A stretch of 64,000 nt of DNA from Nonlabens sp. YIK11 (GTDB lineage: Bacteria; Bacteroidota; Bacteroidia; Flavobacteriales; Flavobacteriaceae): NCBI RefSeq assembly GCF_001413925.1, contig NZ_LBMJ01000001.1:1054001-1118000 (forward strand), given 5' to 3'. The stretch's first letter is position 1; each line of letters begins with the position of its first letter. Shown here in pieces: positions 1 to 64,000 of this stretch. Made by a program: the position numbers and the translations under genes. The notes beneath the pieces were generated by a model. It was not told the origin of the DNA. It was given only the letters and a program-made list of their open reading frames with translations, and searched no databases.

Positions 1-391
1 TTGTCAAATTATTGAAATCGGTGGAAATAGGTCCGTCGATAAACAGTCTTGCATCTACGATGGTAAAGTCATAATTGTAACGGAAATCTCCAAAATCGCT
101 AAAAATGGTCTGTGGCAAAGCTCTCCATACATCAACGGTACGACCATCATCAGTACTAGCTTGTTCAAACAAGATGTAAGCAAGAACTACATCAGTGTCA
201 AAAAGTTCAAAATTATTAGGGTAATTCACAGGTACAGAATAATCTGGTGCCGTGAAATTAACAGTGGTCTCAAAAATCAAAGCGGTTTCTGCATCCAGTC
301 CATCAAGACCGTCAAATCCTGGAGGTCCTTGATCGCCTTCACAAGAAGCAAAACCAACGGCTATAGCTAATAGTAATAGTATTTTTTTCAT
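1..391 (-). CDS. Collagen-like lipoprotein, partial (3' end outside window)
   Basis: Reading the minus strand from an ATG at 391 gives 130 codons open to the left window edge with no stop. The N-terminus MKKILLLLAIAVGFASC is a lipoprotein signal peptide with lipobox FASC, so Cys17 should be lipidated and the protein exported. A short collagen-like stretch follows (GDQGPPGFDGLDGLD), then a beta-rich region with many aromatic residues. Small flavobacterial lipoproteins with this lipobox plus GPPG start are common but have no assigned function. The C-terminus is missing, so no domain can be named. It is divergent from the TPR gene that follows. Confidence 0.8.
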   Translation of the reverse strand, partial: MKKILLLLAIAVGFASCEGDQGPPGFDGLDGLDAETALIFETTVNFTAPDYSVPVNYPNNFELFDTDVVLAYILFEQASTDDGRTVDVWRALPQTIFSDFGDFRYNYDFTIVDARLFIDGPISTDFNNLT

Positions 392-445
392 AATGTAGTA
401 ATTTAGGTTTTTGAGAGTTCAATAAGTATGCCTAAATTAAGATCT

Positions 446-1588
446 ATGAAAACCTGCCTCACTCTAATTGTACTTTATTTAGCAAACTTCTTGAATACGA
501 CCGCTCAAGAGTATGAAGCAGATAGCTTGATGGCAATAGGAAATTACCGCGAGGCATTAAATTCCTATCGTGAACTTGACACCACTGCTGACAATACGTT
601 TAAAATGGCTCGAGCTTATGTCGCATTAGGCGACACAGATCAAGCCATCAACTCTTACAAGCAAGGCCTGGAAATGGAACCAGAAGCGATACGACCAAGG
701 TTTGAATTGGGGCGCTTATATTTACGGACCAGCAATGTTTTTGAAAGCCTTTGGTTATTCAAACAGTTAAACGAAGAGTTTCCAGAAAACGCAACCTATC
801 TATTTTATAAGGGACAAGCTCATGAACAATTAAAATCAGAGGATCTAGCCATGGACGTTTATGAGAATGTCCTCAAAATGGATCCTGATTACCGCAGGGC
901 AAGATTGGAACTGGTTCCATTGTTAATTCAAAACAGGGAAACAGGACCAGCGATCAAATACTGTATTGAGGTTTTAAATGAAAACCCTGATGATATCAAA
1001 TTCAATAGTCTCATTGCTCAAGCCTATTATCATGCCAAGATCTACTCAAAAGCCATTGAGCACCTAGAGCGGCTTTTTGAATTGGGAAATGATACAGAGT
1101 TCAATCGCCGTACGCTGGCGATCAGTTACATCCAGGATGCTCAATGGCAAAAAGGCATTGAGAACATTCAAATCTTTCTGGAGCAGTATAACGATAAGGA
1201 TGCAGACCTATATTTTCTAAAATCAAAAGCGCATCTGCGACTTCAAGAATATGATGAGGCTCAAGATGCCATAGAATATGCCATCATGTATAAAAGGCCA
1301 TCTATTGCACAGGAATATCTTCAAATGGCATCTATTATGGCGGCAAGAGAGGATTTTAAAGGTACTTTTGAAACGATGCAATTAGCTGTCAAAGAAAACG
1401 CAGAAGACGATGTTGCCGCTTACCAATTAGTTGTTGCGGCAGACCGTTATTTTAAGGATAAAAAGTCCATTCTGAAGTACTATGAGCGTTTTCTTGACAA
1501 ATTTGGAACGTCCAGTGATTATGCAGAGATCGCGGAATCCCGAGCTAATGACCTCAAGAAGGAAATTTTCATGAACATAGAAAAGTGA
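446..1588 (+). CDS. Secreted TPR-repeat protein
   Basis: The start at 446 is preferred over the in-frame ATG at 428 because it gives a clean signal peptide (MKTCLTLIVLYLANFLNTTAQ) of flavobacterial type, cleaved before a Glu. The mature part is almost entirely tetratricopeptide repeats of about 34 residues; segments such as GNYREALNSYRELD, LGDTDQAINSYKQGLEM and SKAIEHLERLFEL show the alternating A/G/Y pattern. TPR arrays are protein-binding scaffolds, so a periplasmic assembly or scaffolding role is likely, but no partner is identifiable. Its stop overlaps the GTG start of the next lipoprotein by four bases, so the two are probably translated together. Confidence 0.85.
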   Translation: MKTCLTLIVLYLANFLNTTAQEYEADSLMAIGNYREALNSYRELDTTADNTFKMARAYVALGDTDQAINSYKQGLEMEPEAIRPRFELGRLYLRTSNVFESLWLFKQLNEEFPENATYLFYKGQAHEQLKSEDLAMDVYENVLKMDPDYRRARLELVPLLIQNRETGPAIKYCIEVLNENPDDIKFNSLIAQAYYHAKIYSKAIEHLERLFELGNDTEFNRRTLAISYIQDAQWQKGIENIQIFLEQYNDKDADLYFLKSKAHLRLQEYDEAQDAIEYAIMYKRPSIAQEYLQMASIMAAREDFKGTFETMQLAVKENAEDDVAAYQLVVAADRYFKDKKSILKYYERFLDKFGTSSDYAEIAESRANDLKKEIFMNIEK

Positions 1589-2094
1589 GGCTAGTTTCAA
1601 AACATATCACTTTAACTCTCTCATATGGGTTAGTATTGCTACTATCCATCACAGCTTGTAAATCAGAGTTGGACAAGGATCGAGAAGCAGCTCAAATTGC
1701 CTCTAAGCGATTTCAAGAGCTGGATACAACCACCGTGGACGTCTATCCACAATTTAAGGACTGCGATGAGTTGCTCTCTTCATCAGACTGTTTTTATAAG
1801 AACCTTCACCAATTGATTAAGTCCAGATTATCTAGTGACACCTTATCTATGGAGATCAAGGCAAAAGACAGTCTGGTCGCACAATTCACCGTGAATAAGG
1901 CAGGACGTATTTCCTACGACAGCATTTCCAGATGTGCCAACCATCTGGATAAAATGTACCTGGATTCTATCATGCAGCAAAAATTTCAGGATCTGCCTAC
2001 TATCGATAGTGCACTAAAGCAAGGTACACCAGTGTCATCGTCCTATCTCGTGCCTATCGTTGTACAACCCGTTGGGACTACTCTTGATCAATAG
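1585..2094 (+). CDS. Small lipoprotein with TonB-C-like cysteine pattern
   Basis: This 169-residue protein starts at a GTG that overlaps the TGA of the TPR gene (GTGA), a sign of translational coupling. The N-terminus has a hydrophobic segment ending in the lipobox ITAC, so it should be an envelope lipoprotein. The sequence YPQFKDCDELL with a following CFYKNLHQLI resembles the start of the C-terminal domain of flavobacterial energy-transducer TonB proteins, where a Pro-containing strand and a conserved CF-helix occur. That resemblance is weak and judged by eye. No membrane anchor or Pro-rich stalk is present, so it is not a functional TonB by itself. It overlaps the convergent glycosyltransferase by 17 bases. 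Confidence 0.7.
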   Translation: MRLVSKHITLTLSYGLVLLLSITACKSELDKDREAAQIASKRFQELDTTTVDVYPQFKDCDELLSSSDCFYKNLHQLIKSRLSSDTLSMEIKAKDSLVAQFTVNKAGRISYDSISRCANHLDKMYLDSIMQQKFQDLPTIDSALKQGTPVSSSYLVPIVVQPVGTTLDQ

Positions 2095-3208
2095 ATCTAC
2101 CATGCCATTCAATAGTGCCTAGACTGCGCGCCGCAACAGCGATGACAACAAATGGATACACAAAAAACTGAATAAAAAAATACCGTGCCCATAAAAATGG
2201 TGTCACTTGGTTGCCTATCAGTAGCACTACCGCATCTGTAAAAAACTTGATGAGCATAACCATGACTCCTAATTTGAAGTCCATCAACTCCAGTAAGAGT
2301 AATATGGGAACGCCCAGAAACAGCAGGTTCATCAAGAATACATGAGCGCTTACCAGTTTGTTGAGTAGGCTTTTAGTGTGCTTCCCCTTACGTGACCATC
2401 GAGCGCGTTGTTCAATGAGAGTTTTGAAAGAGCTTTTGGCAAGTGTGGTTACGATAGCTTCTTCGCTTTTGAGGTAATGACACTGTAGGACATCCTCGGC
2501 GGCTAATTTTTCCAAAAGAAAAACATCATCACCACTTGAAAACTGGTCGTTACCAACATAACCATCAACTAGATTAAAAGCGTTTTTGGAAAAGGAAAGA
2601 TTGGCGCCATTGCAAATAAAAGGTTGGCGCATGGCAAACGACCCAGCCGTGATGGCTTGTAGCGCCATCATTTCCAGCTGTTGTATGGCTGCAATAAAGC
2701 CCTTTCCAGATAACTGTACTGGCGCGGCCACCAGCATCGCATCGGCAAATTGCTGGTAGTGATCGTTAAAGCTTAATAGCCAGGTTTTAGGCAGGACACA
2801 GTCGGCATCTGTGGTTATGATGTGATCATAGCTGGATTGTGAAACCGCAGCGGTGATGCCGTCTTTTTTAGCACTGGCGCTGCGTTTGGGTCGTTCCAGT
2901 AAATGAATCTGTATGGAAGGATTTCCAGAAGCAAAATCCTGAACCACACTTTTGCTTCCATCGGTAGATTCATCGTTGACAAACCACCATTCGCAAGCAT
3001 CTTTAGGGAAATTCATTTGCCGGATGGACTCCAGTAATCTGGGCAAAGCACGTACCTCATTTCTATACACAACGATGATGGAAAAGCGATGATGTTGTTG
3101 AGTTCGCTTTCGCGAAAGCGAACTAGGTATATACCTCAATGCTGGCATGGCGAGTCCCAACAGTATCAAACAGTACCCAAAACTGATGAGCAGTACCACA
3201 AAACTCAT
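2078..3208 (-). CDS. Family 2 glycosyltransferase, membrane-anchored
   Basis: The 376-residue protein has one N-terminal membrane segment, a GT-A catalytic domain and about three C-terminal membrane segments. Visible GT2 motifs are the fold start FSIIVVYRNE (about residues 42-51), VNDESTDGS (77-85), the DxD-like TTDADC (132-137) and QRARWSRKGK (about 266), the QxxRW acceptor motif of processive enzymes. It probably adds sugar from a nucleotide donor to a lipid or surface glycan. Residues 30-35 (SLSRKR) are encoded by a copy of the 16-bp palindromic repeat. It overlaps the upstream flippase-like gene by four bases (ATGA), so the two form an operon. Confidence 0.88.
   Translation of the reverse strand: MSFVVLLISFGYCLILLGLAMPALRYIPSSLSRKRTQQHHRFSIIVVYRNEVRALPRLLESIRQMNFPKDACEWWFVNDESTDGSKSVVQDFASGNPSIQIHLLERPKRSASAKKDGITAAVSQSSYDHIITTDADCVLPKTWLLSFNDHYQQFADAMLVAAPVQLSGKGFIAAIQQLEMMALQAITAGSFAMRQPFICNGANLSFSKNAFNLVDGYVGNDQFSSGDDVFLLEKLAAEDVLQCHYLKSEEAIVTTLAKSSFKTLIEQRARWSRKGKHTKSLLNKLVSAHVFLMNLLFLGVPILLLLELMDFKLGVMVMLIKFFTDAVVLLIGNQVTPFLWARYFFIQFFVYPFVVIAVAARSLGTIEWHGRSIDQE
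3105..3120. repeat. Palindromic repeat copy 1 (perfect), in GT2 gene
   Basis: CGCTTTCGCGAAAGCG core with TT/AA flanks; codes for SLSRKR in the glycosyltransferase. Confidence 0.9.
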
Positions 3209-4089
3209 GAGATCGCGGCTTTTTGAAACTGAGGAAATGGCAACATCAGGCTGCCCAAAACAACCGGCAACACTGTATTAAATAGCCAGACCACCGCAAC
3301 GATGGCGGTCATGGACTCCATGGAGATTGCCAGGGAATCAGCAAAAAAGCTAGCCACGCTCCACTTGAGTGCCAGATCAAAAAGTTGCATGCTGGGAACG
3401 ATGGATACGGTAAGGTACATCGCTGTGATACAGCTTATAATCATAGGTGTTGGTGACATGCTGGAATAGCTTAACAAAAGCAACCAAGAGCTTGAAAACA
3501 AAACGTATCGCAATGCTGATAATCCCAAAATTGGCGCAATGGCAGCCGATAGGGAAAGCCGTTGATGCAATCGTGGCGACAAGATCATTAATATGAGAAG
3601 AATTAAAAAGCCTATAAAAAATATCCACCAAGGCAAATCTGCTAAATACCACCAACCGATTGCTCCAAAGATGACGGTAACTGTCATCTGGCAAAAGTTG
3701 CCGTAGGCTACGGCCTTCAAGATATTCTTGCGCTGGTGTTGTTGGAAATAGGAAGCCTTGAGGGCAAATTCTCCAGCCCGCAAAGGTGTTAGAAAACTGG
3801 CAGCTTGACTGGTGAGGTTTTGGTAAAGGCTTTGGGTAAAAGTGATGCGTTGGCTGGACGTTGCTAGCAGCTGCCATTTAATCGTTTCCATCATCCAACT
3901 GGAAATCGAAAACACCGGCAATAGCATCCAGAAATACAATGGCATGGACTTCAAATAGTCCAAGATATTCTGCTCTTGGAAATCGGTTTGTTGCAAGTAC
4001 CAAACAATGTATCCTACCGTGAATAACGCCACTGCTATCTTGCAGGCCTGCCATAGGAATTGCTTAGATTTGTGGGACACGGCTATCAC
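3205..4089 (-). CDS. Lysylphosphatidylglycerol synthase TM-region-like membrane protein
   Basis: A 294-residue polytopic membrane protein with about seven to eight hydrophobic segments. It fits the flippase-like domain family (LPG synthase transmembrane / AglD / UPF0104) by length, topology and the internal pattern ...LTSQAASFLTPLRAGEFALK.... Family members are thought to move or bind lipid-linked intermediates, and they often sit beside glycosyltransferases, as here. Its last bases overlap the start of the GT2 gene (ATGA). No alternative Met lies nearby, so the start at 4089 is kept. That in turn argues that the divergent ruvC starts at 4108 rather than at the overlapping ATG. Confidence 0.75.
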   Translation of the reverse strand: MIAVSHKSKQFLWQACKIAVALFTVGYIVWYLQQTDFQEQNILDYLKSMPLYFWMLLPVFSISSWMMETIKWQLLATSSQRITFTQSLYQNLTSQAASFLTPLRAGEFALKASYFQQHQRKNILKAVAYGNFCQMTVTVIFGAIGWWYLADLPWWIFFIGFLILLILMILSPRLHQRLSLSAAIAPILGLSALRYVLFSSSWLLLLSYSSMSPTPMIISCITAMYLTVSIVPSMQLFDLALKWSVASFFADSLAISMESMTAIVAVVWLFNTVLPVVLGSLMLPFPQFQKAAIS

Positions 4090-4107
4090 GGCTGGAAATT
4101 ACAACAA

Positions 4108-4662
4108 TTGGCAAGAGAACGTATCATTTTGGGTATCGATCCGGGAACGGCGATCATGGGATTTGGAGTCATTAAGATCACTGGAAAAACCATGTCTTTT
4201 ATCCAGATGAACGAATTGGACCTGCGGAAGGTGACCGATCCATATGTCAAACTGCGAAAAATCTTTGAGCGTACCCTAGAATTAATCGATACGCACCATC
4301 CAGACGAGATCGCACTGGAAGCACCTTTTTTTGGTAAAAATGTGCAATCCATGCTCAAATTGGGCCGAGCTCAAGGTGTCGCCATGGCTGCTGGACTTTC
4401 TAGAGACATTCCAGTTACCGAATATGCACCACGACGCATCAAGCAATCCATTACGGGTAAGGGAACAGCGAGCAAGGAACAGGTGGCATTAATGCTCAAG
4501 AGCACCTTGAATCTCAAAGAACTTCCTAAAAACCTCGACATGACCGACGGACTCGCCGCAGCTGTTTGTCACTTTTATTCCAGCGGTAGGGTTGAGGTAG
4601 GCAAGAGCTACACGGGTTGGGCCGCGTTTGTAAAACAAAACGAAAAAAGAGTTAAAAAGTAG
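4108..4662 (+). CDS. ruvC: Crossover junction endodeoxyribonuclease RuvC
   Basis: RuvC resolves Holliday junctions with RuvAB by paired nicking. The family signature is clear: GIDPGT with catalytic Asp11, ALEAPFFGKN with Glu71, and the C-terminal MTDGLAAAVCH carrying the last acidic residues. An ATG at 4060 is in frame, but it would overlap the divergent membrane-protein gene by 30 bases and add a non-family leader. A TTG at 4108 gives MARERIILGIDPGT, the normal RuvC N-terminus, and a 184-residue protein of usual length. The start choice is inference. Only 18 bases would separate the two divergent starts. Confidence 0.95.
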   Translation: MARERIILGIDPGTAIMGFGVIKITGKTMSFIQMNELDLRKVTDPYVKLRKIFERTLELIDTHHPDEIALEAPFFGKNVQSMLKLGRAQGVAMAAGLSRDIPVTEYAPRRIKQSITGKGTASKEQVALMLKSTLNLKELPKNLDMTDGLAAAVCHFYSSGRVEVGKSYTGWAAFVKQNEKRVKK

Positions 4663-4792
4663 TACAGCGATTTTTCAATCTTTAGCTTTATCAAAATTGT
4701 CCATCTCTGATTTATGAAGCAATCATAACAGTGATTTAACCTCAATAGATGGCAATTTGTTTTACTTAGAAGCATTAACGTATAGCCACAAC

Positions 4793-5392
4793 ATGACCAA
4801 TTGCCTTATCATATTTACCCGTAACCCAGAATTAGGAAAAGGAAAGCGACGACTTGCTGCCACAGTAGGCGATGAAAAGGCTCTCGAGATCTATAAATTC
4901 CTGCTGGAGCATACGCGATCGATTACGAAGAATATTTATGGCGTCAAGCAAGTCTGGTATTCAGAAGAGGTTCATGAAGACGATGATTGGGATAACTTGG
5001 CCTATGAAAAGTATCAGCAAAAAGGTGAAGACTTAGGCGCACGTATGAAGTATGCATTTGAAAAAGCGCTGGAGCGACATGAAAGCGTCATTATCATAGG
5101 CTCTGACATGTACGACTTGAGCGCATTAGAAATCGATGATGCTTTTAAAAAGCTTAATGAAAAGGACGCTATCATAGGTCCTGCAACAGATGGTGGATAT
5201 TATTTGCTGGGATTCAAGAATAAAATACCACACGGGATTTTTGAGAATAAAGATTGGGGAACATCTACCGTACTGGAAGAAACACTTAAAGACTTAAAAA
5301 ATCTGGATTATGTCATGCTTGAAGAGCGCAATGATGTTGATACAGAAGATGATATCAAGGACCATCCAGATTTTCAAATACTATTAAATTAA
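4793..5392 (+). CDS. TIGR04282-family transferase (GT-A fold, arsenosugar-associated)
   Basis: The start at 4793 gives MTNCLIIFTRNPELGKGKRR, the standard N-terminus of TIGR04282/DUF2064 nucleotidyltransferase-like proteins; an in-frame ATG at 4757 adds an unlikely leader. GSDMYDLS supplies the metal-binding region, and GPATDGGYYLLGFK is the other diagnostic motif (about residues 99-150). The family was first named rSAM/selenodomain-associated transferase 1, and it co-occurs with TIGR04283 and the arsenosugar radical-SAM enzyme ArsS. The reaction is unproven. Four bases separate it from the nucleoside phosphorylase, so they are cotranscribed. Confidence 0.85.
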   Translation: MTNCLIIFTRNPELGKGKRRLAATVGDEKALEIYKFLLEHTRSITKNIYGVKQVWYSEEVHEDDDWDNLAYEKYQQKGEDLGARMKYAFEKALERHESVIIIGSDMYDLSALEIDDAFKKLNEKDAIIGPATDGGYYLLGFKNKIPHGIFENKDWGTSTVLEETLKDLKNLDYVMLEERNDVDTEDDIKDHPDFQILLN

Positions 5393-5396
5393 GATT

Positions 5397-6215
5397 ATGC
5401 TTAGCAGAAAATTATTGAACAACTCCATAGAATACCTTAAACAACACGGCTTTGAAAATCCTGAAGTAGGTATCGTGCTGGGAACTGGTCTTGGACAGTT
5501 GGTAAATCAAATCGAGGATCAGAAGGTGGCTCATTATAACAACATTCCATCGTTCCCGCTGGCGACCGTAGAGTTTCACACCGGTAAACTGATCTATGGC
5601 AATCTAGGTGGCAAAAAAGTAGTGGTGATGCAAGGTCGCTTCCATCTTTATGAAGGCTATGATTTTATGGACATTACTTATCCCATACGAGTGATGCATG
5701 GTCTTGGTATCAAGAACTTATTGATTTCCAATGCTGCAGGTGCGGTCAATCTGGATATGAAAAAAGGAGATTTGATGCAGCTCGATGACCACATCAATTT
5801 GCAAGGCGGCAGCCCGCTGGCATTGAAAAATATTGCAGAGTTTGGCGATCGTTTTACGGACATGAGCGCACCATATGATCAAGGTATGAACGAGACTCTT
5901 AAAAGCCTGGCACAGGAACACAATATTACCTTACACAAAGGTGTATATGCCAGTGTGGTAGGACCACAGCTTGAGACCAGAGCAGAGTATCGCATGCTCA
6001 AGATCCTAGGAGCAGATGCCGTAGGAATGAGCACCGTTCCAGAGGTGATCGTGGCAAACCACCTTAAGCTTCCTGTTTGTGCGGTAAGCGTCCTGACAGA
6101 CGAGTGCGATCCAGAGAGTCTACAACCCATCAGTGTTCCAGAGATCATTGAAATCGCGGGCAAGGCAGAGCCTAAACTGGTGCAGTTGTTCAAGGGTCTC
6201 ATCGAGTCGCTCTAA
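5397..6215 (+). CDS. punA: Purine nucleoside phosphorylase
   Basis: The trimeric purine nucleoside phosphorylase family cleaves purine (2'-deoxy)ribonucleosides with phosphate to base plus ribose 1-phosphate. The 272-residue length is typical. Visible motifs are VLGTGLGQL (phosphate loop, about 27-35), MQGRFHLYEGY, SNAAGAVN, the family signature region VGPQLETRAEYRMLKILGADAVGMSTVPE (read 183-211), and the base-binding C-terminus TDECDP. It is four bases downstream of the TIGR04282 gene and followed by DUF547 and TIGR04283 genes. That context suggests its substrate could be a modified nucleoside such as an arsenic-containing adenosine rather than only salvage purines; this is inference. Confidence 0.93.
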   Translation: MLSRKLLNNSIEYLKQHGFENPEVGIVLGTGLGQLVNQIEDQKVAHYNNIPSFPLATVEFHTGKLIYGNLGGKKVVVMQGRFHLYEGYDFMDITYPIRVMHGLGIKNLLISNAAGAVNLDMKKGDLMQLDDHINLQGGSPLALKNIAEFGDRFTDMSAPYDQGMNETLKSLAQEHNITLHKGVYASVVGPQLETRAEYRMLKILGADAVGMSTVPEVIVANHLKLPVCAVSVLTDECDPESLQPISVPEIIEIAGKAEPKLVQLFKGLIESL

Positions 6216-6295
6216 TGTTATTCTGTTGTTAAGCCCAGCAGGGTTGACGTGTTTTCCTACTACTTTTAGGTGAAGATTGAAAGTGGAACTTATTT

Positions 6296-6311
6296 CGCTT
6301 TCGCGAAAGCG
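6296..6311. repeat. Palindromic repeat copy 2 (perfect), upstream of DUF547 lipoprotein
   Basis: Perfect core nine bases before the ATG at 6321, within the 105-base gap after punA. Confidence 0.9.
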
Positions 6312-6320
6312 AACTACACT

Positions 6321-7100
6321 ATGAAAAAGATTGCATACCTAATAGCCGTATTGTTGATAGCAGCATCCTGCGTGAGTTCTGGTGGATTACACTACGATTC
6401 CCTACAAAATGGTGAACAAATGGAAACGTCCAGAGCAAATCTGGATCACTCCAATTATGATGAGTTATTAAAGAAATACGTCAATGAGGCTGGTTTTGTA
6501 GACTATCAAGGCCTAGCGACAGAACAGGCAAAACTGAAATCCTACTTGACCTACTTGAGCGTAAACCCTCCAAAATCTGACTGGGAAACAGGAGAGCAAT
6601 TTGCCTATTACATCAACCTGTACAATGCATCGACACTAGATTTGATCATTGACAACGACATGCCTGGCAGTATCAAGGATATTGATGGGCCGCTGGGTCA
6701 GGTCTGGCTTAAGGATTTTATCACCGTCAATGGAAAGCAATACGCACTGGCCGACATTGAAAAAAGTGTTCTTCAAAAAATGGGCGATCCCAGAATTCAT
6801 TTTGCGATCAATTGTGCCAGTTACTCTTGCCCTAAACTATTGAGAACAGCTTATACCGGTAAAAATGTGGATGAACTTATGGATCGCGCAGCTACAGAGT
6901 TTGTGAATTCTGATAAAAACGATTTGAGCGATCCCAACAATCCTAGATTGAGCAGTATTTTCAAATTCTACACTAGCGACTTTACGTCTAATGGGATGAC
7001 GCTTGTAGAATACGTCAATCAGTTTGCCAGTGATAAATTGAATACTGGTGCAAAAGTGACTTATAAGGATTATGACTGGTCTCTTAATAAACAGTCATAA
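6321..7100 (+). CDS. DUF547 lipoprotein
   Basis: The chosen start at 6321 gives MKKIAYLIAVLLIAASC, a lipoprotein signal peptide with lipobox AASC. A GTG at 6270 is in frame, but it would place the palindromic repeat inside the protein and bury the signal peptide, so it is rejected. The body is DUF547: YINLYNASTLDLIID, VWLKDF, HFAINCASYSCPKLL with the paired cysteines, and a C-terminal NYDWSLN-like ending (KDYDWSLN). DUF547 has a papain-like or transglutaminase-like fold by literature proposals, with no proven function in bacteria. It lies between the phosphorylase and the TIGR04283 transferase, a repeated neighbourhood for this family. A paralogue is at 14090-14806. Confidence 0.85.
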   Translation: MKKIAYLIAVLLIAASCVSSGGLHYDSLQNGEQMETSRANLDHSNYDELLKKYVNEAGFVDYQGLATEQAKLKSYLTYLSVNPPKSDWETGEQFAYYINLYNASTLDLIIDNDMPGSIKDIDGPLGQVWLKDFITVNGKQYALADIEKSVLQKMGDPRIHFAINCASYSCPKLLRTAYTGKNVDELMDRAATEFVNSDKNDLSDPNNPRLSSIFKFYTSDFTSNGMTLVEYVNQFASDKLNTGAKVTYKDYDWSLNKQS

Positions 7101-7142
7101 AATCAAAAACTATATTGAAAAGCTCATCGTATATTTAAACAT

Positions 7143-7880
7143 ATGATGAGCATTATTATTCCCGTGCTTAATGAAGAGCATGGGATTTTTAATTTATTGG
7201 AACTCTTGAAGGATCGTGCTAATGATCCCAAAAATATTGAGTTTGTAGTCGTTGACGGTGGCAGTATTGATAATACCATTAGCGAGGTGCAGCGTTTTTC
7301 ATCTTCATTTCAAGATCTAGCGGTGAAGTGTGTGGATTCTGCCAAAGGTCGTGGCGTGCAATTGCACAATGGCTCACTCGCCGCAAGTCACGATATTTTC
7401 TATTTCTTGCACGCAGACTCTCATCCACCTAAGGGTTTTGACTCTTATATTTTAAAAGCCATTGCTGCAGGCCATCCTGCAGGCTGTTTCCGTATGCGGT
7501 TCAGGAGCTGGCATTGGTGGTTGATTATCATAGGTTGGTTCTCTAGATTTAGCTGGAAAGCTAGTCGTGGCGGTGACCAGAGTCAATACATTACTCGCGA
7601 ACTCTATCATCAAATAGGAGGTTATGACACTACTGTGCCTATTTATGAGGATTACCTATTAATCAACAAGCTTTACAATATCAACACCTATCACGTGATC
7701 CAGAAATGGCTCACGACCAGCGCGAGACGTTATGAAGAAGTAGGTGTTTTAAAGTTACAGTGGTTTTACCTCACCATCTACTGGAAAAAACGTAACGGTT
7801 CCAGCATTGACGAGATTTATGAATATTATCTCAAATGGTGTGGTGTTTCCAAAGATGCTGTAGAGCAAGTATCTGATTAG
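7143..7880 (+). CDS. TIGR04283-family glycosyltransferase (arsenosugar-associated)
   Basis: A GT2-type transferase of 245 residues without membrane segments except a short hydrophobic stretch near residue 125. The N-terminal motif SIIIPVLNEEHGI, then VVVDGGSIDNT (36-46), AKGRGVQLHNGS (68-79) and FLHADSHPP (about 89-97) are diagnostic for TIGR04283 (rSAM/selenodomain-associated transferase 2). It is the usual partner of TIGR04282, which lies three genes upstream on the same strand. The two may build or transfer a sugar onto a small metabolite. ArsS and ArsM, the defining enzymes of arsenosugar synthesis, are not in this window. Confidence 0.85.
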   Translation: MMSIIIPVLNEEHGIFNLLELLKDRANDPKNIEFVVVDGGSIDNTISEVQRFSSSFQDLAVKCVDSAKGRGVQLHNGSLAASHDIFYFLHADSHPPKGFDSYILKAIAAGHPAGCFRMRFRSWHWWLIIIGWFSRFSWKASRGGDQSQYITRELYHQIGGYDTTVPIYEDYLLINKLYNINTYHVIQKWLTTSARRYEEVGVLKLQWFYLTIYWKKRNGSSIDEIYEYYLKWCGVSKDAVEQVSD

Positions 7881-7885
7881 ATAGG

Positions 7886-8539
7886 CTAGACGATACCATT
7901 CCATTCTTGATAAAACTGATCCAGAAAATGCTCCATGAAGGCATGTCTTTCCTGGGCTAGGTCCTTTCCTGTTTGCGTGTTCATGCGATCTTTGAGAAGC
8001 AATAATTTCTCGTAAAAGTGATTGATGGTAGGTGCGCTGCTTTTTTTGTAAGTTGCTACATCCATATGTAGATCTGGCTTAATGGCTGGATCGTACAGCG
8101 GTCGGTTTTTGAAGCCTCCATAATTAAAGGTACGGGCAATCCCTATCGCTCCTAAAGCATCCAATCGATCGGCATCTTGAACAATATCTAGTTCTAGACT
8201 TTTGAATTTTTGGGACTGATTTCCACCTTTGAAAGAGATGTTTTCAATGATCTTTACCACGTGATCGATTACTTCTGCATCTACGTTTTGCTTTGTTAAA
8301 AATTCACTGGCAACGCGAGGCCCAACGGTTTCATCACCGTTATGGAACTTAGAATCTGCAATGTCGTGCAGCAAGGCTCCTAATTCGACCACTAAAAGAT
8401 CAGCACTAGCTTCTTTACTTCCGATGAGCTGCGCATTTTTCCATACACGCTCGATATGAAACCAGTCGTGGCCGCCTTCGGCATCAGCGAGTTGTTGTTT
8501 GACAAAGTTGATGGTGGTTGAGATGATGGGTTGTTGCAT
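7886..8539 (-). CDS. HD-domain phosphohydrolase
   Basis: The 217-residue soluble protein has the metal-binding pattern of HD hydrolases: His24-Asp25 in GGHDWFHIERV, His58-Asp59 in ALLHDIADSKFH, and a later Asp in QDADRLDALGAIG. This matches the YpgQ/YedJ-type HD family, which hydrolyses nucleotide phosphates. The specific substrate cannot be read from the sequence. It converges on the TIGR04283 gene with only five bases between stops and is divergent from the GbsR-like regulator. Confidence 0.88.
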   Translation of the reverse strand: MQQPIISTTINFVKQQLADAEGGHDWFHIERVWKNAQLIGSKEASADLLVVELGALLHDIADSKFHNGDETVGPRVASEFLTKQNVDAEVIDHVVKIIENISFKGGNQSQKFKSLELDIVQDADRLDALGAIGIARTFNYGGFKNRPLYDPAIKPDLHMDVATYKKSSAPTINHFYEKLLLLKDRMNTQTGKDLAQERHAFMEHFLDQFYQEWNGIV

Positions 8540-8560
8540 GGTATGAGAATATTATCAATT

Positions 8561-8576
8561 CGCTTTCGCGAAAGCG
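8561..8576. repeat. Palindromic repeat copy 3 (perfect), intergenic
   Basis: Perfect core followed by a further AAGCGAAA half unit; lies between the divergent HD hydrolase and GbsR-like genes. Confidence 0.9.
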
Positions 8577-8630
8577 AAAGCGAAACTACCTAAAAGAATC
8601 ATTAAAGATTAATTAAACTTTCAGAATATA

Positions 8631-8660
8631 TTGAAACATATAAAAGTTGTTGTATATTTG
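8631..8660 (+). promoter_or_regulatory. Promoter of the GbsR-like regulator, nearly leaderless
   Basis: TTG at 8631-8633 and TATATTTG at 8653-8660, spaced by 19 bases, match the Bacteroidota housekeeping promoter (TTTG, N19-ish, TAnnTTTG). The -7 box ends four bases before the ATG at 8665, so the transcript should start at or next to the start codon. Confidence 0.6.
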
Positions 8661-8664
8661 AAAT

Positions 8665-9171
8665 ATGAAATTAGCAGAAGGCAAAAATAAATTTATACAA
8701 GCTTGGGGATCTCTGGCCAGTCAATGGGGAATCTCAAAGTCCATGGCACAGATCCATGCATTGCTGTTGTCCTCGCCTAATGGCTTAAGCGCTGAAGAGA
8801 TCATGGAGCAGGTACAGTTGTCTCGTGGTAATGTAAATACTAATGTACGGGAATTGATTAACTGGAGACTGGTGCGTAAAGAAACAGTATTAGGCGAGCG
8901 CAAAGAGTTTTTTATAGCAGACCATGACGTTTATTCTATCGCACAACATATAATGGAAGAGCGTCGCAGACGTGAGATTGAACCGGTAAGATTGCTGCTT
9001 AATGAATTGAAAAATTCACAGTTAGATGGGAATGAGGAAGATGTCAAACACTTTCAAGAAATCCTTTCTGATTTATCGGACTTTGTTAGCCAAATGGAAA
9101 ATTTGATGAACCTAGCTACTAAAATCAATAACAACAATTACTTAAAGAAAATGATCAAGGCTATAAGCTAG
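8665..9171 (+). CDS. GbsR/MarR-family transcriptional regulator
   Basis: A 168-residue winged-helix protein. The N-terminal helix FIQAWGSLASQWGISKSMAQIHALLL and the recognition segment LSRGNVNTNVRELINWRLVRKE (about 53-74) are typical of GbsR-like regulators (PadR/MarR superfamily). These control osmoprotectant or membrane-function operons in other bacteria. The C-terminal half is helical and could form the dimer. It heads a run of three small membrane-protein genes on the same strand and is probably their local regulator. The inverted repeat at 9191-9210 between it and the first membrane gene is a candidate operator or attenuator. Confidence 0.85.
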   Translation: MKLAEGKNKFIQAWGSLASQWGISKSMAQIHALLLSSPNGLSAEEIMEQVQLSRGNVNTNVRELINWRLVRKETVLGERKEFFIADHDVYSIAQHIMEERRRREIEPVRLLLNELKNSQLDGNEEDVKHFQEILSDLSDFVSQMENLMNLATKINNNNYLKKMIKAIS

Positions 9172-9190
9172 TCTTTTTATTTCAAACAAG

Positions 9191-9210
9191 CTTTCAGTTT
9201 TTACTGAAAG
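9191..9210 (+). promoter_or_regulatory. Inverted repeat (8-bp stem) before small membrane genes
   Basis: CTTTCAGT, a TTTT loop and ACTGAAAG form a perfect 8-bp stem 17 bases upstream of the ATG at 9228. No T-tract follows it on the + strand, so a terminator is unlikely. Operator for the adjacent regulator, or a leader hairpin, are the alternatives. Confidence 0.4.
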
Positions 9211-9227
9211 TTCTAAAACTAAAAACA

Positions 9228-9575
9228 ATGTATAATCTGGTTGCCTATGCCATTTACACCACTGTCGTCCTGACGATCATCCTGCGAGTGGGTCATATTT
9301 GCTACATCAATGGAAAGGTTTATGTAAGACGATTGATTCCAGAGGATCCTGCATTGAGTGATAGGATCAATGACATCCTACTTGTTGGATATTATCTGCT
9401 CAACATAGGTTATGGGATTTACGGTATTTCCACCTGGGAAAGTGTGACCACACTAGTACAAGTTGCATCAACAGTCACGGCTCATCTCGCCGCCATTACC
9501 TTAATACTGGCCCTTATACACTATGTTAATATGATGATGATCAACCTTATTTATAAATCCAAATCTAAAATCTAA
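9228..9575 (+). CDS. Small membrane protein, paralogue of the next gene
   Basis: A 115-residue protein with three predicted membrane segments (about 4-24, 48-70, 78-104) and a basic tail. I do not recognise a named family. Its segment NGKVYV...INDILLVGYYLLNIGYGIY aligns by eye with NGKIFM...TNKLFEVGFYLLNLGFGLY in the following gene, so the two are diverged tandem duplicates. They sit downstream of a GbsR-like regulator and may be a two-component membrane complex. Confidence 0.75.
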   Translation: MYNLVAYAIYTTVVLTIILRVGHICYINGKVYVRRLIPEDPALSDRINDILLVGYYLLNIGYGIYGISTWESVTTLVQVASTVTAHLAAITLILALIHYVNMMMINLIYKSKSKI

Positions 9576-9579
9576 TCTT

Positions 9580-9993
9580 ATGGAAACTTCAAAAATTCTA
9601 ATTGGTTATCTAGTATATGTTCCACTCATCATTGGGATGACGTTCTTTGTATCGCGAACCTTATTCAAGAACGGCAAGATCTTCATGCTGGATATTTTTC
9701 AAGGGCAACAAGAAATTGCGCATTCTACCAACAAACTTTTTGAGGTAGGTTTCTATCTCCTCAATCTAGGTTTTGGCTTGTACATACTAGAGATCAATTC
9801 GTATGGATTTGATGAAACCTATCAAAGCCTAGTAGAAATCTTAAGCGGTAAAATAGGTGGTTTTTCTATCTACTTAGGCTTTATGCTGTTCTTGAATTTG
9901 ATACTGTTTTTTAGAGGTCGTAGGAAGAGCAAAGAAGCTGAGCAGCGTAGGGTAGAGAAAAGGACTGTTCTAGAAAATCCAAATAAAAACTAA
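9580..9993 (+). CDS. Small membrane protein, paralogue of the previous gene
   Basis: A 137-residue protein with three membrane segments and a highly charged C-terminal tail (RGRRKSKEAEQRR...), likely cytoplasmic. It shares the NGK-x8-to-30-YLLNxGxGxY core with the gene four bases upstream and lies in the same operon. Function is unknown. Confidence 0.75.
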   Translation: METSKILIGYLVYVPLIIGMTFFVSRTLFKNGKIFMLDIFQGQQEIAHSTNKLFEVGFYLLNLGFGLYILEINSYGFDETYQSLVEILSGKIGGFSIYLGFMLFLNLILFFRGRRKSKEAEQRRVEKRTVLENPNKN

Positions 9994-10003
9994 CCATTGT
10001 AAG

Positions 10004-10351
10004 ATGAAAACAGCGTACAGAATAAATCTAATAGTTCTAATCATTAATTGTTGTCTAGCCATAGAACTGCCAACCGCCATGCTGTTCATGATTGTACTAG
10101 GTTGCGTTCAAATAATTTCTAGCGTTTGGTTAACCACCCGATGGAGAGAAACTAGCCCTACGGTTAGAAAGCTGAATATTTACCATCTTGTTGCTGCAAT
10201 AACATTACTTGTGGCTTTCTTTTTAGTACTGTTCCGCCAACTCAATTTAGAGTATGACACATCCAGGTATGTGTTTATAATACTTATTGTCCTAGCAGGT
10301 ATTCTCGCTTTTCTGTTTACAGGAGTATTATATAAGGCGTCCAGAGAATAG
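10004..10351 (+). CDS. Small four-TM membrane protein
   Basis: A 115-residue protein made of four hydrophobic segments with short loops. It follows the two paralogous membrane proteins by ten bases and is probably the last gene of that operon. No family is recognised, and it does not share the YLLN motif of its neighbours. Confidence 0.7.
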   Translation: MKTAYRINLIVLIINCCLAIELPTAMLFMIVLGCVQIISSVWLTTRWRETSPTVRKLNIYHLVAAITLLVAFFLVLFRQLNLEYDTSRYVFIILIVLAGILAFLFTGVLYKASRE

Positions 10352-10377
10352 TATTTACTCATATTAAATTTTCAACT

Positions 10378-11268
10378 ATGAAAAAAATAATTATCGCAGG
10401 TGGCACAGGATTCCTAGGAAATGCCTTGAAAGCTTATTTTCAAAACCAGAACATCCAAATCATATCGCTTTCGCGAAAGCGAACTCCAGACACCACTTAC
10501 TGGAACGGTTCTGAGCTGGGCGAGTGGACAAAACATTTGGAAGATTCAGATGTATTGATCAACCTCGCGGGAAAATCGGTGGACTGTCGATACAATGACA
10601 CCAATAGAAAAGCCATCCATGATTCAAGAATTTACAGCACGCGAGTGCTCAATCTGGCAATGCAACAGGCAATTAGCAAACCCAAGGTTTTCCTCAACGC
10701 AAGTACGGCCACTATCTATGCACACTCAGAAACCCAAATTAATACAGAAGAAAACGGGACTCTAGGTGATGATTTCTCTACAGGAATCGCCAAAGCCTGG
10801 GAAAAGGAATTCTTTTCTGTCCAGCTGGATGGCGTACGAAAGGTAGCCATGCGTACTTCAATAGTTTTAGGCAATGATGGCGGCGCATTCCCAATGCTTA
10901 AAAAGACTACCAAATTAGGGATGGGCGGTAAACAAGGTCGCGGCAATCAGTTCATAAGCTGGATTCATGTACAAGATTTCTGTCGTGCGGTAGATTTCCT
11001 GATACATGCTGATTTGGAAGGCGCCGTCAATGTCACAGCACCTAACCCTATGCAAAACGAGAATTTCATGAAATTATTAAGCCAGCAATTAAACGTTCCA
11101 TTCCGTATCGATCAACCTAAATGGCTCTTGGAAATAGGCGCAATCTTTATAGGTACAGAAACAGAGCTGTTATTGAAAAGCAGATACGTGTATCCGCAAC
11201 ATTTGATGAACTCTGGATTTACTTTTAAATATGATACTGTGGAATCATGTTTGAGCGACCTAGTTTAA
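10378..11268 (+). CDS. TIGR01777-family NAD(P)-dependent epimerase (SDR39U1-like)
   Basis: A 296-residue extended SDR. It begins with the Rossmann motif IAGGTGFLGNAL (6-17), followed by INLAGKSVD, STATIYA, SWIHVQDFC and VNVTAPNP, all diagnostic of the TIGR01777/YfcH family. The family is named epimerase but its substrate is unknown. Residues about 31-36 (SLSRKR) are encoded by a palindromic repeat copy, at a position where other members have a variable beta2 loop. It ends four bases inside the convergent M1 peptidase gene (shared TTAA). Confidence 0.9.
   Translation: MKKIIIAGGTGFLGNALKAYFQNQNIQIISLSRKRTPDTTYWNGSELGEWTKHLEDSDVLINLAGKSVDCRYNDTNRKAIHDSRIYSTRVLNLAMQQAISKPKVFLNASTATIYAHSETQINTEENGTLGDDFSTGIAKAWEKEFFSVQLDGVRKVAMRTSIVLGNDGGAFPMLKKTTKLGMGGKQGRGNQFISWIHVQDFCRAVDFLIHADLEGAVNVTAPNPMQNENFMKLLSQQLNVPFRIDQPKWLLEIGAIFIGTETELLLKSRYVYPQHLMNSGFTFKYDTVESCLSDLV
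10466..10481. repeat. Palindromic repeat copy 4 (perfect), in SDR39U1 gene
   Basis: Perfect core; codes for SLSRKR in the epimerase. Confidence 0.9.
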
Positions 11269-12914
11269 TGCGTAATCGCTTTAGAATTCACATAATAATC
11301 TTTATCAACACTAAATGTAAACTTTTTAACAGGTAATTGCATTTTCTGAAATTCTTGAGTCGGCTTTATGGTTCGGGTATTGCCATCTATTGTAATCTCA
11401 ACGGGCATTTCAAAACCGTTTACGACATTATTCCACCGGTAAGATAACTCGGTTCCATCAATAGTATATTCTAATTCTGGAATTCTCACATCTCGCAAAT
11501 ATTGATCAAAGACTTTACTTAGATCCATACCGCTTTGGTCAGATATATAGCTCTCTATTTGTTCTGTAGTCACCGTTCGGTGGTAGAATTCTTTGTTCAA
11601 GCCGCGCAAGATCTGTCGCCATTTTTCATCGTCATTTACCAGTTGGCGTATGGTGTGTAGCATATTGGCACCTTTATAATACATATCTCCAGATCCTTCA
11701 CTGTTGACGTTGTAAGTTCCTATAATAGGTGTCTTGTTGCCTATGCTGCGACGTGTGCCTATCACATAGGCTGCGCTGGCTTCTTTGCCATAATAATAGT
11801 CCAGGAATAAATTTTCCGAATATGCGGTAAAACTCTCGTGGATCCACATATCTGCAATGTCCTTGTTTGTAATATTGTTTGCGAACCATTCATGTCCAGC
11901 TTCATGAATGATGATAAAGTCAAACTTCATTCCCCAACCGGTACCAGATAGGTCGCGACCTAAATAACCATTCGCATATTGATTTCCGTAGGTGACCGAA
12001 CTCTGATGCTCCATTCCCAAATATGGAACCTCAACCAACTTAAAACTATCTTCATAAAACGGATACGGCCCAAACCAGTGTTCAAAGGCTTCCATCATTC
12101 TGGGAGCATCTGTAAATTGTTTTTTGGCTTTTTCGAGATTGTACGATAGTACATAATAGTTCATATCTAGATCACCTTTCTCGCCTTTGTAGGTTTCAGA
12201 AAAGTTGACATAGTCGCCTATATTGATGTTGACCCCATAATTATTGATGGGATTTTCAACTTTCCACGTGTAGGTGGTAGTGTCATCTTCCAGTGCTTCA
12301 ACCGATTCTAATCGACCGTTTGAGACATTCATCAAACCACTGGGTACATTGACGCTTATGGTCATTCCATTAGCCTCTTGGTACATGTGATCTTTATTAG
12401 GCCACCATACACTGGCACCCAATCCTTGACATGAAGAAGCAATAAAATGATTTCCATTTTTATCTTTTTCCCAAGAGATACCACCATCCCAAGGCGCATT
12501 TTTTGCCTCTCGCGGGTGACCTTCATAAAATACCTGAATGCTATCATTAGCTCCTATGACTTGCTCTTTCTCTAGGTTGATGAAATGAGCATTACCATCG
12601 TGGCGCACCTCTAGTTCCTGACCATCCTGCAACACTTTTGTAATGCGCATAGGTTCTTGAAGATCAATTTGCATTGTTTGATAAGGTTCCAGAACCTGGT
12701 AACTTATCGTATTGGATCCAGAGATAAATTTATCGTCTGGCGCTACTTTAATATCTAGATGATAATAGGTTAGTTCCCACCAAGCGCGTTCTGGAGTGAT
12801 GGAACCACGCAAGGTGTCCTGACGTGTAAATTGGGACTTATTGGTCAGTACCTGAGCTTCTGCAATAGTGATGCAACTCATGATCAATAATAAAAAGGCA
12901 ATTTGTTTCTTCAT
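11265..12914 (-). CDS. Secreted M1-family metallopeptidase
   Basis: A 549-residue aminopeptidase-type gluzincin. The signal peptide MKKQIAFLLLIMSCITIAEA is followed by an N-terminal beta-sandwich domain. The zinc site is HEAGH near residue 335, with the third ligand Glu 19 residues after the second His (HESFTAYSE). GMEHQS just before it is the GxMEN-like substrate loop. It lacks the large C-terminal HEAT domain of classical aminopeptidase N, as in many short Bacteroidota members. It is likely periplasmic or secreted and degrades peptides. Confidence 0.93.
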   Translation of the reverse strand: MKKQIAFLLLIMSCITIAEAQVLTNKSQFTRQDTLRGSITPERAWWELTYYHLDIKVAPDDKFISGSNTISYQVLEPYQTMQIDLQEPMRITKVLQDGQELEVRHDGNAHFINLEKEQVIGANDSIQVFYEGHPREAKNAPWDGGISWEKDKNGNHFIASSCQGLGASVWWPNKDHMYQEANGMTISVNVPSGLMNVSNGRLESVEALEDDTTTYTWKVENPINNYGVNINIGDYVNFSETYKGEKGDLDMNYYVLSYNLEKAKKQFTDAPRMMEAFEHWFGPYPFYEDSFKLVEVPYLGMEHQSSVTYGNQYANGYLGRDLSGTGWGMKFDFIIIHEAGHEWFANNITNKDIADMWIHESFTAYSENLFLDYYYGKEASAAYVIGTRRSIGNKTPIIGTYNVNSEGSGDMYYKGANMLHTIRQLVNDDEKWRQILRGLNKEFYHRTVTTEQIESYISDQSGMDLSKVFDQYLRDVRIPELEYTIDGTELSYRWNNVVNGFEMPVEITIDGNTRTIKPTQEFQKMQLPVKKFTFSVDKDYYVNSKAITH

Positions 12915-13001
12915 TTTTTTGGATACTAAAAGCTTATTCTGGATGGATGTGGAATGACTATCATTTATTGATTAACCTGAAACTCTCATTTGAGAACAGC
13001 C

Positions 13002-14027
13002 TTATTCTTTAGATTTCATGGCGCCGTAGGCATCGCTAACTGTTTTTTGGGCCAGTTTGTCCTGTGGCGTGAATGTTTTTTCAAAGCCGCGTCTGCCATA
13101 TTCTGAATGGTGTTTCCATAAAAAGCCGCCAGCAAACCAGTCCTGTTTCCAGACCAGATCGTATTGAGCCTGCAACAAATGCTTTTGCGCTTCTTCATTA
13201 GATTCTCTGGTTTCATCAGCGGTTAGCCATGGTTCCTTGCCGGCATAATCTGCACTGACATATCCATATTCTGCAAACAGGATTTTTTTATCATGCTTTC
13301 GCGAAAGCGAACTCAATTCAACCATCCATTTCCTCCAACCTTCCATGGCAGATGAAATATCTGGAGTTTTTTGGTCGCTTATCGGGAAATAGGCATCAAC
13401 GCCTATGTAATCCATTTGATCCCAAAAAGGAACGTTCTTATAGCTGTCCCAATTCCCGGCATAAGTCAGTTTACCTTTGTAGATGGCTTGTATTTTCTGA
13501 ATCAATCGGTTCCAAAATTCGGGTCTCGCAGCTACAAAAGACTCCAGTTCAGTCCCGATGCAGAACATGGCGGCGTTTGTATTTTGGGCCACTTGAGCAT
13601 AGTCCAGAATGAATTTCTCATAGGTCACCTCGAGAGTATCCCATCTGGAATCGTCTGGCATGTCTATCGTACCGGTATAGATACCGCGGCCTATCCATAT
13701 TTGAGGTTTGAGCATAACTTTCAACCCTTTGGATTGAAAAGTTTCAATGGTGGCTGTGGTGCCATCGACACGCTCGCCCCACCATTGCCGTTCACTGTTA
13801 TGAATCACGGCAGGATTCTCAAGATCCCGCATGAATCCGTAAGGATGCACCGCGACATAGTTGGCGTTGTAATTGAGTAAAGGTTGTACGATCTCTTCAG
13901 TAATGGCATTCCTTGTGGCCACAAAAGAGACACCTCTAATTAATTTTGGCGCGGCAGGTGGTTCAGTTTGAGCGTTGCAGGCACTAAGTAAAATGCCTAA
14001 AAAGCAAAGCGATAGGAGTTTATTCAT
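13002..14027 (-). CDS. GH113-like glycoside hydrolase lipoprotein
   Basis: The 341-residue protein has lipobox LSAC (MNKLLSLCFLGILLSAC) and a TIM-barrel of the GH113/GTA-like type. The sequence reads RGVSFVA...NYVAVHPYGF...LKPQIW, then CIGTELESF (presumed acid/base Glu) and FAEYGYVS (presumed nucleophile Glu). GH113 enzymes are beta-mannanases, but flavobacterial relatives are varied, so substrate is left open. About residue 245 the sequence SLSRKH is encoded by a palindromic repeat copy with one mismatch. No SusC/D pair is adjacent. Confidence 0.85.
   Translation of the reverse strand: MNKLLSLCFLGILLSACNAQTEPPAAPKLIRGVSFVATRNAITEEIVQPLLNYNANYVAVHPYGFMRDLENPAVIHNSERQWWGERVDGTTATIETFQSKGLKVMLKPQIWIGRGIYTGTIDMPDDSRWDTLEVTYEKFILDYAQVAQNTNAAMFCIGTELESFVAARPEFWNRLIQKIQAIYKGKLTYAGNWDSYKNVPFWDQMDYIGVDAYFPISDQKTPDISSAMEGWRKWMVELSSLSRKHDKKILFAEYGYVSADYAGKEPWLTADETRESNEEAQKHLLQAQYDLVWKQDWFAGGFLWKHHSEYGRRGFEKTFTPQDKLAQKTVSDAYGAMKSKE
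13294..13309. repeat. Palindromic repeat copy 5 (one mismatch), in GH113-like gene
   Basis: First base is T instead of C; codes for SLSRKH. Confidence 0.85.
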
Positions 14028-14089
14028 AAGGTAACATCGTCATTTTAATAGGCTTGCTACTAATGGCTTTAAAATTACTCCATAAACCA

Positions 14090-14806
14090 CTACTTACCGT
14101 TCAAAGCCCAGTCATAATTCATGAATTGCACGACAAACCCATCAGGTATCATGTCTTCACGGTAGCGATTCAGGTATTCTATCAAGGTCTGATTTTTAGT
14201 GAAATCTGCATTGTACCAGTCAAAAATCTTGGAAGCATAGACCTTTTTTTCATGCATGTCTAGTTTTACCAGATTGGGATTGTTTATAGCGGCCTTGGTC
14301 GTTTTTTTGAGCATGAACTCTACATTTTCTGCTGTGTAGGGTTTCATGGATAATGGCGGGCAACTTACCGCACCACAAACCAGCGCAAAATGTAGGCGCT
14401 CGTCTGGGAATCTTTTCAACAATATTTCCTTCTCCAATTGATTCAAGGAAACCTTCTGGCTTCCTAATGTGTAAACTTTTTCATCAAAAAAGTTGTCCTT
14501 ATCCATAACCGATTTGATGGGATAATGGTCCACCACACCTTTGATGACAAATAAATTATAGGCGTTGATTAATAACGCTTTACTTTCATTGTTGGTCAAT
14601 TGATCCAGCTCGATCTTTTCCAATGATTTTAAGGCCAAATCCAGATTCTGCGGATTCTTTTTGATCGCCGCATAGTTCACATTGCCATTGGCTACCTGGT
14701 TATTGAGCAGTTCTTTTGTGGCTGTGGAGAAGGTGGATAGTTGCGCTTTCGCGAAAGCGAAACTCCCCAAAATCATCAATACCAATATTCTAATTCTTAA
14801 ACTCAT
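14090..14806 (-). CDS. DUF547 secreted protein (second copy)
   Basis: The start at 14806 gives MSLRIRILVLMILGSFAFAKAQ, a signal peptide; an upstream ATG at 14935 would add 43 non-family residues and is rejected. The body is DUF547 (INAYNLFVIKGVVDHYPIKSV, LHFALVCGAVSCPPL with the paired Cys, and a C-terminal NYDWALN). It is a paralogue of the DUF547 lipoprotein at 6321-7100 but is a soluble export rather than a lipoprotein. The FAFAKA of its cleavage site is encoded exactly by the palindromic repeat at 14744-14759. Confidence 0.87.
   Translation of the reverse strand: MSLRIRILVLMILGSFAFAKAQLSTFSTATKELLNNQVANGNVNYAAIKKNPQNLDLALKSLEKIELDQLTNNESKALLINAYNLFVIKGVVDHYPIKSVMDKDNFFDEKVYTLGSQKVSLNQLEKEILLKRFPDERLHFALVCGAVSCPPLSMKPYTAENVEFMLKKTTKAAINNPNLVKLDMHEKKVYASKIFDWYNADFTKNQTLIEYLNRYREDMIPDGFVVQFMNYDWALNGK
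14744..14759. repeat. Palindromic repeat copy 6 (perfect), in DUF547 signal peptide
   Basis: Perfect core; codes for FAFAKA of the signal-peptide cleavage site. Confidence 0.9.
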
Positions 14807-14945
14807 AAATTGATTGTTACACGCTGTTGCGCCTAAGTAATTTACAACAATCAAGCCATTTACTACGACGCTAAAATTCAGGAAAAATGAACCCGAATCA
14901 CGGAAGTATGTAACATGACTTCCGGCTAGTTTCATCGTGATTTAT

Positions 14946-14963
14946 TGTAGCTTTAATGCTACA
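14946..14963. promoter_or_regulatory. Short inverted repeat in divergent promoter region
   Basis: TGTAGC and GCTACA flank TTTAAT, a perfect 6-bp dyad 26 bases upstream of the FAD oxidoreductase gene. It could be an operator. The evidence is only the symmetry and position. Confidence 0.25.
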
Positions 14964-14989
14964 TTGTTGAATCAAAACCAAAGTAAGGT

Positions 14990-16291
14990 ATGGAGCACGT
15001 TGTTATCATAGGAAATGGGATCGCAGGAATCACGCTGGCTAGACATGTGCGCAAGTTTTCTGACAAACGCATCACGGTCATATCTGCCGAGACGGATTAC
15101 TTCTTCTCACGTACGGCCTTGATGTACGTGTACATGGGACACATGAAGTTTGAGCACACGCAGCCGTATGAGAACTGGTTCTGGGAAAAGAATAGAATCG
15201 AACTCAAGCGTGATTATGTAAAACACGTTCATACCGATACTAAAATATTGTCGCTGGAATCTGGCGAGCAGTTTCCTTATGAAAAACTGGTCATCGCAAC
15301 GGGTAGCGTTCCTAATAAATTTGGTTGGAAAGGTGAAGATTTGCATGGCGTTCAAGGCCTTGTTACTCGCAATGATCTGGAACTACTGGAAGTAAATGCA
15401 CCCAATAACGATGTATGTAAAAGGGCCGTCATCATAGGTGGTGGACTCATAGGCGTGGAGCTTGCAGAAATGCTTCATACCAGGAAAATTCCAGTGACTT
15501 TCCTAGTAAGGGAAAAGGCTTTCTGGAGTGGTGTTCTACCTATGCCAGATGCTACCATGATCTCTGATCACATTTTGTCACACCATATTGATCTGCGCCA
15601 TGAAGAGGAACTGGATGAGATCATAGGCGATGAAAATGGTCGCGTGAAAGCCATAAAGACAAAAACAGGAAAAACTATCGACTGTAACCTAGTGGGTCTT
15701 TGTGCTGGTGTGAAGCCACAAATAGGTTTTCTAGCTTCCAGCGGCATTGACACAGATAGAGGTGTCTTGGTGGATCGCTTACTACAAACCAATGTTCCCG
15801 ATGTGTACGCGATAGGTGATTGTGCCCAGCAACGCGAGCCGGTAGGTGAGCGCAAACCGGTAGAAGCGGTATGGTACACCGGTCGCATGATGGGAGAAAC
15901 CCTGGCTCAAACCATATGCGGCGATCCTACACCATGGAATCCCGGACACTGGTTCAATAGTGCCAAGTTTATGGATATTGAATATCAAACCTACGGCTGG
16001 GTATGGAGCAAACCAAAGGAAGGTCACGAGCACTACCACTGGCAGGACGAAAAAAATGAACGCGCCATCACCATAGAATATGATGTAGCTTCAAGAGTAT
16101 TTATCGGGATCAACACCTTTGGCATTAGAATGAAGCACGAGGTTTTTGACCAGTGGCTTACAGAGAAACAGTCTGTAGATCACGTGGTAAAGCATCTATC
16201 TAAATCCTGCTTCAATCCAGAGTTCTATAAAAAACCATTTGAAACCATCAAAAAGGATTTTGCAACATCTCAAAAAACGGTAGAAGCTTAG
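14990..16291 (+). CDS. NAD(P)/FAD-dependent oxidoreductase
   Basis: A 433-residue pyridine-nucleotide disulfide-oxidoreductase-fold protein. It shows the FAD site IIGNGIAGITLARH (6-19), the NAD(P) site IIGGGLIGVELAEM (about 146-159) and the second FAD contact VYAIGDCAQ (about 269-277). No CxxC redox pair is visible near the N-terminus, so it is not a thioredoxin reductase. It resembles NADH:rubredoxin/nitrite-reductase-type reductases. It is followed, 82 bases later, by a membrane polyferredoxin. The pair probably moves electrons from NAD(P)H through iron-sulfur clusters. Confidence 0.85.
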   Translation: MEHVVIIGNGIAGITLARHVRKFSDKRITVISAETDYFFSRTALMYVYMGHMKFEHTQPYENWFWEKNRIELKRDYVKHVHTDTKILSLESGEQFPYEKLVIATGSVPNKFGWKGEDLHGVQGLVTRNDLELLEVNAPNNDVCKRAVIIGGGLIGVELAEMLHTRKIPVTFLVREKAFWSGVLPMPDATMISDHILSHHIDLRHEEELDEIIGDENGRVKAIKTKTGKTIDCNLVGLCAGVKPQIGFLASSGIDTDRGVLVDRLLQTNVPDVYAIGDCAQQREPVGERKPVEAVWYTGRMMGETLAQTICGDPTPWNPGHWFNSAKFMDIEYQTYGWVWSKPKEGHEHYHWQDEKNERAITIEYDVASRVFIGINTFGIRMKHEVFDQWLTEKQSVDHVVKHLSKSCFNPEFYKKPFETIKKDFATSQKTVEA

Positions 16292-16373
16292 ATCACAATA
16301 ACGGTGAAGCTGTCACTGCCTTTTAGCATAAAACCATTGGTGTTTTACTAATCACACTTTATAAATATCATTT

Positions 16374-18287
16374 ATGTCTGTATTTCAACGTAACATGTCG
16401 CTTACCGGCGAGCCACCTAAATCGCTCACCGCTGGTCAAAAGATCTTCACAGCCTTAGGCTTGTTTGGCTTGGCCATTTTGATTCTGGCCAATTTCAACC
16501 TGAGTTTTCCCAATAAAACGCTGTGGCTGTCCATTGCTCTAGGTAGCATATTTGCTGGGGTCGTTGGGTTTGCCTGGTCTGCATATGCTGGCAAAAGCGC
16601 AGGAATCAAGAATGATGGTGTCTGGTTCAAATCGATTTCCAGTCGTGGTTTCTGGGCCTGGTGTGCCATACTCGCATTTAGCGGATTTTATGTCATACTC
16701 TATTTTTATCCGCAGTACTTGGGACTGGTTCAAGATGGAGATAACACTGGAGTGATTGCCTTGTTTGATCCTTTGTCCTATTTTCTAAATGGTGGACCAG
16801 CGAGCCAGTGGTTTGTCTACGGTACGTTATACACGATTGCCATACTTTCCTTTGGGATCAAGTTTATCTGGAAATACCGCCACAATAGATATGAAATGAT
16901 ACGCACAGGTAGTGTGATGTTTTTCCAGACGGCCTTTGCGTTTATCATCCCTGAAATAATGACAGGCTTGAATCAGCCGTATTATGACTTTAAAAACATC
17001 TGGCCATTGAACTATGATTTATTTAATGGATATAAAATTGATGAGTTTTTACGTGCTGGGAATTTTGGGGTAGCGATGTTGATTTTTGGCGTGGCATCCA
17101 TTTTTGTGATCACACCTATTCTCACCTACAAATACGGGAAACGCTGGTATTGTAGCTGGGTTTGTGGCTGCGGTGGTCTGGCAGAAACTGCCGGAGATTC
17201 CTTTAGACAACTATCCAATAAAAAGAAGTACGCCTGGAACGTCGAGCGATGGGTCATTCACAGCGTGGTCGTATTTGCGGTGGTCATGACGACCGCAGTA
17301 GTGTACTCATATTTAAAAGGAAATGAATCGGCGAGCAGTATAGGTAGCTGGAATGACTTTAGCAACAAAGTAGTTTTTATAGGCGCTCAAAATCAAAAAC
17401 CAGTTCATGAAGTGGTCCTTGCTGCACAAGAAGCTGGTGCATCGCGTGTAGTGTATCTAGATCGCACCGAAGGTGACACGCCTATAGAATTACAGTCAAC
17501 TGAAGGTGTCAACATCCCATTTGATGTGGTCAAGGAAGAAAACAACTCTCAAGGCCTTACTCAGATCATGGACCAACAACAGGCTACGTTATTACCCATG
17601 GATCGCAGTAAAGAGGATATTTTCATTGACAAGGGTACAGAAAGCGTCATTTATGATAACGTCTGGCTAAGTAAGGAATTCTTTGTTTGGGGCGTTGTTG
17701 GGTTACTGACGCTGGTTTTTGGATTGGTGTTTTTATTCCGTCGGGAGCAGCTTGCCAAAGATGCTAAAATAGGCGCCGTTGCCTACTTTGTGATTGTCAT
17801 TGGACTGTTGCTTTTCACCTATACGGATGGCTCTGGGAAACTCTTTCTGTTTGAATCCTGGAAGCTCAATCAGTTCTACGGGTTTTTGATAGGCGCCGTC
17901 TTTTCTGGTGTGATAGGTACAGGCTTTTACCCCATTTTTGGGAATCGTGTTTGGTGTCGTTTTGGCTGTCCCATGGCGGCAATATTGGGCTTTCAACAGC
18001 GTATGTTCTCAAGATTTAGAATCACTACCAATGGCGGTCAATGTATCTCTTGCGGGAACTGCTCGACGTATTGTGAGATGGGAATCGACGTACGTGCCTA
18101 TGCCCAGAAAGGTGAGAACATCGTGCGCTCCAGCTGCGTAGGCTGTGGGATTTGTAGTGCCGTGTGTCCACGTGGCGTCTTGAAATTGGAAAACGGTCCC
18201 ATGGAAGGTCGCATCAATAGCGAGGCTGTTTTGTTGGGTCAGGATCCAGATTTGATGGCTTTGTTAAGCGATCACAAATCTGCTTAA
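16374..18287 (+). CDS. Membrane 4Fe-4S polyferredoxin (NapH/NosR-like)
   Basis: A 637-residue membrane protein with about seven to eight hydrophobic segments. It has the NapH-type cysteine motif WYCSWVCGCGG near residue 260 and WCRFGCPM near 526, then two ferredoxin motifs CISCGNCSTYC (about 556) and CVGCGICSAVCPRG (about 587) for two 4Fe-4S clusters. A soluble loop (about 310-430), probably outside the membrane, lies between the halves. The architecture matches electron-transfer proteins of the NapH/NosR/CcoG superfamily. The electron acceptor is unknown. It is likely the partner of the oxidoreductase just upstream. Confidence 0.85.
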   Translation: MSVFQRNMSLTGEPPKSLTAGQKIFTALGLFGLAILILANFNLSFPNKTLWLSIALGSIFAGVVGFAWSAYAGKSAGIKNDGVWFKSISSRGFWAWCAILAFSGFYVILYFYPQYLGLVQDGDNTGVIALFDPLSYFLNGGPASQWFVYGTLYTIAILSFGIKFIWKYRHNRYEMIRTGSVMFFQTAFAFIIPEIMTGLNQPYYDFKNIWPLNYDLFNGYKIDEFLRAGNFGVAMLIFGVASIFVITPILTYKYGKRWYCSWVCGCGGLAETAGDSFRQLSNKKKYAWNVERWVIHSVVVFAVVMTTAVVYSYLKGNESASSIGSWNDFSNKVVFIGAQNQKPVHEVVLAAQEAGASRVVYLDRTEGDTPIELQSTEGVNIPFDVVKEENNSQGLTQIMDQQQATLLPMDRSKEDIFIDKGTESVIYDNVWLSKEFFVWGVVGLLTLVFGLVFLFRREQLAKDAKIGAVAYFVIVIGLLLFTYTDGSGKLFLFESWKLNQFYGFLIGAVFSGVIGTGFYPIFGNRVWCRFGCPMAAILGFQQRMFSRFRITTNGGQCISCGNCSTYCEMGIDVRAYAQKGENIVRSSCVGCGICSAVCPRGVLKLENGPMEGRINSEAVLLGQDPDLMALLSDHKSA

Positions 18288-18329
18288 AGAACCACTGATT
18301 TTATTTTGCAGAAAACTGTTTTGAGAGTT

Positions 18330-18345
18330 CGCTTTCGCGAAAGCG
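18330..18345. repeat. Palindromic repeat copy 7 (perfect), intergenic
   Basis: Perfect core in the 149-base gap between polyferredoxin and SDR genes. Confidence 0.9.
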
Positions 18346-18436
18346 AATACATCATCCATCATTTTCTAGACATCAGATTTTCTAAGTTCCTTAACTGCCT
18401 TGCCTTGATTTAGTTTCTAACTTAGAAATAAAAATC

Positions 18437-19171
18437 ATGAAAAAGACAGTCATAGTAACAGGAGCGGCCAGTGGTCTAGGTGAGGCGATCGCATTGAGAT
18501 TTGGTAAAGAAGGCTATAATGTGGTGGTTTCTGACATCCAGGAAGAAGCGGCAAATAAAGTAGTAACTGCCATTCAAGATGCTGGCGGTACTGCTCATTT
18601 TATCAAAGCCAACGTTGCCAGTAAATCCGAATGCGAGAATTTAGTCAAGAAAACTGTAGAAAAATATGGTGGACTGGACGCCGCGGTAAATAATGCTGGG
18701 ATAGGTGGTGAGATGGCGCTGTCTGCAGATTATTCCCAAGAGAGCTATGAAAAAGTAATCGACATCAATCAACATGGTGTTTTTTACGGTTGCCAGGCGC
18801 AAATACCAGCCATGCTCAAAAATGGCGGAGCGATTGTTAACATGTCTAGTATATTGGGATCCGTCGGGTCACCACAATCGGTAGCTTATGTAATGGCAAA
18901 GCATGCAGTCGTAGGATTGACGCAAACCGCTGCCATAGAATATGCACAAAAAGGAGTGCGCATCAACGCTGTAGGTCCAGGATACATCCAGACGCCATTA
19001 CTGGATCAAATTGATGAAGAACAAAAAGAGGCGCTGGTTTCCCAACATCCTATAGGTAGATTGGGAAAACCAGATGAAGTAGCTAATCTTGTATACTGGT
19101 TATGCAGTGATCAGGCGAGTTATGTCACTGGATCCTATTACACGGTTGATGGCGGTTATACAGCGAGGTAA
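18437..19171 (+). CDS. Short-chain dehydrogenase/reductase
   Basis: A 244-residue classical SDR. It has cofactor motif TGAASGLGEAIA (8-19), NNAGIGG (about 86-92), catalytic Ser in SSILGS and the YxxxK pair in AYVMAKHA (Tyr about 155, Lys about 159), and C-terminal SYYTVDGGYTAR. It is of the FabG/glucose-1-dehydrogenase type; the substrate is unresolved. It follows the polyferredoxin on the same strand after a 149-base gap that contains a palindromic repeat. Confidence 0.92.
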   Translation: MKKTVIVTGAASGLGEAIALRFGKEGYNVVVSDIQEEAANKVVTAIQDAGGTAHFIKANVASKSECENLVKKTVEKYGGLDAAVNNAGIGGEMALSADYSQESYEKVIDINQHGVFYGCQAQIPAMLKNGGAIVNMSSILGSVGSPQSVAYVMAKHAVVGLTQTAAIEYAQKGVRINAVGPGYIQTPLLDQIDEEQKEALVSQHPIGRLGKPDEVANLVYWLCSDQASYVTGSYYTVDGGYTAR

Positions 19172-19233
19172 TCTCTAGTCGAGAGGATACTTTCATATAT
19201 TTAAAGAACTTTTGCCGCAATACATTTCTTACT

Positions 19234-19638
19234 ATGAACTATTCTTTTGTTTTCTTTTTGGGTTTTGCAACTATATGTTTTGCTCAAAAAGCCGATTATA
19301 GTTCACTATTGAAAGAAATGGATAGTCTGAATCAGATTGAGCTAAATACAGGAGTTGATATGTTGAGCACCGAGCGAAACCATTTTATAAACCTACACGA
19401 GTTCATGAATGAAATTTACACTGATTTGATAGTTCAGGATGACGCTCAAACTCTTGTGGCAGATCAGTTAGAATGGAATAAATGGTATGATTTTGAAACA
19501 AATAGAATTTGGAATCCCATTAATAATTCACAATTTAATGAGGATACAGAACCAGGGCGTGATAGAAGAATGATAGCATATAGTGAACAAGCTGATTTAC
19601 TTCGAAAAAGGATATTGGAACTAATAGAGAAATTCTAA
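19234..19638 (+). CDS. Small secreted protein, weakly LprI/DUF1311-like
   Basis: A 134-residue protein with a short signal peptide (MNYSFVFFLGFATICFAQ). The mature part is helical, and the spacing L-x-Q-x2-W-x3-Y and AYSEQADLLRKRILELIEKF recalls the LprI/DUF1311 lysozyme-inhibitor family. The usual cysteines are missing, so the assignment is weak. Its stop abuts the stop of the convergent YpdA gene with no intervening base. Confidence 0.6.
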   Translation: MNYSFVFFLGFATICFAQKADYSSLLKEMDSLNQIELNTGVDMLSTERNHFINLHEFMNEIYTDLIVQDDAQTLVADQLEWNKWYDFETNRIWNPINNSQFNEDTEPGRDRRMIAYSEQADLLRKRILELIEKF

Positions 19639-20616
19639 TTAGACCGCAGCTTTTTCTTTGGTCTTGATATCTTCTATAATCATGGTAGCATGCACACGGC
19701 TGTTTTCTATAAACCATTTATGCGTTTCTTTACCGCCACAAATAACACCTGCTAGATAAACATTCTCAACATTGGTTTCCATGGTGTCCTCATCATACTT
19801 AGGTATCATCTTGTCACCTTGCAGGTCGATTCCCATCATGGTTAGAAAGGCAAAATTAGGCTTGTAGCCAGTTAACGCCACCACAAAATCATTCTCCAGA
19901 TCAATCGATTCTCCATTGTGGGAAATGGTGATTTCATCTTCTCTTATCTCGGTGATTTCTGAATTGAAGTAGGCTTTGATGCTACCTTCCTTAATTCGGT
20001 TTTCAATGTCTGGTTTTACCCAGTATTTTACTCGTTCTCCTATGGATTCACCACGTACCACCATGGTAACATCACCACCTTTACGGTAAATTTCAAGAGC
20101 AGCATCTACAGCACTATTACTGGCTCCAACGACAGCCACTTTCTGGAAGGCATATAAATGCGGATCATCATAATAGTGCGTGACCTTTTTGAGATCCTCA
20201 CCAGGTAATTTGAGTTTGTTGGGTATGTCGTAAAAACCGGTTGCAATAATGATGTGTTGAGCATACCATTTTCCTTTGTCGGTGATGACTTCAAATAAGT
20301 CGTTGTTGTTCACTTTGAGGACTTTCTCAAAAAGAGAAATGTTCAGTTTATTGGAGGTAGCAATGCGGCGGTAATATTCTAAAGCCTCTTGCTTGCTGGG
20401 TTTGGCTTCTTTAGAAATAAATGGAATTTCATCTATTTCCAGTTTCTCACTGGTAGAGAAGAAATGCATGTTTGTTGGGTAGTGATACAACGAGTTGACA
20501 ATAGGACCTTTCTCAATAACTACATAATTAAGCCCTGCTTTCTTAGCTTCTAGCGCGCAAGCAATACCTATAGGTCCTGCACCTATAATCAATACATCAT
20601 AAATCTTTGCATCCAT
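19639..20616 (-). CDS. ypdA: YpdA-family putative bacillithiol disulfide reductase
   Basis: A 325-residue FAD/NAD(P)H oxidoreductase. It has GAGPIGIACALEAKKAG (12-28), VVGASNSAVDAALEIYRKG (about 166) as the NADPH site, and NVYLAGVICGG near the C-terminus, which in YpdA carries the single active-site Cys. YpdA reduces bacillithiol disulfide in Firmicutes, and the family is common in Bacteroidota that make bacillithiol. No bshA-C genes are in this window. The single Cys near residue 291 is consistent with the family mechanism. Confidence 0.85.
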   Translation of the reverse strand: MDAKIYDVLIIGAGPIGIACALEAKKAGLNYVVIEKGPIVNSLYHYPTNMHFFSTSEKLEIDEIPFISKEAKPSKQEALEYYRRIATSNKLNISLFEKVLKVNNNDLFEVITDKGKWYAQHIIIATGFYDIPNKLKLPGEDLKKVTHYYDDPHLYAFQKVAVVGASNSAVDAALEIYRKGGDVTMVVRGESIGERVKYWVKPDIENRIKEGSIKAYFNSEITEIREDEITISHNGESIDLENDFVVALTGYKPNFAFLTMMGIDLQGDKMIPKYDEDTMETNVENVYLAGVICGGKETHKWFIENSRVHATMIIEDIKTKEKAAV

Positions 20617-20698
20617 AATGGTAAAGATAATGGCTGATTCACAGCTAAGTCAAAAAGAAAGGTAAAAACAATCGCTAAACCTATAGTGATCTCAAAAG

Positions 20699-21133
20699 TT
20701 ATTCTTGCCGGCGCATTTCTGCCTGTCTCATAGACATACCGTCAATGATTTCAAATAATTCTTTTGAGCTGATGGGTTCATCGCGTTCCTCTTTGACGGT
20801 GCCGTCTAGACCAATGAGTACGACTTTAAATCGATCATCCTTTTGCATGAACTCTGTAAAGAGATCTGTAGTGGCATTCCATTTTTCAGATTTTGCTCCA
20901 GTGAAATCGTTCAATCTCACCTCGCTGGGCAATACTTGATACATGAGTAATTTACGCTCTTCACAACCTGCGCTGGCTTCCTTAAGATCAGAAATCTGCT
21001 TACGGTACTCTGTAGCATCTGAACCATTATTGAATACTAGAATCAATCGGTTTTTCCATTGATGCGTTTTAAGATCTTGAGAATTCATAGTGCCTGTGAT
21101 TAGGATGAGTATGTAGAAAAGAAATCTGCTCAT
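20699..21133 (-). CDS. DUF4174 secreted protein
   Basis: A 144-residue protein with a signal peptide (MSRFLFYILILITGTMNSQ). The rest matches DUF4174 by HQWKNRLILVFNN at the mature start and LIGLDGTVKEERDEPISSKELFEIIDGMSMRQAEM at the end, a thioredoxin-like fold without CxxC. Function is unknown; relatives in other bacteria are periplasmic. Confidence 0.82.
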   Translation of the reverse strand: MSRFLFYILILITGTMNSQDLKTHQWKNRLILVFNNGSDATEYRKQISDLKEASAGCEERKLLMYQVLPSEVRLNDFTGAKSEKWNATTDLFTEFMQKDDRFKVVLIGLDGTVKEERDEPISSKELFEIIDGMSMRQAEMRRQE

Positions 21134-21247
21134 ACCATAAATGTAACCTATGAACTTGAGATCAACACGCTGCTTAACGCAGATTTAATGCTCCATCAAA
21201 GAGGCTGCTGATACGACCGTAGATCAATGTTATGACACATCAACCAT

Positions 21248-22087
21248 TTAGGACAAGGCCTCAATTTCTGTAGTCAAATCCACAAATTCCTGAACTGATA
21301 TTTGCTCTGGTCTCAAATCAAATATCTCACGTTCCCGCATGGCATCTGGTAAGTCCATAGATTTCAAGGAATTTCTTAGGGTCTTGCGTCGCTGGTTAAA
21401 TGCCAATTTTACAACTTGTCTAAGCTTGTCATAAGAGCAGGAGAGCTGGTCGTGATTCGGCTTTCGCTTGAGCGATAAAACACCACTATGTACTCGTGGT
21501 GGCGGATCAAAAACTTCTGGACCTACCGTGAAGAGATATTCAGCATCATAATAAGCTTGCGTCAAAACCGATAGAATCCCATAGGTTTTTGAGCCGTGCT
21601 GCGCGCAAATGCGCTGCGCCACTTCTTTTTGAAACATCCCACCAAATTCAGGAATCTGATCCCGATTTTCAACTGTTTTGAAAACGATTTGCGTACTAAT
21701 ATTATATGGGAAATTACCTATGATCGCAAAAGGTTGGTCACCATAAATCTCCGTCAAATCCTTTTGCAAAAAGTCTGTTTCTATGACTTCAAAAGTTTGA
21801 GGCGTCACAATTTTTGCATGCTCAATAGGAAAGGAATGTTTGAGATACACCACAGACTCGCTGTCCAGTTCCAGTGCGGTAACCTTGATGCCTTTTCTTA
21901 TGACGTGTTTTGTAAGCACACCTGTTCCAGGACCTATTTCCAGCACTTGATCGTAGCCTTTATAAGAAAGCGAGTCTGCAATCTGTATGGCGACGTTTTC
22001 ATCCTTGAGAAAGTGTTGTCCCAGATGCTTTTTGGCGGTAACGCCTTTATCCTGTGTGGTGTATTTTTTAAATTGCTTTTTAGCCAA
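21248..22087 (-). CDS. rsmA: 16S rRNA (adenine1518-N6/adenine1519-N6)-dimethyltransferase
   Basis: RsmA (KsgA) dimethylates two adjacent adenines in the 3' hairpin of 16S rRNA during small-subunit maturation. The 279-residue protein has [15 protein letters not shown] at the N-terminus, the SAM motif [15 protein letters not shown] (about 45-59), and the catalytic [20 protein letters not shown] in the C-terminal domain is diagnostic. It lies downstream of the DUF4286 gene on the same strand. Confidence 0.97.
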
Positions 22088-22107
22088 ATCTTGGTTTTCT
22101 AACCTAA

Positions 22108-22437
22108 TTAATTCATGTTTCCAGTCACTCGATATTCATCGATCATATCCAGTTCTGTCCTAAAAGAGAGCACTCTGTCACCAAATTTTTTGACGGCTTC
22201 CTGGCGCAATGCCGGTGCGTGCTTCTCATAGTATAGTTCCAGTGCCTCACGGCTGGAAGCTTTATATTGAATGGAAAAAGTACTGCTGCCATCTTGCTCT
22301 TCTACCATGACTCTAGTCAATCGAGCATCCATGAACAAGCCAGTGCCCAACACCTGTGCGATGTGCTCACGCGTCCATTCCAGCCATTCTTTTTCCAGTG
22401 ATTGTGCCATGTTACTGGTCACGTTGTAAATTACCAT
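22108..22437 (-). CDS. DUF4286 family protein
   Basis: Starting at 22437 gives [21 protein letters not shown], the usual N-terminus of this 109-residue family; an upstream in-frame ATG at 22467 lies inside the preceding gene and is not used. The fold is a ferredoxin-like alpha/beta sandwich, by family knowledge. The ending [18 protein letters not shown] is typical. Function is unknown. It sits between the TPR gene and rsmA in one run of same-strand genes. Confidence 0.82.
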
Positions 22438-22441
22438 GTAC

Positions 22442-24232
22442 TTATATTTCGCTAGTTTCAAAATCACCTCTCAACCTGCGGTAACGACGTCTGGCATCAA
22501 TAAAAAAGATACTGTCTGCATGGTTGTAGATGATTTTCTCATAAATCTTTTGAGCCTCTTCTGGTTGCTGTAATTTTTCTTCCAGCAGCATTCCCAAACG
22601 GTAGAGAGCATCGTCTGCCAGGATTCCATCGCCAAAGTTGTCTATAATCGACCTATAATTTTCTTGGGCTTTTTGCCATTTTCCATCCAGTTCGAACAGC
22701 TTTGCCTGTTGTAAAAGCGCCTCGTCTTCAATGTCGTCTCCTTTATGCTCTTGCAATAAGGCCTCGTAGAGAGATAAGGCCTCTTGGTTTTTGTTTTGAT
22801 ATTGTTTTAGTTCCGCTTTCGCGAAAGCTTTCAACGCCACAAACGTCGTGTCATACAAAGAGTGATCACTTATGGTCAGGCTTAATTGCATGGCGTCGTT
22901 TGCGATCAACTTACTGGTCGCACCACGCAAGACTTTGAGTTGCGTCAGGCTCCATTTAAAATCACCCTGAAAATAACTGGTACGCGCCACCTTGAACTGA
23001 GATTCTTGGGCAATTTCAGAATCTGGTAGGTCATTTTGTATCTGGCTGTATAAAATGAGGGCACGATTGAATTGCTCCTGCAACACGAGAATATCTGCCA
23101 GTAGCATTTTTACCTCTGCCTTTTGAAAGCTGGCTAGTTTTTGTTGCTCCAGCGCTGTCAACAAATCAATTGCCTGCTGGTAATCACCAGATTTAAACGC
23201 CATAAAGTTGGCATAATCCAGCTGTAGTAAAAAAGATTCTTCTGCTTTACCATACTGCTCGAGCATGGATTCATACTTAGTTTTTATTGCTGGGTAGTCT
23301 GTAACTTGGGCATTTGCCGTTTCTATTTTGAGTTGTAGCACTTGAGCGAGATATCTAATACGCTCCACCTGGCTGGTCTCAACGATGTATTCCAGAATAT
23401 TTTGTGCCGCGAGATCGTCATTCTCTTCATTTGCTGTGGCGGCCAGATCCATTAGGCCAAACATATTTTCCTTAGTCCGATTATAAATCGCCTTTTCCTG
23501 GATGAAGGCCGCGTTAAAATCCTTTTGCTGCACAAACAGCCAACTCAAGATCTGATTGTACAATAGTTTAGGCTCTTTACGCAGGCGCAATAACAAAGCT
23601 TTACGTAATGCCTGGTTACTTTCTGTAGCGGCATCGTCAGTAACATACTGTGAGAACACTGCCTGAATACGCGGCACGATCTGCTCATTATTTTCCATGA
23701 GGTCGATGTATTTTTCAAACATCAACTCCAACTCACCTTGTTCACCATACAGCCTTGCGGTCTGGAAGTTGTAGTCCATACTGGGATCTACTTTCATGGT
23801 GCGCTCATAACTTTCTATGGCTTCTTTAAGAAGACTGCGTCTTTCAAATGACTGTGCAATGTTGTATCCATATTTAGGAATGGAATCAATTTGCTGTATC
23901 GCGATTTGATAATAATCGCTGGCAAGACTGTCTTTGCCTTGCAGACTGGCGTTGTAACCTTTTTCTATAGGGAACAAGAGCTTGTTGTAGGCCGTTTTTT
24001 CACCTGTGTCCAATAAACTATCTGCACGTTTATAATTTTCCAACTGTTGCTGGAAACCTACCATGCGAAATAGGATATTAAAATTCCGATTGTTCGTAGC
24101 ATAAGCCTTTGCATAGATGGCATAGGCTTTTTCATATTCTCCTTGATCTGCATAGTTGTCTGCCAGTTGCAAGTTTTGGGCGTGACCCAAACAGGCAAAG
24201 GACATCATGAGAAAAAGAAAGATATACTTCAT
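22442..24232 (-). CDS. Large secreted TPR protein
   Basis: A 596-residue exported protein with signal peptide MKYIFLFLMMSFACLGHAQ. Tetratricopeptide repeats cover nearly all of the mature sequence (for example GEYEKAYAIYAKAYAT near the start and GDYQQAIDLLTALEQQ, LYEALLQEHKGDDIEDEALLQ later). The last third resembles YbgF/BamD-type TPR proteins. A periplasmic scaffold role is likely. Near residue 472 the KAFAKAELKQ helix contains a palindromic repeat copy read as AFAKA, which fits the Ala-rich TPR helix. Confidence 0.85.
   Translation of the reverse strand: MKYIFLFLMMSFACLGHAQNLQLADNYADQGEYEKAYAIYAKAYATNNRNFNILFRMVGFQQQLENYKRADSLLDTGEKTAYNKLLFPIEKGYNASLQGKDSLASDYYQIAIQQIDSIPKYGYNIAQSFERRSLLKEAIESYERTMKVDPSMDYNFQTARLYGEQGELELMFEKYIDLMENNEQIVPRIQAVFSQYVTDDAATESNQALRKALLLRLRKEPKLLYNQILSWLFVQQKDFNAAFIQEKAIYNRTKENMFGLMDLAATANEENDDLAAQNILEYIVETSQVERIRYLAQVLQLKIETANAQVTDYPAIKTKYESMLEQYGKAEESFLLQLDYANFMAFKSGDYQQAIDLLTALEQQKLASFQKAEVKMLLADILVLQEQFNRALILYSQIQNDLPDSEIAQESQFKVARTSYFQGDFKWSLTQLKVLRGATSKLIANDAMQLSLTISDHSLYDTTFVALKAFAKAELKQYQNKNQEALSLYEALLQEHKGDDIEDEALLQQAKLFELDGKWQKAQENYRSIIDNFGDGILADDALYRLGMLLEEKLQQPEEAQKIYEKIIYNHADSIFFIDARRRYRRLRGDFETSEI
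22814..22829. repeat. Palindromic repeat copy 8 (one mismatch), in TPR gene
   Basis: Last base is T instead of G; codes for AFAKA in a TPR helix. Confidence 0.85.
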
Positions 24233-24238
24233 TTAGTT

Positions 24239-25510
24239 TTAATCTATGCGATCAAACCCGCAATAGGGAATGAGCACTTTAGGGATATTGATGTGGTCTT
24301 CTTCTTGGAAATTTTCTAAAATGGAAGCCAAAATGCGTGGTAACGCCAGTGCGCTACCGTTCAACGTATGAGCCAATTCTGTGCCATTATCACCGTTTCT
24401 GTATCTCAATTTCAAGCGGTTGGCTTGGAAAGTTTTGAAATTTGATACACTACTCACTTCCAACCATTTTTCCTGTGCGGTGCTATACACCTCAAAATCG
24501 TAAGTAAGTGTAGAGGTGAAACCTAGATCGCCGCCGCAAAGACGTAAAATTCTATAAGGCAACTCCAGTTCTTCCAAAATCCCCTTGACATGAACGACCA
24601 TCGCATCAAGCGCGCTATCGCTTTGATCTGGATGCTCAATTCTCAGTATTTCAACCTTGTCAAATTGATGCAGTCTGTTAAGTCCACGTACGTGTGCTCC
24701 ATAACTACCAGCCTCACGACGGAAACATGGCGTATAACCTGTCATCGCAATAGGCAGATCTTTTTGTTCCAATAAATCACCACGATATAGATTGGTAATA
24801 GGAACTTCTGCAGTAGGTATCAAATAAAGATCGTCTATACCTACATGATACATTTGACCTTCCTTGTCTGGCAGCTGTCCAGTTCCATAACCACTTTCTT
24901 CATTGACTAGATGAGGCACCTGCATTTCTTCATAACCAGCTGCGGTGTTTTTATCCAGAAAATAGTTGATCAAGGCACGCTGTAATCTGGCACCTTTTCT
25001 TTTATAAACTGGGAAGCCAGCACCTGTGATTTTATTACCTAATTCAAAATCAATGATATCGTATTTCTTTGCAAGTTCCCAGTGCGGCTGCGCGTTCCCT
25101 ACCAGCGTTGGAATCGTGCCATGTTGAGAAACAACCTCGTTATCTTCATCGCTGTTTCCAGCAGGAACGCTTTCTTGTGGTATGTTGGGAATTAAATAAA
25201 GAACAGACTGCAATCCTTCAACGGCGTTGTTGAGCTGCTCGCTCAGGTCCTTTGATTTTTCCTTTAGTTCTCCGGTTTGTGCCTTGAGATTGTTGGCTTC
25301 TTCTGCCTGTCCAGATTTGAATAGATTTCCTATTTCCTTAGATAACAGGTTGCTTTTTGCCAGCGTCTCGTCCAGTTGAGTTTGCAAGGAACGACGTTTT
25401 TCATCCATCGCGATCGCTTTTTCAAAAAGCGGTGCGGCGTCGATATTTCTCTTTTTTAATGCTTTTACAAAGTCATCTTTATGCTCACGAATGGCTGCAA
25501 TCTGTAACAT
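24239..25510 (-). CDS. serS: Seryl-tRNA synthetase
   Basis: A class II aminoacyl-tRNA synthetase that charges tRNA-Ser. The start at 25510 (MLQIAAIREHKDDFVKALKKRN) is the normal SerRS N-terminus; an in-frame ATG at 25570 adds 20 unrelated residues. Residues about 25-110 form the long coiled-coil arm that contacts the tRNA. Motif 2 is FRREAGSYGAHVRGLNRLHQF, with motif 3 at NGTELAHTLNGSALALPRIL near the C-terminus. The length of 423 is usual. Confidence 0.97.
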   Translation of the reverse strand: MLQIAAIREHKDDFVKALKKRNIDAAPLFEKAIAMDEKRRSLQTQLDETLAKSNLLSKEIGNLFKSGQAEEANNLKAQTGELKEKSKDLSEQLNNAVEGLQSVLYLIPNIPQESVPAGNSDEDNEVVSQHGTIPTLVGNAQPHWELAKKYDIIDFELGNKITGAGFPVYKRKGARLQRALINYFLDKNTAAGYEEMQVPHLVNEESGYGTGQLPDKEGQMYHVGIDDLYLIPTAEVPITNLYRGDLLEQKDLPIAMTGYTPCFRREAGSYGAHVRGLNRLHQFDKVEILRIEHPDQSDSALDAMVVHVKGILEELELPYRILRLCGGDLGFTSTLTYDFEVYSTAQEKWLEVSSVSNFKTFQANRLKLRYRNGDNGTELAHTLNGSALALPRILASILENFQEEDHINIPKVLIPYCGFDRID

Positions 25511-25578
25511 GGGAATCGTTAAATAGTAAGTGTCAAAATTACTATTTCTATCAAGAAAAATAGCAGGCAATCACTGCT

Positions 25579-26919
25579 TTACTTACCTGGTGGCTTTGGA
25601 CGATCATACCCTGGTGACGGTAGGATCCATTCATGGTGTTTGAACTGGTCCCATTCTGTAGCGGCGATATCGACCGTAGGATCTGTGAATTGTGAGGGAC
25701 GCCTACCATTAATGCCTACTTGAGCGTCAATGTAAACCGCAATATCCTCGCCTTTTGCTTTATATTCCTGTTTTAGTTTTTGTGCAAACTGCCACATAAA
25801 ATCGGGCTTACTTTGTACAGATCTCTCCTGTTTGCTTGACAAGTAATCGCTAAGATTCACAATACTTCGATCGCCTGTATCCTTATTTTGAATGATGAAC
25901 GTTGCGCGACCAGTACGGCTGCGCAGCATCATGCGCCAGCTTAATCGGTGGCCTTCTTCAGTCCAGAATACGTCATCTTTTATAGTCCAGTGCCGTAGAG
26001 GTAACAATAGCATCACGGCAAGAAAAATACTTCCCGCAGCGATAATGACATTGCGATATTTTGGAACGATGATCTCGCCCTTATCATAAAATGGTTTTTT
26101 CCATAAGAACCACTGGTGCACCTTTTGTACTGAAAAGAAAAACAATAGGAACGATAGTGCCATGTATGGAAAGATCCCAATCTTGAACACCACGCTGTTG
26201 AACAAGTGAAAGAATATTGATGCCGCAACGGCGATCCATCTGGTTCTTTTCCACAATAGAAAGGGTACGATGAGTAAATCAAACGTCAACCCGAAATATT
26301 TTATCGCCTCATGCGCCCATTCATGTTGAAGGATATCCCAGTTCTTACCACGCGTACTCATTAAATATCTAGGGAAGCTGCCGTCCAACCAGTCTGGATA
26401 AAACTTGGCCACCGTAGCATATGCATACACGATCCATATCAAACCTATGATAAAGACATAGATGCCACGCGACATGTGTTCTCTTTTTATGCTTGGATCT
26501 ATTGTGCTGTCCACAGATACCGACCTATGCGCTGGCAAGAAAATCATAATGTAATTGAGCAGCATCATTAGGTAGCAGTGGTTGTTGTAGCTGGATTTTT
26601 GCAACAAATACACATAAGTCCAAGTAATGGCATAGTAGGTAATGGCGATGCGGTATTTATAACCTACCATCACCATAAGACCAGCAACGCCCATGACACT
26701 GTAAAAAACATACATCCAATTGCCAGGTATCGGTTCCAAAAACTCAAAACCTATGAACGTAAACGTAAATTCTGGCTCTATAAACTGGCGTCTTACCATT
26801 CCGGTTGCAATGGATCCAAAAGCCTCACAAGCCAATAGCAACCCAAAAATGATTCTAAAAGCGACCAGAGCAGAATTATCTACCTGTTTAAACAGCCACG
26901 AATTAAGAGTTGCTCGCAT
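25579..26919 (-). CDS. HTTM-domain membrane protein (gamma-carboxylase-like)
   Basis: A 446-residue protein with about six to eight membrane segments and a soluble C-terminal part. It fits the HTTM (horizontally transferred transmembrane) family, which includes the membrane portion of vitamin K-dependent gamma-glutamyl carboxylase. Conserved-looking parts are NSALVAFRIIFGLLLACEAFG, SSYNNHCYLMMLLN, and AHRSVSVD. Bacterial members have no proven reaction. It overlaps the ribF gene upstream by 17 bases, so it is expressed with ribF. Confidence 0.82.
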   Translation of the reverse strand: MRATLNSWLFKQVDNSALVAFRIIFGLLLACEAFGSIATGMVRRQFIEPEFTFTFIGFEFLEPIPGNWMYVFYSVMGVAGLMVMVGYKYRIAITYYAITWTYVYLLQKSSYNNHCYLMMLLNYIMIFLPAHRSVSVDSTIDPSIKREHMSRGIYVFIIGLIWIVYAYATVAKFYPDWLDGSFPRYLMSTRGKNWDILQHEWAHEAIKYFGLTFDLLIVPFLLWKRTRWIAVAASIFFHLFNSVVFKIGIFPYMALSFLLFFFSVQKVHQWFLWKKPFYDKGEIIVPKYRNVIIAAGSIFLAVMLLLPLRHWTIKDDVFWTEEGHRLSWRMMLRSRTGRATFIIQNKDTGDRSIVNLSDYLSSKQERSVQSKPDFMWQFAQKLKQEYKAKGEDIAVYIDAQVGINGRRPSQFTDPTVDIAATEWDQFKHHEWILPSPGYDRPKPPGK

Positions 26920-27868
26920 AGGTTCTCGTGTTCAATTCATCTTGAGCCATGATCTTTTTTAAGTCTTCCAGTGACTCAAACTTCTCTTCATCCCTCAATC
27001 GCTTGTGAAAGAAAAGTTCCATGTCTTGGCCGTATAGGTCTTTATTAAAATCCAGGTAGTAGGTTTCTATGGTAATGCTACCATCAGATGTGGTGACCGT
27101 TGGATTTTTACCAATGTTTGTCATACCATAGACGGTCTCACCATCGATGATACTACTCGTGACATAAACGCCCAGTTTAGGTATGAGCTTATACTTTTCA
27201 GCAACCTTGAGGTTTGCGGTAGGATAGCCTATGGTACGGCCTATTTGTTTTCCTTTGACCACAGAGCCATGAATGCTAAAATTCCTGCTCAGGTACTGGT
27301 TGGCCGTCTGCACATCACCATCGTTGATGGCGCTGCGTATTTTAGTGCTACTCACCGCAACTTCATCAATTTCTTCCTTGGTGATTTCTATCAGTTCAAA
27401 ACCATATTCAATCGCATCTTTGCGCAGGTCTGTGATGTTGGCACTTCTATTACGACCATAATGGTGGTCGTACCCTATAACGACCACACCAGCATTAAGT
27501 TGATCCACCAGGATATCCTTGACGTACTCCTTGGCAGATGTTCTGGAGAATTCTTTGGAAAACGGGTGTATGATCATGTGCTCCACACCAGTTTGGGCCA
27601 CTAGAGCAACACGCTCATCAATAGTGTTTATGAGTTTTAGGTCATATTCTGGCTGCAGTACCATTCTGGGATGTGGAAAAAAAGTGAGTAGGATGGTCGT
27701 GAGATCTTCTGCACGGGCGCGATCCACCATCTTTTTCAGGATTTGCTGGTGACCGTAATGTACACCGTCAAATGTGCCAATGGTGACCACTGCTTTTTTT
27801 TGAGCCTGGTATTGATCAATATTTTTATAGGTGTTCAATTCACTTAAAGTTTGAGTCACTACTTGCAA
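26903..27868 (-). CDS. ribF: Bifunctional riboflavin kinase/FMN adenylyltransferase
   Basis: RibF converts riboflavin to FMN and then FAD. The N-terminal FAD synthetase domain shows VVTIGTFDGVHYGHQQIL (about 27-44) and GYDHHYGRNRSA; the C-terminal riboflavin kinase domain has IGRTIGYPTANL. The length of about 320 is normal. The first codon is a TTG at 27868 (MQVVTQTLSEL...), and a GTG three codons in is an alternative, so the exact start is uncertain. Its product supplies the FMN and FAD used by the Nqr and ApbE proteins elsewhere in the window. Confidence 0.95.
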   Translation of the reverse strand: MQVVTQTLSELNTYKNIDQYQAQKKAVVTIGTFDGVHYGHQQILKKMVDRARAEDLTTILLTFFPHPRMVLQPEYDLKLINTIDERVALVAQTGVEHMIIHPFSKEFSRTSAKEYVKDILVDQLNAGVVVIGYDHHYGRNRSANITDLRKDAIEYGFELIEITKEEIDEVAVSSTKIRSAINDGDVQTANQYLSRNFSIHGSVVKGKQIGRTIGYPTANLKVAEKYKLIPKLGVYVTSSIIDGETVYGMTNIGKNPTVTTSDGSITIETYYLDFNKDLYGQDMELFFHKRLRDEEKFESLEDLKKIMAQDELNTRTYASNS

Positions 27869-27921
27869 AATAACGCAAAGTGTGAGGTTTAAAGTTAGCT
27901 AAAAGGCGGTTTGTTTTAGTT

Positions 27922-27937
27922 CGCTTTCGCGAAAGCG
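27922..27937. repeat. Palindromic repeat copy 9 (perfect), intergenic
   Basis: Perfect core between ribF and pth. Confidence 0.9.
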
Positions 27938-27961
27938 AATTAACCTCAAACACCACTGCAT

Positions 27962-28597
27962 TTATTTACCGTTGTACTGGTTCATGGCGTTTGCGAGGCC
28001 ACCATGTACAAAGGCCAGCGCTGCGGCAGCTGCTGTTTCTATGCGCTCCTGAAGGGATTTGCGCTCCTCATCATCCCATTCTCCCAGTACGTAATCCACC
28101 TGTCTGCCTTTTGAAAAGGCATCTGAAATCCCAAATCTCAATCGTGGATAGTTGGGCGTATTGAGCTGGACCTGTGTGTCTTTAAGCCCATTATGGCCGC
28201 CGTCGCTACCTTTTCCCTTCATGCGTATGGTGCCAAATTCCAGATTTAGATCGTCTGTAATGACTAGAATTTGCTCTTTTGGAATATTTTCTTGCTTCAT
28301 GTAATACTTTATCGCCTTGCCAGAAAGGTTCATAAAGGTATTGGGCTTGAGAAGCAGTATGGATTTTCCTTTATGTGTGGTGCTGGCCACATCGCCCAGT
28401 TTCAAGGTCTCAAAAGGAACTTCTTTTTCTTGCGCCAGCTGGTCCAGAACCTTAAAGCCTATGTTATGGCGCGTTTCTGCATACTTAGCTCCTGGATTTC
28501 CCAGACCTACCAGTAGGAATTTTTTCATGTGATCGTCTTGTAGCGGTTCATCGTTGGAATTTGAATTTCCAAACCATTTGTTCCATAAGGTTTTCAT
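27962..28597 (-). CDS. pth: Peptidyl-tRNA hydrolase
   Basis: Pth recycles peptidyl-tRNA released from stalled ribosomes. It is recognised by LLVGLGNPGAKYAETRHNIGF, with the catalytic His in RHNIG (about 43), then KPNTFMNLSGKA and GGHNGLK. There are 23 residues before MKKFLLVGLGNPG. Such a leader is often seen in flavobacterial Pth, so the start at 28597 is kept, with 28528 as the alternative. It follows rplY after a terminator hairpin in a prs-rplY-pth gene order that is widespread. Confidence 0.95.
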   Translation of the reverse strand: MKTLWNKWFGNSNSNDEPLQDDHMKKFLLVGLGNPGAKYAETRHNIGFKVLDQLAQEKEVPFETLKLGDVASTTHKGKSILLLKPNTFMNLSGKAIKYYMKQENIPKEQILVITDDLNLEFGTIRMKGKGSDGGHNGLKDTQVQLNTPNYPRLRFGISDAFSKGRQVDYVLGEWDDEERKSLQERIETAAAAALAFVHGGLANAMNQYNGK

Positions 28598-28603
28598 GAG
28601 TCA

Positions 28604-28642
28604 AAAATAAAAAAGCCGTTCCAGCAATTGCGGGAACGGCTT
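28604..28642 (-). terminator. Rho-independent terminator after rplY
   Basis: AAGCCGTTCC at 28613-28622 pairs with GGAACGGCTT at 28633-28642, and on the minus strand the stem is followed by a T-rich run (28604-28614). It lies between rplY and pth, so pth may be partly uncoupled from rplY. Confidence 0.75.
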
Positions 28643-28663
28643 GTATAATATTCAGGAATTGAA

Positions 28664-29311
28664 CTATTCGTCAGTTCCTTCTTTAACAGCAGCCTCATCA
28701 TTGACTTCAGTTGCTGGTACCTCATCTGCTGGTACTTCTTCATCATCGTCTGTGTCTGCGATGGCAGTTCTAGAGTTTTTCACCATCAATACCACGATAT
28801 TATCGGCATGCATGATTTCATACTCATCTACTCTTAGGTCACGCACATACTTTTTGTGGCCTATCTTCATGTTTGAGATGTCCATCGTGATAAAGTCAGG
28901 AAGGTTTCCTGGAAGTGCCTTAACACGTAGTTTACGTAGGTTTCTTCTCAATACACCACCATTCAATACACCACGAGCAGTTCCTGTGCTGCGCACTGGT
29001 ACTTCCATGGTTACTGGCTTGTCATCAAAGATTTGGTAGAAATCTGCATGTAGCAAAAGTTCTCTTACTGGGTGCCATTGCATATCTTGTGCGATAGCGT
29101 TGAATTTACCGTCCTTACCTAGGTCAATAACCACAAGGTGTGCATCTGGTGTGTAGATTAAGTCTTTGAACGCTTTTTCTTCTGCTGAAAAATGTATGGG
29201 CTCGTCTCCTCCGTAGATTACACAAGGTACCAATCCAGCATTACGTAGGGCTTTAGTTGCCTTTTTGCCCACGCTTTCTCTTTTAGATCCGTTGATCGTG
29301 ATTGATTTCAT
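28664..29311 (-). CDS. rplY: 50S ribosomal protein L25/general stress protein Ctc
   Basis: L25 binds 5S rRNA. The 215-residue protein is the long Ctc form: an L25 domain ([31 protein letters not shown] at the start, read 4-34, then [18 protein letters not shown]) and a C-terminal TL5 domain ([25 protein letters not shown]). The last about 25 residues are acidic and low complexity ([15 protein letters not shown]). It follows prs by 28 bases. Confidence 0.96.
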
Positions 29312-29339
29312 TTTGGGTTATTTAATTATTAATCTGAAA

Positions 29340-30281
29340 TTACATTATAAAATTATCGCTGATGGACTCGTTGTTCTGGACGCTCTTCATAACGCCAGAG
29401 AACAAGCCTGCACAGGATAGTACTCTAATTTTTTCGCTTTGTTGTCTCAATGGAATAGAGTCTGTAACGATAAGCTCTTCAAGTTTTGATTGCTCAATGC
29501 GCTCATAGGCTTTACCCGAAAGTATCGCGTGTGTACAAATCGCTCTAACGCTCTTTGCACCACGTTCCATCATTACATCTGCTGCCTTAGTAAGTGTGCC
29601 GGCCGTATCGACCATGTCATCTACTAACACCACATTTTTACCAGTCACATCACCAATCAATTCCATATGGGAAATGACATTTGCCTTTTGACGCTGTTTA
29701 TAACATACCACTACATCGCTTTCCAATGTTTTAGAATATGCATAGGCTCTTTTAGAACCACCCATATCAGGTGAGGCGATGGTAAGATTATCAAGCTTTA
29801 AGCTTTTCAAGTAAGGTATGAATAGGGAAGAAGCAAATAAATGATCTACCGGTTTTTCAAAAAATCCCTGAATTTGATCTGCGTGAAGATCCATGGTAAT
29901 AATGCGTGTCGCACCAGCTGCTTCCAGGATTTTTGCAATCATTTTTGCACCTATCGGGACGCGAGGTTTGTCCTTACGGTCCTGACGTGCCCAACCAAAA
30001 TAAGGAATGACTGCCGTAATGTGTCTTGCGCTGGCTCTTTTTGCACCATCAATCATCAATAGTAACTCCATCAAGTTATCGCTACTAGGATGTGTGGAGC
30101 CTATCAAAAAGATGCGTCTACCTCTTATAGATTCTTCAAATGAAGGTTGGAACTCACCATCACTAAAGGTGGTGAAGTTTACTTGCCCTAGTGGTGCACC
30201 ATACTCTTTTGCTATGGATTTTGCGAGATCCATGCTTTGTCTACAACCAAAAAGTTTTGCTTCAGAAATAGAATATGGCAT
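29340..30281 (-). CDS. prs: Ribose-phosphate pyrophosphokinase
   Basis: Prs makes PRPP from ribose 5-phosphate and ATP. Diagnostic motifs are GEFQPSFEESIRGRR, RQDRKDKPRVPIGAK, the flexible loop and DLHADQIQGFF, with the PRPP site VLVDDMVDTAGTLTKAA. The start at 30281 (MPYSISEAKLFGC) is the family form; an ATG two codons upstream is also in frame. A TACATTTG -7 box lies just upstream. Confidence 0.97.
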   Translation of the reverse strand: MPYSISEAKLFGCRQSMDLAKSIAKEYGAPLGQVNFTTFSDGEFQPSFEESIRGRRIFLIGSTHPSSDNLMELLLMIDGAKRASARHITAVIPYFGWARQDRKDKPRVPIGAKMIAKILEAAGATRIITMDLHADQIQGFFEKPVDHLFASSLFIPYLKSLKLDNLTIASPDMGGSKRAYAYSKTLESDVVVCYKQRQKANVISHMELIGDVTGKNVVLVDDMVDTAGTLTKAADVMMERGAKSVRAICTHAILSGKAYERIEQSKLEELIVTDSIPLRQQSEKIRVLSCAGLFSGVMKSVQNNESISDNFIM

Positions 30282-30314
30282 TGTCAAAGGTTTAGGGTCT
30301 TGATTTTAAGGCTG

Positions 30315-30322
30315 CAAATGTA
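30315..30322 (-). promoter_or_regulatory. -7 element of the prs promoter
   Basis: On the minus strand TACATTTG matches TAnnTTTG exactly, 33 bases upstream of the prs ATG. No convincing -33 TTG is seen. Confidence 0.5.
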
Positions 30323-30366
30323 AAACTATTTTCTGTGAGGAAAGATAAAAAGCTATATAAATCGCA

Positions 30367-30395
30367 TTGCGCATTGATATTATTTGTTACTTTTG
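30367..30395 (+). promoter_or_regulatory. Promoter of tRNA-Leu
   Basis: TTG at 30367-30369, an 18-base spacer and TACTTTTG at 30388-30395 match the Bacteroidota consensus; the tRNA begins 15 bases downstream of the -7 box. Confidence 0.65.
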
Positions 30396-30410
30396 CCAAC
30401 CCAATTTTAT

Positions 30411-30492
30411 GCCTCAGTGGTGGAATTGGTAGACACGTTGGATTCAAAATCCAATGCTGCAAGGCGTGCCGGTTCGATTCCGGCCTGAGGTA
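30411..30492 (+). tRNA. tRNA-Leu (CAA anticodon)
   Basis: The sequence folds as a class II tRNA: acceptor GCCTCAG with CTGAGGT (first pair G-U), D-arm with GGTGGAATTGGTAGAC, anticodon stem TTGGA/TCCAA with loop TTCAAAA giving anticodon CAA, a variable arm, and T-arm GCCGGTTCGATTCCGGC. CCA is not encoded. It is a stand-alone tRNA with its own promoter and terminator. Confidence 0.95.
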
Positions 30493-30494
30493 CT

Positions 30495-30526
30495 AAAGCC
30501 GAGACAATTAAAGTCTCGGCTTTTTT
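30495..30526 (+). terminator. Rho-independent terminator after tRNA-Leu
   Basis: AAAGCCGAGAC (30495-30505) pairs with GTCTCGGCTTT (30513-30523) across a 7-base loop and runs into TTTTTT, ending three bases after the mature tRNA. The convergent kinase gene ends at 30533. Confidence 0.85.
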
Positions 30527-30532
30527 GTTGCC

Positions 30533-32794
30533 CTATGTTTCTTGAACATCTAGTTTTTCTCTCCAGTCTAGGTGAATACCTCTTAATATAGCTTGTTGAA
30601 AATGTTTGATATCGTAAGGTTTTACAATGATGTCGTTCATGCCACTGTTGTAAATCTGTTCTCGCATTTCTTCCAGCTCTACCGCGGTAAGTGCTAAAAT
30701 GGGAACTTTACTGAATTTACGTATCTCTTTAGTGGACTCTATACCGTTCATGACCGGCATGTGAATATCCATCAGAACCAGATCATAAGAGTTGTCTCTT
30801 ACTTTTTCTACAGCAATTTTTCCATTGCCGGCGATATCGCACTGTACCTCAAATTTCTCAAGGATTTTTTTGGTCACCATTTGATTGATCTGGTTGTCTT
30901 CCACAATTAGGATCTTTTTCTCTTTGAGTTCGCTAACATCATAAACCTTGAGAGGCATGTTCAGCTTTTTCGCAGATTCCTGCTCGATGACCTCGTAAGT
31001 CATTGAGAAACTAAAAGTCGAGCCTTTGCCAAGCGTACTCTCTACATGTATTTCTGAACCAGAAGCGCGCAATAGTCTTTTGACAATGGAAAGGCCTAAA
31101 CCAGTTCCCTGGAAGGTGATGTTTTTGCTTTCGCCTTGAGCGAACTCTTCAAATATCTGTTTTACTTTGTCTGGTGCTATGCCTGGACCAGTGTCTTGAA
31201 CTGAAAATGTAATGTCGCAATGGTTATCTTTTGTAGCATTGGAGGCTATTCGAACCAGAATCCTTCCGTTTTCTGTGAACTTACAGGCGTTTCCAATAAG
31301 GTTCATAAGAATTTGTGAGAGTACCGTGCTGTTGCCCTTTACCAAATGTGGTGGCTGTTGTACATACTCAACTTCCAGTTCGTTATTGTTTTGAACGCGC
31401 AGGTATTCAAAGGATGAGGTGATGTTGTCTATAAGATCCACAAGGTTGAAAACATCGCCATGGTTCTCGAGCCTATTTTGAGAGTCTATTTTATTGAGGT
31501 GCAACACGTCATTCACTAATGCTAGAAGATAGTCTGCGGAGAATTTAAGCGATTGCAACTCTTGAAGGTTGTCCTTGTCCTTATTCTTTTCAAGGAGTAT
31601 GCTGCTCAAACCGATCACTCCATATAATGGGGTTCTAAGCTCGTGACTTACGGTAGAGAAGAAATTGCTTTTGACTTTGGCGAGACGTTCTGCCTCTAGC
31701 TTTGCTTTTTCTACTTGTATGTTTTTAGTTCGGAGTGCGGTGATATAGGATTTTCTTCTTCTAGAGATATAGTAGAGGAATACAATCAAGCCTAACCCTA
31801 GCAGAATGACCCCAATAAGAATATAATTGATGATGGTGCGGTTTTGAACCTTTTCCTGTTCCAGGTCTTTTTCTAGTTGTGCTTGTGATAGGTCTTCCTG
31901 AACTTGAGCAATTTCATATTTAGCAGCAATCTTCCTGCTTTCTGAATAACTACGGTCCTTTTGATTGATGTTGAAGATGCTATCATATTTGACCATCATG
32001 GCATAGGCCATTTTGTAGTCTTGCTTTGATTCTAAGGCGGTAGCATAAATCCTGTAAATTTCTTCAAGGATTATATTGGAATGCGATTCCTCGCCCAGTT
32101 CTAATGCAATATTTAAGTTTTGAAGAGCTCGATCCACATCTCCACGAAGTAAATAGCTTTGAGCCTTAAGGCTGTACGACCTCGCTTTGTATCCTGGATT
32201 GAGATCAGAATAGCTGGAGTAGTTCATGAGAGAATCCACTACCTCATTGAATTCTTTTTTCTCACCACGTGCTAGAAGTACCTTAGCATAATCATAATAA
32301 CTACCGTGAAGTCCAGAACTGTCATTTAAGGTGTGATATATCGTAAAAGCATTTTTAAAGTAATGCAGTCCCTTTTCATAAGTAGCGCTATCCTGTACAT
32401 AAACCGCAGCAAAATCTGTGTAAGCATTGGCTATTTGACGACTGTCTCTGGTTTCTCTGGCATAGTAGTAGGATTTCTCAAAAGCTTCCAAAGCCTTTAC
32501 AGTGTCTTCAAGAATCAGATAATCATATCCTAAATAGCTGTAAGATTCGTGAGCAATTTCTAGATTGTTGGATTCTTCGGCAAGCTTAATGGTGGCGAGG
32601 TTGTTCTTGAGCGAACCTTGAAAATCACCTTCTGAATAGAGCCTGAAACTTTCAAACATCATATCGTTTAAAAGCTCGTCTGTGGCAACTGAAGTACGCT
32701 TAGCACTATCTGAATCTACAGATTGTTGTGCCTTACCAACTGCAAAGAACAGTAGTGTTGACAAGGACAATAACCTAAAATGCAAAGCCTGCAC
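30533..32794 (-). CDS. TPR-sensor hybrid histidine kinase
   Basis: The 753-residue protein starts at a GTG and has a signal peptide (…LFFAVGKAQ). A periplasmic TPR sensor (about 30-310), one membrane helix (about 322-345), HisKA with phospho-acceptor His in FSTVSHELRTP (about 383), HATPase with NLIGNACKFTENG, DTGPGIAPDKV and GTGLGLSIVKRLL, and a C-terminal receiver with phospho-acceptor Asp in LVLMDIHMP (about 672) follow in order. There is no DNA-binding domain, so output must pass to another protein. Its divergent neighbour is a TonB-dependent receptor. The signal sensed is unknown. Confidence 0.92.
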   Translation of the reverse strand: MQALHFRLLSLSTLLFFAVGKAQQSVDSDSAKRTSVATDELLNDMMFESFRLYSEGDFQGSLKNNLATIKLAEESNNLEIAHESYSYLGYDYLILEDTVKALEAFEKSYYYARETRDSRQIANAYTDFAAVYVQDSATYEKGLHYFKNAFTIYHTLNDSSGLHGSYYDYAKVLLARGEKKEFNEVVDSLMNYSSYSDLNPGYKARSYSLKAQSYLLRGDVDRALQNLNIALELGEESHSNIILEEIYRIYATALESKQDYKMAYAMMVKYDSIFNINQKDRSYSESRKIAAKYEIAQVQEDLSQAQLEKDLEQEKVQNRTIINYILIGVILLGLGLIVFLYYISRRRKSYITALRTKNIQVEKAKLEAERLAKVKSNFFSTVSHELRTPLYGVIGLSSILLEKNKDKDNLQELQSLKFSADYLLALVNDVLHLNKIDSQNRLENHGDVFNLVDLIDNITSSFEYLRVQNNNELEVEYVQQPPHLVKGNSTVLSQILMNLIGNACKFTENGRILVRIASNATKDNHCDITFSVQDTGPGIAPDKVKQIFEEFAQGESKNITFQGTGLGLSIVKRLLRASGSEIHVESTLGKGSTFSFSMTYEVIEQESAKKLNMPLKVYDVSELKEKKILIVEDNQINQMVTKKILEKFEVQCDIAGNGKIAVEKVRDNSYDLVLMDIHMPVMNGIESTKEIRKFSKVPILALTAVELEEMREQIYNSGMNDIIVKPYDIKHFQQAILRGIHLDWREKLDVQET

Positions 32795-32944
32795 AGTTTA
32801 TGATTGAAAAGTTTAGGCCTAAATATACGCCAACATTAAGAGCAACTCTTTAGAGACGAAGAGCGTAACCGGTATTTTTTTGTTGTTGTAGAATTTTCGC
32901 ACATATTTAAAACACTCAAAATCAAAGTCCCGTTAAAAAATGTT

Positions 32945-35035
32945 TTGAAGACTGATATCGTTGAGGTCTTATCTAAATTGCGCCTCTTTACCAATCCCAA
33001 CTACTTCTTGCGTTTCAATTTTCTTTCCTCCATTTGTATATTATTAGTATCCACTTATTGTATGGCACAAGTGGATAGTCTAGAAACCATAACAATCAAG
33101 GTTCAACCAGCTATTGATCTGGAAACGGTCGGAGGAATAGTACCATTTTCTGTAGAATCTAGATCGTTCCAGACATCGAGGCAACGACTACAACAACTAT
33201 CCTTTAATGAATATCTGGAAGGTATTCCTGGTCTCTTTATCTTGAGTCCGAACAATTTTTCACAGGATTTACGGATTTCCTTAAGAGGATTTGGAGCGCG
33301 ATCTGCCTTTGGGATAAGAGGAATTAAGATTGTGGTCGATGGAATACCAGAAACAACTCCAGATGGTCAAGGGCAACTGGACAATCTCACGCTAGGTATT
33401 ATTGATGAACTTCAAGTATTGCGAGGTCCAGCATCCCTATTATATGGAAACGCATCTGGCGGTGTTATCAATATCAAAACCGTTAGAGAAATTGACAGTT
33501 CTTTCGTTCAAGCAGGATCCACGATTGGAAATTATAATATGTTCAAGTGGGATCTTTTAAGTGGTGTCAAGCACAATAATGGAGCAACAATTATATCGCT
33601 TTCCAGAACCACAACAGATGGTTACCGAGAACACGCTGCCTTTGAAACCAATCAACTTAACATTAGATCCCGCTTTAATCTCAAAGGCTCTAGCAGTCTT
33701 GATTTCCAATTGAATTATACTGATAGTCCCGTAGCTCTCGACGCTGGTGGTTTGACCATTGAAGAGGTCAACCAGGATAGGAGACAGGCACGTTCACGAA
33801 ACGTAGAGTTTGATAGTCGTGAGCAAGTTCGCCAACTCAAGACAGGAGTTTCGTTTAACAAGAGTTGGGACCAAATAGGATTTCAATCCTACGGGTTTTA
33901 TTCCTATCGAGATTTTGATAATAATCTTCCATTTGAAAGTGGTGGTCAGGTGGAATTATACCGCAATTATTATGGCCAAGGCAGTTACTTGACTTATGAG
34001 ACATCAGGAAATAATTACACTAATAAAATACAATTGGGCTATGCGCTCGCATTTCAGGCAGATCAACGTCAGCGTTTTGACAACGTAAATGGCGTGCGAG
34101 GTAATTCAGATTTTAATCAATTGGAGTCGTTCAATTCTTATGGGTTTTACCTCATAGATAATCTTGAGTTTTCCAACTGGAATCTACAAGGTGGTTTAAG
34201 ATATGACATCAACACATTAGAGGCCGAAGACAGAACTGTCGCAGCCAATAACAGCAAGCAAAACTTGAATAGCTGGAGCGGTAGCCTTGGCGTTACTTAC
34301 GAGCTTCCCAATTCCAATTACCTATATGGAAATGTATCGACCAGCTTTGAGACACCAGCGTTGACTGAGTTATCGTCAAACCCAGACGGCGCCACAGGAT
34401 TCAATGAAAATCTAGATCCACAACGCGCGATAAATTATGAGGTTGGATTTAAAAATTCAGCCAGTAAGCTGCGATGGAATGCCGCATTGTTTTACATGAG
34501 AACAAGTGATGATCTTGTACCGTTTGAGATTTCCCAATTTCCCAATCGTACATTTTATAGGAATGCAGGTAGCACCAATAGGTATGGTTTGGAACTTTCA
34601 GGTGAACTGCTGCTATCAAGATCTATAACAGTAAATGGATCTTACACGTTTTCACAGTTTGAGTATGATGAATACACGCTGGACCAGAACGATTTATCTG
34701 GCAACCTCTTACCTGGCATCCCAAAACATACGGCCGCTCTAGGACTTACCTATCAAGCCAGTAATCAATTAACCATCCAGTGGAACAATACTTACCGCGG
34801 CAGCCTATTGGCTGACGATGCAAACGCTACCCAGGTGGAAGATGCCATCATCTCCAACATCAACCTAGGATATCCCATAGAATTCAATCGCGTGAACCTC
34901 ACCTTGCGAGCAGGTGTCAACAATCTCTTTGACACACAGTACTTTGACAACATACGCATCAATGCCTTCGGTAATCGATATTATGAGCCAGCGCCAGGCA
35001 TCAATTTTTACACTGGATTAAATCTTCGTTTTTAG
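32945..35035 (+). CDS. TonB-dependent outer-membrane receptor
   Basis: A 696-residue receptor. A signal peptide ends at YCMAQ (about residue 42), followed by the plug domain (DLRISLRGFGARSAFGIRGIKIVVDGIPE and LQVLRGPASLLYGNASGGVINI) and a C-terminal beta-barrel ending in Phe (GINFYTGLNLRF). It takes up a siderophore, vitamin or glycan through TonB; ligand is unknown. No SusD or CarboxypepD repeat is present, so it is not a SusC. The first codon may be TTG at 32945 or TTG at 32978, the latter giving a signal peptide of usual length. An out-of-frame ATG at 32940 is not used. Confidence 0.92.
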   Translation: MKTDIVEVLSKLRLFTNPNYFLRFNFLSSICILLVSTYCMAQVDSLETITIKVQPAIDLETVGGIVPFSVESRSFQTSRQRLQQLSFNEYLEGIPGLFILSPNNFSQDLRISLRGFGARSAFGIRGIKIVVDGIPETTPDGQGQLDNLTLGIIDELQVLRGPASLLYGNASGGVINIKTVREIDSSFVQAGSTIGNYNMFKWDLLSGVKHNNGATIISLSRTTTDGYREHAAFETNQLNIRSRFNLKGSSSLDFQLNYTDSPVALDAGGLTIEEVNQDRRQARSRNVEFDSREQVRQLKTGVSFNKSWDQIGFQSYGFYSYRDFDNNLPFESGGQVELYRNYYGQGSYLTYETSGNNYTNKIQLGYALAFQADQRQRFDNVNGVRGNSDFNQLESFNSYGFYLIDNLEFSNWNLQGGLRYDINTLEAEDRTVAANNSKQNLNSWSGSLGVTYELPNSNYLYGNVSTSFETPALTELSSNPDGATGFNENLDPQRAINYEVGFKNSASKLRWNAALFYMRTSDDLVPFEISQFPNRTFYRNAGSTNRYGLELSGELLLSRSITVNGSYTFSQFEYDEYTLDQNDLSGNLLPGIPKHTAALGLTYQASNQLTIQWNNTYRGSLLADDANATQVEDAIISNINLGYPIEFNRVNLTLRAGVNNLFDTQYFDNIRINAFGNRYYEPAPGINFYTGLNLRF

Positions 35036-35116
35036 GTAGGAATAAATCGGTTAGGTGTTTCTATAGACCTTCTATCTTGTTATATTTCCCTTTTTAATCT
35101 AAGTTGATTTCTTTTG

Positions 35117-35704
35117 ATGGATAATTTTAAATTCTATTTTTTAGAGGGTTTTTGGCATGTGCTTGACCTGCAGGCTTATGACCACATCCTTTTTATTATT
35201 TTGCTCGCGGTTCCCTATTTGTTTAACGGTTGGCGCAAGCTATTACTGCTGGTAACCGCCTTTACGATAGGTCATTCCATCTCTTTGCTGCTGGTCACCT
35301 TTGGCAAGGTTTCTTTTTCATCGGCTTACATAGAATTCTTGATACCTGTCACCATTGCAGTGACCGCATTATATAACATCTTCACCGCAGGACGCCGCCA
35401 CCAGAACAATACGCCATGGCTTACTGTAATTATTGCCATCTTTTTTGGACTCATTCATGGGTTTGGTTTCTCTGGAGCCTTCCGCATGTTGGCTTCTGGA
35501 ACTGATGATAACATCCTTTTGACGCTGGCAGAATTTGCTTTGGGAATCGAGGGCGCACAATTGGTTATTGTACTGATTGTCTTGATTCTAAACTTTATCT
35601 TTACAGGACTTTTCCGTTTCAGTAAGCGGGAATGGGCACAGATCATTTCGGCCATCATTTTTGGGATCGTTATTCCCATGTTGATCGCAAGATGGATCTG
35701 GTAA
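35117..35704 (+). CDS. HupE/UreJ-family membrane protein
   Basis: A 195-residue protein with six membrane segments. The pattern FWHVLDLQAYDHILFIILLAVPY and TAFTIGHSISLLL is diagnostic of HupE/UreJ, where the His residues may bind nickel or another metal. GLIHGFGFSGAF is a second His motif. HupE and UreJ help supply metal to hydrogenase or urease, but neither enzyme is in this window. The ATG at 35117 is preferred over the TTG one codon upstream. It follows the TonB receptor by 81 bases; uptake of a metal complex by the two is a possibility, not shown. Confidence 0.88.
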   Translation: MDNFKFYFLEGFWHVLDLQAYDHILFIILLAVPYLFNGWRKLLLLVTAFTIGHSISLLLVTFGKVSFSSAYIEFLIPVTIAVTALYNIFTAGRRHQNNTPWLTVIIAIFFGLIHGFGFSGAFRMLASGTDDNILLTLAEFALGIEGAQLVIVLIVLILNFIFTGLFRFSKREWAQIISAIIFGIVIPMLIARWIW

Positions 35705-35729
35705 CATGCGTTGAGGTTGAAGGGAATTT

Positions 35730-35745
35730 CGCTTTCGCGAAAGCG
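35730..35745. repeat. Palindromic repeat copy 10 (perfect), intergenic
   Basis: Perfect core 34 bases before the TTG of dCMP deaminase. Confidence 0.9.
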
Positions 35746-35779
35746 AACTACTTATCAATCACCCTAACAAAACACACTA

Positions 35780-36208
35780 TTGAAACCTGAAAAGCAACAT
35801 AGATACGACGTCGCCTACCTCAAAATGGCACAGGAATGGGCACAACTTTCCTATTGCAAGCGTCGCAAAGTAGGAGCGCTAATCGTGCGCGACCGCATGA
35901 TCATAAGTGATGGTTATAACGGCACGCCTAGTGGTTTTGAGAACTTTTGTGAGGATGAAGAAGGCTATACCAAATGGTACGTGTTGCATGCCGAGGCTAA
36001 TGCAATACTAAAAGTGGCCGCTTCTACACAATCTTGTACGGGCGCAACGCTCTATATTACCATGTCGCCTTGCCAGCAGTGCAGTAAATTGATCCATCAA
36101 AGTGGCATCAAACGTGTAGTATACCTCAATGCCTATAAGGACGATAGCGGTCTGCAATTCCTCGAGAAAGCAGGCGTTATTACAGAACAGATTAGCCAAC
36201 TCGATTGA
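35780..36208 (+). CDS. dCMP deaminase family protein
   Basis: The deoxycytidylate deaminase fold of 142 residues converts dCMP to dUMP for dTTP synthesis. The zinc site is LHAEANAI (catalytic His-Ala-Glu, about 72-74) with SPCQQC (about 95-100). The N-terminus reads MKPEKQHRYDVAYLKMAQEWA, matching the flavobacterial form only if the TTG at 35780 is used. The stop overlaps the ATG of the protease gene by one base (TGATG), so they are coupled. Confidence 0.92.
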   Translation: MKPEKQHRYDVAYLKMAQEWAQLSYCKRRKVGALIVRDRMIISDGYNGTPSGFENFCEDEEGYTKWYVLHAEANAILKVAASTQSCTGATLYITMSPCQQCSKLIHQSGIKRVVYLNAYKDDSGLQFLEKAGVITEQISQLD

Positions 36209-37800
36209 TGAAAAAACAATATCTATACTACCCATTATTTCTAGGGATCTTCTTTGGACTAGGGATTTTGATAGGCAATCTATTGTCTGTCAACGGTATG
36301 GATGATGCCTTCACAACTTCTGGCAACCTTAAGAAGCGTAAGCTTAACAGACTCATAGATATTATTGACCAGCGTTATGTGGATGAGGTCAATACAGATA
36401 GCATCGTGGATGTTACCGTCAATGGTATTCTTCAAAATCTCGATCCACATTCCATCTACATCTCAACAGATCAAGCACAAGCCGTCGCTGATGATATGCG
36501 AGGTAACTTCGTGGGTATTGGCATTAGGTATTTTGTAAATCAGGATACGATTTCAGTTTTGAGCACGATCAAAGATGGACCTAGCCAAAAAGCCGGTATC
36601 AAAAGCGGTGACCGTATTCTTACCGTGGACGGCAGACCATTGTATGGAGAAAACAAGGTTTCTACAGATCAACTAAAAGGAGAATCTGGCTCAAGAATCA
36701 CGTTAGGTGTCCTTAAACCTGGTGACAGTACTGTATTCAACGTACCGGTTACTCGCGGCCAGATTGCCATTAAAAGTGTTGATGCCGCCTATATGTTGAC
36801 TAATGAATTGGGTTACATTAAGGTCAACCGCTTTGCAGAATCCACCACGGCAGAGTTCAATCGTGCCATTGATATTTTGAAAAGAAAAGGAGCACAGCAA
36901 GTCGCTGTCGACTTAAGAGATAATCCTGGAGGTGTTTTACAAGCGGCTCTAGACATGGCCGATGAGTTTTTGAAAGATGACCAGTTGATGCTATTTCAAA
37001 AGGATCGCAACAATAAGCGAAAAAACAGTTATGCCACCTCAGATGGTGATTTTGAGGACAAACCTGTATTTATTCTAATCAATGAAAATAGTGCCAGCGC
37101 CAGCGAGGTCGTTGCAGGTGCCCTACAGGATAATGATAAGGGAACTATCATAGGTCGACGCAGTTTCGGCAAGGGATTGGTGCAGCAGGAAATGCAACTG
37201 GGCGATGGTAGTGCCGTACGATTAACCGTGGCTAGATATTACACGCCTACAGGTCGTAGTATTCAAAGGCCCTATGATTCTGGTAATGAAGATTACTTCA
37301 ATGAATATCTTGAACGTTATGAGAATGGTGAACTACAGGATAAATCCAATATTGAGGTCAACGATTCTTTAATGTATAAAACACCAGCAGGAAAAATCGT
37401 GTACGGTGGTGGTGGTATTATTCCCGATGTTTTTGTTGCAGGACCTAAAGGTTACGAGAACCAAACCTTAGATTATTTTGCCAGAACAGGTTTTGCAGAT
37501 CGTATTGCTAACGATTTCTTGCGTACTGAAGGTTCTTACTTGCGATACATGCCAGAAAGGGAATTTGTAGATTCCTACCAGGTTCCAGAAACGCTTTTAT
37601 TGGAATTTTACCAAAGGGCCAGAGGTGGAAATAATAAATCACTGCGATTGACGGGCAATCGTGAATTCATGATGCTGCTTTTAAAAGCCTCACTTGCAGA
37701 ACAGCTTTATGGTACAGAGCTTAAAGTGAAATTGCTCAACACTATGGATCCCATGATAGATCGATTAAAAGAGTTGAGTCGAGACCGCAAAAATGCCTAG
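36208..37800 (+). CDS. S41-family C-terminal processing peptidase
   Basis: A 530-residue tail-specific protease with an N-terminal membrane anchor (about 4-25), a PDZ domain (SVLSTIKDGPSQKAGIKSGDRILTVDG) and a catalytic domain. The Ser-Lys dyad is in ENSASASEV (Ser about 295) and SFGKGLVQ (Lys about 320), and the 25-residue spacing is normal. The C-terminal part, about 390-530, is longer than in CtpA of Proteobacteria. It acts in the periplasm. The ATG at 36208 overlaps the stop of the dCMP deaminase, and the tail overlaps the convergent small gene by four bases (CTAG). Confidence 0.95.
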   Translation: MKKQYLYYPLFLGIFFGLGILIGNLLSVNGMDDAFTTSGNLKKRKLNRLIDIIDQRYVDEVNTDSIVDVTVNGILQNLDPHSIYISTDQAQAVADDMRGNFVGIGIRYFVNQDTISVLSTIKDGPSQKAGIKSGDRILTVDGRPLYGENKVSTDQLKGESGSRITLGVLKPGDSTVFNVPVTRGQIAIKSVDAAYMLTNELGYIKVNRFAESTTAEFNRAIDILKRKGAQQVAVDLRDNPGGVLQAALDMADEFLKDDQLMLFQKDRNNKRKNSYATSDGDFEDKPVFILINENSASASEVVAGALQDNDKGTIIGRRSFGKGLVQQEMQLGDGSAVRLTVARYYTPTGRSIQRPYDSGNEDYFNEYLERYENGELQDKSNIEVNDSLMYKTPAGKIVYGGGGIIPDVFVAGPKGYENQTLDYFARTGFADRIANDFLRTEGSYLRYMPEREFVDSYQVPETLLLEFYQRARGGNNKSLRLTGNREFMMLLLKASLAEQLYGTELKVKLLNTMDPMIDRLKELSRDRKNA

Positions 37801-38000
37801 TTGCCACCTGGAGCTTTTGCCTTGATCTTATAGGAAATAAGCATGATGCCCATTAAAATCACCACGCAAAGTGCCGCAACGATACTAATGACCGCAATCT
37901 GACTTTCACCTACCAGCGGATTTGAAAAATCAATTTTAAAGACATTGAACGCAATACTGGCAATTCCCAGTATCATGATCGCATAGAATACATATTTCAT
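37797..38000 (-). CDS. Small two-TM membrane protein
   Basis: A 67-residue protein with two hydrophobic segments (2-20 and 32-57) and a basic tail. It follows marC by two bases and is probably cotranscribed with it. No family is recognised, but the ORF is supported by its hydrophobic pattern and by its fit between two real genes. Confidence 0.65.
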   Translation of the reverse strand: MKYVFYAIMILGIASIAFNVFKIDFSNPLVGESQIAVISIVAALCVVILMGIMLISYKIKAKAPGGN

Positions 38001-38002
38001 AA

Positions 38003-38599
38003 CTAAAAGAGTTCTTTGATGTTGGTCGCAAAAAGTTTGACAGCTATCGCTAGCAAGATAACTCCAAAGATTTTTCTTACCACATCGATTCCCTGTTTTC
38101 CTATCGCCTTCTCAATGCGGCCAGAATTTTTCAATACGGCATAGACAAATACGATATTGATAAGAATCGCAGCAATAATATTGATGGCATAATATTCAGA
38201 GCGTAAGGAAAGTACTGAGGTAAGCGTACCGGCACCGGCAATCAAAGGAAAAGCAATGGGAATAATCGCGGCAGTCTCTGGCTGGTCGTCTTTATAAAGT
38301 TGAATGCCCAGAATCATTTCTAATGCAATAAAGAAAATGATGAAGGCGCCTGCCACGGCAAAAGAATTCACATCAATACCTATCAGATTGAGCATGCTCT
38401 CACCAACGAACATAAAAACGATCATCAATATTCCAGCGACGACACTGGCCTTTTCACTTTGAATATGTCCTACTTTACGACGCAAGTCCACAATAATGGG
38501 AATACTACCTACAATATCAATCACCGCAAACAAGATCATGCTTGCCGTAAATATTTCTTTAAAATCGATGACCGCAAAAAACTCTGAAACCATACTCAT
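38003..38599 (-). CDS. MarC-family membrane protein
   Basis: The MarC family (UPF0056) has six membrane helices; this protein of about 198 residues fits, with FFAVIDFKEIFTASMILFAVIDIVGSIPIIVDLRR (read 7-41) and the mid-protein FPLIAGAGTLTSVLSL. Function is unproven in spite of the name. The start is taken at 38599 (MSMVSEFF), with MVSEFF at 38593 as the alternative; the upstream ATG at 38626 gives a non-family leader. The small membrane gene follows it by two bases. Confidence 0.88.
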   Translation of the reverse strand: MSMVSEFFAVIDFKEIFTASMILFAVIDIVGSIPIIVDLRRKVGHIQSEKASVVAGILMIVFMFVGESMLNLIGIDVNSFAVAGAFIIFFIALEMILGIQLYKDDQPETAAIIPIAFPLIAGAGTLTSVLSLRSEYYAINIIAAILINIVFVYAVLKNSGRIEKAIGKQGIDVVRKIFGVILLAIAVKLFATNIKELF

Positions 38600-38693
38600 A
38601 ACACACCTCTTAAATTTGGCCGGCAAAAGTACTGCCTTTAAAGAGTTTCTTAGGGTAGGTAGTCCGTTAAATTTGAGTTACTAAAACAAAAAG

Positions 38694-38719
38694 AAAAGCC
38701 CGCAATTGGCGGGCTTTTT
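38694..38719. terminator. Bidirectional terminator between marC and aspC
   Basis: AAAAGCCCGC (38694-38703) and GCGGGCTTTT (38709-38718) form a 10-bp stem with a 5-base loop and T runs on both strands. It lies just downstream of aspC. Confidence 0.75.
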
Positions 38720-38738
38720 AAAATATGGGAATATCGTT

Positions 38739-39926
38739 TTAAGACAAAGCTAGGTGGATACGCTCCATTGCTTCTTTGATCTGTTCGGTACTTGCAGCAT
38801 AAGAGATACGTATACAGTTAGGCGCTCCAAAAGATTCACCTGATACGGTCGCTACAAGCGCTTTTTCTAATATGAATAAAGAGAAATCCTCTGCTGTATA
38901 AATTTTATGACCTTTGATTTCACGACCAAAGAAGGCCGAAATATCTGGGAACACATAAAAAGCACCTTCTGGCTCATCAGTAACAAAGCCGTCGATCTGG
39001 TTCAATAATTCTAGGATCAGTTTGCGACGCTCTGCAAAGGCATCGATCATGTACTGGATCTTAGAAACTGGTGCCTCAAGAGCAGTGATTACTGCACGCT
39101 GTGCGATACAGCAAGTACCACTAGTAATTTGTCCTTGAAACTTGTTGCACGCACGCGCAATCCAGGTAGGTGCACCTATATAACCTACACGCCATCCAGT
39201 CATGGCAAAGGCCTTGCTTACACCGTTGATGGTTACCGTACGATCATACATCCCTTCACAAGCTGCGATACTCGCATGGCCAGATCCATAGTTAATGTGC
39301 TCATAGATCTCATCACTCACTACGATAATGTCTGGATAATCCTTCAAGACGGCTGCAAACGCATCCAGTTCTTCTTTTGAAAAAACAGAACCGCTAGGAT
39401 TGTTGGGCGATGAGAATAAGATCATCTTGGTTTTGGGCGTGATCGCGGCACGCAACTGTTCTGCGGTAATTTTGAAATTTTGTTCCACACCAGCGTGAAC
39501 CTCTACGGGAACACCTTCGGCGAGTTCAACGATGGCGCTGTAGCTTACCCAGTACGGTGCAGGTAGGATACACTCGTCACCTTTATTAAGCAAGACCATC
39601 GCAACATTGGCGATAGATTGTTTGGCACCTGTTGATACCACAATCTGGCTGCGGTCATACGTCAGGTTGTTGTCGCGTTTGAATTTATGGATGATCGCAT
39701 CCTTCAATTCCACATAACCATCCACTGGTGTATATGAATTGTAGTTGTCATTAACAGCTTGAATAGCCGCATCCTTTACAAAATCTGGTGTATTAAAGTC
39801 TGGTTCTCCTAAACTTAGACCAATAATATCTTTGCCTTCTTCGCGCAATTCTCGCGCTTTTGCAGCCATGGCAAGTGTGGCACTGGTAGGTAGATTGTTG
39901 ATACGGTCTGATAGATGCTCATTCAT
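38739..39926 (-). CDS. aspC: Aspartate/aromatic aminotransferase (class I PLP)
   Basis: A 395-residue class I/II aminotransferase. It has SLGEPDFNTP, FSSPNNPSG, VSDEIYEH and the PLP-binding Lys in TINGVSKAFAMTGWRVGY (about 237). These fit the AspC subgroup Igamma. It forms glutamate/aspartate from oxoacids and 2-oxoglutarate. The start is the ATG at 39926 rather than the GTG at 39932. A TATTTTTG -7 box lies upstream, divergent from rsmG. Confidence 0.93.
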   Translation of the reverse strand: MNEHLSDRINNLPTSATLAMAAKARELREEGKDIIGLSLGEPDFNTPDFVKDAAIQAVNDNYNSYTPVDGYVELKDAIIHKFKRDNNLTYDRSQIVVSTGAKQSIANVAMVLLNKGDECILPAPYWVSYSAIVELAEGVPVEVHAGVEQNFKITAEQLRAAITPKTKMILFSSPNNPSGSVFSKEELDAFAAVLKDYPDIIVVSDEIYEHINYGSGHASIAACEGMYDRTVTINGVSKAFAMTGWRVGYIGAPTWIARACNKFQGQITSGTCCIAQRAVITALEAPVSKIQYMIDAFAERRKLILELLNQIDGFVTDEPEGAFYVFPDISAFFGREIKGHKIYTAEDFSLFILEKALVATVSGESFGAPNCIRISYAASTEQIKEAMERIHLALS

Positions 39927-39944
39927 GATCACAAGTATTTGTTA

Positions 39945-39952
39945 CAAAAATA
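39945..39952 (-). promoter_or_regulatory. -7 element of aspC
   Basis: On the minus strand TATTTTTG matches TAnnTTTG exactly, 18 bases before the start codon at 39926. Confidence 0.5.
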
Positions 39953-39998
39953 TCATTCATCCGCAACTAGCAATACAGATCGCCATATAATATTCGTT

Positions 39999-40006
39999 TA
40001 TTTTTG
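39999..40006 (+). promoter_or_regulatory. -7 element of rsmG
   Basis: TATTTTTG matches TAnnTTTG, 24 bases before the GTG start at 40031. Together with the minus-strand box at 39945-39952 it makes a divergent promoter pair. Confidence 0.5.
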
Positions 40007-40030
40007 TAAAACCTTAAAAACCCAGCATTC

Positions 40031-40672
40031 GTGTCACAAATCATCAAAGAACACTTCCCACATATAACAGATCGTCAACAGGAGCAATTTGCACAACTGG
40101 AAGGATTGTATCGAGAATGGAACGCACAGATCAATGTGATCTCCAGAAAGGACATTGATGAATTATACACGCGCCATGTTTTACACTCGCTGGGAATTGT
40201 AAGTGTAGTTCGCTTTCGCGAAAGCTTACCCAACACACCTGGTGGCACAAGAGTCATGGATGTGGGAACCGGCGGCGGCTTTCCTGGAATACCGCTGGCG
40301 ATCATGTTCCCAAAAACCAAATTCCATTTAGTCGATTCCATTGCCAAAAAACTGAAGGTCGTGGATGCGGTCGTAGAAGCATTGGGACTGGAAAACGTCA
40401 CCACAGAACACGGTCGAGCCGAAAAAGTAAAAGGCAGATTTGACTTCATCGTCTCCAGAGCCGTGACTAACATGACCGATTTTGTAAGCTGGACACGCAA
40501 TAAAGTGCGTAAGGACAGCTACCACGAGATAGAAAATGGGATACTTTACCTAAAAGGCGGCGACCTCACCGAAGAACTCAAACCCTTCAAACACGCCGAC
40601 ATCTACGAACTGGATCAGGTCTTTGAAGATCCTTTTTTTGAGACCAAGAAAGTGGTGCATTTGCCGTTGTAG
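40031..40672 (+). CDS. rsmG: 16S rRNA (guanine527-N7)-methyltransferase
   Basis: RsmG methylates G527 of 16S rRNA. It has the SAM motif VMDVGTGGGFPGIPLAIMFP (about 75-94), VDSIAKKLKVVDAV, and VSRAV. Start is a GTG. Residues about 60-64 (VRFRES) contain a palindromic repeat copy with one mismatch, just before the SAM domain and in a loop where length varies between species. The protein is 213 residues, normal. Confidence 0.95.
   Translation: MSQIIKEHFPHITDRQQEQFAQLEGLYREWNAQINVISRKDIDELYTRHVLHSLGIVSVVRFRESLPNTPGGTRVMDVGTGGGFPGIPLAIMFPKTKFHLVDSIAKKLKVVDAVVEALGLENVTTEHGRAEKVKGRFDFIVSRAVTNMTDFVSWTRNKVRKDSYHEIENGILYLKGGDLTEELKPFKHADIYELDQVFEDPFFETKKVVHLPL
40211..40226. repeat. Palindromic repeat copy 11 (one mismatch), in rsmG
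   Basis: Last base is T instead of G; codes for RFRES. Confidence 0.85.
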
Positions 40673-41070
40673 AATTCACATCGCTTTCAAACCAATATCG
40701 AGCGATAGCGTTGCACTGAGTGCAGTCGAAGTGTCTAGATATGGTTTAGCACTATCTTTTATCTATTCAAAGCGCTGCTTCTTGCCCTATCTACTACCGG
40801 CAGGCAAGTCTTGAAATTTAGAAGGCCTTTGACTGATTTAAAGTTTTGGTAATCCTAGTGTTCGCATGATTTACAGTTGCAAACCTTAGATTCAAAATTT
40901 CATAGCGGTGAGTTACGGCCGCACGCAATGGGCTTGAACGGTTTGGGCTATGAACAGTTGCGTTATGTTGTACTTAACTTAGCAAGTGCACGTCAAGCTG
41001 AAAATCCATGAGGATTTTCAGAAGTAGGCGAGAACAAGCAATTACTTATAGCCATTGTTGTTAAACGTTT
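40673..41070. other. Intergenic stretch with three kinds of degenerate repeat
   Basis: This 398-base gap has no gene. It holds a GCACTGAGTGCAGTCGAAGT-type element (40712-40734) that recalls a dispersed Bacteroidota repeat, an imperfect inverted repeat CTTGCC/GGCAAG (40781-40786 and 40803-40808) related to the CCTGCC/GGCAGG palindromes, and an attC-like folded element (about 40933-41066). Confidence 0.6.
40933..41066 (-). repeat. attC-like folded element behind the AT-rich gene
   Basis: Read on the minus strand, four bases after the stop codon of the gene at 41071-41916, comes GTTTAAC (41066-41060), which fits the attC RYYYAAC box. GGCTAT follows at 41053-41048, a perfect 10-bp hairpin CTGAAAATCC/GGATTTTCAG lies in the middle (40998-41007 and 41012-41021), and ATAGCC (40951-40946) and GTTCAA (40939-40934) close it. 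The outer arms thus mirror each other imperfectly over about 134 bases, as in integron attC sites. The last box departs from GTTRRRY at two positions, and no integrase gene is present, so the identity is unproven. Confidence 0.4.
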
Positions 41071-41916
41071 TTAAAATGGCAAATCATCATCGAGATCATC
41101 TGATGGTTTTATATTCTTTGATACACGGATACTATTTACATATTTTTTCCAAAAGAACAAACCTTTGCTAGAAAACCTATAATAAAAGTTATTTTCTTCT
41201 CTTACTTCTTCAACTATACCTTGTATCAAATATTTTTCCTTGATAATTTCATTGATTCCACGTGGGAATTCTCCACCATTTCTAATTTTTACGCCCACAT
41301 CTCTGAAATAATCATATAAGTCAGATTCTCGAAATTCTATATATTGATTTTCAAAAATTGAATTTTGTGTATTTTGTTTGTTTTTACTACTGTCAGAAAT
41401 AAGTTTTTTCAATTCTTCATTCTCATTATTCAATGTTTCCAGTTCCTTTGATTGAGATTTTAAATATTCATCTCTTTCGTCTAATTGGTTTCGTAATTGT
41501 TCAATTTGTTTATTAAAATCAGCTTTATCTCTGTAACTTGCTTTTACATCTTCTAATTTACTTTCCTGGATAGCGATTTCTTGCTTGCCTTCATAATCAA
41601 AGACTTGTTGTTTTATTAAGTTTTTCTTTCTCCCAATAGTAGATTTTCTAACTAATTCGTCAACTCCCCACATAAAATAGGGAAGAATTATTACATAAAT
41701 TAAAGCAATACCAAATGGTATTAAAAGATAAGTGTCAACAGAAGCATAATTAGTTTCTATATAATTAATCCTGTTCTCAATAATTTCGTCCGAGAACAAC
41801 AAAATTGTTATAGGTTTCCAGTTTATAGCGATCCAAGAGATAATAAAAGTTCCAATCAGAGGATTTTTAATTCTCTCTTTTGATGATTCAAAAAATGACT
41901 TTAGTATTTCTTTCAT
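41071..41916 (-). CDS. AT-rich gene: two-TM coiled-coil protein, possibly acquired
   Basis: A 281-residue protein: N-terminal KERIKNPLIGTFIISWIAINWKPITILLF is the first membrane segment (about 14-42), a second lies at about 62-85, then a long coiled coil (about 110-180, with DEREDYL/ELETLNNENEELKK-type heptads), and a C-terminal domain (about 190-270) that could be a winged helix, ending in acidic DDLDDDLPF. No family with a known function is recognised. It is much more AT-rich than its neighbours (12 G+C of 60 in 41341-41400), so it was probably acquired. The attC-like element lies directly behind it. A cassette-borne membrane sensor or defence function is a guess. Confidence 0.75.
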   Translation of the reverse strand: MKEILKSFFESSKERIKNPLIGTFIISWIAINWKPITILLFSDEIIENRINYIETNYASVDTYLLIPFGIALIYVIILPYFMWGVDELVRKSTIGRKKNLIKQQVFDYEGKQEIAIQESKLEDVKASYRDKADFNKQIEQLRNQLDERDEYLKSQSKELETLNNENEELKKLISDSSKNKQNTQNSIFENQYIEFRESDLYDYFRDVGVKIRNGGEFPRGINEIIKEKYLIQGIVEEVREENNFYYRFSSKGLFFWKKYVNSIRVSKNIKPSDDLDDDLPF

Positions 41917-42060
41917 TACTTGGTTATGTCAAAATGTTTTACAACTACATATATCAACTCAAATATACTCCTTATGAGTAATTATAATTTTGATAATAAC
42001 GACGTAAGCGCCCCATATGTCAGATCAACTATCAGGAGCTTTGACTAGCCCACTTAAAAC

Positions 42061-42094
42061 AAAACGCCTTCTCAAATTAATGAGAAGGCGTTTT
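42061..42094 (-). terminator. Terminator after pruA
   Basis: AAAACGCCTTCTCA (42061-42074) pairs with TGAGAAGGCGTTTT (42081-42094) around a 6-base loop. On the minus strand it is followed by TTTTGTTTT, 24 bases downstream of the pruA stop. Confidence 0.8.
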
Positions 42095-42117
42095 TCAAAT
42101 CTATAATGAGAAACTAA

Positions 42118-43746
42118 TTACTCACCCATAAACGGATAGCGATAATCTGTTGGGGTTACAAAGGTTTCCTTGATCATACGTGGAGAAACCCAACGTAGCA
42201 AGTTCAGTTTTGAACCAGCTTTGTCGTTGGTTCCTGATGCTCTCGCACCACCAAAGGGCTGTTGTCCAACCACCGCACCTGTACACTTATCATTCAAATA
42301 GAAGTTACCGGCACAATTTTCCAATGCTCTGGTAGCCTGATTTAATGCATAACGATCTTGTGCAAGAATGGCACCCGTCAAGGCATAAATACTCGTCTCA
42401 TCTACCAGTTTCAATGTTTCTTCCCACTTGCTGTCTTCATAGACATAAATTGTAATCACTGGACCAAAGAGTTCTGTCTCCATGGTTTCATAATTAGGAT
42501 CTGTCGTCACGATCACGGTAGGTTCTACAAACCATCCTTCACTCTTATCATAACCACCGCCAAAAACGATTTCTGCTTTCTTGCTTTTCTTCGCTCGGTC
42601 GATGTAAGAAGCTAACTTGTCAAAAGAACCTTCATGAATTACAGCCGTCATGAAATTGGTCATATCTGCTGGCGATCCCATTTTGATGCTCTCGATATCT
42701 TTCCCTATCAATTCTTTGACCTCTGGCCAGATGGTTTTTGAAATGTAAGCTCTAGAGGCAGCACTACATTTTTGACCTTGGAATTCAAACGCGCCACGTA
42801 CGATAGCGGTAGCTACTTGTGCAGGAACGGCTGTCTTGTGAGCCACGATAAAGTCTTTTCCACCAGTTTCACCAACGATACGTGGATAGGTTTTATACGT
42901 ATTGATATTTTGCCCTATTTGAGACCAGATATCTTTAAATACCGATGTAGATCCTGTAAAGTGCACACCAGCAAAATCCGCATGAGTCAAAACTTCTTTA
43001 GTCATCATCACAGGTTCTGCATTCACCATGTTGATCACACCATCAGGAACTCCAGCTTCTTTGAAGATCTCCATAATCACATTTGCGCTCAACATCTGGT
43101 GGTCACTAGGTTTCCACACACAAACGTTACCCATAAGAGCGGCACTCGCAGGCAAGTTACCGGCAATCGCGGTAAAGTTGAATGGGCTTATACAGTAGAT
43201 AAAACCTTCTAGTGGGCGATATTCCAGTCTATTCCAGGCGCCAGAAGTGGATTCTGGTTGCTCTGCATAGATCTCGGTCATGTATTCTACATTGAATCTT
43301 AAAAAGTCAACCAGCTCACACGCGCTATCGATTTCTGCTTGGAATACGGTTTTGGATTGGTTTACCATAGTTGCCGCATTAATGCGAGCACGGTACGGTC
43401 CAGCAATCAGTTCCGCAGCTTTAAGGAAAATTCCAGCACGTTGTTCCCATGGCAGTTGAGACCACTCTTTGCGAGCTTCCAAAGCGGTAGAAATAGCTTT
43501 TTGAACTTCTTTTTTACCAGCTCTATGGTAAGTTCCCACTACTTTCTTGTGATCGTGCGGTGGTCTTATCTCGCCGGTGTCTTTGGTTTTGATTTCCTCG
43601 CCGCCTATGTAGACGGGCACCTCGGTAGTTGTGTTATAAAAATCTTGGTATGCTTTTAGAACTTCCTCGCGCTCTGGAGTGCCTGGTGCATATGATAGAA
43701 TCGGCTCGTTAATGGCCACTGGTACATTGAAAAATCCTTTTCCCAT
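42118..43746 (-). CDS. pruA: L-glutamate gamma-semialdehyde dehydrogenase (1-pyrroline-5-carboxylate dehydrogenase)
   Basis: An aldehyde dehydrogenase of 542 residues that oxidises glutamate semialdehyde to glutamate in proline catabolism. Motifs are NFTAIAGNLPASAALMGN, FTGSTSVFKDIW, the catalytic Glu in VGETGGKDF and Cys in FEFQGQKCSAASRAYI, and ETELFGPVITIYVY. It begins ...GKGFFNVPVAINEPILSYAPGTPER, typical of the TIGR01236 form. putA-type proline dehydrogenase is not adjacent. Confidence 0.96.
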   Translation of the reverse strand: MGKGFFNVPVAINEPILSYAPGTPEREEVLKAYQDFYNTTTEVPVYIGGEEIKTKDTGEIRPPHDHKKVVGTYHRAGKKEVQKAISTALEARKEWSQLPWEQRAGIFLKAAELIAGPYRARINAATMVNQSKTVFQAEIDSACELVDFLRFNVEYMTEIYAEQPESTSGAWNRLEYRPLEGFIYCISPFNFTAIAGNLPASAALMGNVCVWKPSDHQMLSANVIMEIFKEAGVPDGVINMVNAEPVMMTKEVLTHADFAGVHFTGSTSVFKDIWSQIGQNINTYKTYPRIVGETGGKDFIVAHKTAVPAQVATAIVRGAFEFQGQKCSAASRAYISKTIWPEVKELIGKDIESIKMGSPADMTNFMTAVIHEGSFDKLASYIDRAKKSKKAEIVFGGGYDKSEGWFVEPTVIVTTDPNYETMETELFGPVITIYVYEDSKWEETLKLVDETSIYALTGAILAQDRYALNQATRALENCAGNFYLNDKCTGAVVGQQPFGGARASGTNDKAGSKLNLLRWVSPRMIKETFVTPTDYRYPFMGE

Positions 43747-43927
43747 GATTGTATTTTTCTCGGTTTAAAATTTGGCTGTGAAAATACAAAATAGAGACGG
43801 CAATGCCTTTTTATAAACCTAAACTTACATTTAAGTCTCAACAGATTTTGATTCGTATTCGGATCAATTTCTACGACATCTTGTGTAAGCACGATGTCAA
43901 ATAGTTGCAAGGAGATTGATTTTATTA

Positions 43928-43943
43928 CGCTTTCGCGAAAGCG
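43928..43943. repeat. Palindromic repeat copy 12 (perfect), intergenic
   Basis: Perfect core in symmetric flanks TTA/TAA between pruA and apaG. Confidence 0.9.
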
Positions 43944-44033
43944 TAACCTTCAAAATCATCTAAAAAAGTAAAAGCTGTCGAGGTTGTACGGAAATATTTT
44001 GCAGTTTACCGCAACTTAGATCTGATCTAAAGT

Positions 44034-44420
44034 TTAATTCAAGGCAAATGGCGCGCTTAGCTTGAACTTGGGAATGTTCACGGCAAAGTGTCTTGCCGAG
44101 CTAAAATTGACCATAGTATATGTGCCGCTCATACTACCGAAGGGCGATGCCAGCAAACAGCCGCTGCTGTACGTGTGTGATTCACCAGGTTTAAGAACAG
44201 GTTTCTTGCCTATCACGCCTTCACCGTCAATATGCTCTGTACGGCTCAAACTATCCTTGATCTTCCAGTGACGAGAAGTGAGTTGGACGCTGTCCTTGCT
44301 TTGGTTCTCAATGGTAATGTTGTAGCCAAAGGCGAAGTGCATCTTATAATTCTTATAAAATGTACCCTGGAAAGACGTGCGCACCGTGATCTTGATGCCT
44401 CTGGTAATTTGCTGTAACAT
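44034..44420 (-). CDS. apaG: ApaG-family protein
   Basis: A 128-residue single-domain ApaG (beta-sandwich). TRGIKITVRTSFQG at the N-terminus, HFAFGYNITIENQS, LTSRHWKI and the GVIGKKPVLKPGESHTYSSGC signature are diagnostic. The family is linked to magnesium/cobalt or diadenosine-tetraphosphate phenotypes, mechanism unknown. The ATG shares one base with the stop of the DUF3667 gene upstream, so they are coupled. Confidence 0.93.
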   Translation of the reverse strand: MLQQITRGIKITVRTSFQGTFYKNYKMHFAFGYNITIENQSKDSVQLTSRHWKIKDSLSRTEHIDGEGVIGKKPVLKPGESHTYSSGCLLASPFGSMSGTYTMVNFSSARHFAVNIPKFKLSAPFALN

Positions 44421-45610
44421 TATACGCTTAAAAAAATACTCACTATTACAAACAAGGAACTGCTTGTTGCTAGAAGAATGAAAAATACAAAATTTATCAT
44501 TAGAAATTTCAAGATGGTCTTAAATCGTCCTTGTTTATAAAAATTGCGCATCGCCTTATATAGATAGAAGGGTCCAATAAGCGCAAAGAAAATGCTTGCT
44601 AGAATGTTACTCTCAAAAAATGCAAACTCTGCCAGCATGAAATAGAAGGAAAGGAATATAAAGGTGAACAGGTGAAAGTTGAACACCATGTGTTCCATAT
44701 AGGTAAAGTTGCGCCTTGCGTATAGCAACCAGAAGATGAGACTCAAAGCTGGTGCAAAAAAGAATAGAAACAAGGGTATTTTAGGCAACAGAATATCTGA
44801 TAAAGTGATAGGGTTGGAGAAAACGTCCTGCAATTTAGACGCCTTGCGATATCTAAAAACATTTGAATTGTTCTTGCGATGGCCTAATTGTTCCAGAGCT
44901 TCTGTGGCGGTTGTGTTGCGGTGGTCGTCATAGAAGTTGGCATAACTTTCAATTTGATTGATGTACCGCGGTATGAAAGACATCGAGTCCAGCTCTGCCT
45001 GACTGGTGTAAGAATCACGGCCTAGCTTTATTGAAGTTGTGTCTTTTTCAAATTCTTCAATGGCTTTATCTGTGACAAATCTTTGAATAGGCGATCCGTT
45101 TTTACTTATGGAATCCTGGATCTCTCTCATTTGTCTAAGCAGATCCTGTTTGTTCTGGACGGTACTATCAATCTTGAGTTGGAACAAGCCAGCCTCTGCC
45201 GTATTTTCATTATTGTCTTCAGAGATTTGAATGGGTGCCATGGTCTCTGGAGCCATTTTGATGCTAAATTGTAATAGCAAGAAGAATACGATACTTACAG
45301 TAAGAAAAAACCGGAATGGATTGGCATATCGTGTCCTGCGACCCGCGCAATATTCTTGAGTAACCTTTCCTGGTCTTATAAGTATACCACTTATTGTCCT
45401 CCAGATGCGATTATCATAGGAGATGAAATTTGACAAAAACTCGCTGAAAAAATCAAATAGCGATAAGCGTTTCTTTGAATTGATCTGGCCGCACTGGTGA
45501 CAATACTTATCTGCCTTTTCAAGAGGCGTATCGCAATTGAGACATTTCTCACTGCGATACTCTGGCAATAATCTTACTGGTAAGCTCATGATCGATGGTT
45601 GGTCGATCAA
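44420..45610 (-). CDS. DUF3667 membrane protein with zinc ribbon
   Basis: A 396-residue protein whose N-terminal CLNCDTPLEKADKYCHQCGQ (about 20-39) is a four-Cys zinc ribbon. It is followed by LSLFDFFSEFLSNFISYDNRIWRT and GKVTQEYCAGRRTRYANPFRFFLTVS, typical of DUF3667, with about five membrane segments (one at about 105-125, four in the C-terminal half) and a soluble loop between them (about 130-270). Function is unknown. It precedes apaG. Confidence 0.88.
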   Translation of the reverse strand: MIDQPSIMSLPVRLLPEYRSEKCLNCDTPLEKADKYCHQCGQINSKKRLSLFDFFSEFLSNFISYDNRIWRTISGILIRPGKVTQEYCAGRRTRYANPFRFFLTVSIVFFLLLQFSIKMAPETMAPIQISEDNNENTAEAGLFQLKIDSTVQNKQDLLRQMREIQDSISKNGSPIQRFVTDKAIEEFEKDTTSIKLGRDSYTSQAELDSMSFIPRYINQIESYANFYDDHRNTTATEALEQLGHRKNNSNVFRYRKASKLQDVFSNPITLSDILLPKIPLFLFFFAPALSLIFWLLYARRNFTYMEHMVFNFHLFTFIFLSFYFMLAEFAFFESNILASIFFALIGPFYLYKAMRNFYKQGRFKTILKFLMINFVFFILLATSSSLFVIVSIFLSV

Positions 45611-45616
45611 ATATAA

Positions 45617-46873
45617 TTAATTGGAAATATTGGCGCTATTGCCAGAACCGTAACCTATCAACTGGTCATAACGGCCGCCAGGCTCTCGGTAGTAGGCCAG
45701 AACGGTGTATTCATTTTCAGTTTGCCATTTGTTACCGCTTATCAATCCTGGCAGTTCCATGCCATTTTCATCAATCACTGTATATCTATAATTGTAAAAA
45801 CCTTGCTTGAGCAACATGGTCACTTCGTACAAATTAGTCTGCGGATTAAAAGTCATCAAATTCTCATCCTGATACTGGTGACCGTTGTAATTACCGGTAA
45901 CAAAAACACTGGAATTCTCTGGAAGAACTGCTAATGGGTCTAGTTTGAAGTGCACCTTGAGATATTCTGCTTGAATGTCATTATCCTCATTAGTAGTTGT
46001 AGTCACCAGAAAGTTGCCATTGATGTCAGGAAAATATGTGTATTCCTGATAGAGTCGTGAGGCATCTATAAAAAGAAAAGATTCATACAATTCATTGCGA
46101 CGTACATAGTCGATATTGACATTAGGTGATCTAAAATCCCTGTTTTCAAAATTGAGGTATTCATTTCCAGCCCAAAAGGACGTTGGCCCATCATAATCAT
46201 ACAATTGTTTGTTGCCTAAATTAAATTGTGGCTGGATATTATAGATCGCCGTGTTGAGGTCGCTGTTTTGAATGATGGCAACCTTAAGGTTTTCCTTTGG
46301 GTTAATGAAGTTGATCTGTTCAGAATCTACAAAAAACTCCACACGCTGCTTGACCGATACAAATTTGAGATCTCGAGCGCGTCTTATGGCAACACCTACT
46401 AGCGACTTGTCATCCAGCAGCATGAATTTTCTGGAAAAGACCAATTCGCGGTCGTCATTATAAAAATGGACCATGTAATTGCCACTTACGGTAAGCGCGG
46501 TAGTAAATTGATTGGGAATGGTCAACTCATAATGTGAGTAGGATTGAAGTGTGGTAAAGGAGTTGCGATAGTTAAGTATACGCCTGTCATCCACACCTCT
46601 CAAAAATTCATTTTTAAAAAGAGCGCTAGGCTTCCAGTCATAATCGTAATGCTCGATCTGGTAAAAATAATCAGCCTCGTCGCCTATGATATCATCAAAA
46701 CTAATGTTGATGGTTTCTCCCAGTTTGTAGACTGGCACCATATTTTCTGGTGGTTTGTTGAAGGTAACCGTTTTGATGTAGTCAGGATCATTGACTAGGT
46801 CTGAAAGTTCTTGCGCTTCCGCGAAAGCGGAACAAAAAACCATTGTAATGAACATGAAAATAATCGACCTCAT
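45617..46873 (-). CDS. DUF5103 (type IX secretion plug-like) protein
   Basis: The start at 46873 gives a signal peptide MRSIIFMFITMVFCSAFAEAQ; an ATG at 46942 is rejected. The mature protein, about 398 residues, begins ELSDLVNDPDYIKTVTF and is all-beta, matching DUF5103, whose member PorV/Plug-like proteins associate with the SprA translocon of type IX secretion. The cleavage site AFAEAQ is encoded by a one-mismatch copy of the palindromic repeat. It is divergent from nqrA. Confidence 0.82.
   Translation of the reverse strand: MRSIIFMFITMVFCSAFAEAQELSDLVNDPDYIKTVTFNKPPENMVPVYKLGETINISFDDIIGDEADYFYQIEHYDYDWKPSALFKNEFLRGVDDRRILNYRNSFTTLQSYSHYELTIPNQFTTALTVSGNYMVHFYNDDRELVFSRKFMLLDDKSLVGVAIRRARDLKFVSVKQRVEFFVDSEQINFINPKENLKVAIIQNSDLNTAIYNIQPQFNLGNKQLYDYDGPTSFWAGNEYLNFENRDFRSPNVNIDYVRRNELYESFLFIDASRLYQEYTYFPDINGNFLVTTTTNEDNDIQAEYLKVHFKLDPLAVLPENSSVFVTGNYNGHQYQDENLMTFNPQTNLYEVTMLLKQGFYNYRYTVIDENGMELPGLISGNKWQTENEYTVLAYYREPGGRYDQLIGYGSGNSANISN
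46814..46829. repeat. Palindromic repeat copy 13 (one mismatch), in DUF5103 signal peptide
   Basis: T to C at 46819; codes for AFAEA at the cleavage site. Confidence 0.8.
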
Positions 46874-47012
46874 AGAATGAAAATTGGCTGGATAAATATA
46901 AATCAAAAACCTGTGGCAATCAGGTTGCCAAAGCAGTGCCAAAGCAACCTTAAATAACTATTTAGAAGTAATCTAAATAAAATTCACAGGATCAACTGAA
47001 ACCTTTATTACT

Positions 47013-47020
47013 TAAATTTG
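47013..47020 (+). promoter_or_regulatory. -7 element of the nqr operon
   Basis: TAAATTTG matches TAnnTTTG, 33 bases upstream of the nqrA ATG. No clear -33 TTG is seen. Confidence 0.45.
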
Positions 47021-47053
47021 CAGACTCAAAAAAGGACTAAATCCATTCATCCT

Positions 47054-48397
47054 ATGTCAAAGGACATTAGAGTTAGAAAAGGGCTCGACCTCAAGCTCAA
47101 AGGCGTGGCAGACAAATCAATTGTCGATGCGCCGCGATCTAGCGTTTACGCGATCAAACCATTAGATTTTCATGCGGTAGTTCCCAAGCTTGTGCACAAG
47201 GAAGGTGCAAAGGTCAAAGCTGGTGAAGCCATTTTTTATTCCAAATACGACGAGCCTGTAAAGTTTGTGGCGCCGGTAAGCGGTACCATTTCTGAAGTGG
47301 TTAGAGGTGCCAAAAGGCGCATTCTAGAGGTGCGTATCACTGCAGATGCTGTTGATGAGCATGTTGATTTTGGTAAAATGGATCCCAATACTGCAGATGC
47401 TGCAGCGGTTAAAACCAGAATTTTGGAAGGTGGCTGCTGGCCGTTTATCATTCAGCGTCCTTACGACATTGTCGCCAGCTCTGAAGATACGCCTAAGTCT
47501 ATTTTTATTTCTGTTTACACTACAGCGCCACTTGCTGGTGATGTGGATTTTATCGTTTCTGGTAAAAAGGAAGCTTTTCAAGCAGGAGTTGATGCGCTTA
47601 GTAAACTAACAAGTGGTGATGTGCATATAGGTGTTGGTAAGGATTCAAAACTAGGATCGATTGCAAACGCAGTCATACATAAGGTGAAAGGACCGCACCC
47701 AGCAGGTAACGCAGGTGTTCAAATTCATAAGATTGATCCTATCAACTTTGGCGAGAAGGTTTGGGTTGTTGCAGCAGAAGATGTTGCTACCATTGGTAAT
47801 CTTTTCTTGACCGGTCAATTCCATGGAGAACGCACAGTAGCACTAGCGGGATCTGAAGTAGCTGATGCAGATCGTAAATATTATAGAACGATCATAGGTG
47901 CCAACGTTTCTACATTGGTTTCTAATGTAAATACTAACGAAACTAGAATCATTTCTGGTGATGTGTTGACAGGAGATAAACTTGACAACAATCAATTCCT
48001 GAATTTCTATCATAACACATTAACCCTTATTCCGGAAGGTAATGAATATGCCTTATTAGGGTGGTTGCCATTCACAAGAAATAATATTCCAAGTATCTCT
48101 GGAACTTCCCTGTCTTGGATGAAAGGTGGTCGCAGCAAAGTCGACACAAACCTTAACGGTGAAGAGCGCGCCTTAGTGGTGACTGGTGAGATGGAAGAAG
48201 TGTTGCCTATGGATATTTATCCTATGCAATTGATCAAGGCCTGTATGGCAGGAGATATTGAAAAAATGGAAAACCTAGGGATCTATGAAGTAGCTCCAGA
48301 GGATTTTGCCCTTGTAGATTATATTAACACATCAAAGTTAGAGGCTCAAGAAGTAATACGTTTGGGTCTTGATTTAATGATAACTGAAGTAGGATAA
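47054..48397 (+). CDS. nqrA: Na+-translocating NADH:quinone reductase subunit A
   Basis: NqrA is the soluble subunit associated with quinone reduction. The start at 47054 (MSKDIRVRKGLDLKLKG) is the family N-terminus, giving 448 residues; an ATG at 47018 is also in frame. YAIKPLDFHAVVPKLVHKEGAKVKAGEAIFYSKY is the barrel-sandwich-like segment (about 27-60), and GDVHIGVGKDSKLG and VWVVAAEDVATIGNLFLTGQF follow. It heads the six-gene nqr operon. Confidence 0.96.
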   Translation: MSKDIRVRKGLDLKLKGVADKSIVDAPRSSVYAIKPLDFHAVVPKLVHKEGAKVKAGEAIFYSKYDEPVKFVAPVSGTISEVVRGAKRRILEVRITADAVDEHVDFGKMDPNTADAAAVKTRILEGGCWPFIIQRPYDIVASSEDTPKSIFISVYTTAPLAGDVDFIVSGKKEAFQAGVDALSKLTSGDVHIGVGKDSKLGSIANAVIHKVKGPHPAGNAGVQIHKIDPINFGEKVWVVAAEDVATIGNLFLTGQFHGERTVALAGSEVADADRKYYRTIIGANVSTLVSNVNTNETRIISGDVLTGDKLDNNQFLNFYHNTLTLIPEGNEYALLGWLPFTRNNIPSISGTSLSWMKGGRSKVDTNLNGEERALVVTGEMEEVLPMDIYPMQLIKACMAGDIEKMENLGIYEVAPEDFALVDYINTSKLEAQEVIRLGLDLMITEVG

Positions 48398-48400
48398 ACT

Positions 48401-49786
48401 ATGAAATGGCTTAGAAATAAATTAGATCAGGCTAGAAAACCTTTCGAACCTGGTGAGAAGTATGAAAAGTTTGCTCCGGCAATCAATGCTTTTGATACGT
48501 TCTTATTTACTCCCAACCATACTACTCAAAAAGGAGCGCACATACGTGACGTGTCAGATTTGAAGCGTACAATGATTACTGTAGTCTTAGCGCTTATTCC
48601 AGCTTTGATCTTTGGAATGTGGAATAGTGGAGCACAATACCTGTATCAAGAGCGCGGTCTTTCCAGTGTTCTAGACGTTCCATTTATGGATGCATTTGTA
48701 GAAGGAGCCATCTTAGTGTTGCCTTTGATTATTGTATCCTATGTAGTAGGATTGACGATAGAATTCATCTTTGCCATCTATAGAGGTCACGAGGTGAACG
48801 AAGGTTACTTGGTAACAGGTCTTTTGATTCCTATGATTTTCCCAGTTGATATCCCATTATGGATGCTTGCTTTATCTGTAGCTTTTGCGGTATTAATAGG
48901 TAAGGAAGCTTTTGGTGGTACTGGAATGAACATTCTGAATCCAGCGTTAACAGCAAGAGCCTTTGCGTTTTTCGCATATCCGCTCTATATGTCTGGTAAC
49001 GCCATCTGGGTTCATGAAGGATCTACAGATGCTGTTTCTGGAGAAACAATTCTTGGTGCTCTAGCAAGTGGAAGTTATGATGGTCAGATTAGCGGTGCTG
49101 CGAGTAACGCCGTCGCATTTTCAAATACGACTGCAGCAAGCGAGACATCAGTTCTAGCTGGTATTGATTTCTATGACATGTTTATGGGATTCATACCAGG
49201 ATCTGTAGCAGAAACTTCTGCATTGATGATTATCATAGGTGCTATCATTTTGATAGCTACTAAAGTTGGTAGTTGGAGAATCATATTAGGTGGTTTGATA
49301 GGTGGTGTTGTAATGGGACTTATTTTCAACTTCTTTGGAGGATTGGGAGAAGACTTTGTGACGCAACTGGTCGATAGTGGTAGAATCACAATGGATCAAG
49401 TATTAAACGATGCAGGCGCTGTCGCCGCTCTAGAATTGGGTGGATGGGATGCAACACTGTTGGAAATGGGGACAAATCAATTGTTCAACTTCCCGTTCTA
49501 CCAGCATCTTGTGGTAGGTAGTATCTTATTTGGTATTGTCTTTATGGCAACAGATCCAGTTAGTGCTGCGCAAACTACTAAAGGGAAATGGATCTATGGT
49601 ATCTTGATAGGATTCTTCGGGTTGTTGATACGTATTTTCAACCCAGCATATCCAGAAGGGATCATGCTTGCCATCCTTCTCCTAAACGTATTCGCTCCAA
49701 CTATTGATCACTACGTGATTCAAGGAAACGTGAATAAAAGAAAGAAACGATTGAAAAAAGCTAAAGTTCAACTTCAAACAGCTTAA
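48401..49786 (+). CDS. nqrB: Na+-translocating NADH:quinone reductase subunit B
   Basis: NqrB is a membrane subunit with about ten helices, covalent FMN and part of the Na+ path. It is 461 residues, longer than Vibrio NqrB by an insertion between residues about 210 and 260. GKEAFGGTGMNILNPALTARAFAFFAYP is the conserved core, and SGETIL (about 217-222) aligns with the SGATxL flavinylation site; it reads E where Vibrio has A, with the acceptor Thr kept. It lies three bases after nqrA. Confidence 0.96.
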   Translation: MKWLRNKLDQARKPFEPGEKYEKFAPAINAFDTFLFTPNHTTQKGAHIRDVSDLKRTMITVVLALIPALIFGMWNSGAQYLYQERGLSSVLDVPFMDAFVEGAILVLPLIIVSYVVGLTIEFIFAIYRGHEVNEGYLVTGLLIPMIFPVDIPLWMLALSVAFAVLIGKEAFGGTGMNILNPALTARAFAFFAYPLYMSGNAIWVHEGSTDAVSGETILGALASGSYDGQISGAASNAVAFSNTTAASETSVLAGIDFYDMFMGFIPGSVAETSALMIIIGAIILIATKVGSWRIILGGLIGGVVMGLIFNFFGGLGEDFVTQLVDSGRITMDQVLNDAGAVAALELGGWDATLLEMGTNQLFNFPFYQHLVVGSILFGIVFMATDPVSAAQTTKGKWIYGILIGFFGLLIRIFNPAYPEGIMLAILLLNVFAPTIDHYVIQGNVNKRKKRLKKAKVQLQTA

Positions 49787-49789
49787 GAA

Positions 49790-50515
49790 ATGGATAGAAA
49801 TTCAAATGCATACACGTTCATATTTGCTATCATCCTGGTGGCAGTAGTGGCAAGTGCACTGGCTTTTGCAGCAACAAACCTGCAGCCGGCACAAGCTGAA
49901 AACGTGAAACAAGAAAAAATGCAGAACATTCTCGCTACCGTAGGTATCGAGACGACGAGAGATTCTGCAGAGGCACTGTTTAACAAGTACATTGTAGAGC
50001 AAGTAGCGCTCAACGATCAAGGCAAAGAGCGTACTGATGTGGACGCCTTTACGGTAGACCTTAAAAAGGAACTTAAAAAACCGGTAGAAGAGCAGGCGTT
50101 TCCGCTTTACGTAGCAGATGTTGAAGGATCGCAATATTACATCGTACCATTGAGAGGTAAAGGTCTTTGGGATGCCATTTGGGGTTATGTAGCCCTCAAG
50201 GATGACGTGAATACTATTAAAGGTGCCGTATTTGATCACAAGGGTGAAACTCCAGGTTTAGGAGCAGAGATTACTCAAGGTTGGTTCAAGAAGCGTTTTG
50301 ATGATGAGAAGATCATGGACGAATCTGGAAACTTCATTGGCGTATCAGTAGCCAAAGGTTATCAAGGTGGTGACAATAAGGATGACAATGCCGTGGACGC
50401 AATCGCTGGTGCTACTATCACTGGTGATGGGGTGACAGACATGATTTCTGAAAGATTGCAACGTTACCTTCCATACTTTAAAGAAAAAACCAACGTAAAA
50501 GTAGCAATGCAGTAA
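49790..50515 (+). CDS. nqrC: Na+-translocating NADH:quinone reductase subunit C
   Basis: NqrC has one N-terminal membrane helix (about 9-28) and a periplasmic FMN-binding domain of 241 residues total. DAIAGATIT (203-211) is the ApbE flavinylation motif with Ala at the first position instead of Ser; the Thr is preserved. GLWDAIWGYVAL and GETPGLGAEI are the family motifs. It follows nqrB by three bases. A palindromic repeat lies between it and nqrD. Confidence 0.96.
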   Translation: MDRNSNAYTFIFAIILVAVVASALAFAATNLQPAQAENVKQEKMQNILATVGIETTRDSAEALFNKYIVEQVALNDQGKERTDVDAFTVDLKKELKKPVEEQAFPLYVADVEGSQYYIVPLRGKGLWDAIWGYVALKDDVNTIKGAVFDHKGETPGLGAEITQGWFKKRFDDEKIMDESGNFIGVSVAKGYQGGDNKDDNAVDAIAGATITGDGVTDMISERLQRYLPYFKEKTNVKVAMQ

Positions 50516-50533
50516 ACCTGCTTTTGATGATTA

Positions 50534-50549
50534 CGCTTTCGCGAAAGCG
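50534..50549. repeat. Palindromic repeat copy 14 (perfect), between nqrC and nqrD
   Basis: Perfect core inside the nqr operon, 17 bases before the nqrD ATG. Confidence 0.9.
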
Positions 50550-50566
50550 AACTAAATAAACACCTC

Positions 50567-51265
50567 ATGGCTCAAAATAAAGAATCAAAAAAACAAGGAC
50601 TTATCCTCTTCCTGTCTGATACAGAAGAGCGCGAAGGCCTACTGGGTAAGAAAAACCGTAAATTGTTATCTGATCCCTTAACTGACAACAACCCGATTAC
50701 CGTCCAGGTGTTGGGAATCTGTTCTGCCCTTGCGATTACGGTACAATTGAAACCAGCGATCGTTATGAGCATTGCCGTAATGGCGGTAATGGCTTTTAGT
50801 AACATGATTATTTCTGCATTGCGTAATTTGATACCATCTCGTATCAGGATTATCGTTCAACTAGTAGTTGTTGCTGCTTTGGTAATTCTTGTAGACCAAG
50901 TATTAAGAGCTTATGCCTATGACGTGTCCAAAGAGTTATCGGTATTCGTAGGACTAATTATTACCAACTGTATCGTGATGGGTCGTTTGGAAGCATTTGC
51001 TTTAGGAAATGGCGTTTATAAATCCTTTCTTGATGGAATAGGTAATGCTGCTGGATATGCATTTATCTTGATTCTTGTGGCTTTCTTTAGAGAACTATTA
51101 GGTGCTGGTAAATTGCTAGGATTTGAGGTGATACCAGAATCTTTTTATGAATTTGGTTATGAGAACAATGGTTTGATGTTGTTATCTCCTATGGCATTGA
51201 TCACGGTAGGTATCATCATATGGGTACAACGCAGCCGCAATAGAACATTAATAGAACAGAATTAA
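50567..51265 (+). CDS. nqrD: Na+-translocating NADH:quinone reductase subunit D
   Basis: NqrD is a six-helix membrane subunit related to RnfE and NqrE. GRLEAFALGNG with VQVLGICSALAITVQL and FRELLGAGKLLG are diagnostic; the Cys in GICSALAIT is the half of the Fe-S site shared with NqrE. The length of 232 is about 20 residues more than in Vibrio, the extra at the N-terminus. Confidence 0.95.
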   Translation: MAQNKESKKQGLILFLSDTEEREGLLGKKNRKLLSDPLTDNNPITVQVLGICSALAITVQLKPAIVMSIAVMAVMAFSNMIISALRNLIPSRIRIIVQLVVVAALVILVDQVLRAYAYDVSKELSVFVGLIITNCIVMGRLEAFALGNGVYKSFLDGIGNAAGYAFILILVAFFRELLGAGKLLGFEVIPESFYEFGYENNGLMLLSPMALITVGIIIWVQRSRNRTLIEQN

Positions 51266-51284
51266 TCATACTAAGAATTAGAAA

Positions 51285-51902
51285 ATGGAATTAATCAATC
51301 TCGCTGTAAGAAGTATTTTCATTGAGAACATGGTCTTCGCCTATTTCTTAGGGATGTGTTCTTATCTAGCCGTTTCAAAATCGGTTAAAACTGCCGTAGG
51401 ACTTGGTGCTGCTGTAGTATTCGTATTAGGTATTACCGTACCTATCAACTGGTTGCTCGATACCTATCTATTAAAGCCAGGCGCTTTGACCTGGACAGGT
51501 ATGGAAAATGCTGCTAACATTGACTTGAGTTTCTTGAGTTTTATCATGTTTATTGCGGTAATCGCGAGTATGGTACAACTGGTAGAAATGGTGGTAGAGC
51601 GTTTTGCTCCAGCATTATATGGAGCCCTGGGTATCTTCCTACCATTGATCGCGGTAAACTGTGCGATTCTAGGTGGGTCATTATTTATGCAACAAAAAGA
51701 CTTTTCAGGTATTGATGAGGCTGCGGTTTATGGAATAGGGTCTGGTTTTGGATTCTTTCTTGCCATTCTAGCCATCGCTGCGATACGTGAAAAGATATCT
51801 TATTCAAACGTTCCTGCGCCACTACGTGGATTGGGAATTACTTTTATCATCACAGGACTTATGGCTCTAGGGTTCATGAGTTTTATGGGAATTGAAATTT
51901 AA
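51285..51902 (+). CDS. nqrE: Na+-translocating NADH:quinone reductase subunit E
   Basis: NqrE pairs with NqrD in the membrane. The family motifs [19 protein letters not shown] (about 14-32, including the Cys of the shared iron site) and [16 protein letters not shown] (about 123-138, second Cys) are both present. The 205-residue protein has six membrane segments. Confidence 0.96.
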
Positions 51903-51921
51903 TATTTAGAAAGAACAATTC

Positions 51922-53223
51922 ATGGATTCTAACTTGCTTACCATACTTGCCAGTGTAGCTATATTCTTGACACTAATATTATTATTAGTTGTCCTGTTGC
52001 TTACGGCAAAATCAAAATTGCTCCCATCTGGTCCTGTGACGATCAATGTAAATGGAGAAAAGGACATTACCACAGGATCTGGAGGAACTCTTCTGGGAAC
52101 CTTGGGTGATAATAAACTGTTCTTACCATCTGCCTGTGGTGGTGGAGGAACTTGCGTACAATGTAAATGTGTCGTGACTGAAGGTGGTGGTTCCATACTG
52201 CCAACTGAGGTTCCACACTTTACGCGTAAAGAAATTGCCGCTGGATGGAGATTGGGATGTCAGGTTAAGGTTAAACAAGACATGAAGATCGAGATTCCAG
52301 AAGAAGTTTTTGGTATCAAGAAATGGGAAGCTACTGTAGTTCGTAACTACAACGTGGCATCTTTTATTAAAGAGTTTGTAGTAGAACTTCCGGAAGATAT
52401 GGATTATGAAGCTGGTGGTTATATCCAGATCGAGATCCCTAAGTGTGAAGTAAGGTATGAAGATATCGACATCACGGCTCACCCAGAGGAACACGACTCA
52501 CCGGATAAGTTTAAAGCAGAATGGGATAAGTTCAACTTATGGCCATTAGTTATGAAAAACCCTGAAACAGTAGAAAGAGCCTACTCTATGGCCTCTTTTC
52601 CTGCAGAAGGTCGTGAGATCATGCTTAACGTACGTATTGCTACGCCACCATGGGATCGCGCTAAGAATGGTTGGATGGATGTAAATCCTGGAATCGCTAG
52701 TTCTTACATCTTTAACCAAAAGGAAGGAGACAAGGTAATTGTTTCTGGACCTTATGGAGAATTCTTCATCAACCACTCAGATGCAGAAATGCTTTACGTA
52801 GGTGGTGGAGCTGGAATGGCACCTATGAGATCTCACTTATACGAGCTTTTCAAGACCTTGAAAACAGATCGTAAGGTGACGTATTGGTACGGTGGACGTT
52901 CAAAGCGTGAGTTGTTCTATATCGAGCATTTCCGTTCATTAGAGCGTGAATTTCCTAACTTTAAGTTCTACCTAGCGCTTTCTGAGCCTATGGAAGAAGA
53001 CAACTGGAAAGTGAAAGAAAGCATCGATGATGAGTCAGGTGATGGATTCGTTGGATTCATTCACCAGGTGGTAATAGATCAGTATTTAAGTAAGCACGAG
53101 GCTCCTGAAGATATTGAAGTCTACTTCTGTGGACCGCCATTGATGAATAACGCTGTAGGTAAGATGGCAGAAGACTTCGGTGTACCGCCAGAGAACATAC
53201 GTTTTGATGACTTTGGAGGATAA
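51922..53223 (+). CDS. nqrF: Na+-translocating NADH:quinone reductase subunit F
   Basis: NqrF oxidises NADH. It has one N-terminal helix (about 5-28), a 2Fe-2S ferredoxin domain ([13 protein letters not shown], about 71-83, and GCQVKV), an FAD domain (RAYSMAS) and an NADH-binding domain ([17 protein letters not shown]). [31 protein letters not shown] (read 403-433) closes the protein. The length of 433 is slightly longer than the Vibrio form. It is the last operon gene and is followed by a terminator at 53279-53312. Confidence 0.97.
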
Positions 53224-53237
53224 CCTTTAAATTATTT

Positions 53238-53271
53238 CGCTTTCCGCCTGCCTGCCGCAGGCAGGAAAGCG
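53238..53271. repeat. Palindromic repeat copy 15, composite with inner palindrome
   Basis: CGCTTTC (53238-53244) and AAAGCG (53266-53271) are the two arms of the core. Between them is a second palindrome, CCTGCCTGC-C-GCAGGCAGG (53247-53265), in place of the central GCG. Arms and inner palindrome share one centre, so the whole would fold as a single long hairpin. Confidence 0.85.
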
Positions 53272-53278
53272 TAACATT

Positions 53279-53313
53279 AAAAAATCCCGATCTATTTAGA
53301 TCGGGATTTTTTA
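53279..53313 (+). terminator. Terminator of the nqr operon
   Basis: AAAAAATCCCGATCTA and TAGATCGGGATTTTTT form a perfect 16-bp symmetrical stem with T run on the + strand, 55 bases after the nqrF stop. Confidence 0.85.
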
Positions 53314-53566
53314 TTGCTTAAACGAATCACCTTATGAGTTGTCATACTGACGCTGGTCAGCATCTCCTATAGATCTTTCTTCTGTTTAATTAGTTTCCTT
53401 GCTTATGTGAAGGGAATTTTGCTACACAGAGCTTATCTAGAAGTAGTTATTATTGCTAGTAAATAAATTTTGAGTGTTAGGCGAGTTACAATTTTGCTCT
53501 AATTTAACCACTCATCAATTGCGATCAATGCTTTTATATGCCGTACAAAAGATGTATAAACTAAAA

Positions 53567-53594
53567 TGTCACACTGAAATAGATCAGTGTGACA
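53567..53594 (-). terminator. Candidate terminator after the sugar transporter
   Basis: TGTCACACTGA and TCAGTGTGACA form an 11-bp stem with a 6-base loop; on the minus strand it runs into TTTTAG. It lies 61 bases downstream of the transporter stop. The stem is also similar to a dispersed Bacteroidota repeat, so it may serve both ways. Confidence 0.5.
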
Positions 53595-53654
53595 AATTGT
53601 ATTTCAAATAGTTCTCGCCAAAAAGGCAGCCTTTCCGTAAATAGCTTTTAAGAT

Positions 53655-54971
53655 TTACACGGTAACAGCCTCAATCTTCCTACCCTTATAAAAGGCAAAG
53701 AACATGATGTAGGCGTAACATGCCATAGGTAATAGAAATGCCAGTGCAAAGCCTAGAGAGTCGGCTAGCGCGCCAAAACTGATGGGCACAATAGCTCCAC
53801 CTACAATGGCCATACATAACAATCCAGAGGCTTGAGGTTTCAAGTCGCCCAATCCATTTAAGGTCAAGGTGAAAATCGTAGGGAACATGATGGAATTGAA
53901 TAAACCAACCGCTAGGATGGACCACATGGCCAGCAAGCCGTCAGTGGATACACTTATAAGGATCATCAGAATAGCTAGAGCGGTGAATGTCATAAGCACC
54001 TTAAATGGAGCTATAAAACGCATTAAGGCAGATCCTATAAAACGACCTACCATGGCACCGGTCCAGTAGAAGAACAGGAACGCACCTACCACGGCTTTGG
54101 CATCAATATCGTTGATATCTGCGTTGAGGAAAAACGAAGCGATATTCCCCATGAACTCGTTATTGCGTATGGTCTCTTCCAGATTCAGATCGATAAAATA
54201 GTTGACCAGGTAACTTCCTATGGCAACCTCTGCACCTACATAGACAAAAATCCCAGCAGCTCCCATCCATACGGATTTTTTCTTGAGAAGTGCCGCATAA
54301 CCACCTTTGGCAGTTTTTTGTAGTTGTGGTAATTTGATGAAAATGAAAGCCACAGCAAGCAATCCTATCAGTCCAGCAAAGAACAGAAACGGAGTTTGAA
54401 CCGCACCGGCTTCAGTGATAAAATAACTTTCCCGTTGAGCGTCAGTTAATGTGGTGATTTCTTGAGAGGTTAGGATTTTGTCACTCAATAGAAAGGCGGC
54501 ACCAGCAATAGGAGCGATCGAGGCACCTAAAGAGTTAAATGCCTGCGCAAGATTAAGACGGCTGCCTGCACCTTCTTCTGATCCCAGAACGGCTACATAA
54601 GGATTTGCGGCCACTTGTAATATAGTGATACCAGCAGCTAGCGTGAAATATCCCAACAAAAACACTCCAAAAATACGCTCTGATGATGCCGGGTAAAATA
54701 ACAAACAACCTACTGCCATGGTGGCAAGCCCTATGACGATTCCTTTTTTGTAACCTACTTTGGAAAGCAGGATCCCAGCAGGAATGGAAAACACAAAATA
54801 GGCCAGGAAAAAGGCGAATTGTACCAATCCAGCCTGGAAATAACTTAATTCAAAAACTTCCCTAAGCCGTGGTACCAGACTATCTACCAATACGGTGATA
54901 AAACCCCATAAAAAGAAGAGTACTGTTATAATAATAAACGGAACGGTGTAATTGGTTTTATTAGAATTCAT
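53655..54971 (-). CDS. FucP-like sugar MFS transporter
   Basis: A 438-residue MFS protein with twelve membrane helices. FFLWGFITVLVDSLVPRLREVFELSYFQAGLVQFAFFLAYFVFSIPAGILLSKVGYKKG (read 19-77) matches the FucP/NagP H+:sugar symporter group. LGSEEGAGSRLNLAQAFNSLGASIAPIAGA and LLCMAIVGGAIVPISFGALAD are also typical. Fucose, galactose, glucose and GlcNAc carriers share the fold, so the sugar is unassigned. Placed after the glycosylasparaginase gene, it would bring in the released sugar. Confidence 0.9.
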   Translation of the reverse strand: MNSNKTNYTVPFIIITVLFFLWGFITVLVDSLVPRLREVFELSYFQAGLVQFAFFLAYFVFSIPAGILLSKVGYKKGIVIGLATMAVGCLLFYPASSERIFGVFLLGYFTLAAGITILQVAANPYVAVLGSEEGAGSRLNLAQAFNSLGASIAPIAGAAFLLSDKILTSQEITTLTDAQRESYFITEAGAVQTPFLFFAGLIGLLAVAFIFIKLPQLQKTAKGGYAALLKKKSVWMGAAGIFVYVGAEVAIGSYLVNYFIDLNLEETIRNNEFMGNIASFFLNADINDIDAKAVVGAFLFFYWTGAMVGRFIGSALMRFIAPFKVLMTFTALAILMILISVSTDGLLAMWSILAVGLFNSIMFPTIFTLTLNGLGDLKPQASGLLCMAIVGGAIVPISFGALADSLGFALAFLLPMACYAYIMFFAFYKGRKIEAVTV

Positions 54972-55020
54972 TGGGGTAATAGGATTACTATAATTAGGTA
55001 ATTAATGATTGTGGTGTTCT

Positions 55021-55036
55021 CGCTTTCGCGAAAGCG
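55021..55036. repeat. Palindromic repeat copy 16 (perfect), intergenic
   Basis: Perfect core between the sugar transporter and glycosylasparaginase genes, 31 bases from the latter's stop. Confidence 0.9.
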
Positions 55037-55066
55037 TAATTAAACATACTGATTTTTACCAAGTAA

Positions 55067-56041
55067 TCAATCTTTTAGATAATATGAGGAAGGAATCTGA
55101 CGATTTGTACCCTCACGATATTCCATCATGGAAAAGCCTTTATGGATGCAGAAGGAGCCTGTCTCGCCTTTTTTGTTCATGGCGATGTAGGCCACCTGGA
55201 AATCTTTATAGCCTGGATTTTTGCGTATGGTTCTCATCACAGCTTCCTCGCAAGCTTCCTGCGGACTCATACCGTTGCGCATCAATTCTACTATCAAAAA
55301 GCTGCCTACAGATTTCATAATCTCTTCACCCATTCCAGTGGCGGCAGCACCACCTATTTCATTATCGATAAACAAACCAGCGCCTATGATAGGAGAGTCG
55401 CCCACACGACCTTTCATTTTATAGGATAATCCAGAGGTGGAACAGGCACCAGAAATATCGCCGTTGCCATCCATACACACCATGCCTATGGTATCGTGGT
55501 TCTCAATGTTGATGATGGGCTTGTACTGGCTGGTTTTTAACCATTCCCTATAGGCGTTCTCTGAAGATTCAGTTAACAGGTTTTCTTTTTGAAATCCTTG
55601 TTTTGCGGCAAATTCTTCGGCTCCTTTGCCTGCGAGCATGACGTGAGGAGTTTCAGTCATGACCTTTTTTGCTATTGCGGCTACGTTGGTATAATCTTCT
55701 ACACAAACTACAGCGCCGCAATTACCGGTATGATCCATAACGGTGGCGTCAAGAGTCACATTTCCCTCACGGTCTGGAGCGCCACCTTTGCCTACAGTGG
55801 TGTTTTTGATATTTTCCTCTTCTACTGCCACGCCTACAATGGATGCGTCTAGGGCATTCATTCCAGCATCCAAAGCTTTTCCAGCTGCCTCGTTTGCAGA
55901 TACAAAACCCCAAGTGCAAATGGCTATGGGATTTATTTTTTGTTTTGTCATTTTGGGTGTTTTACAAGCTAATAATTGGATGCCCATGCTCAACGCTAGG
56001 CTACCTTTAATACTGGTGGCTATAAAGTTTCTTCTTTTCAA
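55067..56041 (-). CDS. Glycosylasparaginase (N4-(beta-N-acetylglucosaminyl)-L-asparaginase)
   Basis: An Ntn-hydrolase that cleaves the GlcNAc-Asn bond of N-glycoproteins. It is made as a 324-residue precursor and cuts itself at Asp183-Thr184 in ENHDTIGMVCMDGNGDISGACSTSG (read 180-204); Thr184 becomes the nucleophile. TWGFVSANEAAGKALDAGMNALDASIVGV is the N-terminal half. The N-terminus carries both a Tat-like RRNFI and a lipobox LLAC (Cys26), so it may be exported folded. It lies three bases after the GH92 gene and is in an operon with it. Confidence 0.93.
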   Translation of the reverse strand: MKRRNFIATSIKGSLALSMGIQLLACKTPKMTKQKINPIAICTWGFVSANEAAGKALDAGMNALDASIVGVAVEEENIKNTTVGKGGAPDREGNVTLDATVMDHTGNCGAVVCVEDYTNVAAIAKKVMTETPHVMLAGKGAEEFAAKQGFQKENLLTESSENAYREWLKTSQYKPIINIENHDTIGMVCMDGNGDISGACSTSGLSYKMKGRVGDSPIIGAGLFIDNEIGGAAATGMGEEIMKSVGSFLIVELMRNGMSPQEACEEAVMRTIRKNPGYKDFQVAYIAMNKKGETGSFCIHKGFSMMEYREGTNRQIPSSYYLKD

Positions 56042-56044
56042 ATC

Positions 56045-58984
56045 TTATTCAATAGTGATTTCGTCAACAAATATCCAGGCCGTTCCTTTCATGGGATAGC
56101 CTAGGTGCCAATCCGGTAACGCACCGTAATTGGTGGCCACAACCTTTACATACCTTGCAGCCATTTTTTCAAAAGAACTATTTGCAGTATAGATCTCGCT
56201 AATTTCTTCCCTTCCTGTTTCAGGCAGTTCTATTGTTTTTGAAGTAATAACTTCTTGTTTGGAATCCAGCAGCATTATCTCCACATCTTGCGGGTAGAAT
56301 ATCCAACTTCTTTGTTCTTTAAGAAAATTGATGCTCACCTCGTTAACGCTCTTTAGTGATCCAAGATCTACCATAATATCAAGATCTTGATTTTTAATTC
56401 CTTGCCAGGCGCCAGAACGGTAATCTCTTGTTCCCTTTAAACCGTCAATCAAAGCATCCGTGCCGCCGGCGCTATATTCATTTGCAAATTGATAATTAAG
56501 AGTCACAGATCGATCTGCATCATATTTGTAAAAGTCTGTTTGTATCGTGTCGCTATGAATGCCTTTATAAACCGAGTAGGTTTTTAGAAGTTGGGAGTTA
56601 GCAATAGTGATGGTAGAATCATATTTGGTAAATCGCTCATCGTTGAGTGAATAATATATATCCTGATTGGAGCTGGTAGTTTCCAGTTCTATCTCCGTTT
56701 GGTTGGGAAAAGTGATGTCACCTTTTTTGATGAATGGTGGCGTTACAATTGAGTTATTTGTGATTCTGGTAGTTAGTGTTTGATAAAGCGAACTACCCCA
56801 AGAATCTGGAACGGTTGACATATCAAATTCCCAAAACCCGCCAGCCATTAACTGTTCGTGAGTAATAAAAGCAGTATTGTGCGATCTGCTATTAACCCAA
56901 TCATTTGGGTCTTCGTCCATATGCATGGCGTCAATATATTTTCCGCTACCGTTTTTCTTGATGGTCAACGATGTTCCATTTTCAAAATGAATCGTAGCCT
57001 TATCAAATAAGGGTGATCCTATGGCATACTGATTACTGGCTGGAGTTACCGGATAAAATCCTAGCGAACTCAATACATACCAGGCACTCATTTGACCGCA
57101 ATCTTCATTGCCCGAAATTCCGTAAGGTGTATTGGAGTATAGGGTCGTCAAGATTTCATGAACTTTTTCTTGAGTCTTCGAGGCTTTACCAACATAATTA
57201 TATAAATAGGCCATATGATGGCTGGGCTCGTTGCCGTGCGCATATTGCCCGATGAGGCCGGTAATGTCTGCTTGGTTGCGACCAGAGGTTTCAGCTGCAG
57301 CGGTAAATAGTTTATCTAGATGTGCTTCATAATTAGCCTCGCCACCCATTAGCCTTATGTGTCCATTGATATCTTGTGGCACATACATGGAATATTGCCA
57401 GGCATTGGCCTCAGTATAATTAAAGTTTACCTCAAAGGGATCAAATGGTGAAAACCACGTATTTCTGTAGCGACCTTGAAAAAAGCCAGTTTCTGGATTG
57501 TATAGATTTTTATAGTTCTGCGCTCGTTTAATGAAAACTTCATAGTCTGCTTTGGCGCCTAGCGCCTTTGCCATTTGGGCTATGGTCCAATCATCGTAGG
57601 CATATTCCAGAGTTTTTGAAACCGACTCACTTTCTTCTTCCACCGGTATGAAACCTAATTCTTTATAAGATTTCAAACCTAAATGATCCTGCATCGCACT
57701 GTGCTTCATGGCTTCAAAGGCCTTGTCCACATCATAATTCCTGATTCCTTTGAGATAGGCATCTGCAATTACAGGAACGGCATGGTAGCCTATCATACAA
57801 CCCGTGTAATTACCGCTAAGATCCCAGATAGGCATGATGCCGCCTTCATCATATTTTGCCGTAAAAGTGTTGATGTAATCGTTGGTTCTTTTTTGATCAA
57901 CAATCGTGTATAGTGGATGAGCGGCTCGATAGGTGTCCCATAAAGAGAAAACGGTGTAGTAATCAAAATCTTTGGTTTGATGAATCTCTAGATCCATGCC
58001 TCGGTAACGACCATCTACATCTTGGTATAGATTTGGAGCCAGCATAGTATGATACAAAGCTGTGTAGAAGGTGCTGACTTTTTCCTCATCGCTATCTTCC
58101 ACAATGATTTTAGAGAGTTCATTTTCCCAAGTCGTCGTCGCTTCCTGACGTATATCCTCAAAGGACTTCACTCCAATTTCCTCTATTAGGTTATTCTTTG
58201 CTCCATCTACATCAACTGCAGAAATTCCTATTTTGATAATTATTGGTTCGTTATTTGGATTCTCAAACTCTAGCGCTCGCTTCGTGGGTGAATCACCTGC
58301 ATCTTGATCCCAGTTTTTTATGGGATGCGAGGTTTGAATATAATAATACAGCATCTGCTTACTCGCCCAGGCGCTGGAGAATCTTTTTCCAGAAACCTCT
58401 GTCGCAGATTCAAGACTCAATTCATGCTCCAACAATTTATCACGATGTTCCAGGTCCAAAATCAGAAATTGATTAGAGCTATCTGGATATTGGTAGCGAT
58501 GCATGCCACTTCTGCGCGATACGGTCAGTTCCACATCAATATTAGTGTCATCCAGATGGACACTGTAGTATCCAGGACTCGCTTCTTCTTTTTCATGAGA
58601 AAATGTAGAGCGGTATCCTTTCTGTCCATCGGCGCCATTGTTTAAAATGGGCTCGTTGGTAGGCATTAAAAGCACGTCGCCATAGTCGCTCACTCCAGTA
58701 CCACTCAGGTGTGTATGGGAAAAACCATAGATCTTATCATCGCTGTAATGGTAGCCGCTGCAGCCGTCCCAACCTTCCAGTCGGGTATCTGGACTTAATT
58801 GCATCATTCCAAAAGGCATCGTGGCGCCAGGATAGGTGTGCCCATGACCGCCAGTTCCCACAAACGGATTCACATATTCCGTTACAGGTTTTGCGGCGAT
58901 GGCCTCGATAGGATCTTCAGTTTTGTCGCAGGAAATGAACCAAGCCAAAGACATGGCTATCAAACACAGCTTGCCGTATTTCAT
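56045..58984 (-). CDS. GH92 alpha-mannosidase lipoprotein
   Basis: A 979-residue protein. The lipobox FISC is followed by the GH92 start VTEYVNPFVGTGGHGHTYPGATMPFGMMQLSPDT (read 34-67), with HLSGTGVSDYGDVL, SLWDTYRAAHPLYTI, QYAHGNEPSHHMAYLY and GNEDCGQMSAWYVLSSLGFYPVTPAS later. GH92 enzymes are calcium-dependent exo-alpha-mannosidases that trim N-glycans. The C-terminal part past about residue 780 adds a chitobiase/HEX-like domain and an F5/8-type beta-sandwich (about 850-979), probably for glycan binding. Together with glycosylasparaginase and FucP-like transporter it makes a compact N-glycan unit. Confidence 0.95.
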   Translation of the reverse strand: MKYGKLCLIAMSLAWFISCDKTEDPIEAIAAKPVTEYVNPFVGTGGHGHTYPGATMPFGMMQLSPDTRLEGWDGCSGYHYSDDKIYGFSHTHLSGTGVSDYGDVLLMPTNEPILNNGADGQKGYRSTFSHEKEEASPGYYSVHLDDTNIDVELTVSRRSGMHRYQYPDSSNQFLILDLEHRDKLLEHELSLESATEVSGKRFSSAWASKQMLYYYIQTSHPIKNWDQDAGDSPTKRALEFENPNNEPIIIKIGISAVDVDGAKNNLIEEIGVKSFEDIRQEATTTWENELSKIIVEDSDEEKVSTFYTALYHTMLAPNLYQDVDGRYRGMDLEIHQTKDFDYYTVFSLWDTYRAAHPLYTIVDQKRTNDYINTFTAKYDEGGIMPIWDLSGNYTGCMIGYHAVPVIADAYLKGIRNYDVDKAFEAMKHSAMQDHLGLKSYKELGFIPVEEESESVSKTLEYAYDDWTIAQMAKALGAKADYEVFIKRAQNYKNLYNPETGFFQGRYRNTWFSPFDPFEVNFNYTEANAWQYSMYVPQDINGHIRLMGGEANYEAHLDKLFTAAAETSGRNQADITGLIGQYAHGNEPSHHMAYLYNYVGKASKTQEKVHEILTTLYSNTPYGISGNEDCGQMSAWYVLSSLGFYPVTPASNQYAIGSPLFDKATIHFENGTSLTIKKNGSGKYIDAMHMDEDPNDWVNSRSHNTAFITHEQLMAGGFWEFDMSTVPDSWGSSLYQTLTTRITNNSIVTPPFIKKGDITFPNQTEIELETTSSNQDIYYSLNDERFTKYDSTITIANSQLLKTYSVYKGIHSDTIQTDFYKYDADRSVTLNYQFANEYSAGGTDALIDGLKGTRDYRSGAWQGIKNQDLDIMVDLGSLKSVNEVSINFLKEQRSWIFYPQDVEIMLLDSKQEVITSKTIELPETGREEISEIYTANSSFEKMAARYVKVVATNYGALPDWHLGYPMKGTAWIFVDEITIE

Positions 58985-59031
58985 TTTAAAAAATTATCGA
59001 CTAAATATAGGAAATAGCTGGTGGATGAATT

Positions 59032-59047
59032 CGCTTTCGCGAAAGCG
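59032..59047. repeat. Palindromic repeat copy 17 (perfect), intergenic
   Basis: Perfect core 17 bases upstream of a TAnnTTTG box, at the expected -33 position. Confidence 0.9.
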
Positions 59048-59064
59048 AACTTACCTACAGTCGT

Positions 59065-59072
59065 TATCTTTG
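59065..59072 (+). promoter_or_regulatory. -7 element of the 59077 gene
   Basis: TATCTTTG matches TAnnTTTG and ends four bases before the ATG, so the transcript is probably leaderless. A palindromic repeat (59032-59047) occupies where the -33 element would be. Confidence 0.5.
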
Positions 59073-59076
59073 TACA

Positions 59077-59439
59077 ATGACACCATTGACAACTCAAGAA
59101 CTACATCAGCTTGCAATGAATATCGTGGGCAAGGAAATGGAGGAGCAAGGCTTTGAATTTCTAGCCGTGAATTCCAAGCCCAAAAAGGACCCGCAGTTTG
59201 TGGCCCTCAAAAACAAAAAGTTACATTTTGTTGTGGTGCGCGCCATCACGTATCCAGCAAATCCCGTAGAGTATGACGAGAAGTTGATGAAGACGGTTTA
59301 TGATCACGCGGTAAAATATAAAGCCAGAACCTACTTTGCTGGTGTAGGTCTGGCTAATTCTAGGGATTATGACATGCCTGTCCATCATGAGGACGATTAT
59401 GTGGTCAACTATGCTGGTCTGATAGAAATCAAGGATTAG
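59077..59439 (+). CDS. Small conserved protein near Nqr/ApbE
   Basis: A 120-residue soluble alpha/beta protein (ELHQLAMNIVGKEMEEQGFEFLAVN... KDPQFVALKNKKLHFVVVRAITYP). Similar flavobacterial proteins sometimes carry the misleading name Na+-NQR subunit F, probably from genome proximity. No catalytic motif, cofactor site or signal peptide is visible, so function is unknown. It ends four bases inside the convergent SDR gene and lies just before the apbE locus. Confidence 0.75.
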   Translation: MTPLTTQELHQLAMNIVGKEMEEQGFEFLAVNSKPKKDPQFVALKNKKLHFVVVRAITYPANPVEYDEKLMKTVYDHAVKYKARTYFAGVGLANSRDYDMPVHHEDDYVVNYAGLIEIKD

Positions 59440-60221
59440 ATAAAATCGACGATTCCACCTTCGGCTCTTAAGGATGCACCGTTGGTAGCGCTGGATAATG
59501 GACTGGCCACATAGGCCACCATATTTGCTATTTCTACTGGATCTGTAAAACGCTGTATCAAACTGGATGGTCGCTCCTCATTGAAAAAATGTTGTTCCAT
59601 TTTTTCTTTGTCGTGACTTCCATCATCGCTCATGTCGTCCAGCATGTCTTGAACACCGTCGGAATATGTAGGTCCAGGCAACACGCTATTTACCGTTACG
59701 GTAGAACCTTTAGTGAGTTTAGCAAGTCCTCTTGAGATGGAGAGTTGCGCTGTTTTAGTCATTCCATAATGAATCATTCCTTCGGGAATATTGAGAGCGC
59801 TCTCACTGCTTATAAATATGATCCGGCCATTTTCGTTTTTCTCCATCATTTTGGGAAATAGGGCACGGCTTAACCGCACACCACTCATGACGTTGATTTC
59901 AAAAAAGGACATCCAGTCTTCATCAGTAATATCCGTAAATTCTTTACCGCCAAAAATGCCCAGATTATTGACGAGAATGTCAATTTCGGGCAGTTTTTCA
60001 ATGAAGGTATTGATAGAATTGACATCGGCAAAATCGGCTGGCATGAAGCTTACCTTTTCATAAGAGCTAAAAGCACTTTTACTCCTATCCACGGAATCCT
60101 GACTACTACCGTGCACGATTACGGTGGCACCTTCTTCCAACAGTTTTTGAGCGATGGCTTTTCCTATTCCTTTGGTTGATCCTGTAACGAGTGCTGTTTT
60201 CCCTTGTAGCTTTAAGTCCAT
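59436..60221 (-). CDS. Short-chain dehydrogenase/reductase
   Basis: A 261-residue classical SDR: cofactor site VTGSTKGIGKAIA (10-22), NNLGIFG (about 81-87), catalytic Ser in ISSESAL (about 132) and YxxxK in IHYGMTKTAQLS (Tyr about 145), with a C-terminal ...GASLRAEGGIVDFI. The start at 60221 (MDLKLQGKTALVTG) is preferred over an ATG at 60254. Substrate is unknown. It is divergent from apbE. Confidence 0.9.
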   Translation of the reverse strand: MDLKLQGKTALVTGSTKGIGKAIAQKLLEEGATVIVHGSSQDSVDRSKSAFSSYEKVSFMPADFADVNSINTFIEKLPEIDILVNNLGIFGGKEFTDITDEDWMSFFEINVMSGVRLSRALFPKMMEKNENGRIIFISSESALNIPEGMIHYGMTKTAQLSISRGLAKLTKGSTVTVNSVLPGPTYSDGVQDMLDDMSDDGSHDKEKMEQHFFNEERPSSLIQRFTDPVEIANMVAYVASPLSSATNGASLRAEGGIVDFI

Positions 60222-60332
60222 TGTTTTTTTATTTAAAGGTAAACTGATGGGCAAGGCTGGAGAACTAACAAAAAGTTATAATAGCCGGCCAAATCTTAAA
60301 TGTTTACTACCTATTGGATCGTGTGCAATTGG

Positions 60333-60340
60333 TAACTTTG
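60333..60340 (+). promoter_or_regulatory. -7 element of apbE
   Basis: TAACTTTG matches TAnnTTTG, 19 bases before the ATG. A TTG at 60314-60316 gives a 16-base spacer, slightly short. Confidence 0.5.
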
Positions 60341-60359
60341 GACATCAATCATTGAGGTT

Positions 60360-61406
60360 ATGAAATATCTAGCAGTAATATCGTTTTTGTTTCTCTTGAG
60401 TTCGTGTAAAAAGACTGATCAGGACCTTTCTAGAACCACACAGGAGTTATACGGCAACGCCATAGGCACGACTTATTCTATCAAGTACTTTTCTAACGAG
60501 ACCATGGATCTAGAGCCTAAAGTAGATAGTCTGATTGACCTTTTTAATCAAAGTATGTCCACTTGGGTTCCAGATTCCAAAATCAACCAGATCAACGATG
60601 GAAAGGACAGTGTCGCGGTAGGAAAGGAGTTCAAGGAAGTTTTTGATTATGCCCAAGAAATCTATCGTAAAACCGATGGCTATTTTGATCCAACTGTAGG
60701 GAATCTAGTGAATGCCTACGGCTTTGGCGCTGACGGCAAAAAGGAGAAAATTCCACAAGATTATCAAATCGATAGCTTATTGCAATACGTGGGTTTTTAC
60801 AAGCTGGATATGGTACCTGCCGGAAAAGAAGACCAGTATTTTGTGGAAAGCAGCCATAGCGGTATTTATCTGGAATTCAATGCGATTGCTAAAGGTACTC
60901 TGGTAGATTACATCGCCAGAATGCTGGAGAATCATGGTATCACAGATTACTTGGTAGAAGTTGGTGGTGAGGTCACCGCTGCGGGAATCAACCTTGAGAA
61001 GCAACAAGAGTGGAGTGTAGGCATTGATGATCCCACACAAGTTGCTGGCCAGAGAGAACTCGTCACTGCGGTCAAACTAAAAGATAAGGCCATGGCTGGC
61101 AGTGGCAATTACCGCAAGTTCAAGATTGATCAGGAATCTGGAAAGGAGTACGTGCATACCGTAAATCCTTTGACCGGAAAGGCAGTTCCCAGTGAGGTGC
61201 TAGGTGTCAATGTAATTGCAGAAAACTGTACGCTGGCAGATGGATATGCCACGGCATTTATGGCGATGCCACTAGAAAAATCCAGAAGGCTGCTATCAAA
61301 TCTTCCTGAAATTGAAGTCCTGATCATGTATATGGGAACCGACGGTAAGCTCAAGTTTGAGACCACGCCAGGCTTCAATCAGTACGTGAAACAACCTATT
61401 TTGTAA
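60360..61406 (+). CDS. apbE: FAD:protein FMN transferase
   Basis: ApbE attaches FMN to Thr/Ser of NqrB, NqrC and related proteins. The 348-residue lipoprotein (LLSSC, Cys16) shows GNAIGTTYSIKY, FNQSMSTWVPDSKINQIND, GVTAAGIN-like GGEVTAAGIN, MAGSGNYRKF and VNPLTGKAVPSEVLGVNVIAENCTLADGYATAFMAMP (read 271-307). All are typical. It is the expected maturation factor for the nqr operon 7 kb upstream on the same strand, although three catabolic genes on the other strand separate them. Confidence 0.95.
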   Translation: MKYLAVISFLFLLSSCKKTDQDLSRTTQELYGNAIGTTYSIKYFSNETMDLEPKVDSLIDLFNQSMSTWVPDSKINQINDGKDSVAVGKEFKEVFDYAQEIYRKTDGYFDPTVGNLVNAYGFGADGKKEKIPQDYQIDSLLQYVGFYKLDMVPAGKEDQYFVESSHSGIYLEFNAIAKGTLVDYIARMLENHGITDYLVEVGGEVTAAGINLEKQQEWSVGIDDPTQVAGQRELVTAVKLKDKAMAGSGNYRKFKIDQESGKEYVHTVNPLTGKAVPSEVLGVNVIAENCTLADGYATAFMAMPLEKSRRLLSNLPEIEVLIMYMGTDGKLKFETTPGFNQYVKQPIL

Positions 61407-62160
61407 CAACGGGAATAAGTTCGCCAGCCGCTAGACGGTAATAATCGATCTTTTCTGGAGATAAGGTATTGGTGTAATCACAAGCCTCTACTTTAAATCC
61501 AACCTCGCGCAGGCGATCAAAATAATCCATACCATAAATGCGTACATGATCGTATTGACCAAAAATGCGCGCACGTTCTGCACGATTTGTGATGGAATCG
61601 TCCTCAAAAGTTTTGGCGCGATCATTTTCCAGCGGTACTTGAAAAATGGCCTTGCCGCCAGGTTTGAGAACGCGATACAATTCTTTCATGGCCGTGGCAT
61701 CATCAGGAATGTGCTCCAGAACATGATTACATAAAATCATGTCAAATGCGTTATCCTCAAAAGGCAGGTTGCAGATATCTGCCTGAACATCTGCCAGTGG
61801 TGAATTAAGATCTGTAGTGGTGTATTGAATGAGTTCGCTTTCGCGAAAGCGATGATAAAAACATTGCTCTGGTGCAAAATGAAGCAGCTTTGTAGGTGCG
61901 GTAAACAAACGCGTTTCTCGCTGCAAATACAGCCATAACAATCGGTGGCGCTCTAGCGATAGAGTAGAAGGTGACAGTACATTCTCGCGCACCTTGCCAT
62001 AGCCATAGGGTAAAAAACTACGGAATTTCTTCCCATCAATAGGATCTTCATAGCGATCACCGCGATACCACCAGGCAAGTAAAGGCCGCACGGCATAACT
62101 CGCACTGATCAACCATGGCCGTGGTATCAAGTTGAGAAAGAATTTGAATAGTTTTTTCAC
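61396..62160 (-). CDS. Class I SAM-dependent methyltransferase
   Basis: A 254-residue protein with a methyltransferase-type-11 core: LLHFAPEQCFYHRFRESEL, LPFEDNAFDMILCNHVLEHIPDDATAMKELYRVLKPGGKAIFQVP (read 131-175). The SAM motif I is atypical (HFAPEQ, about 92-97). RFRES at about residue 102-106 is encoded by a palindromic repeat copy and lies near motif I. Substrate unknown. It overlaps apbE tail to tail by 11 bases. Confidence 0.88.
   Translation of the reverse strand: MKKLFKFFLNLIPRPWLISASYAVRPLLAWWYRGDRYEDPIDGKKFRSFLPYGYGKVRENVLSPSTLSLERHRLLWLYLQRETRLFTAPTKLLHFAPEQCFYHRFRESELIQYTTTDLNSPLADVQADICNLPFEDNAFDMILCNHVLEHIPDDATAMKELYRVLKPGGKAIFQVPLENDRAKTFEDDSITNRAERARIFGQYDHVRIYGMDYFDRLREVGFKVEACDYTNTLSPEKIDYYRLAAGELIPVVTK
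61836..61851. repeat. Palindromic repeat copy 18 (perfect), in methyltransferase gene
   Basis: Perfect core; codes for RFRES near the SAM motif. Confidence 0.9.
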
Positions 62161-62392
62161 TGGATGGAGAACCTTTTGAATCGAGTTAATAGATATCCTG
62201 AAGCAAAAATACGTGTACTAGATTGATCTTGATCAAATGATGACAGTTTAAAGTGTCATTTTGGTTTTATTAGAGCAGCTTTGTCAATTCTGTATTTTTG
62301 CAGGCTAATTATTACATATGTATCAGTATTTAACTTTATATTTTATTATATAATAATTATAACGTAGATTTCCATCAATTAAAACCAACTTT
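62161..62392. promoter_or_regulatory. AT-rich intergenic with -7 element for the DUF6268 gene
   Basis: A TATTTTTG box at 62293-62300 matches TAnnTTTG, about 93 bases upstream of the ATG at 62393. The leader that follows is very AT-rich (62321-62370). No gene is seen. Confidence 0.4.
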
Positions 62393-63295
62393 ATGAGAAA
62401 TCTTCTATTTATCCTTGCTGTACTTTTCACGGCTAGTTTTTCTAACGCTCAGGATTATTTTGACCTATTTAAGTACTCCTATAATTATGCTGATCTAGGT
62501 AATATTGACCCAGAAACAGAGGTGGATACTGAGGTGAGCAATACCAATATTGAATTTTACTTTCCCTATCCTATTTCTGCAAAGACGACCATCATAGGTG
62601 GTTTCACTTACGAGAATACACGATTGGGCCTACAGTATAATGCAGATAGAAGTAATCTTATCATGACGCGTCTCAATCTAGGTGTGAAACAGGACCATGG
62701 TAATAAATGGAGTGGAACCTATGTGTTTTTACCAAAATTCGCTTCCGACTTTGTGGGAAGCCTTGATACACCAGACCTACAGTTGGGTGGACTCGCATTG
62801 TTTGAAAAGAGATATTCTAGTAGTTACAGCTTAAAATTTGGTAGTTATGTAAGTACAGAACAATTCGGTACTACTATTACTCCGCTTGTAGGGTTGTGGT
62901 ACAAAAGCGAAAACGATAAGTTTTACATCAACGCGACGCTTCCTATTCGTACAGATGTCAATTACAATTTCACCGAAGATTTTAGCCTAGGTGCGAATCT
63001 GGTAACCTCTATAAAAGCCTATAATCTTCAAGAAACCGATTCGCAGTTTTATGTGCAGGAAGAAAGTATACGTTTTGGGCTTTATGCAGCTTACGCATTC
63101 TTTGATAACACGATGATCCTAAGAGGAAAAGTAGGTTATGACACTACGGACTATGGTTTATATAATCAAGGAGACACCGTTGGCGCCCAAATATTGACCT
63201 TCCAGGTTTCTGGAGACGACCGTACAAGATTGAATACAGAGTTTGATAGCTCGATCTTCTTCGGGCTTGACCTGATCTGGAGAACAGATTTGTAG
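62393..63295 (+). CDS. DUF6268 outer-membrane beta-barrel protein
   Basis: A 300-residue exported protein (signal peptide MRNLLFILAVLFTASFSNAQ) predicted to form a beta-barrel, with strands every 10-12 residues and aromatic girdles, and a C-terminal ...FFGLDLIWRTDL. Matches DUF6268 by the start DYFDLFKYSYNYADLG and TNIEFYFPYPIS. Function is unknown, probably a porin-like barrel. Confidence 0.82.
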   Translation: MRNLLFILAVLFTASFSNAQDYFDLFKYSYNYADLGNIDPETEVDTEVSNTNIEFYFPYPISAKTTIIGGFTYENTRLGLQYNADRSNLIMTRLNLGVKQDHGNKWSGTYVFLPKFASDFVGSLDTPDLQLGGLALFEKRYSSSYSLKFGSYVSTEQFGTTITPLVGLWYKSENDKFYINATLPIRTDVNYNFTEDFSLGANLVTSIKAYNLQETDSQFYVQEESIRFGLYAAYAFFDNTMILRGKVGYDTTDYGLYNQGDTVGAQILTFQVSGDDRTRLNTEFDSSIFFGLDLIWRTDL

Positions 63296-63352
63296 CTATT
63301 ATTTCGCTTTGATAAGAAAATCAGATCTCTGGCTCTTCAAGTCTTTTAAGTT

Positions 63353-64000
63353 TTAATTTATATTCAGGATAGTAGGTAACTTATTATCCCACTCATCAAT
63401 ATCGAATTTGTCGACTATACGGTTGTTTCGGTCTATGACATAACAAATGCGTGAACAATACTGCTCTCGATAAATATTATAAAAATTTTGATTGAAATCA
63501 TCCATTGAATCGATATGGACACCGGCAAGGCTTTCACCTATGTTAGAATCAACATGTAATAACCTGATGGTGTCTCCGTATCTTTCTTCGATTTCTAAAT
63601 ATGCATCAGTTGATTTTGTATCGCCGCCGCAGCCACAAGTATTAGCAATAACAGTAAACTTACCCTTTACTTCAGAGCTAAGAATAGTATCATTTGCGGT
63701 GGTAATTGCTTTAAAACTTGGGGCGATCATTCCAATTTGTGTTCCAATTTTGGTATTCAGAGTTGTATCCCTTATCAGAACAATTTGATCACCATAACTG
63801 GAGACACTGTGAAATCTATAGAATCTTCCATTTAAGTTCAATAACTCATCCACTTTAACCATATCCGAATAGATGATGGTGTCTTTTCTTACTCCTAAAG
63901 ATGAAAGTAATGCTGCCTCTGGGAAGTAGCCGTAAGTAAAACTTGAGGTGTTCCTTTTTTCAAAGACTCCTATTTGAAACTCTTCCTTATCAATCGTAAA
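63353..64000 (-). CDS. Redoxin-like protein, partial (5' end outside window)
   Basis: The ATG at 63862 is in frame, but the reading frame stays open for 46 further codons to the right window edge with no stop, so the gene starts outside. A C-terminal thioredoxin-like domain of AhpC/TSA type is visible: GMIAPSFKAITTANDTILSSEVKGKFTVIANTCGCGGDTKS (read 39-79 of the 63862 frame), with a CGCGG motif instead of CxxC, and LCYVIDRNN-like ICYVIDRNNRIVDKFDI. It may be a peroxiredoxin relative or a protein of unknown function; the N-terminus is needed. Confidence 0.75.
   Translation of the reverse strand, partial: FTIDKEEFQIGVFEKRNTSSFTYGYFPEAALLSSLGVRKDTIIYSDMVKVDELLNLNGRFYRFHSVSSYGDQIVLIRDTTLNTKIGTQIGMIAPSFKAITTANDTILSSEVKGKFTVIANTCGCGGDTKSTDAYLEIEERYGDTIRLLHVDSNIGESLAGVHIDSMDDFNQNFYNIYREQYCSRICYVIDRNNRIVDKFDIDEWDNKLPTILNIN

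Follow-up and report, generated by a model that had tools for sequence, protein, structure and literature searches.

Seventeen copies of a 16-bp palindrome are dispersed over the window, the stretch of 64,000 nucleotides of a Nonlabens genome (Flavobacteriaceae) analysed here. A scan tolerating up to three mismatches found 13 exact copies and four with one mismatch, the latter starting at 13294, 22814, 40211 and 46814; the chance expectation for the window is 0.14 places (100 dinucleotide-preserving shuffles, largest count 1). An earlier note on this DNA gave the same 13 and four; the 'composite' that it counted as an eighteenth belongs to the exact copy at 8561, which continues into GAAAGCGAAA. 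Its division into ten intergenic and eight genic copies shifts to nine of 17 outside genes according to ORF-based gene calls. The copies, on average 3.67 kb apart, are as follows.

3105..3120, exact copy in gene 2078-3208 (-), about 100 bp from the gene start
6296..6311, exact copy 26 bp into ORF 6270-7100 (+), GTG start as called
8561..8576, exact copy, divergent intergenic, running into GAAAGCGAAA
10466..10481, exact copy 88 bp into epimerase-like gene 10378-11268 (+)
13294..13309, one-mismatch copy (first base) in GH113-like gene 13002-14027 (-)
14744..14759, exact copy in DUF547 gene 14090-14935 (-)
18330..18345, exact copy, tandem intergenic 18287-18437
22814..22829, one-mismatch copy (last base) in TPR gene 22442-24232 (-)
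27922..27937, exact copy, intergenic 27868-27962
35730..35745, exact copy, intergenic 35704-35780; kept in the one assessable species (G004, very close)
40211..40226, one-mismatch copy (last base) in gidB/rsmG 40031-40672; encodes RFRES
43928..43943, exact copy, intergenic, upstream of P5C dehydrogenase gene
46814..46829, one internal mismatch, close to the 5' end of T9SS plug gene 45617-46942 (-)
50534..50549, exact copy in the nqrC-nqrD gap, within the nqr gene cluster
55021..55036, exact copy between genes 53655-54971 (-) and 55067-56041 (-)
59032..59047, exact copy, divergent intergenic 58984-59077
61836..61851, exact copy in methyltransferase-domain gene 61396-62160 (-); encodes RFRES

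The copy at 55021..55036 is overlapped by a 103-aa ORF (+) without a Pfam match.

Abundance and spacing along the chromosome

The palindrome is strongly over-represented genome-wide in a clade. The window's genome contains 680 exact copies, compared with none of the reversed control sequence and about 0.0003 predicted from base composition; a near-random frequency outside the window, which the earlier note had considered, therefore does not hold, and its description of a highly iterated palindrome fits. In total, about 700-800 sites lie roughly 4 kb apart in this genome. Each of the 23 Nonlabens genomes searched carries 180-737 copies, all 18 genomes of a second genus carry 138-711, and one genome of a third genus carries 153. 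Comparable palindromic 'dialects' were not found in other Flavobacteriaceae (39-164 kb examined for each named genus group, plus MAG loci pooled to 528 kb). Low-copy carriers exist in other genera, the main one being a heavy-metal efflux island, for which reason the candidate view of these carriers as conjugative elements, drawn from shared sequence alone, was set aside; conjugation genes were seen in L045, and in L048 and L049 via DNA similarity to L045 alone.

HIP1, the octamer GCGATCGC of cyanobacteria, is likewise iterated genome-wide in a defined clade, and a solitary methylase with linked mismatch repair could conceivably create and keep an element of this type. Among 19 one-mismatch copies of the palindrome the deviating base is the first or last in 13, and the abstract of Elhai 2015 (PMC4390886) describes a similar bias to outer positions for HIP1. 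However, the unit here comprises 14-16 bp plus arms, and TTTCGCGAAA is found in the window solely within the element; GCGATCGC itself occurs twice in the 64 kb. The palindrome is also longer and sparser than HIP1, evenly spaced and syntenically retained. Methylases of the two families searched, PF00145 and PF01555, are missing from the window's genome despite its 680 copies, and no link of either to the palindrome was found, the families being about equally frequent in 6 of 12 copy-rich and 6 of 12 copy-poor genomes (PF00145) and in 7 and 5 of 12 (PF01555). A HIP1-type origin is thus unlikely, a short-motif methylase mark is disfavoured on the same grounds, and the methylation role that had been suggested is so far without support.

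In the window's genome the copies are spaced much more regularly than chance would give. Over the first 100 of the 680 exact copies the gaps average 4148 bp with a coefficient of variation (CV) of 0.48, compared with a mean of 0.99 and a minimum of 0.70 in 20,000 random draws, and only four of the 99 gaps are shorter than 1.5 kb (29.8 expected). Within the window the CV is 0.408 (P 0.00005) against random sets matched for genic and intergenic placement. In G431, a genome of the second genus, 99 gaps give a CV of 0.91, which cannot be told from random placement (P 0.19); without a single 38-kb gap it is 0.62, below the random minimum of 0.70 in 20,000, and two of the 99 gaps are shorter than 1 kb (18.5 expected). 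No origin-to-terminus pattern stands out among 20 stretches with 2-7 sites per 20 kb, and the role is therefore not terminus- or origin-specific. Six gaps of at least 7.5 kb occur in the 20 sampled stretches, two of them cut by the stretch end; their G+C content is 0.34-0.43, with five of the six at 0.391 or lower. No tRNA gene was found in the 10 stretches looked at.

Retention at syntenic places and the extended dyad

Retention was followed across ten other species for eight of the 17 window sites, namely those in the compared region, and a copy lies within 300 bp in 54 of the 60 assessable site-by-species combinations. The nqrC-nqrD copy (50534) is exact in 10/10 other species and the copy at 61836 in 6/6 assessable species, while the gidB/rsmG copy (40211) is present in all ten, with one mismatch in nine and exact in G002. 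The copy at 43928 is kept in 9/10 species, that at 55021 in five of seven assessable species and that at 59032 in five of six; the copy in the T9SS plug gene (46814) is found within 300 bp in eight of ten, displaced by 106-141 bp in five. Beyond these species, a comparison of the P5C dehydrogenase gene that took in five genomes from two other genera found a copy with 0-2 mismatches 50-100 bp off the start side in all five. Alignment of 25 orthologous intergenic sites gives an identity of 0.995 for the core and of 0.447 and 0.419 for the flanks, the core value being raised by the acceptance of copies with at most two mismatches only (4 of 29 combinations had none), and exact copies are kept where the aligned DNA is 72-81% identical. 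Judged from these alignments, it is the DNA of the palindrome that persists in syntenic positions, both within and outside genes.

Two genic copies allow protein and DNA to be weighed against each other. In gidB/rsmG, the encoded RFRES lies in a loop that exceeds that of the five aligned outgroups by seven residues; in the methyltransferase-domain protein (61396-62160), RFRES occurs in none of 14 aligned outgroups and RFRK in eight. Since the outgroups lack RFRES at these places, the idea that copies simply follow protein motifs conserved in all relatives fails at both, and in these two cases the protein sequence gives way to the palindrome DNA.

Syntenic retention also bears on a REP/BIME-like or other mobile miniature repeat, which the earlier note had proposed. 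REP/BIME elements share the many palindromic copies, and five of 12 copy-rich genomes have the transposase family Y1_Tnp. Yet the palindrome lies mostly inside genes and at syntenic positions with diverged flanks, and the aligned comparisons listed mostly show substitutions without indels. Moreover, Y1_Tnp is missing from 7 of 12 rich genomes (the window's genome, G000, as well as G019, G022, G431, G433, G445 and G226), and seven of the 12 poor genomes have it. A mobile element was rejected on these grounds and is scarcely credible.

The 16-mer, whose effective core is GCTTTCGCGAAAGC, forms the middle of a longer symmetric dyad that spans about 50 bp; the core itself is a perfect dyad of 14-16 bp. 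Positions 3-12 of the 5' arm are depleted of C, at 1-8% against a background of 21% (251 Nonlabens sites) and, in the second genus, at 0-14% against 19% (81 sites), counts in which orthologues are included and sites are hence not independent. The extended dyad occurs at both genic and intergenic sites, and the 5' arm is keto-rich on both strands. Over 109 sites the symmetry between arms exceeds the shuffled value by 2.4 sd at flanking position 1 and stays within about 1.5 sd of it at positions 2-15, and the arms, which do not covary past the first flanking base, are therefore read as DNA rather than as an RNA hairpin.

A bidirectional transcription terminator, or the operator of a regulon, would account for the intergenic excess of 38 of 109 sites, in sequence of which 9.4% is non-coding. 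The other 71 of the 109 copies are inside genes, however, and a set of about 700 evenly distributed sites is too large for a regulon. An RNA hairpin or terminator was rejected on the lack of arm covariation and on the copy kept in the nqrC-nqrD gap of all ten other species, and the two possibilities taken together are very improbable.

Candidate roles of the palindrome

Among the roles suggested in the earlier note, chromosome organisation is the leading one. The palindromes may be binding sites of a putative dimeric protein with a role in chromosome architecture or maintenance, a reading that we prefer tentatively and hold at somewhat less than an even chance. A homodimeric, sequence-specific DNA-binding protein common to Nonlabens and the second and third genus would recognise the dyad, and the sites would be docking points for a chromosome-wide system based on a nucleoid-associated or segregation-type protein. 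Such a system would need one site per few kilobases of resident DNA, close pairs bringing no gain; long-resident chromosomal DNA, including core genes and temperate phages, would gain a site largely via base substitution, and autonomous plasmids and phages not residing in the chromosome would not. Docking sites are suggested by the copy number, phylogenetic confinement, even spacing and syntenic retention of the palindrome, and by its extended dyad with non-covarying arms, the yielding of protein to DNA and the pattern of residence.

With regard to residence, the five phage contigs examined carry the palindrome, two of them with integrases, in a viral scan that reports only contigs with a match. 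The palindrome is absent from the strain's own plasmid, the one plasmid searched, and from the two related isolated Nonlabens phages P12024S and P12024L, whose annotations include ERF/YqaJ-type recombination genes of their own. No further Nonlabens or Dokdonia plasmid was among 40 of 430 PLSDB records listed, and no Dokdonia phage name was found in the taxonomy. The earlier note had foreseen neither this absence from the plasmid and isolated phages nor the even spacing and the extended arms.

The main rival is a DNA-uptake or transfer signal that would have spread through molecular drive: a receptor of the USS/DUS kind would prefer the dyad, and biased transformation and recombination would accumulate sites. 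USS of Pasteurellaceae and DUS of Neisseria resemble the palindrome in having a core with an extended flank, in being clade-specific and in occurring in genes and gaps. USS are evenly spaced, and drive alone can accumulate them. Even dispersal through genes and gaps is found in the window's genome and is weaker in G431; an uptake signal would likewise be expected to be missing from the plasmid and from both isolated phages, and molecular drive by uptake or conversion bias could yield the same pattern overall. On the other hand, the palindrome is a perfect dyad, whereas the uptake sequences known to us are shorter and not palindromic, and exact copies amid DNA of 72-81% identity would demand a strong ongoing drive. 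An uptake signal is thus a serious but distinctly less probable candidate; to our knowledge it would be the first in Bacteroidota.

Keto-rich 5' arms on both strands would also suit a Chi-like recombination hot spot, at which the site would control a RecBCD/AddAB-type nuclease and the G/T-rich strand 5' of it would become the RecA-loaded tail. The density of Chi in E. coli is near that of the palindrome, and the presence in phage contigs, together with the absence from isolated phages that bring their own recombination genes, is as expected. Known Chi sites are asymmetric oligomers of 5-8 nt, however, and a long, perfect dyad of 14-16 bp is unlike single-strand recognition, leaving a Chi-like role doubtful.

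As for the docking-site reading, parS, Noc-binding, matS and SlmA-binding sites are likewise palindromes for dimeric chromosome-organising proteins, and the parS and Noc sites are 16 bp long. The present palindrome differs from all of these in sequence and in its hundreds of copies spread evenly over the whole chromosome. No protein binding it was found in the one family tested, the ParB HTH domain PF17762: in 10 of 12 copy-rich genomes the universal copy stands alone, with no second ParB-HTH protein, and there is no excess over poor genomes, a second match occurring in G014 and G019 among the rich and in 3 of 12 poor genomes.

It is possible, although we consider it somewhat less probable than the docking-site reading as such, that in Nonlabens and its relatives the putative dimeric protein serves a chromosome-marking system, in which the dyad of some 50 bp, by its even spacing, would partition the chromosome into units of roughly 4 kb. 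The dyad would then set long-resident DNA apart from plasmids, non-integrating phages and some low-G+C stretches; sites would evolve in temperate phages and would reach other genera on heavy-metal islands shared horizontally.

Few dispersed motifs shape whole chromosomes, and those that do are functionally important. The palindrome, found in culturable marine bacteria, is a long and perfect dyad, is spaced with marked regularity and is kept so firmly in syntenic positions that protein sequence gives way to it; if architectural, it would provide a natural ruler of about 4 kb with which to ask how chromosome units form.

A long, evenly spaced palindrome

A long symmetric DNA site is evenly spaced on the chromosome of Nonlabens sp. 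YIK11. The earlier note described a 16-bp palindrome repeated across the window, and a search at up to three mismatches bears this out, with 13 exact and four one-mismatch copies against 0.14 expected. The repetition extends to the whole 3.26-Mb genome, on whose main contig the window spans positions 1054001–1118000; this genome contains 680 exact copies, and none of the reversed control sequence. Across 744 kb of Nonlabens sequence, copies with zero, one, two, three and four mismatches number 147, 31, 16, 7 and 28, respectively; sites are mostly either intact or missing altogether. Of 19 one-mismatch copies, 13 deviate at one of the two end bases, and GCTTTCGCGAAAGC is therefore taken as the working core.

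Base preferences continue into the flanking arms. In site sets that include orthologues, and whose members are therefore not independent, C makes up 1–8% at positions 3–12 of the 5′ arm in Nonlabens (251 sites; background 21%) and 0–14% in a second genus (81 sites; background 19%). Nonlabens arms prefer T at positions 2, 3, 6, 9, 11 and 12, A at 4 and G around 14–15; the second genus shares T at 2, 3 and 6 and has A instead of T at position 1. The signal fades by about 17–25 bp, with a weak T/A alternation further out, and C is avoided alike in genic (n = 117, C 0.089) and intergenic sites (n = 61, C 0.050). Past the first flanking base, symmetry between the two arms hardly exceeds that of shuffled ones (positions 16 and 18 deviate by about 2 sd, downward and upward respectively), so the signal lies in two independent DNA half-sites and not in an RNA stem.

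Among the first 100 of the 680 copies, the mean distance is 4148 bp with a CV of 0.48, against 0.99 for random placement (minimum 0.70 in 20,000 draws), and only 4 of 99 gaps are shorter than 1.5 kb, where 29.8 are expected. The window alone gives a CV of 0.408 (P 0.00005, with random sites keeping the observed split between genes and intergenic DNA). Twenty 20-kb stretches of the same genome have two to seven sites each, with no clear chromosomal trend. In G431, a genome of the second genus, the CV of 0.91 is no different from random (P 0.19); leaving out one 38-kb gap lowers it to 0.62, less than in any of 20,000 random draws. Of the 99 gaps there, two are shorter than 1 kb, where 18.5 would be expected.

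Range, retention and protein sequence

The abundance extends to relatives of the window's genome: 23 Nonlabens genomes contain 180–737 exact copies, and 16 genomes of other genera from the same draw contain none. At least one exact copy occurs in 48 of 397 family genomes, namely four Nonlabens, G242 (630 copies), G226 of a third genus (153) and 42 others with 1–13. All 18 genomes of the second genus, that of G242, which we take to be Dokdonia, are rich (138–711 copies). The 12-bp core divides rich from poor genomes in the same way, with 776 occurrences in the window's genome, 917 in G242 and 445 in G226; elsewhere among the 397 genomes it reaches at most 21 in 98 further matching genomes and is absent from 293. 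The excess of core over 16-mer copies in G226 (445 and 153; L222–L227) indicates that the motif's outer bases have diverged there. In a phylum-wide draw, 11 of 395 genomes had a match, ten of them with one or two copies.

The position of the site is retained within the genus and in part between genera. A comparison with ten further Nonlabens genomes, among them the very close G004, covered a region with eight of the window's 17 sites. Of its 80 site-by-species cells, 20 had no alignment nearby and were not assessable; in 54 of the remaining 60 a copy lies at most 300 bp from the expected place. The copy between nqrC and nqrD is exact in all ten. Without G004, 29 cells concern intergenic sites; four of them lack a copy, and in the other 25 orthologues core identity is 0.995, a value inflated by construction since copies were accepted at up to two mismatches, against 0.447 and 0.419 in the flanks. 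Between genera, five of five genomes have a copy with zero to two mismatches near the P5C-dehydrogenase gene, 50–100 bp from its start side. The nqr copy is found one gap onward, between nqrD and nqrE; it is exact in G431, G433 and G446, has two mismatches in G242 and is absent from G226. By NqrA, the named records nearest to the window belong to Nonlabens. NqrA is only 50–52% identical to that of the window in 6 of 22 Nonlabens with a match, as distant as in other genera, and the sequences suggest that nqr genes have been replaced within Nonlabens.

Genes were defined as long ORFs in an uncurated annotation of 464 kb. Of the 109 sites in this sequence, 38 fall between genes, against an intergenic share of 9.4% of the bases, and genic copies occupy all three frames (17, 17 and 37). 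Protein sequence yields to the DNA site. In gidB the site encodes RFRES in all ten Nonlabens; in the gene at 61396–62160 RFRES is present in the six Nonlabens (of ten) that align and in none of 14 aligned outgroups (15 outgroup loci supplied), eight of which have RFRK. Compared with five aligned outgroups, Nonlabens has seven additional residues in the RsmG (gidB) loop at the site (window 40211–40226), and at least this copy may owe its origin to a small insertion instead of substitution. The sequences show a site upheld by selection or an equally strong drive.

Candidate readers and possible roles

Twelve rich and twelve poor genomes, hand-picked among fairly complete ones, were compared for genes of potential readers. 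Every genome has one copy of the ParB helix-turn-helix; two rich and three poor genomes have a second. A REP-type element, one of the earlier proposals, finds no support, the Y1 transposase being absent from seven rich and five poor genomes. PF00145 methylases occur in six rich and six poor genomes and PF01555 methylases in seven and five, and the window's genome has neither.

Over-represented oligomers, typically 5–10 nt, include Chi sites, uptake oligomers and HIP1, according to Elhai (2015; PMC4390886). The present element has traits in common with all three yet fits none, being longer, symmetric and evenly spaced, with no methylase link found (PF00145, PF01555). A Chi-like role is kept as a candidate: the 5′ strands of the site are keto-rich, and RecA prefers G/T-rich strands. 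Since the dyad is perfect and its half-sites are independent, a homodimer would presumably bind it. The length and perfect symmetry of the site, its synteny over large divergence and the avoidance of close pairs favour an architectural role in the chromosome over an uptake-type signal, the alternative, a choice that sequence alone does not decide.

Phages, a plasmid and a heavy-metal island

A viral scan, which returned match-bearing contigs only and thus has no denominator, gave 41 matching stretches from 30 contigs. Four of five phage contigs examined have structural genes (terminase, portal, capsid, tape-measure, sheath or baseplate) and two have integrases, one of these being among the four. 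One terminase is nearest to that of Winogradskyella phage Peternella_1 (54.5% identity), presumably a Mu-like phage, and its contig holds six exact copies in 27.9 kb. Several high-G+C contigs with a single copy each may be unrelated. The most copy-rich phage contig among those examined encodes a thymidylate synthase-like protein (L168, 10598–11296).

The isolated Nonlabens phages P12024S (35.7 kb) and P12024L (35.0 kb) have no copy within three mismatches, and no integrase among their listed features. Contig C2 of the window's genome (L212, L213), a roughly 21-kb plasmid whose ends overlap by 8 kb in the assembly and which carries Rep3 and Mob_Pre, has no copy within two mismatches against 4.4 expected at chromosome density. 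With a single plasmid and two phages that are related to each other, the evidence from these absences is thin. The plasmid also encodes an AbiEii toxin-like protein and a TIR CAP12-like effector, and has a 139-bp tandem repeat at 18661–18911.

Twenty regions around copies in low-copy genomes were read (L031–L050), and 13 have blocks in common with L031 or L032 over at least 1.9 kb, in places 97–99.9% identical between different genera. Among the comparisons listed, sites differ from site-less homologues mostly by gap-free substitutions, with exceptions such as L034 at 6893 against L032. The L031 block encodes efflux pumps, metal ATPases and a multicopper oxidase, and conjugation genes are present in L045. 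A heavy-metal efflux island common to different Flavobacteriaceae genera bears copies of the palindrome, which suggests that it passed through a palindrome-rich host.
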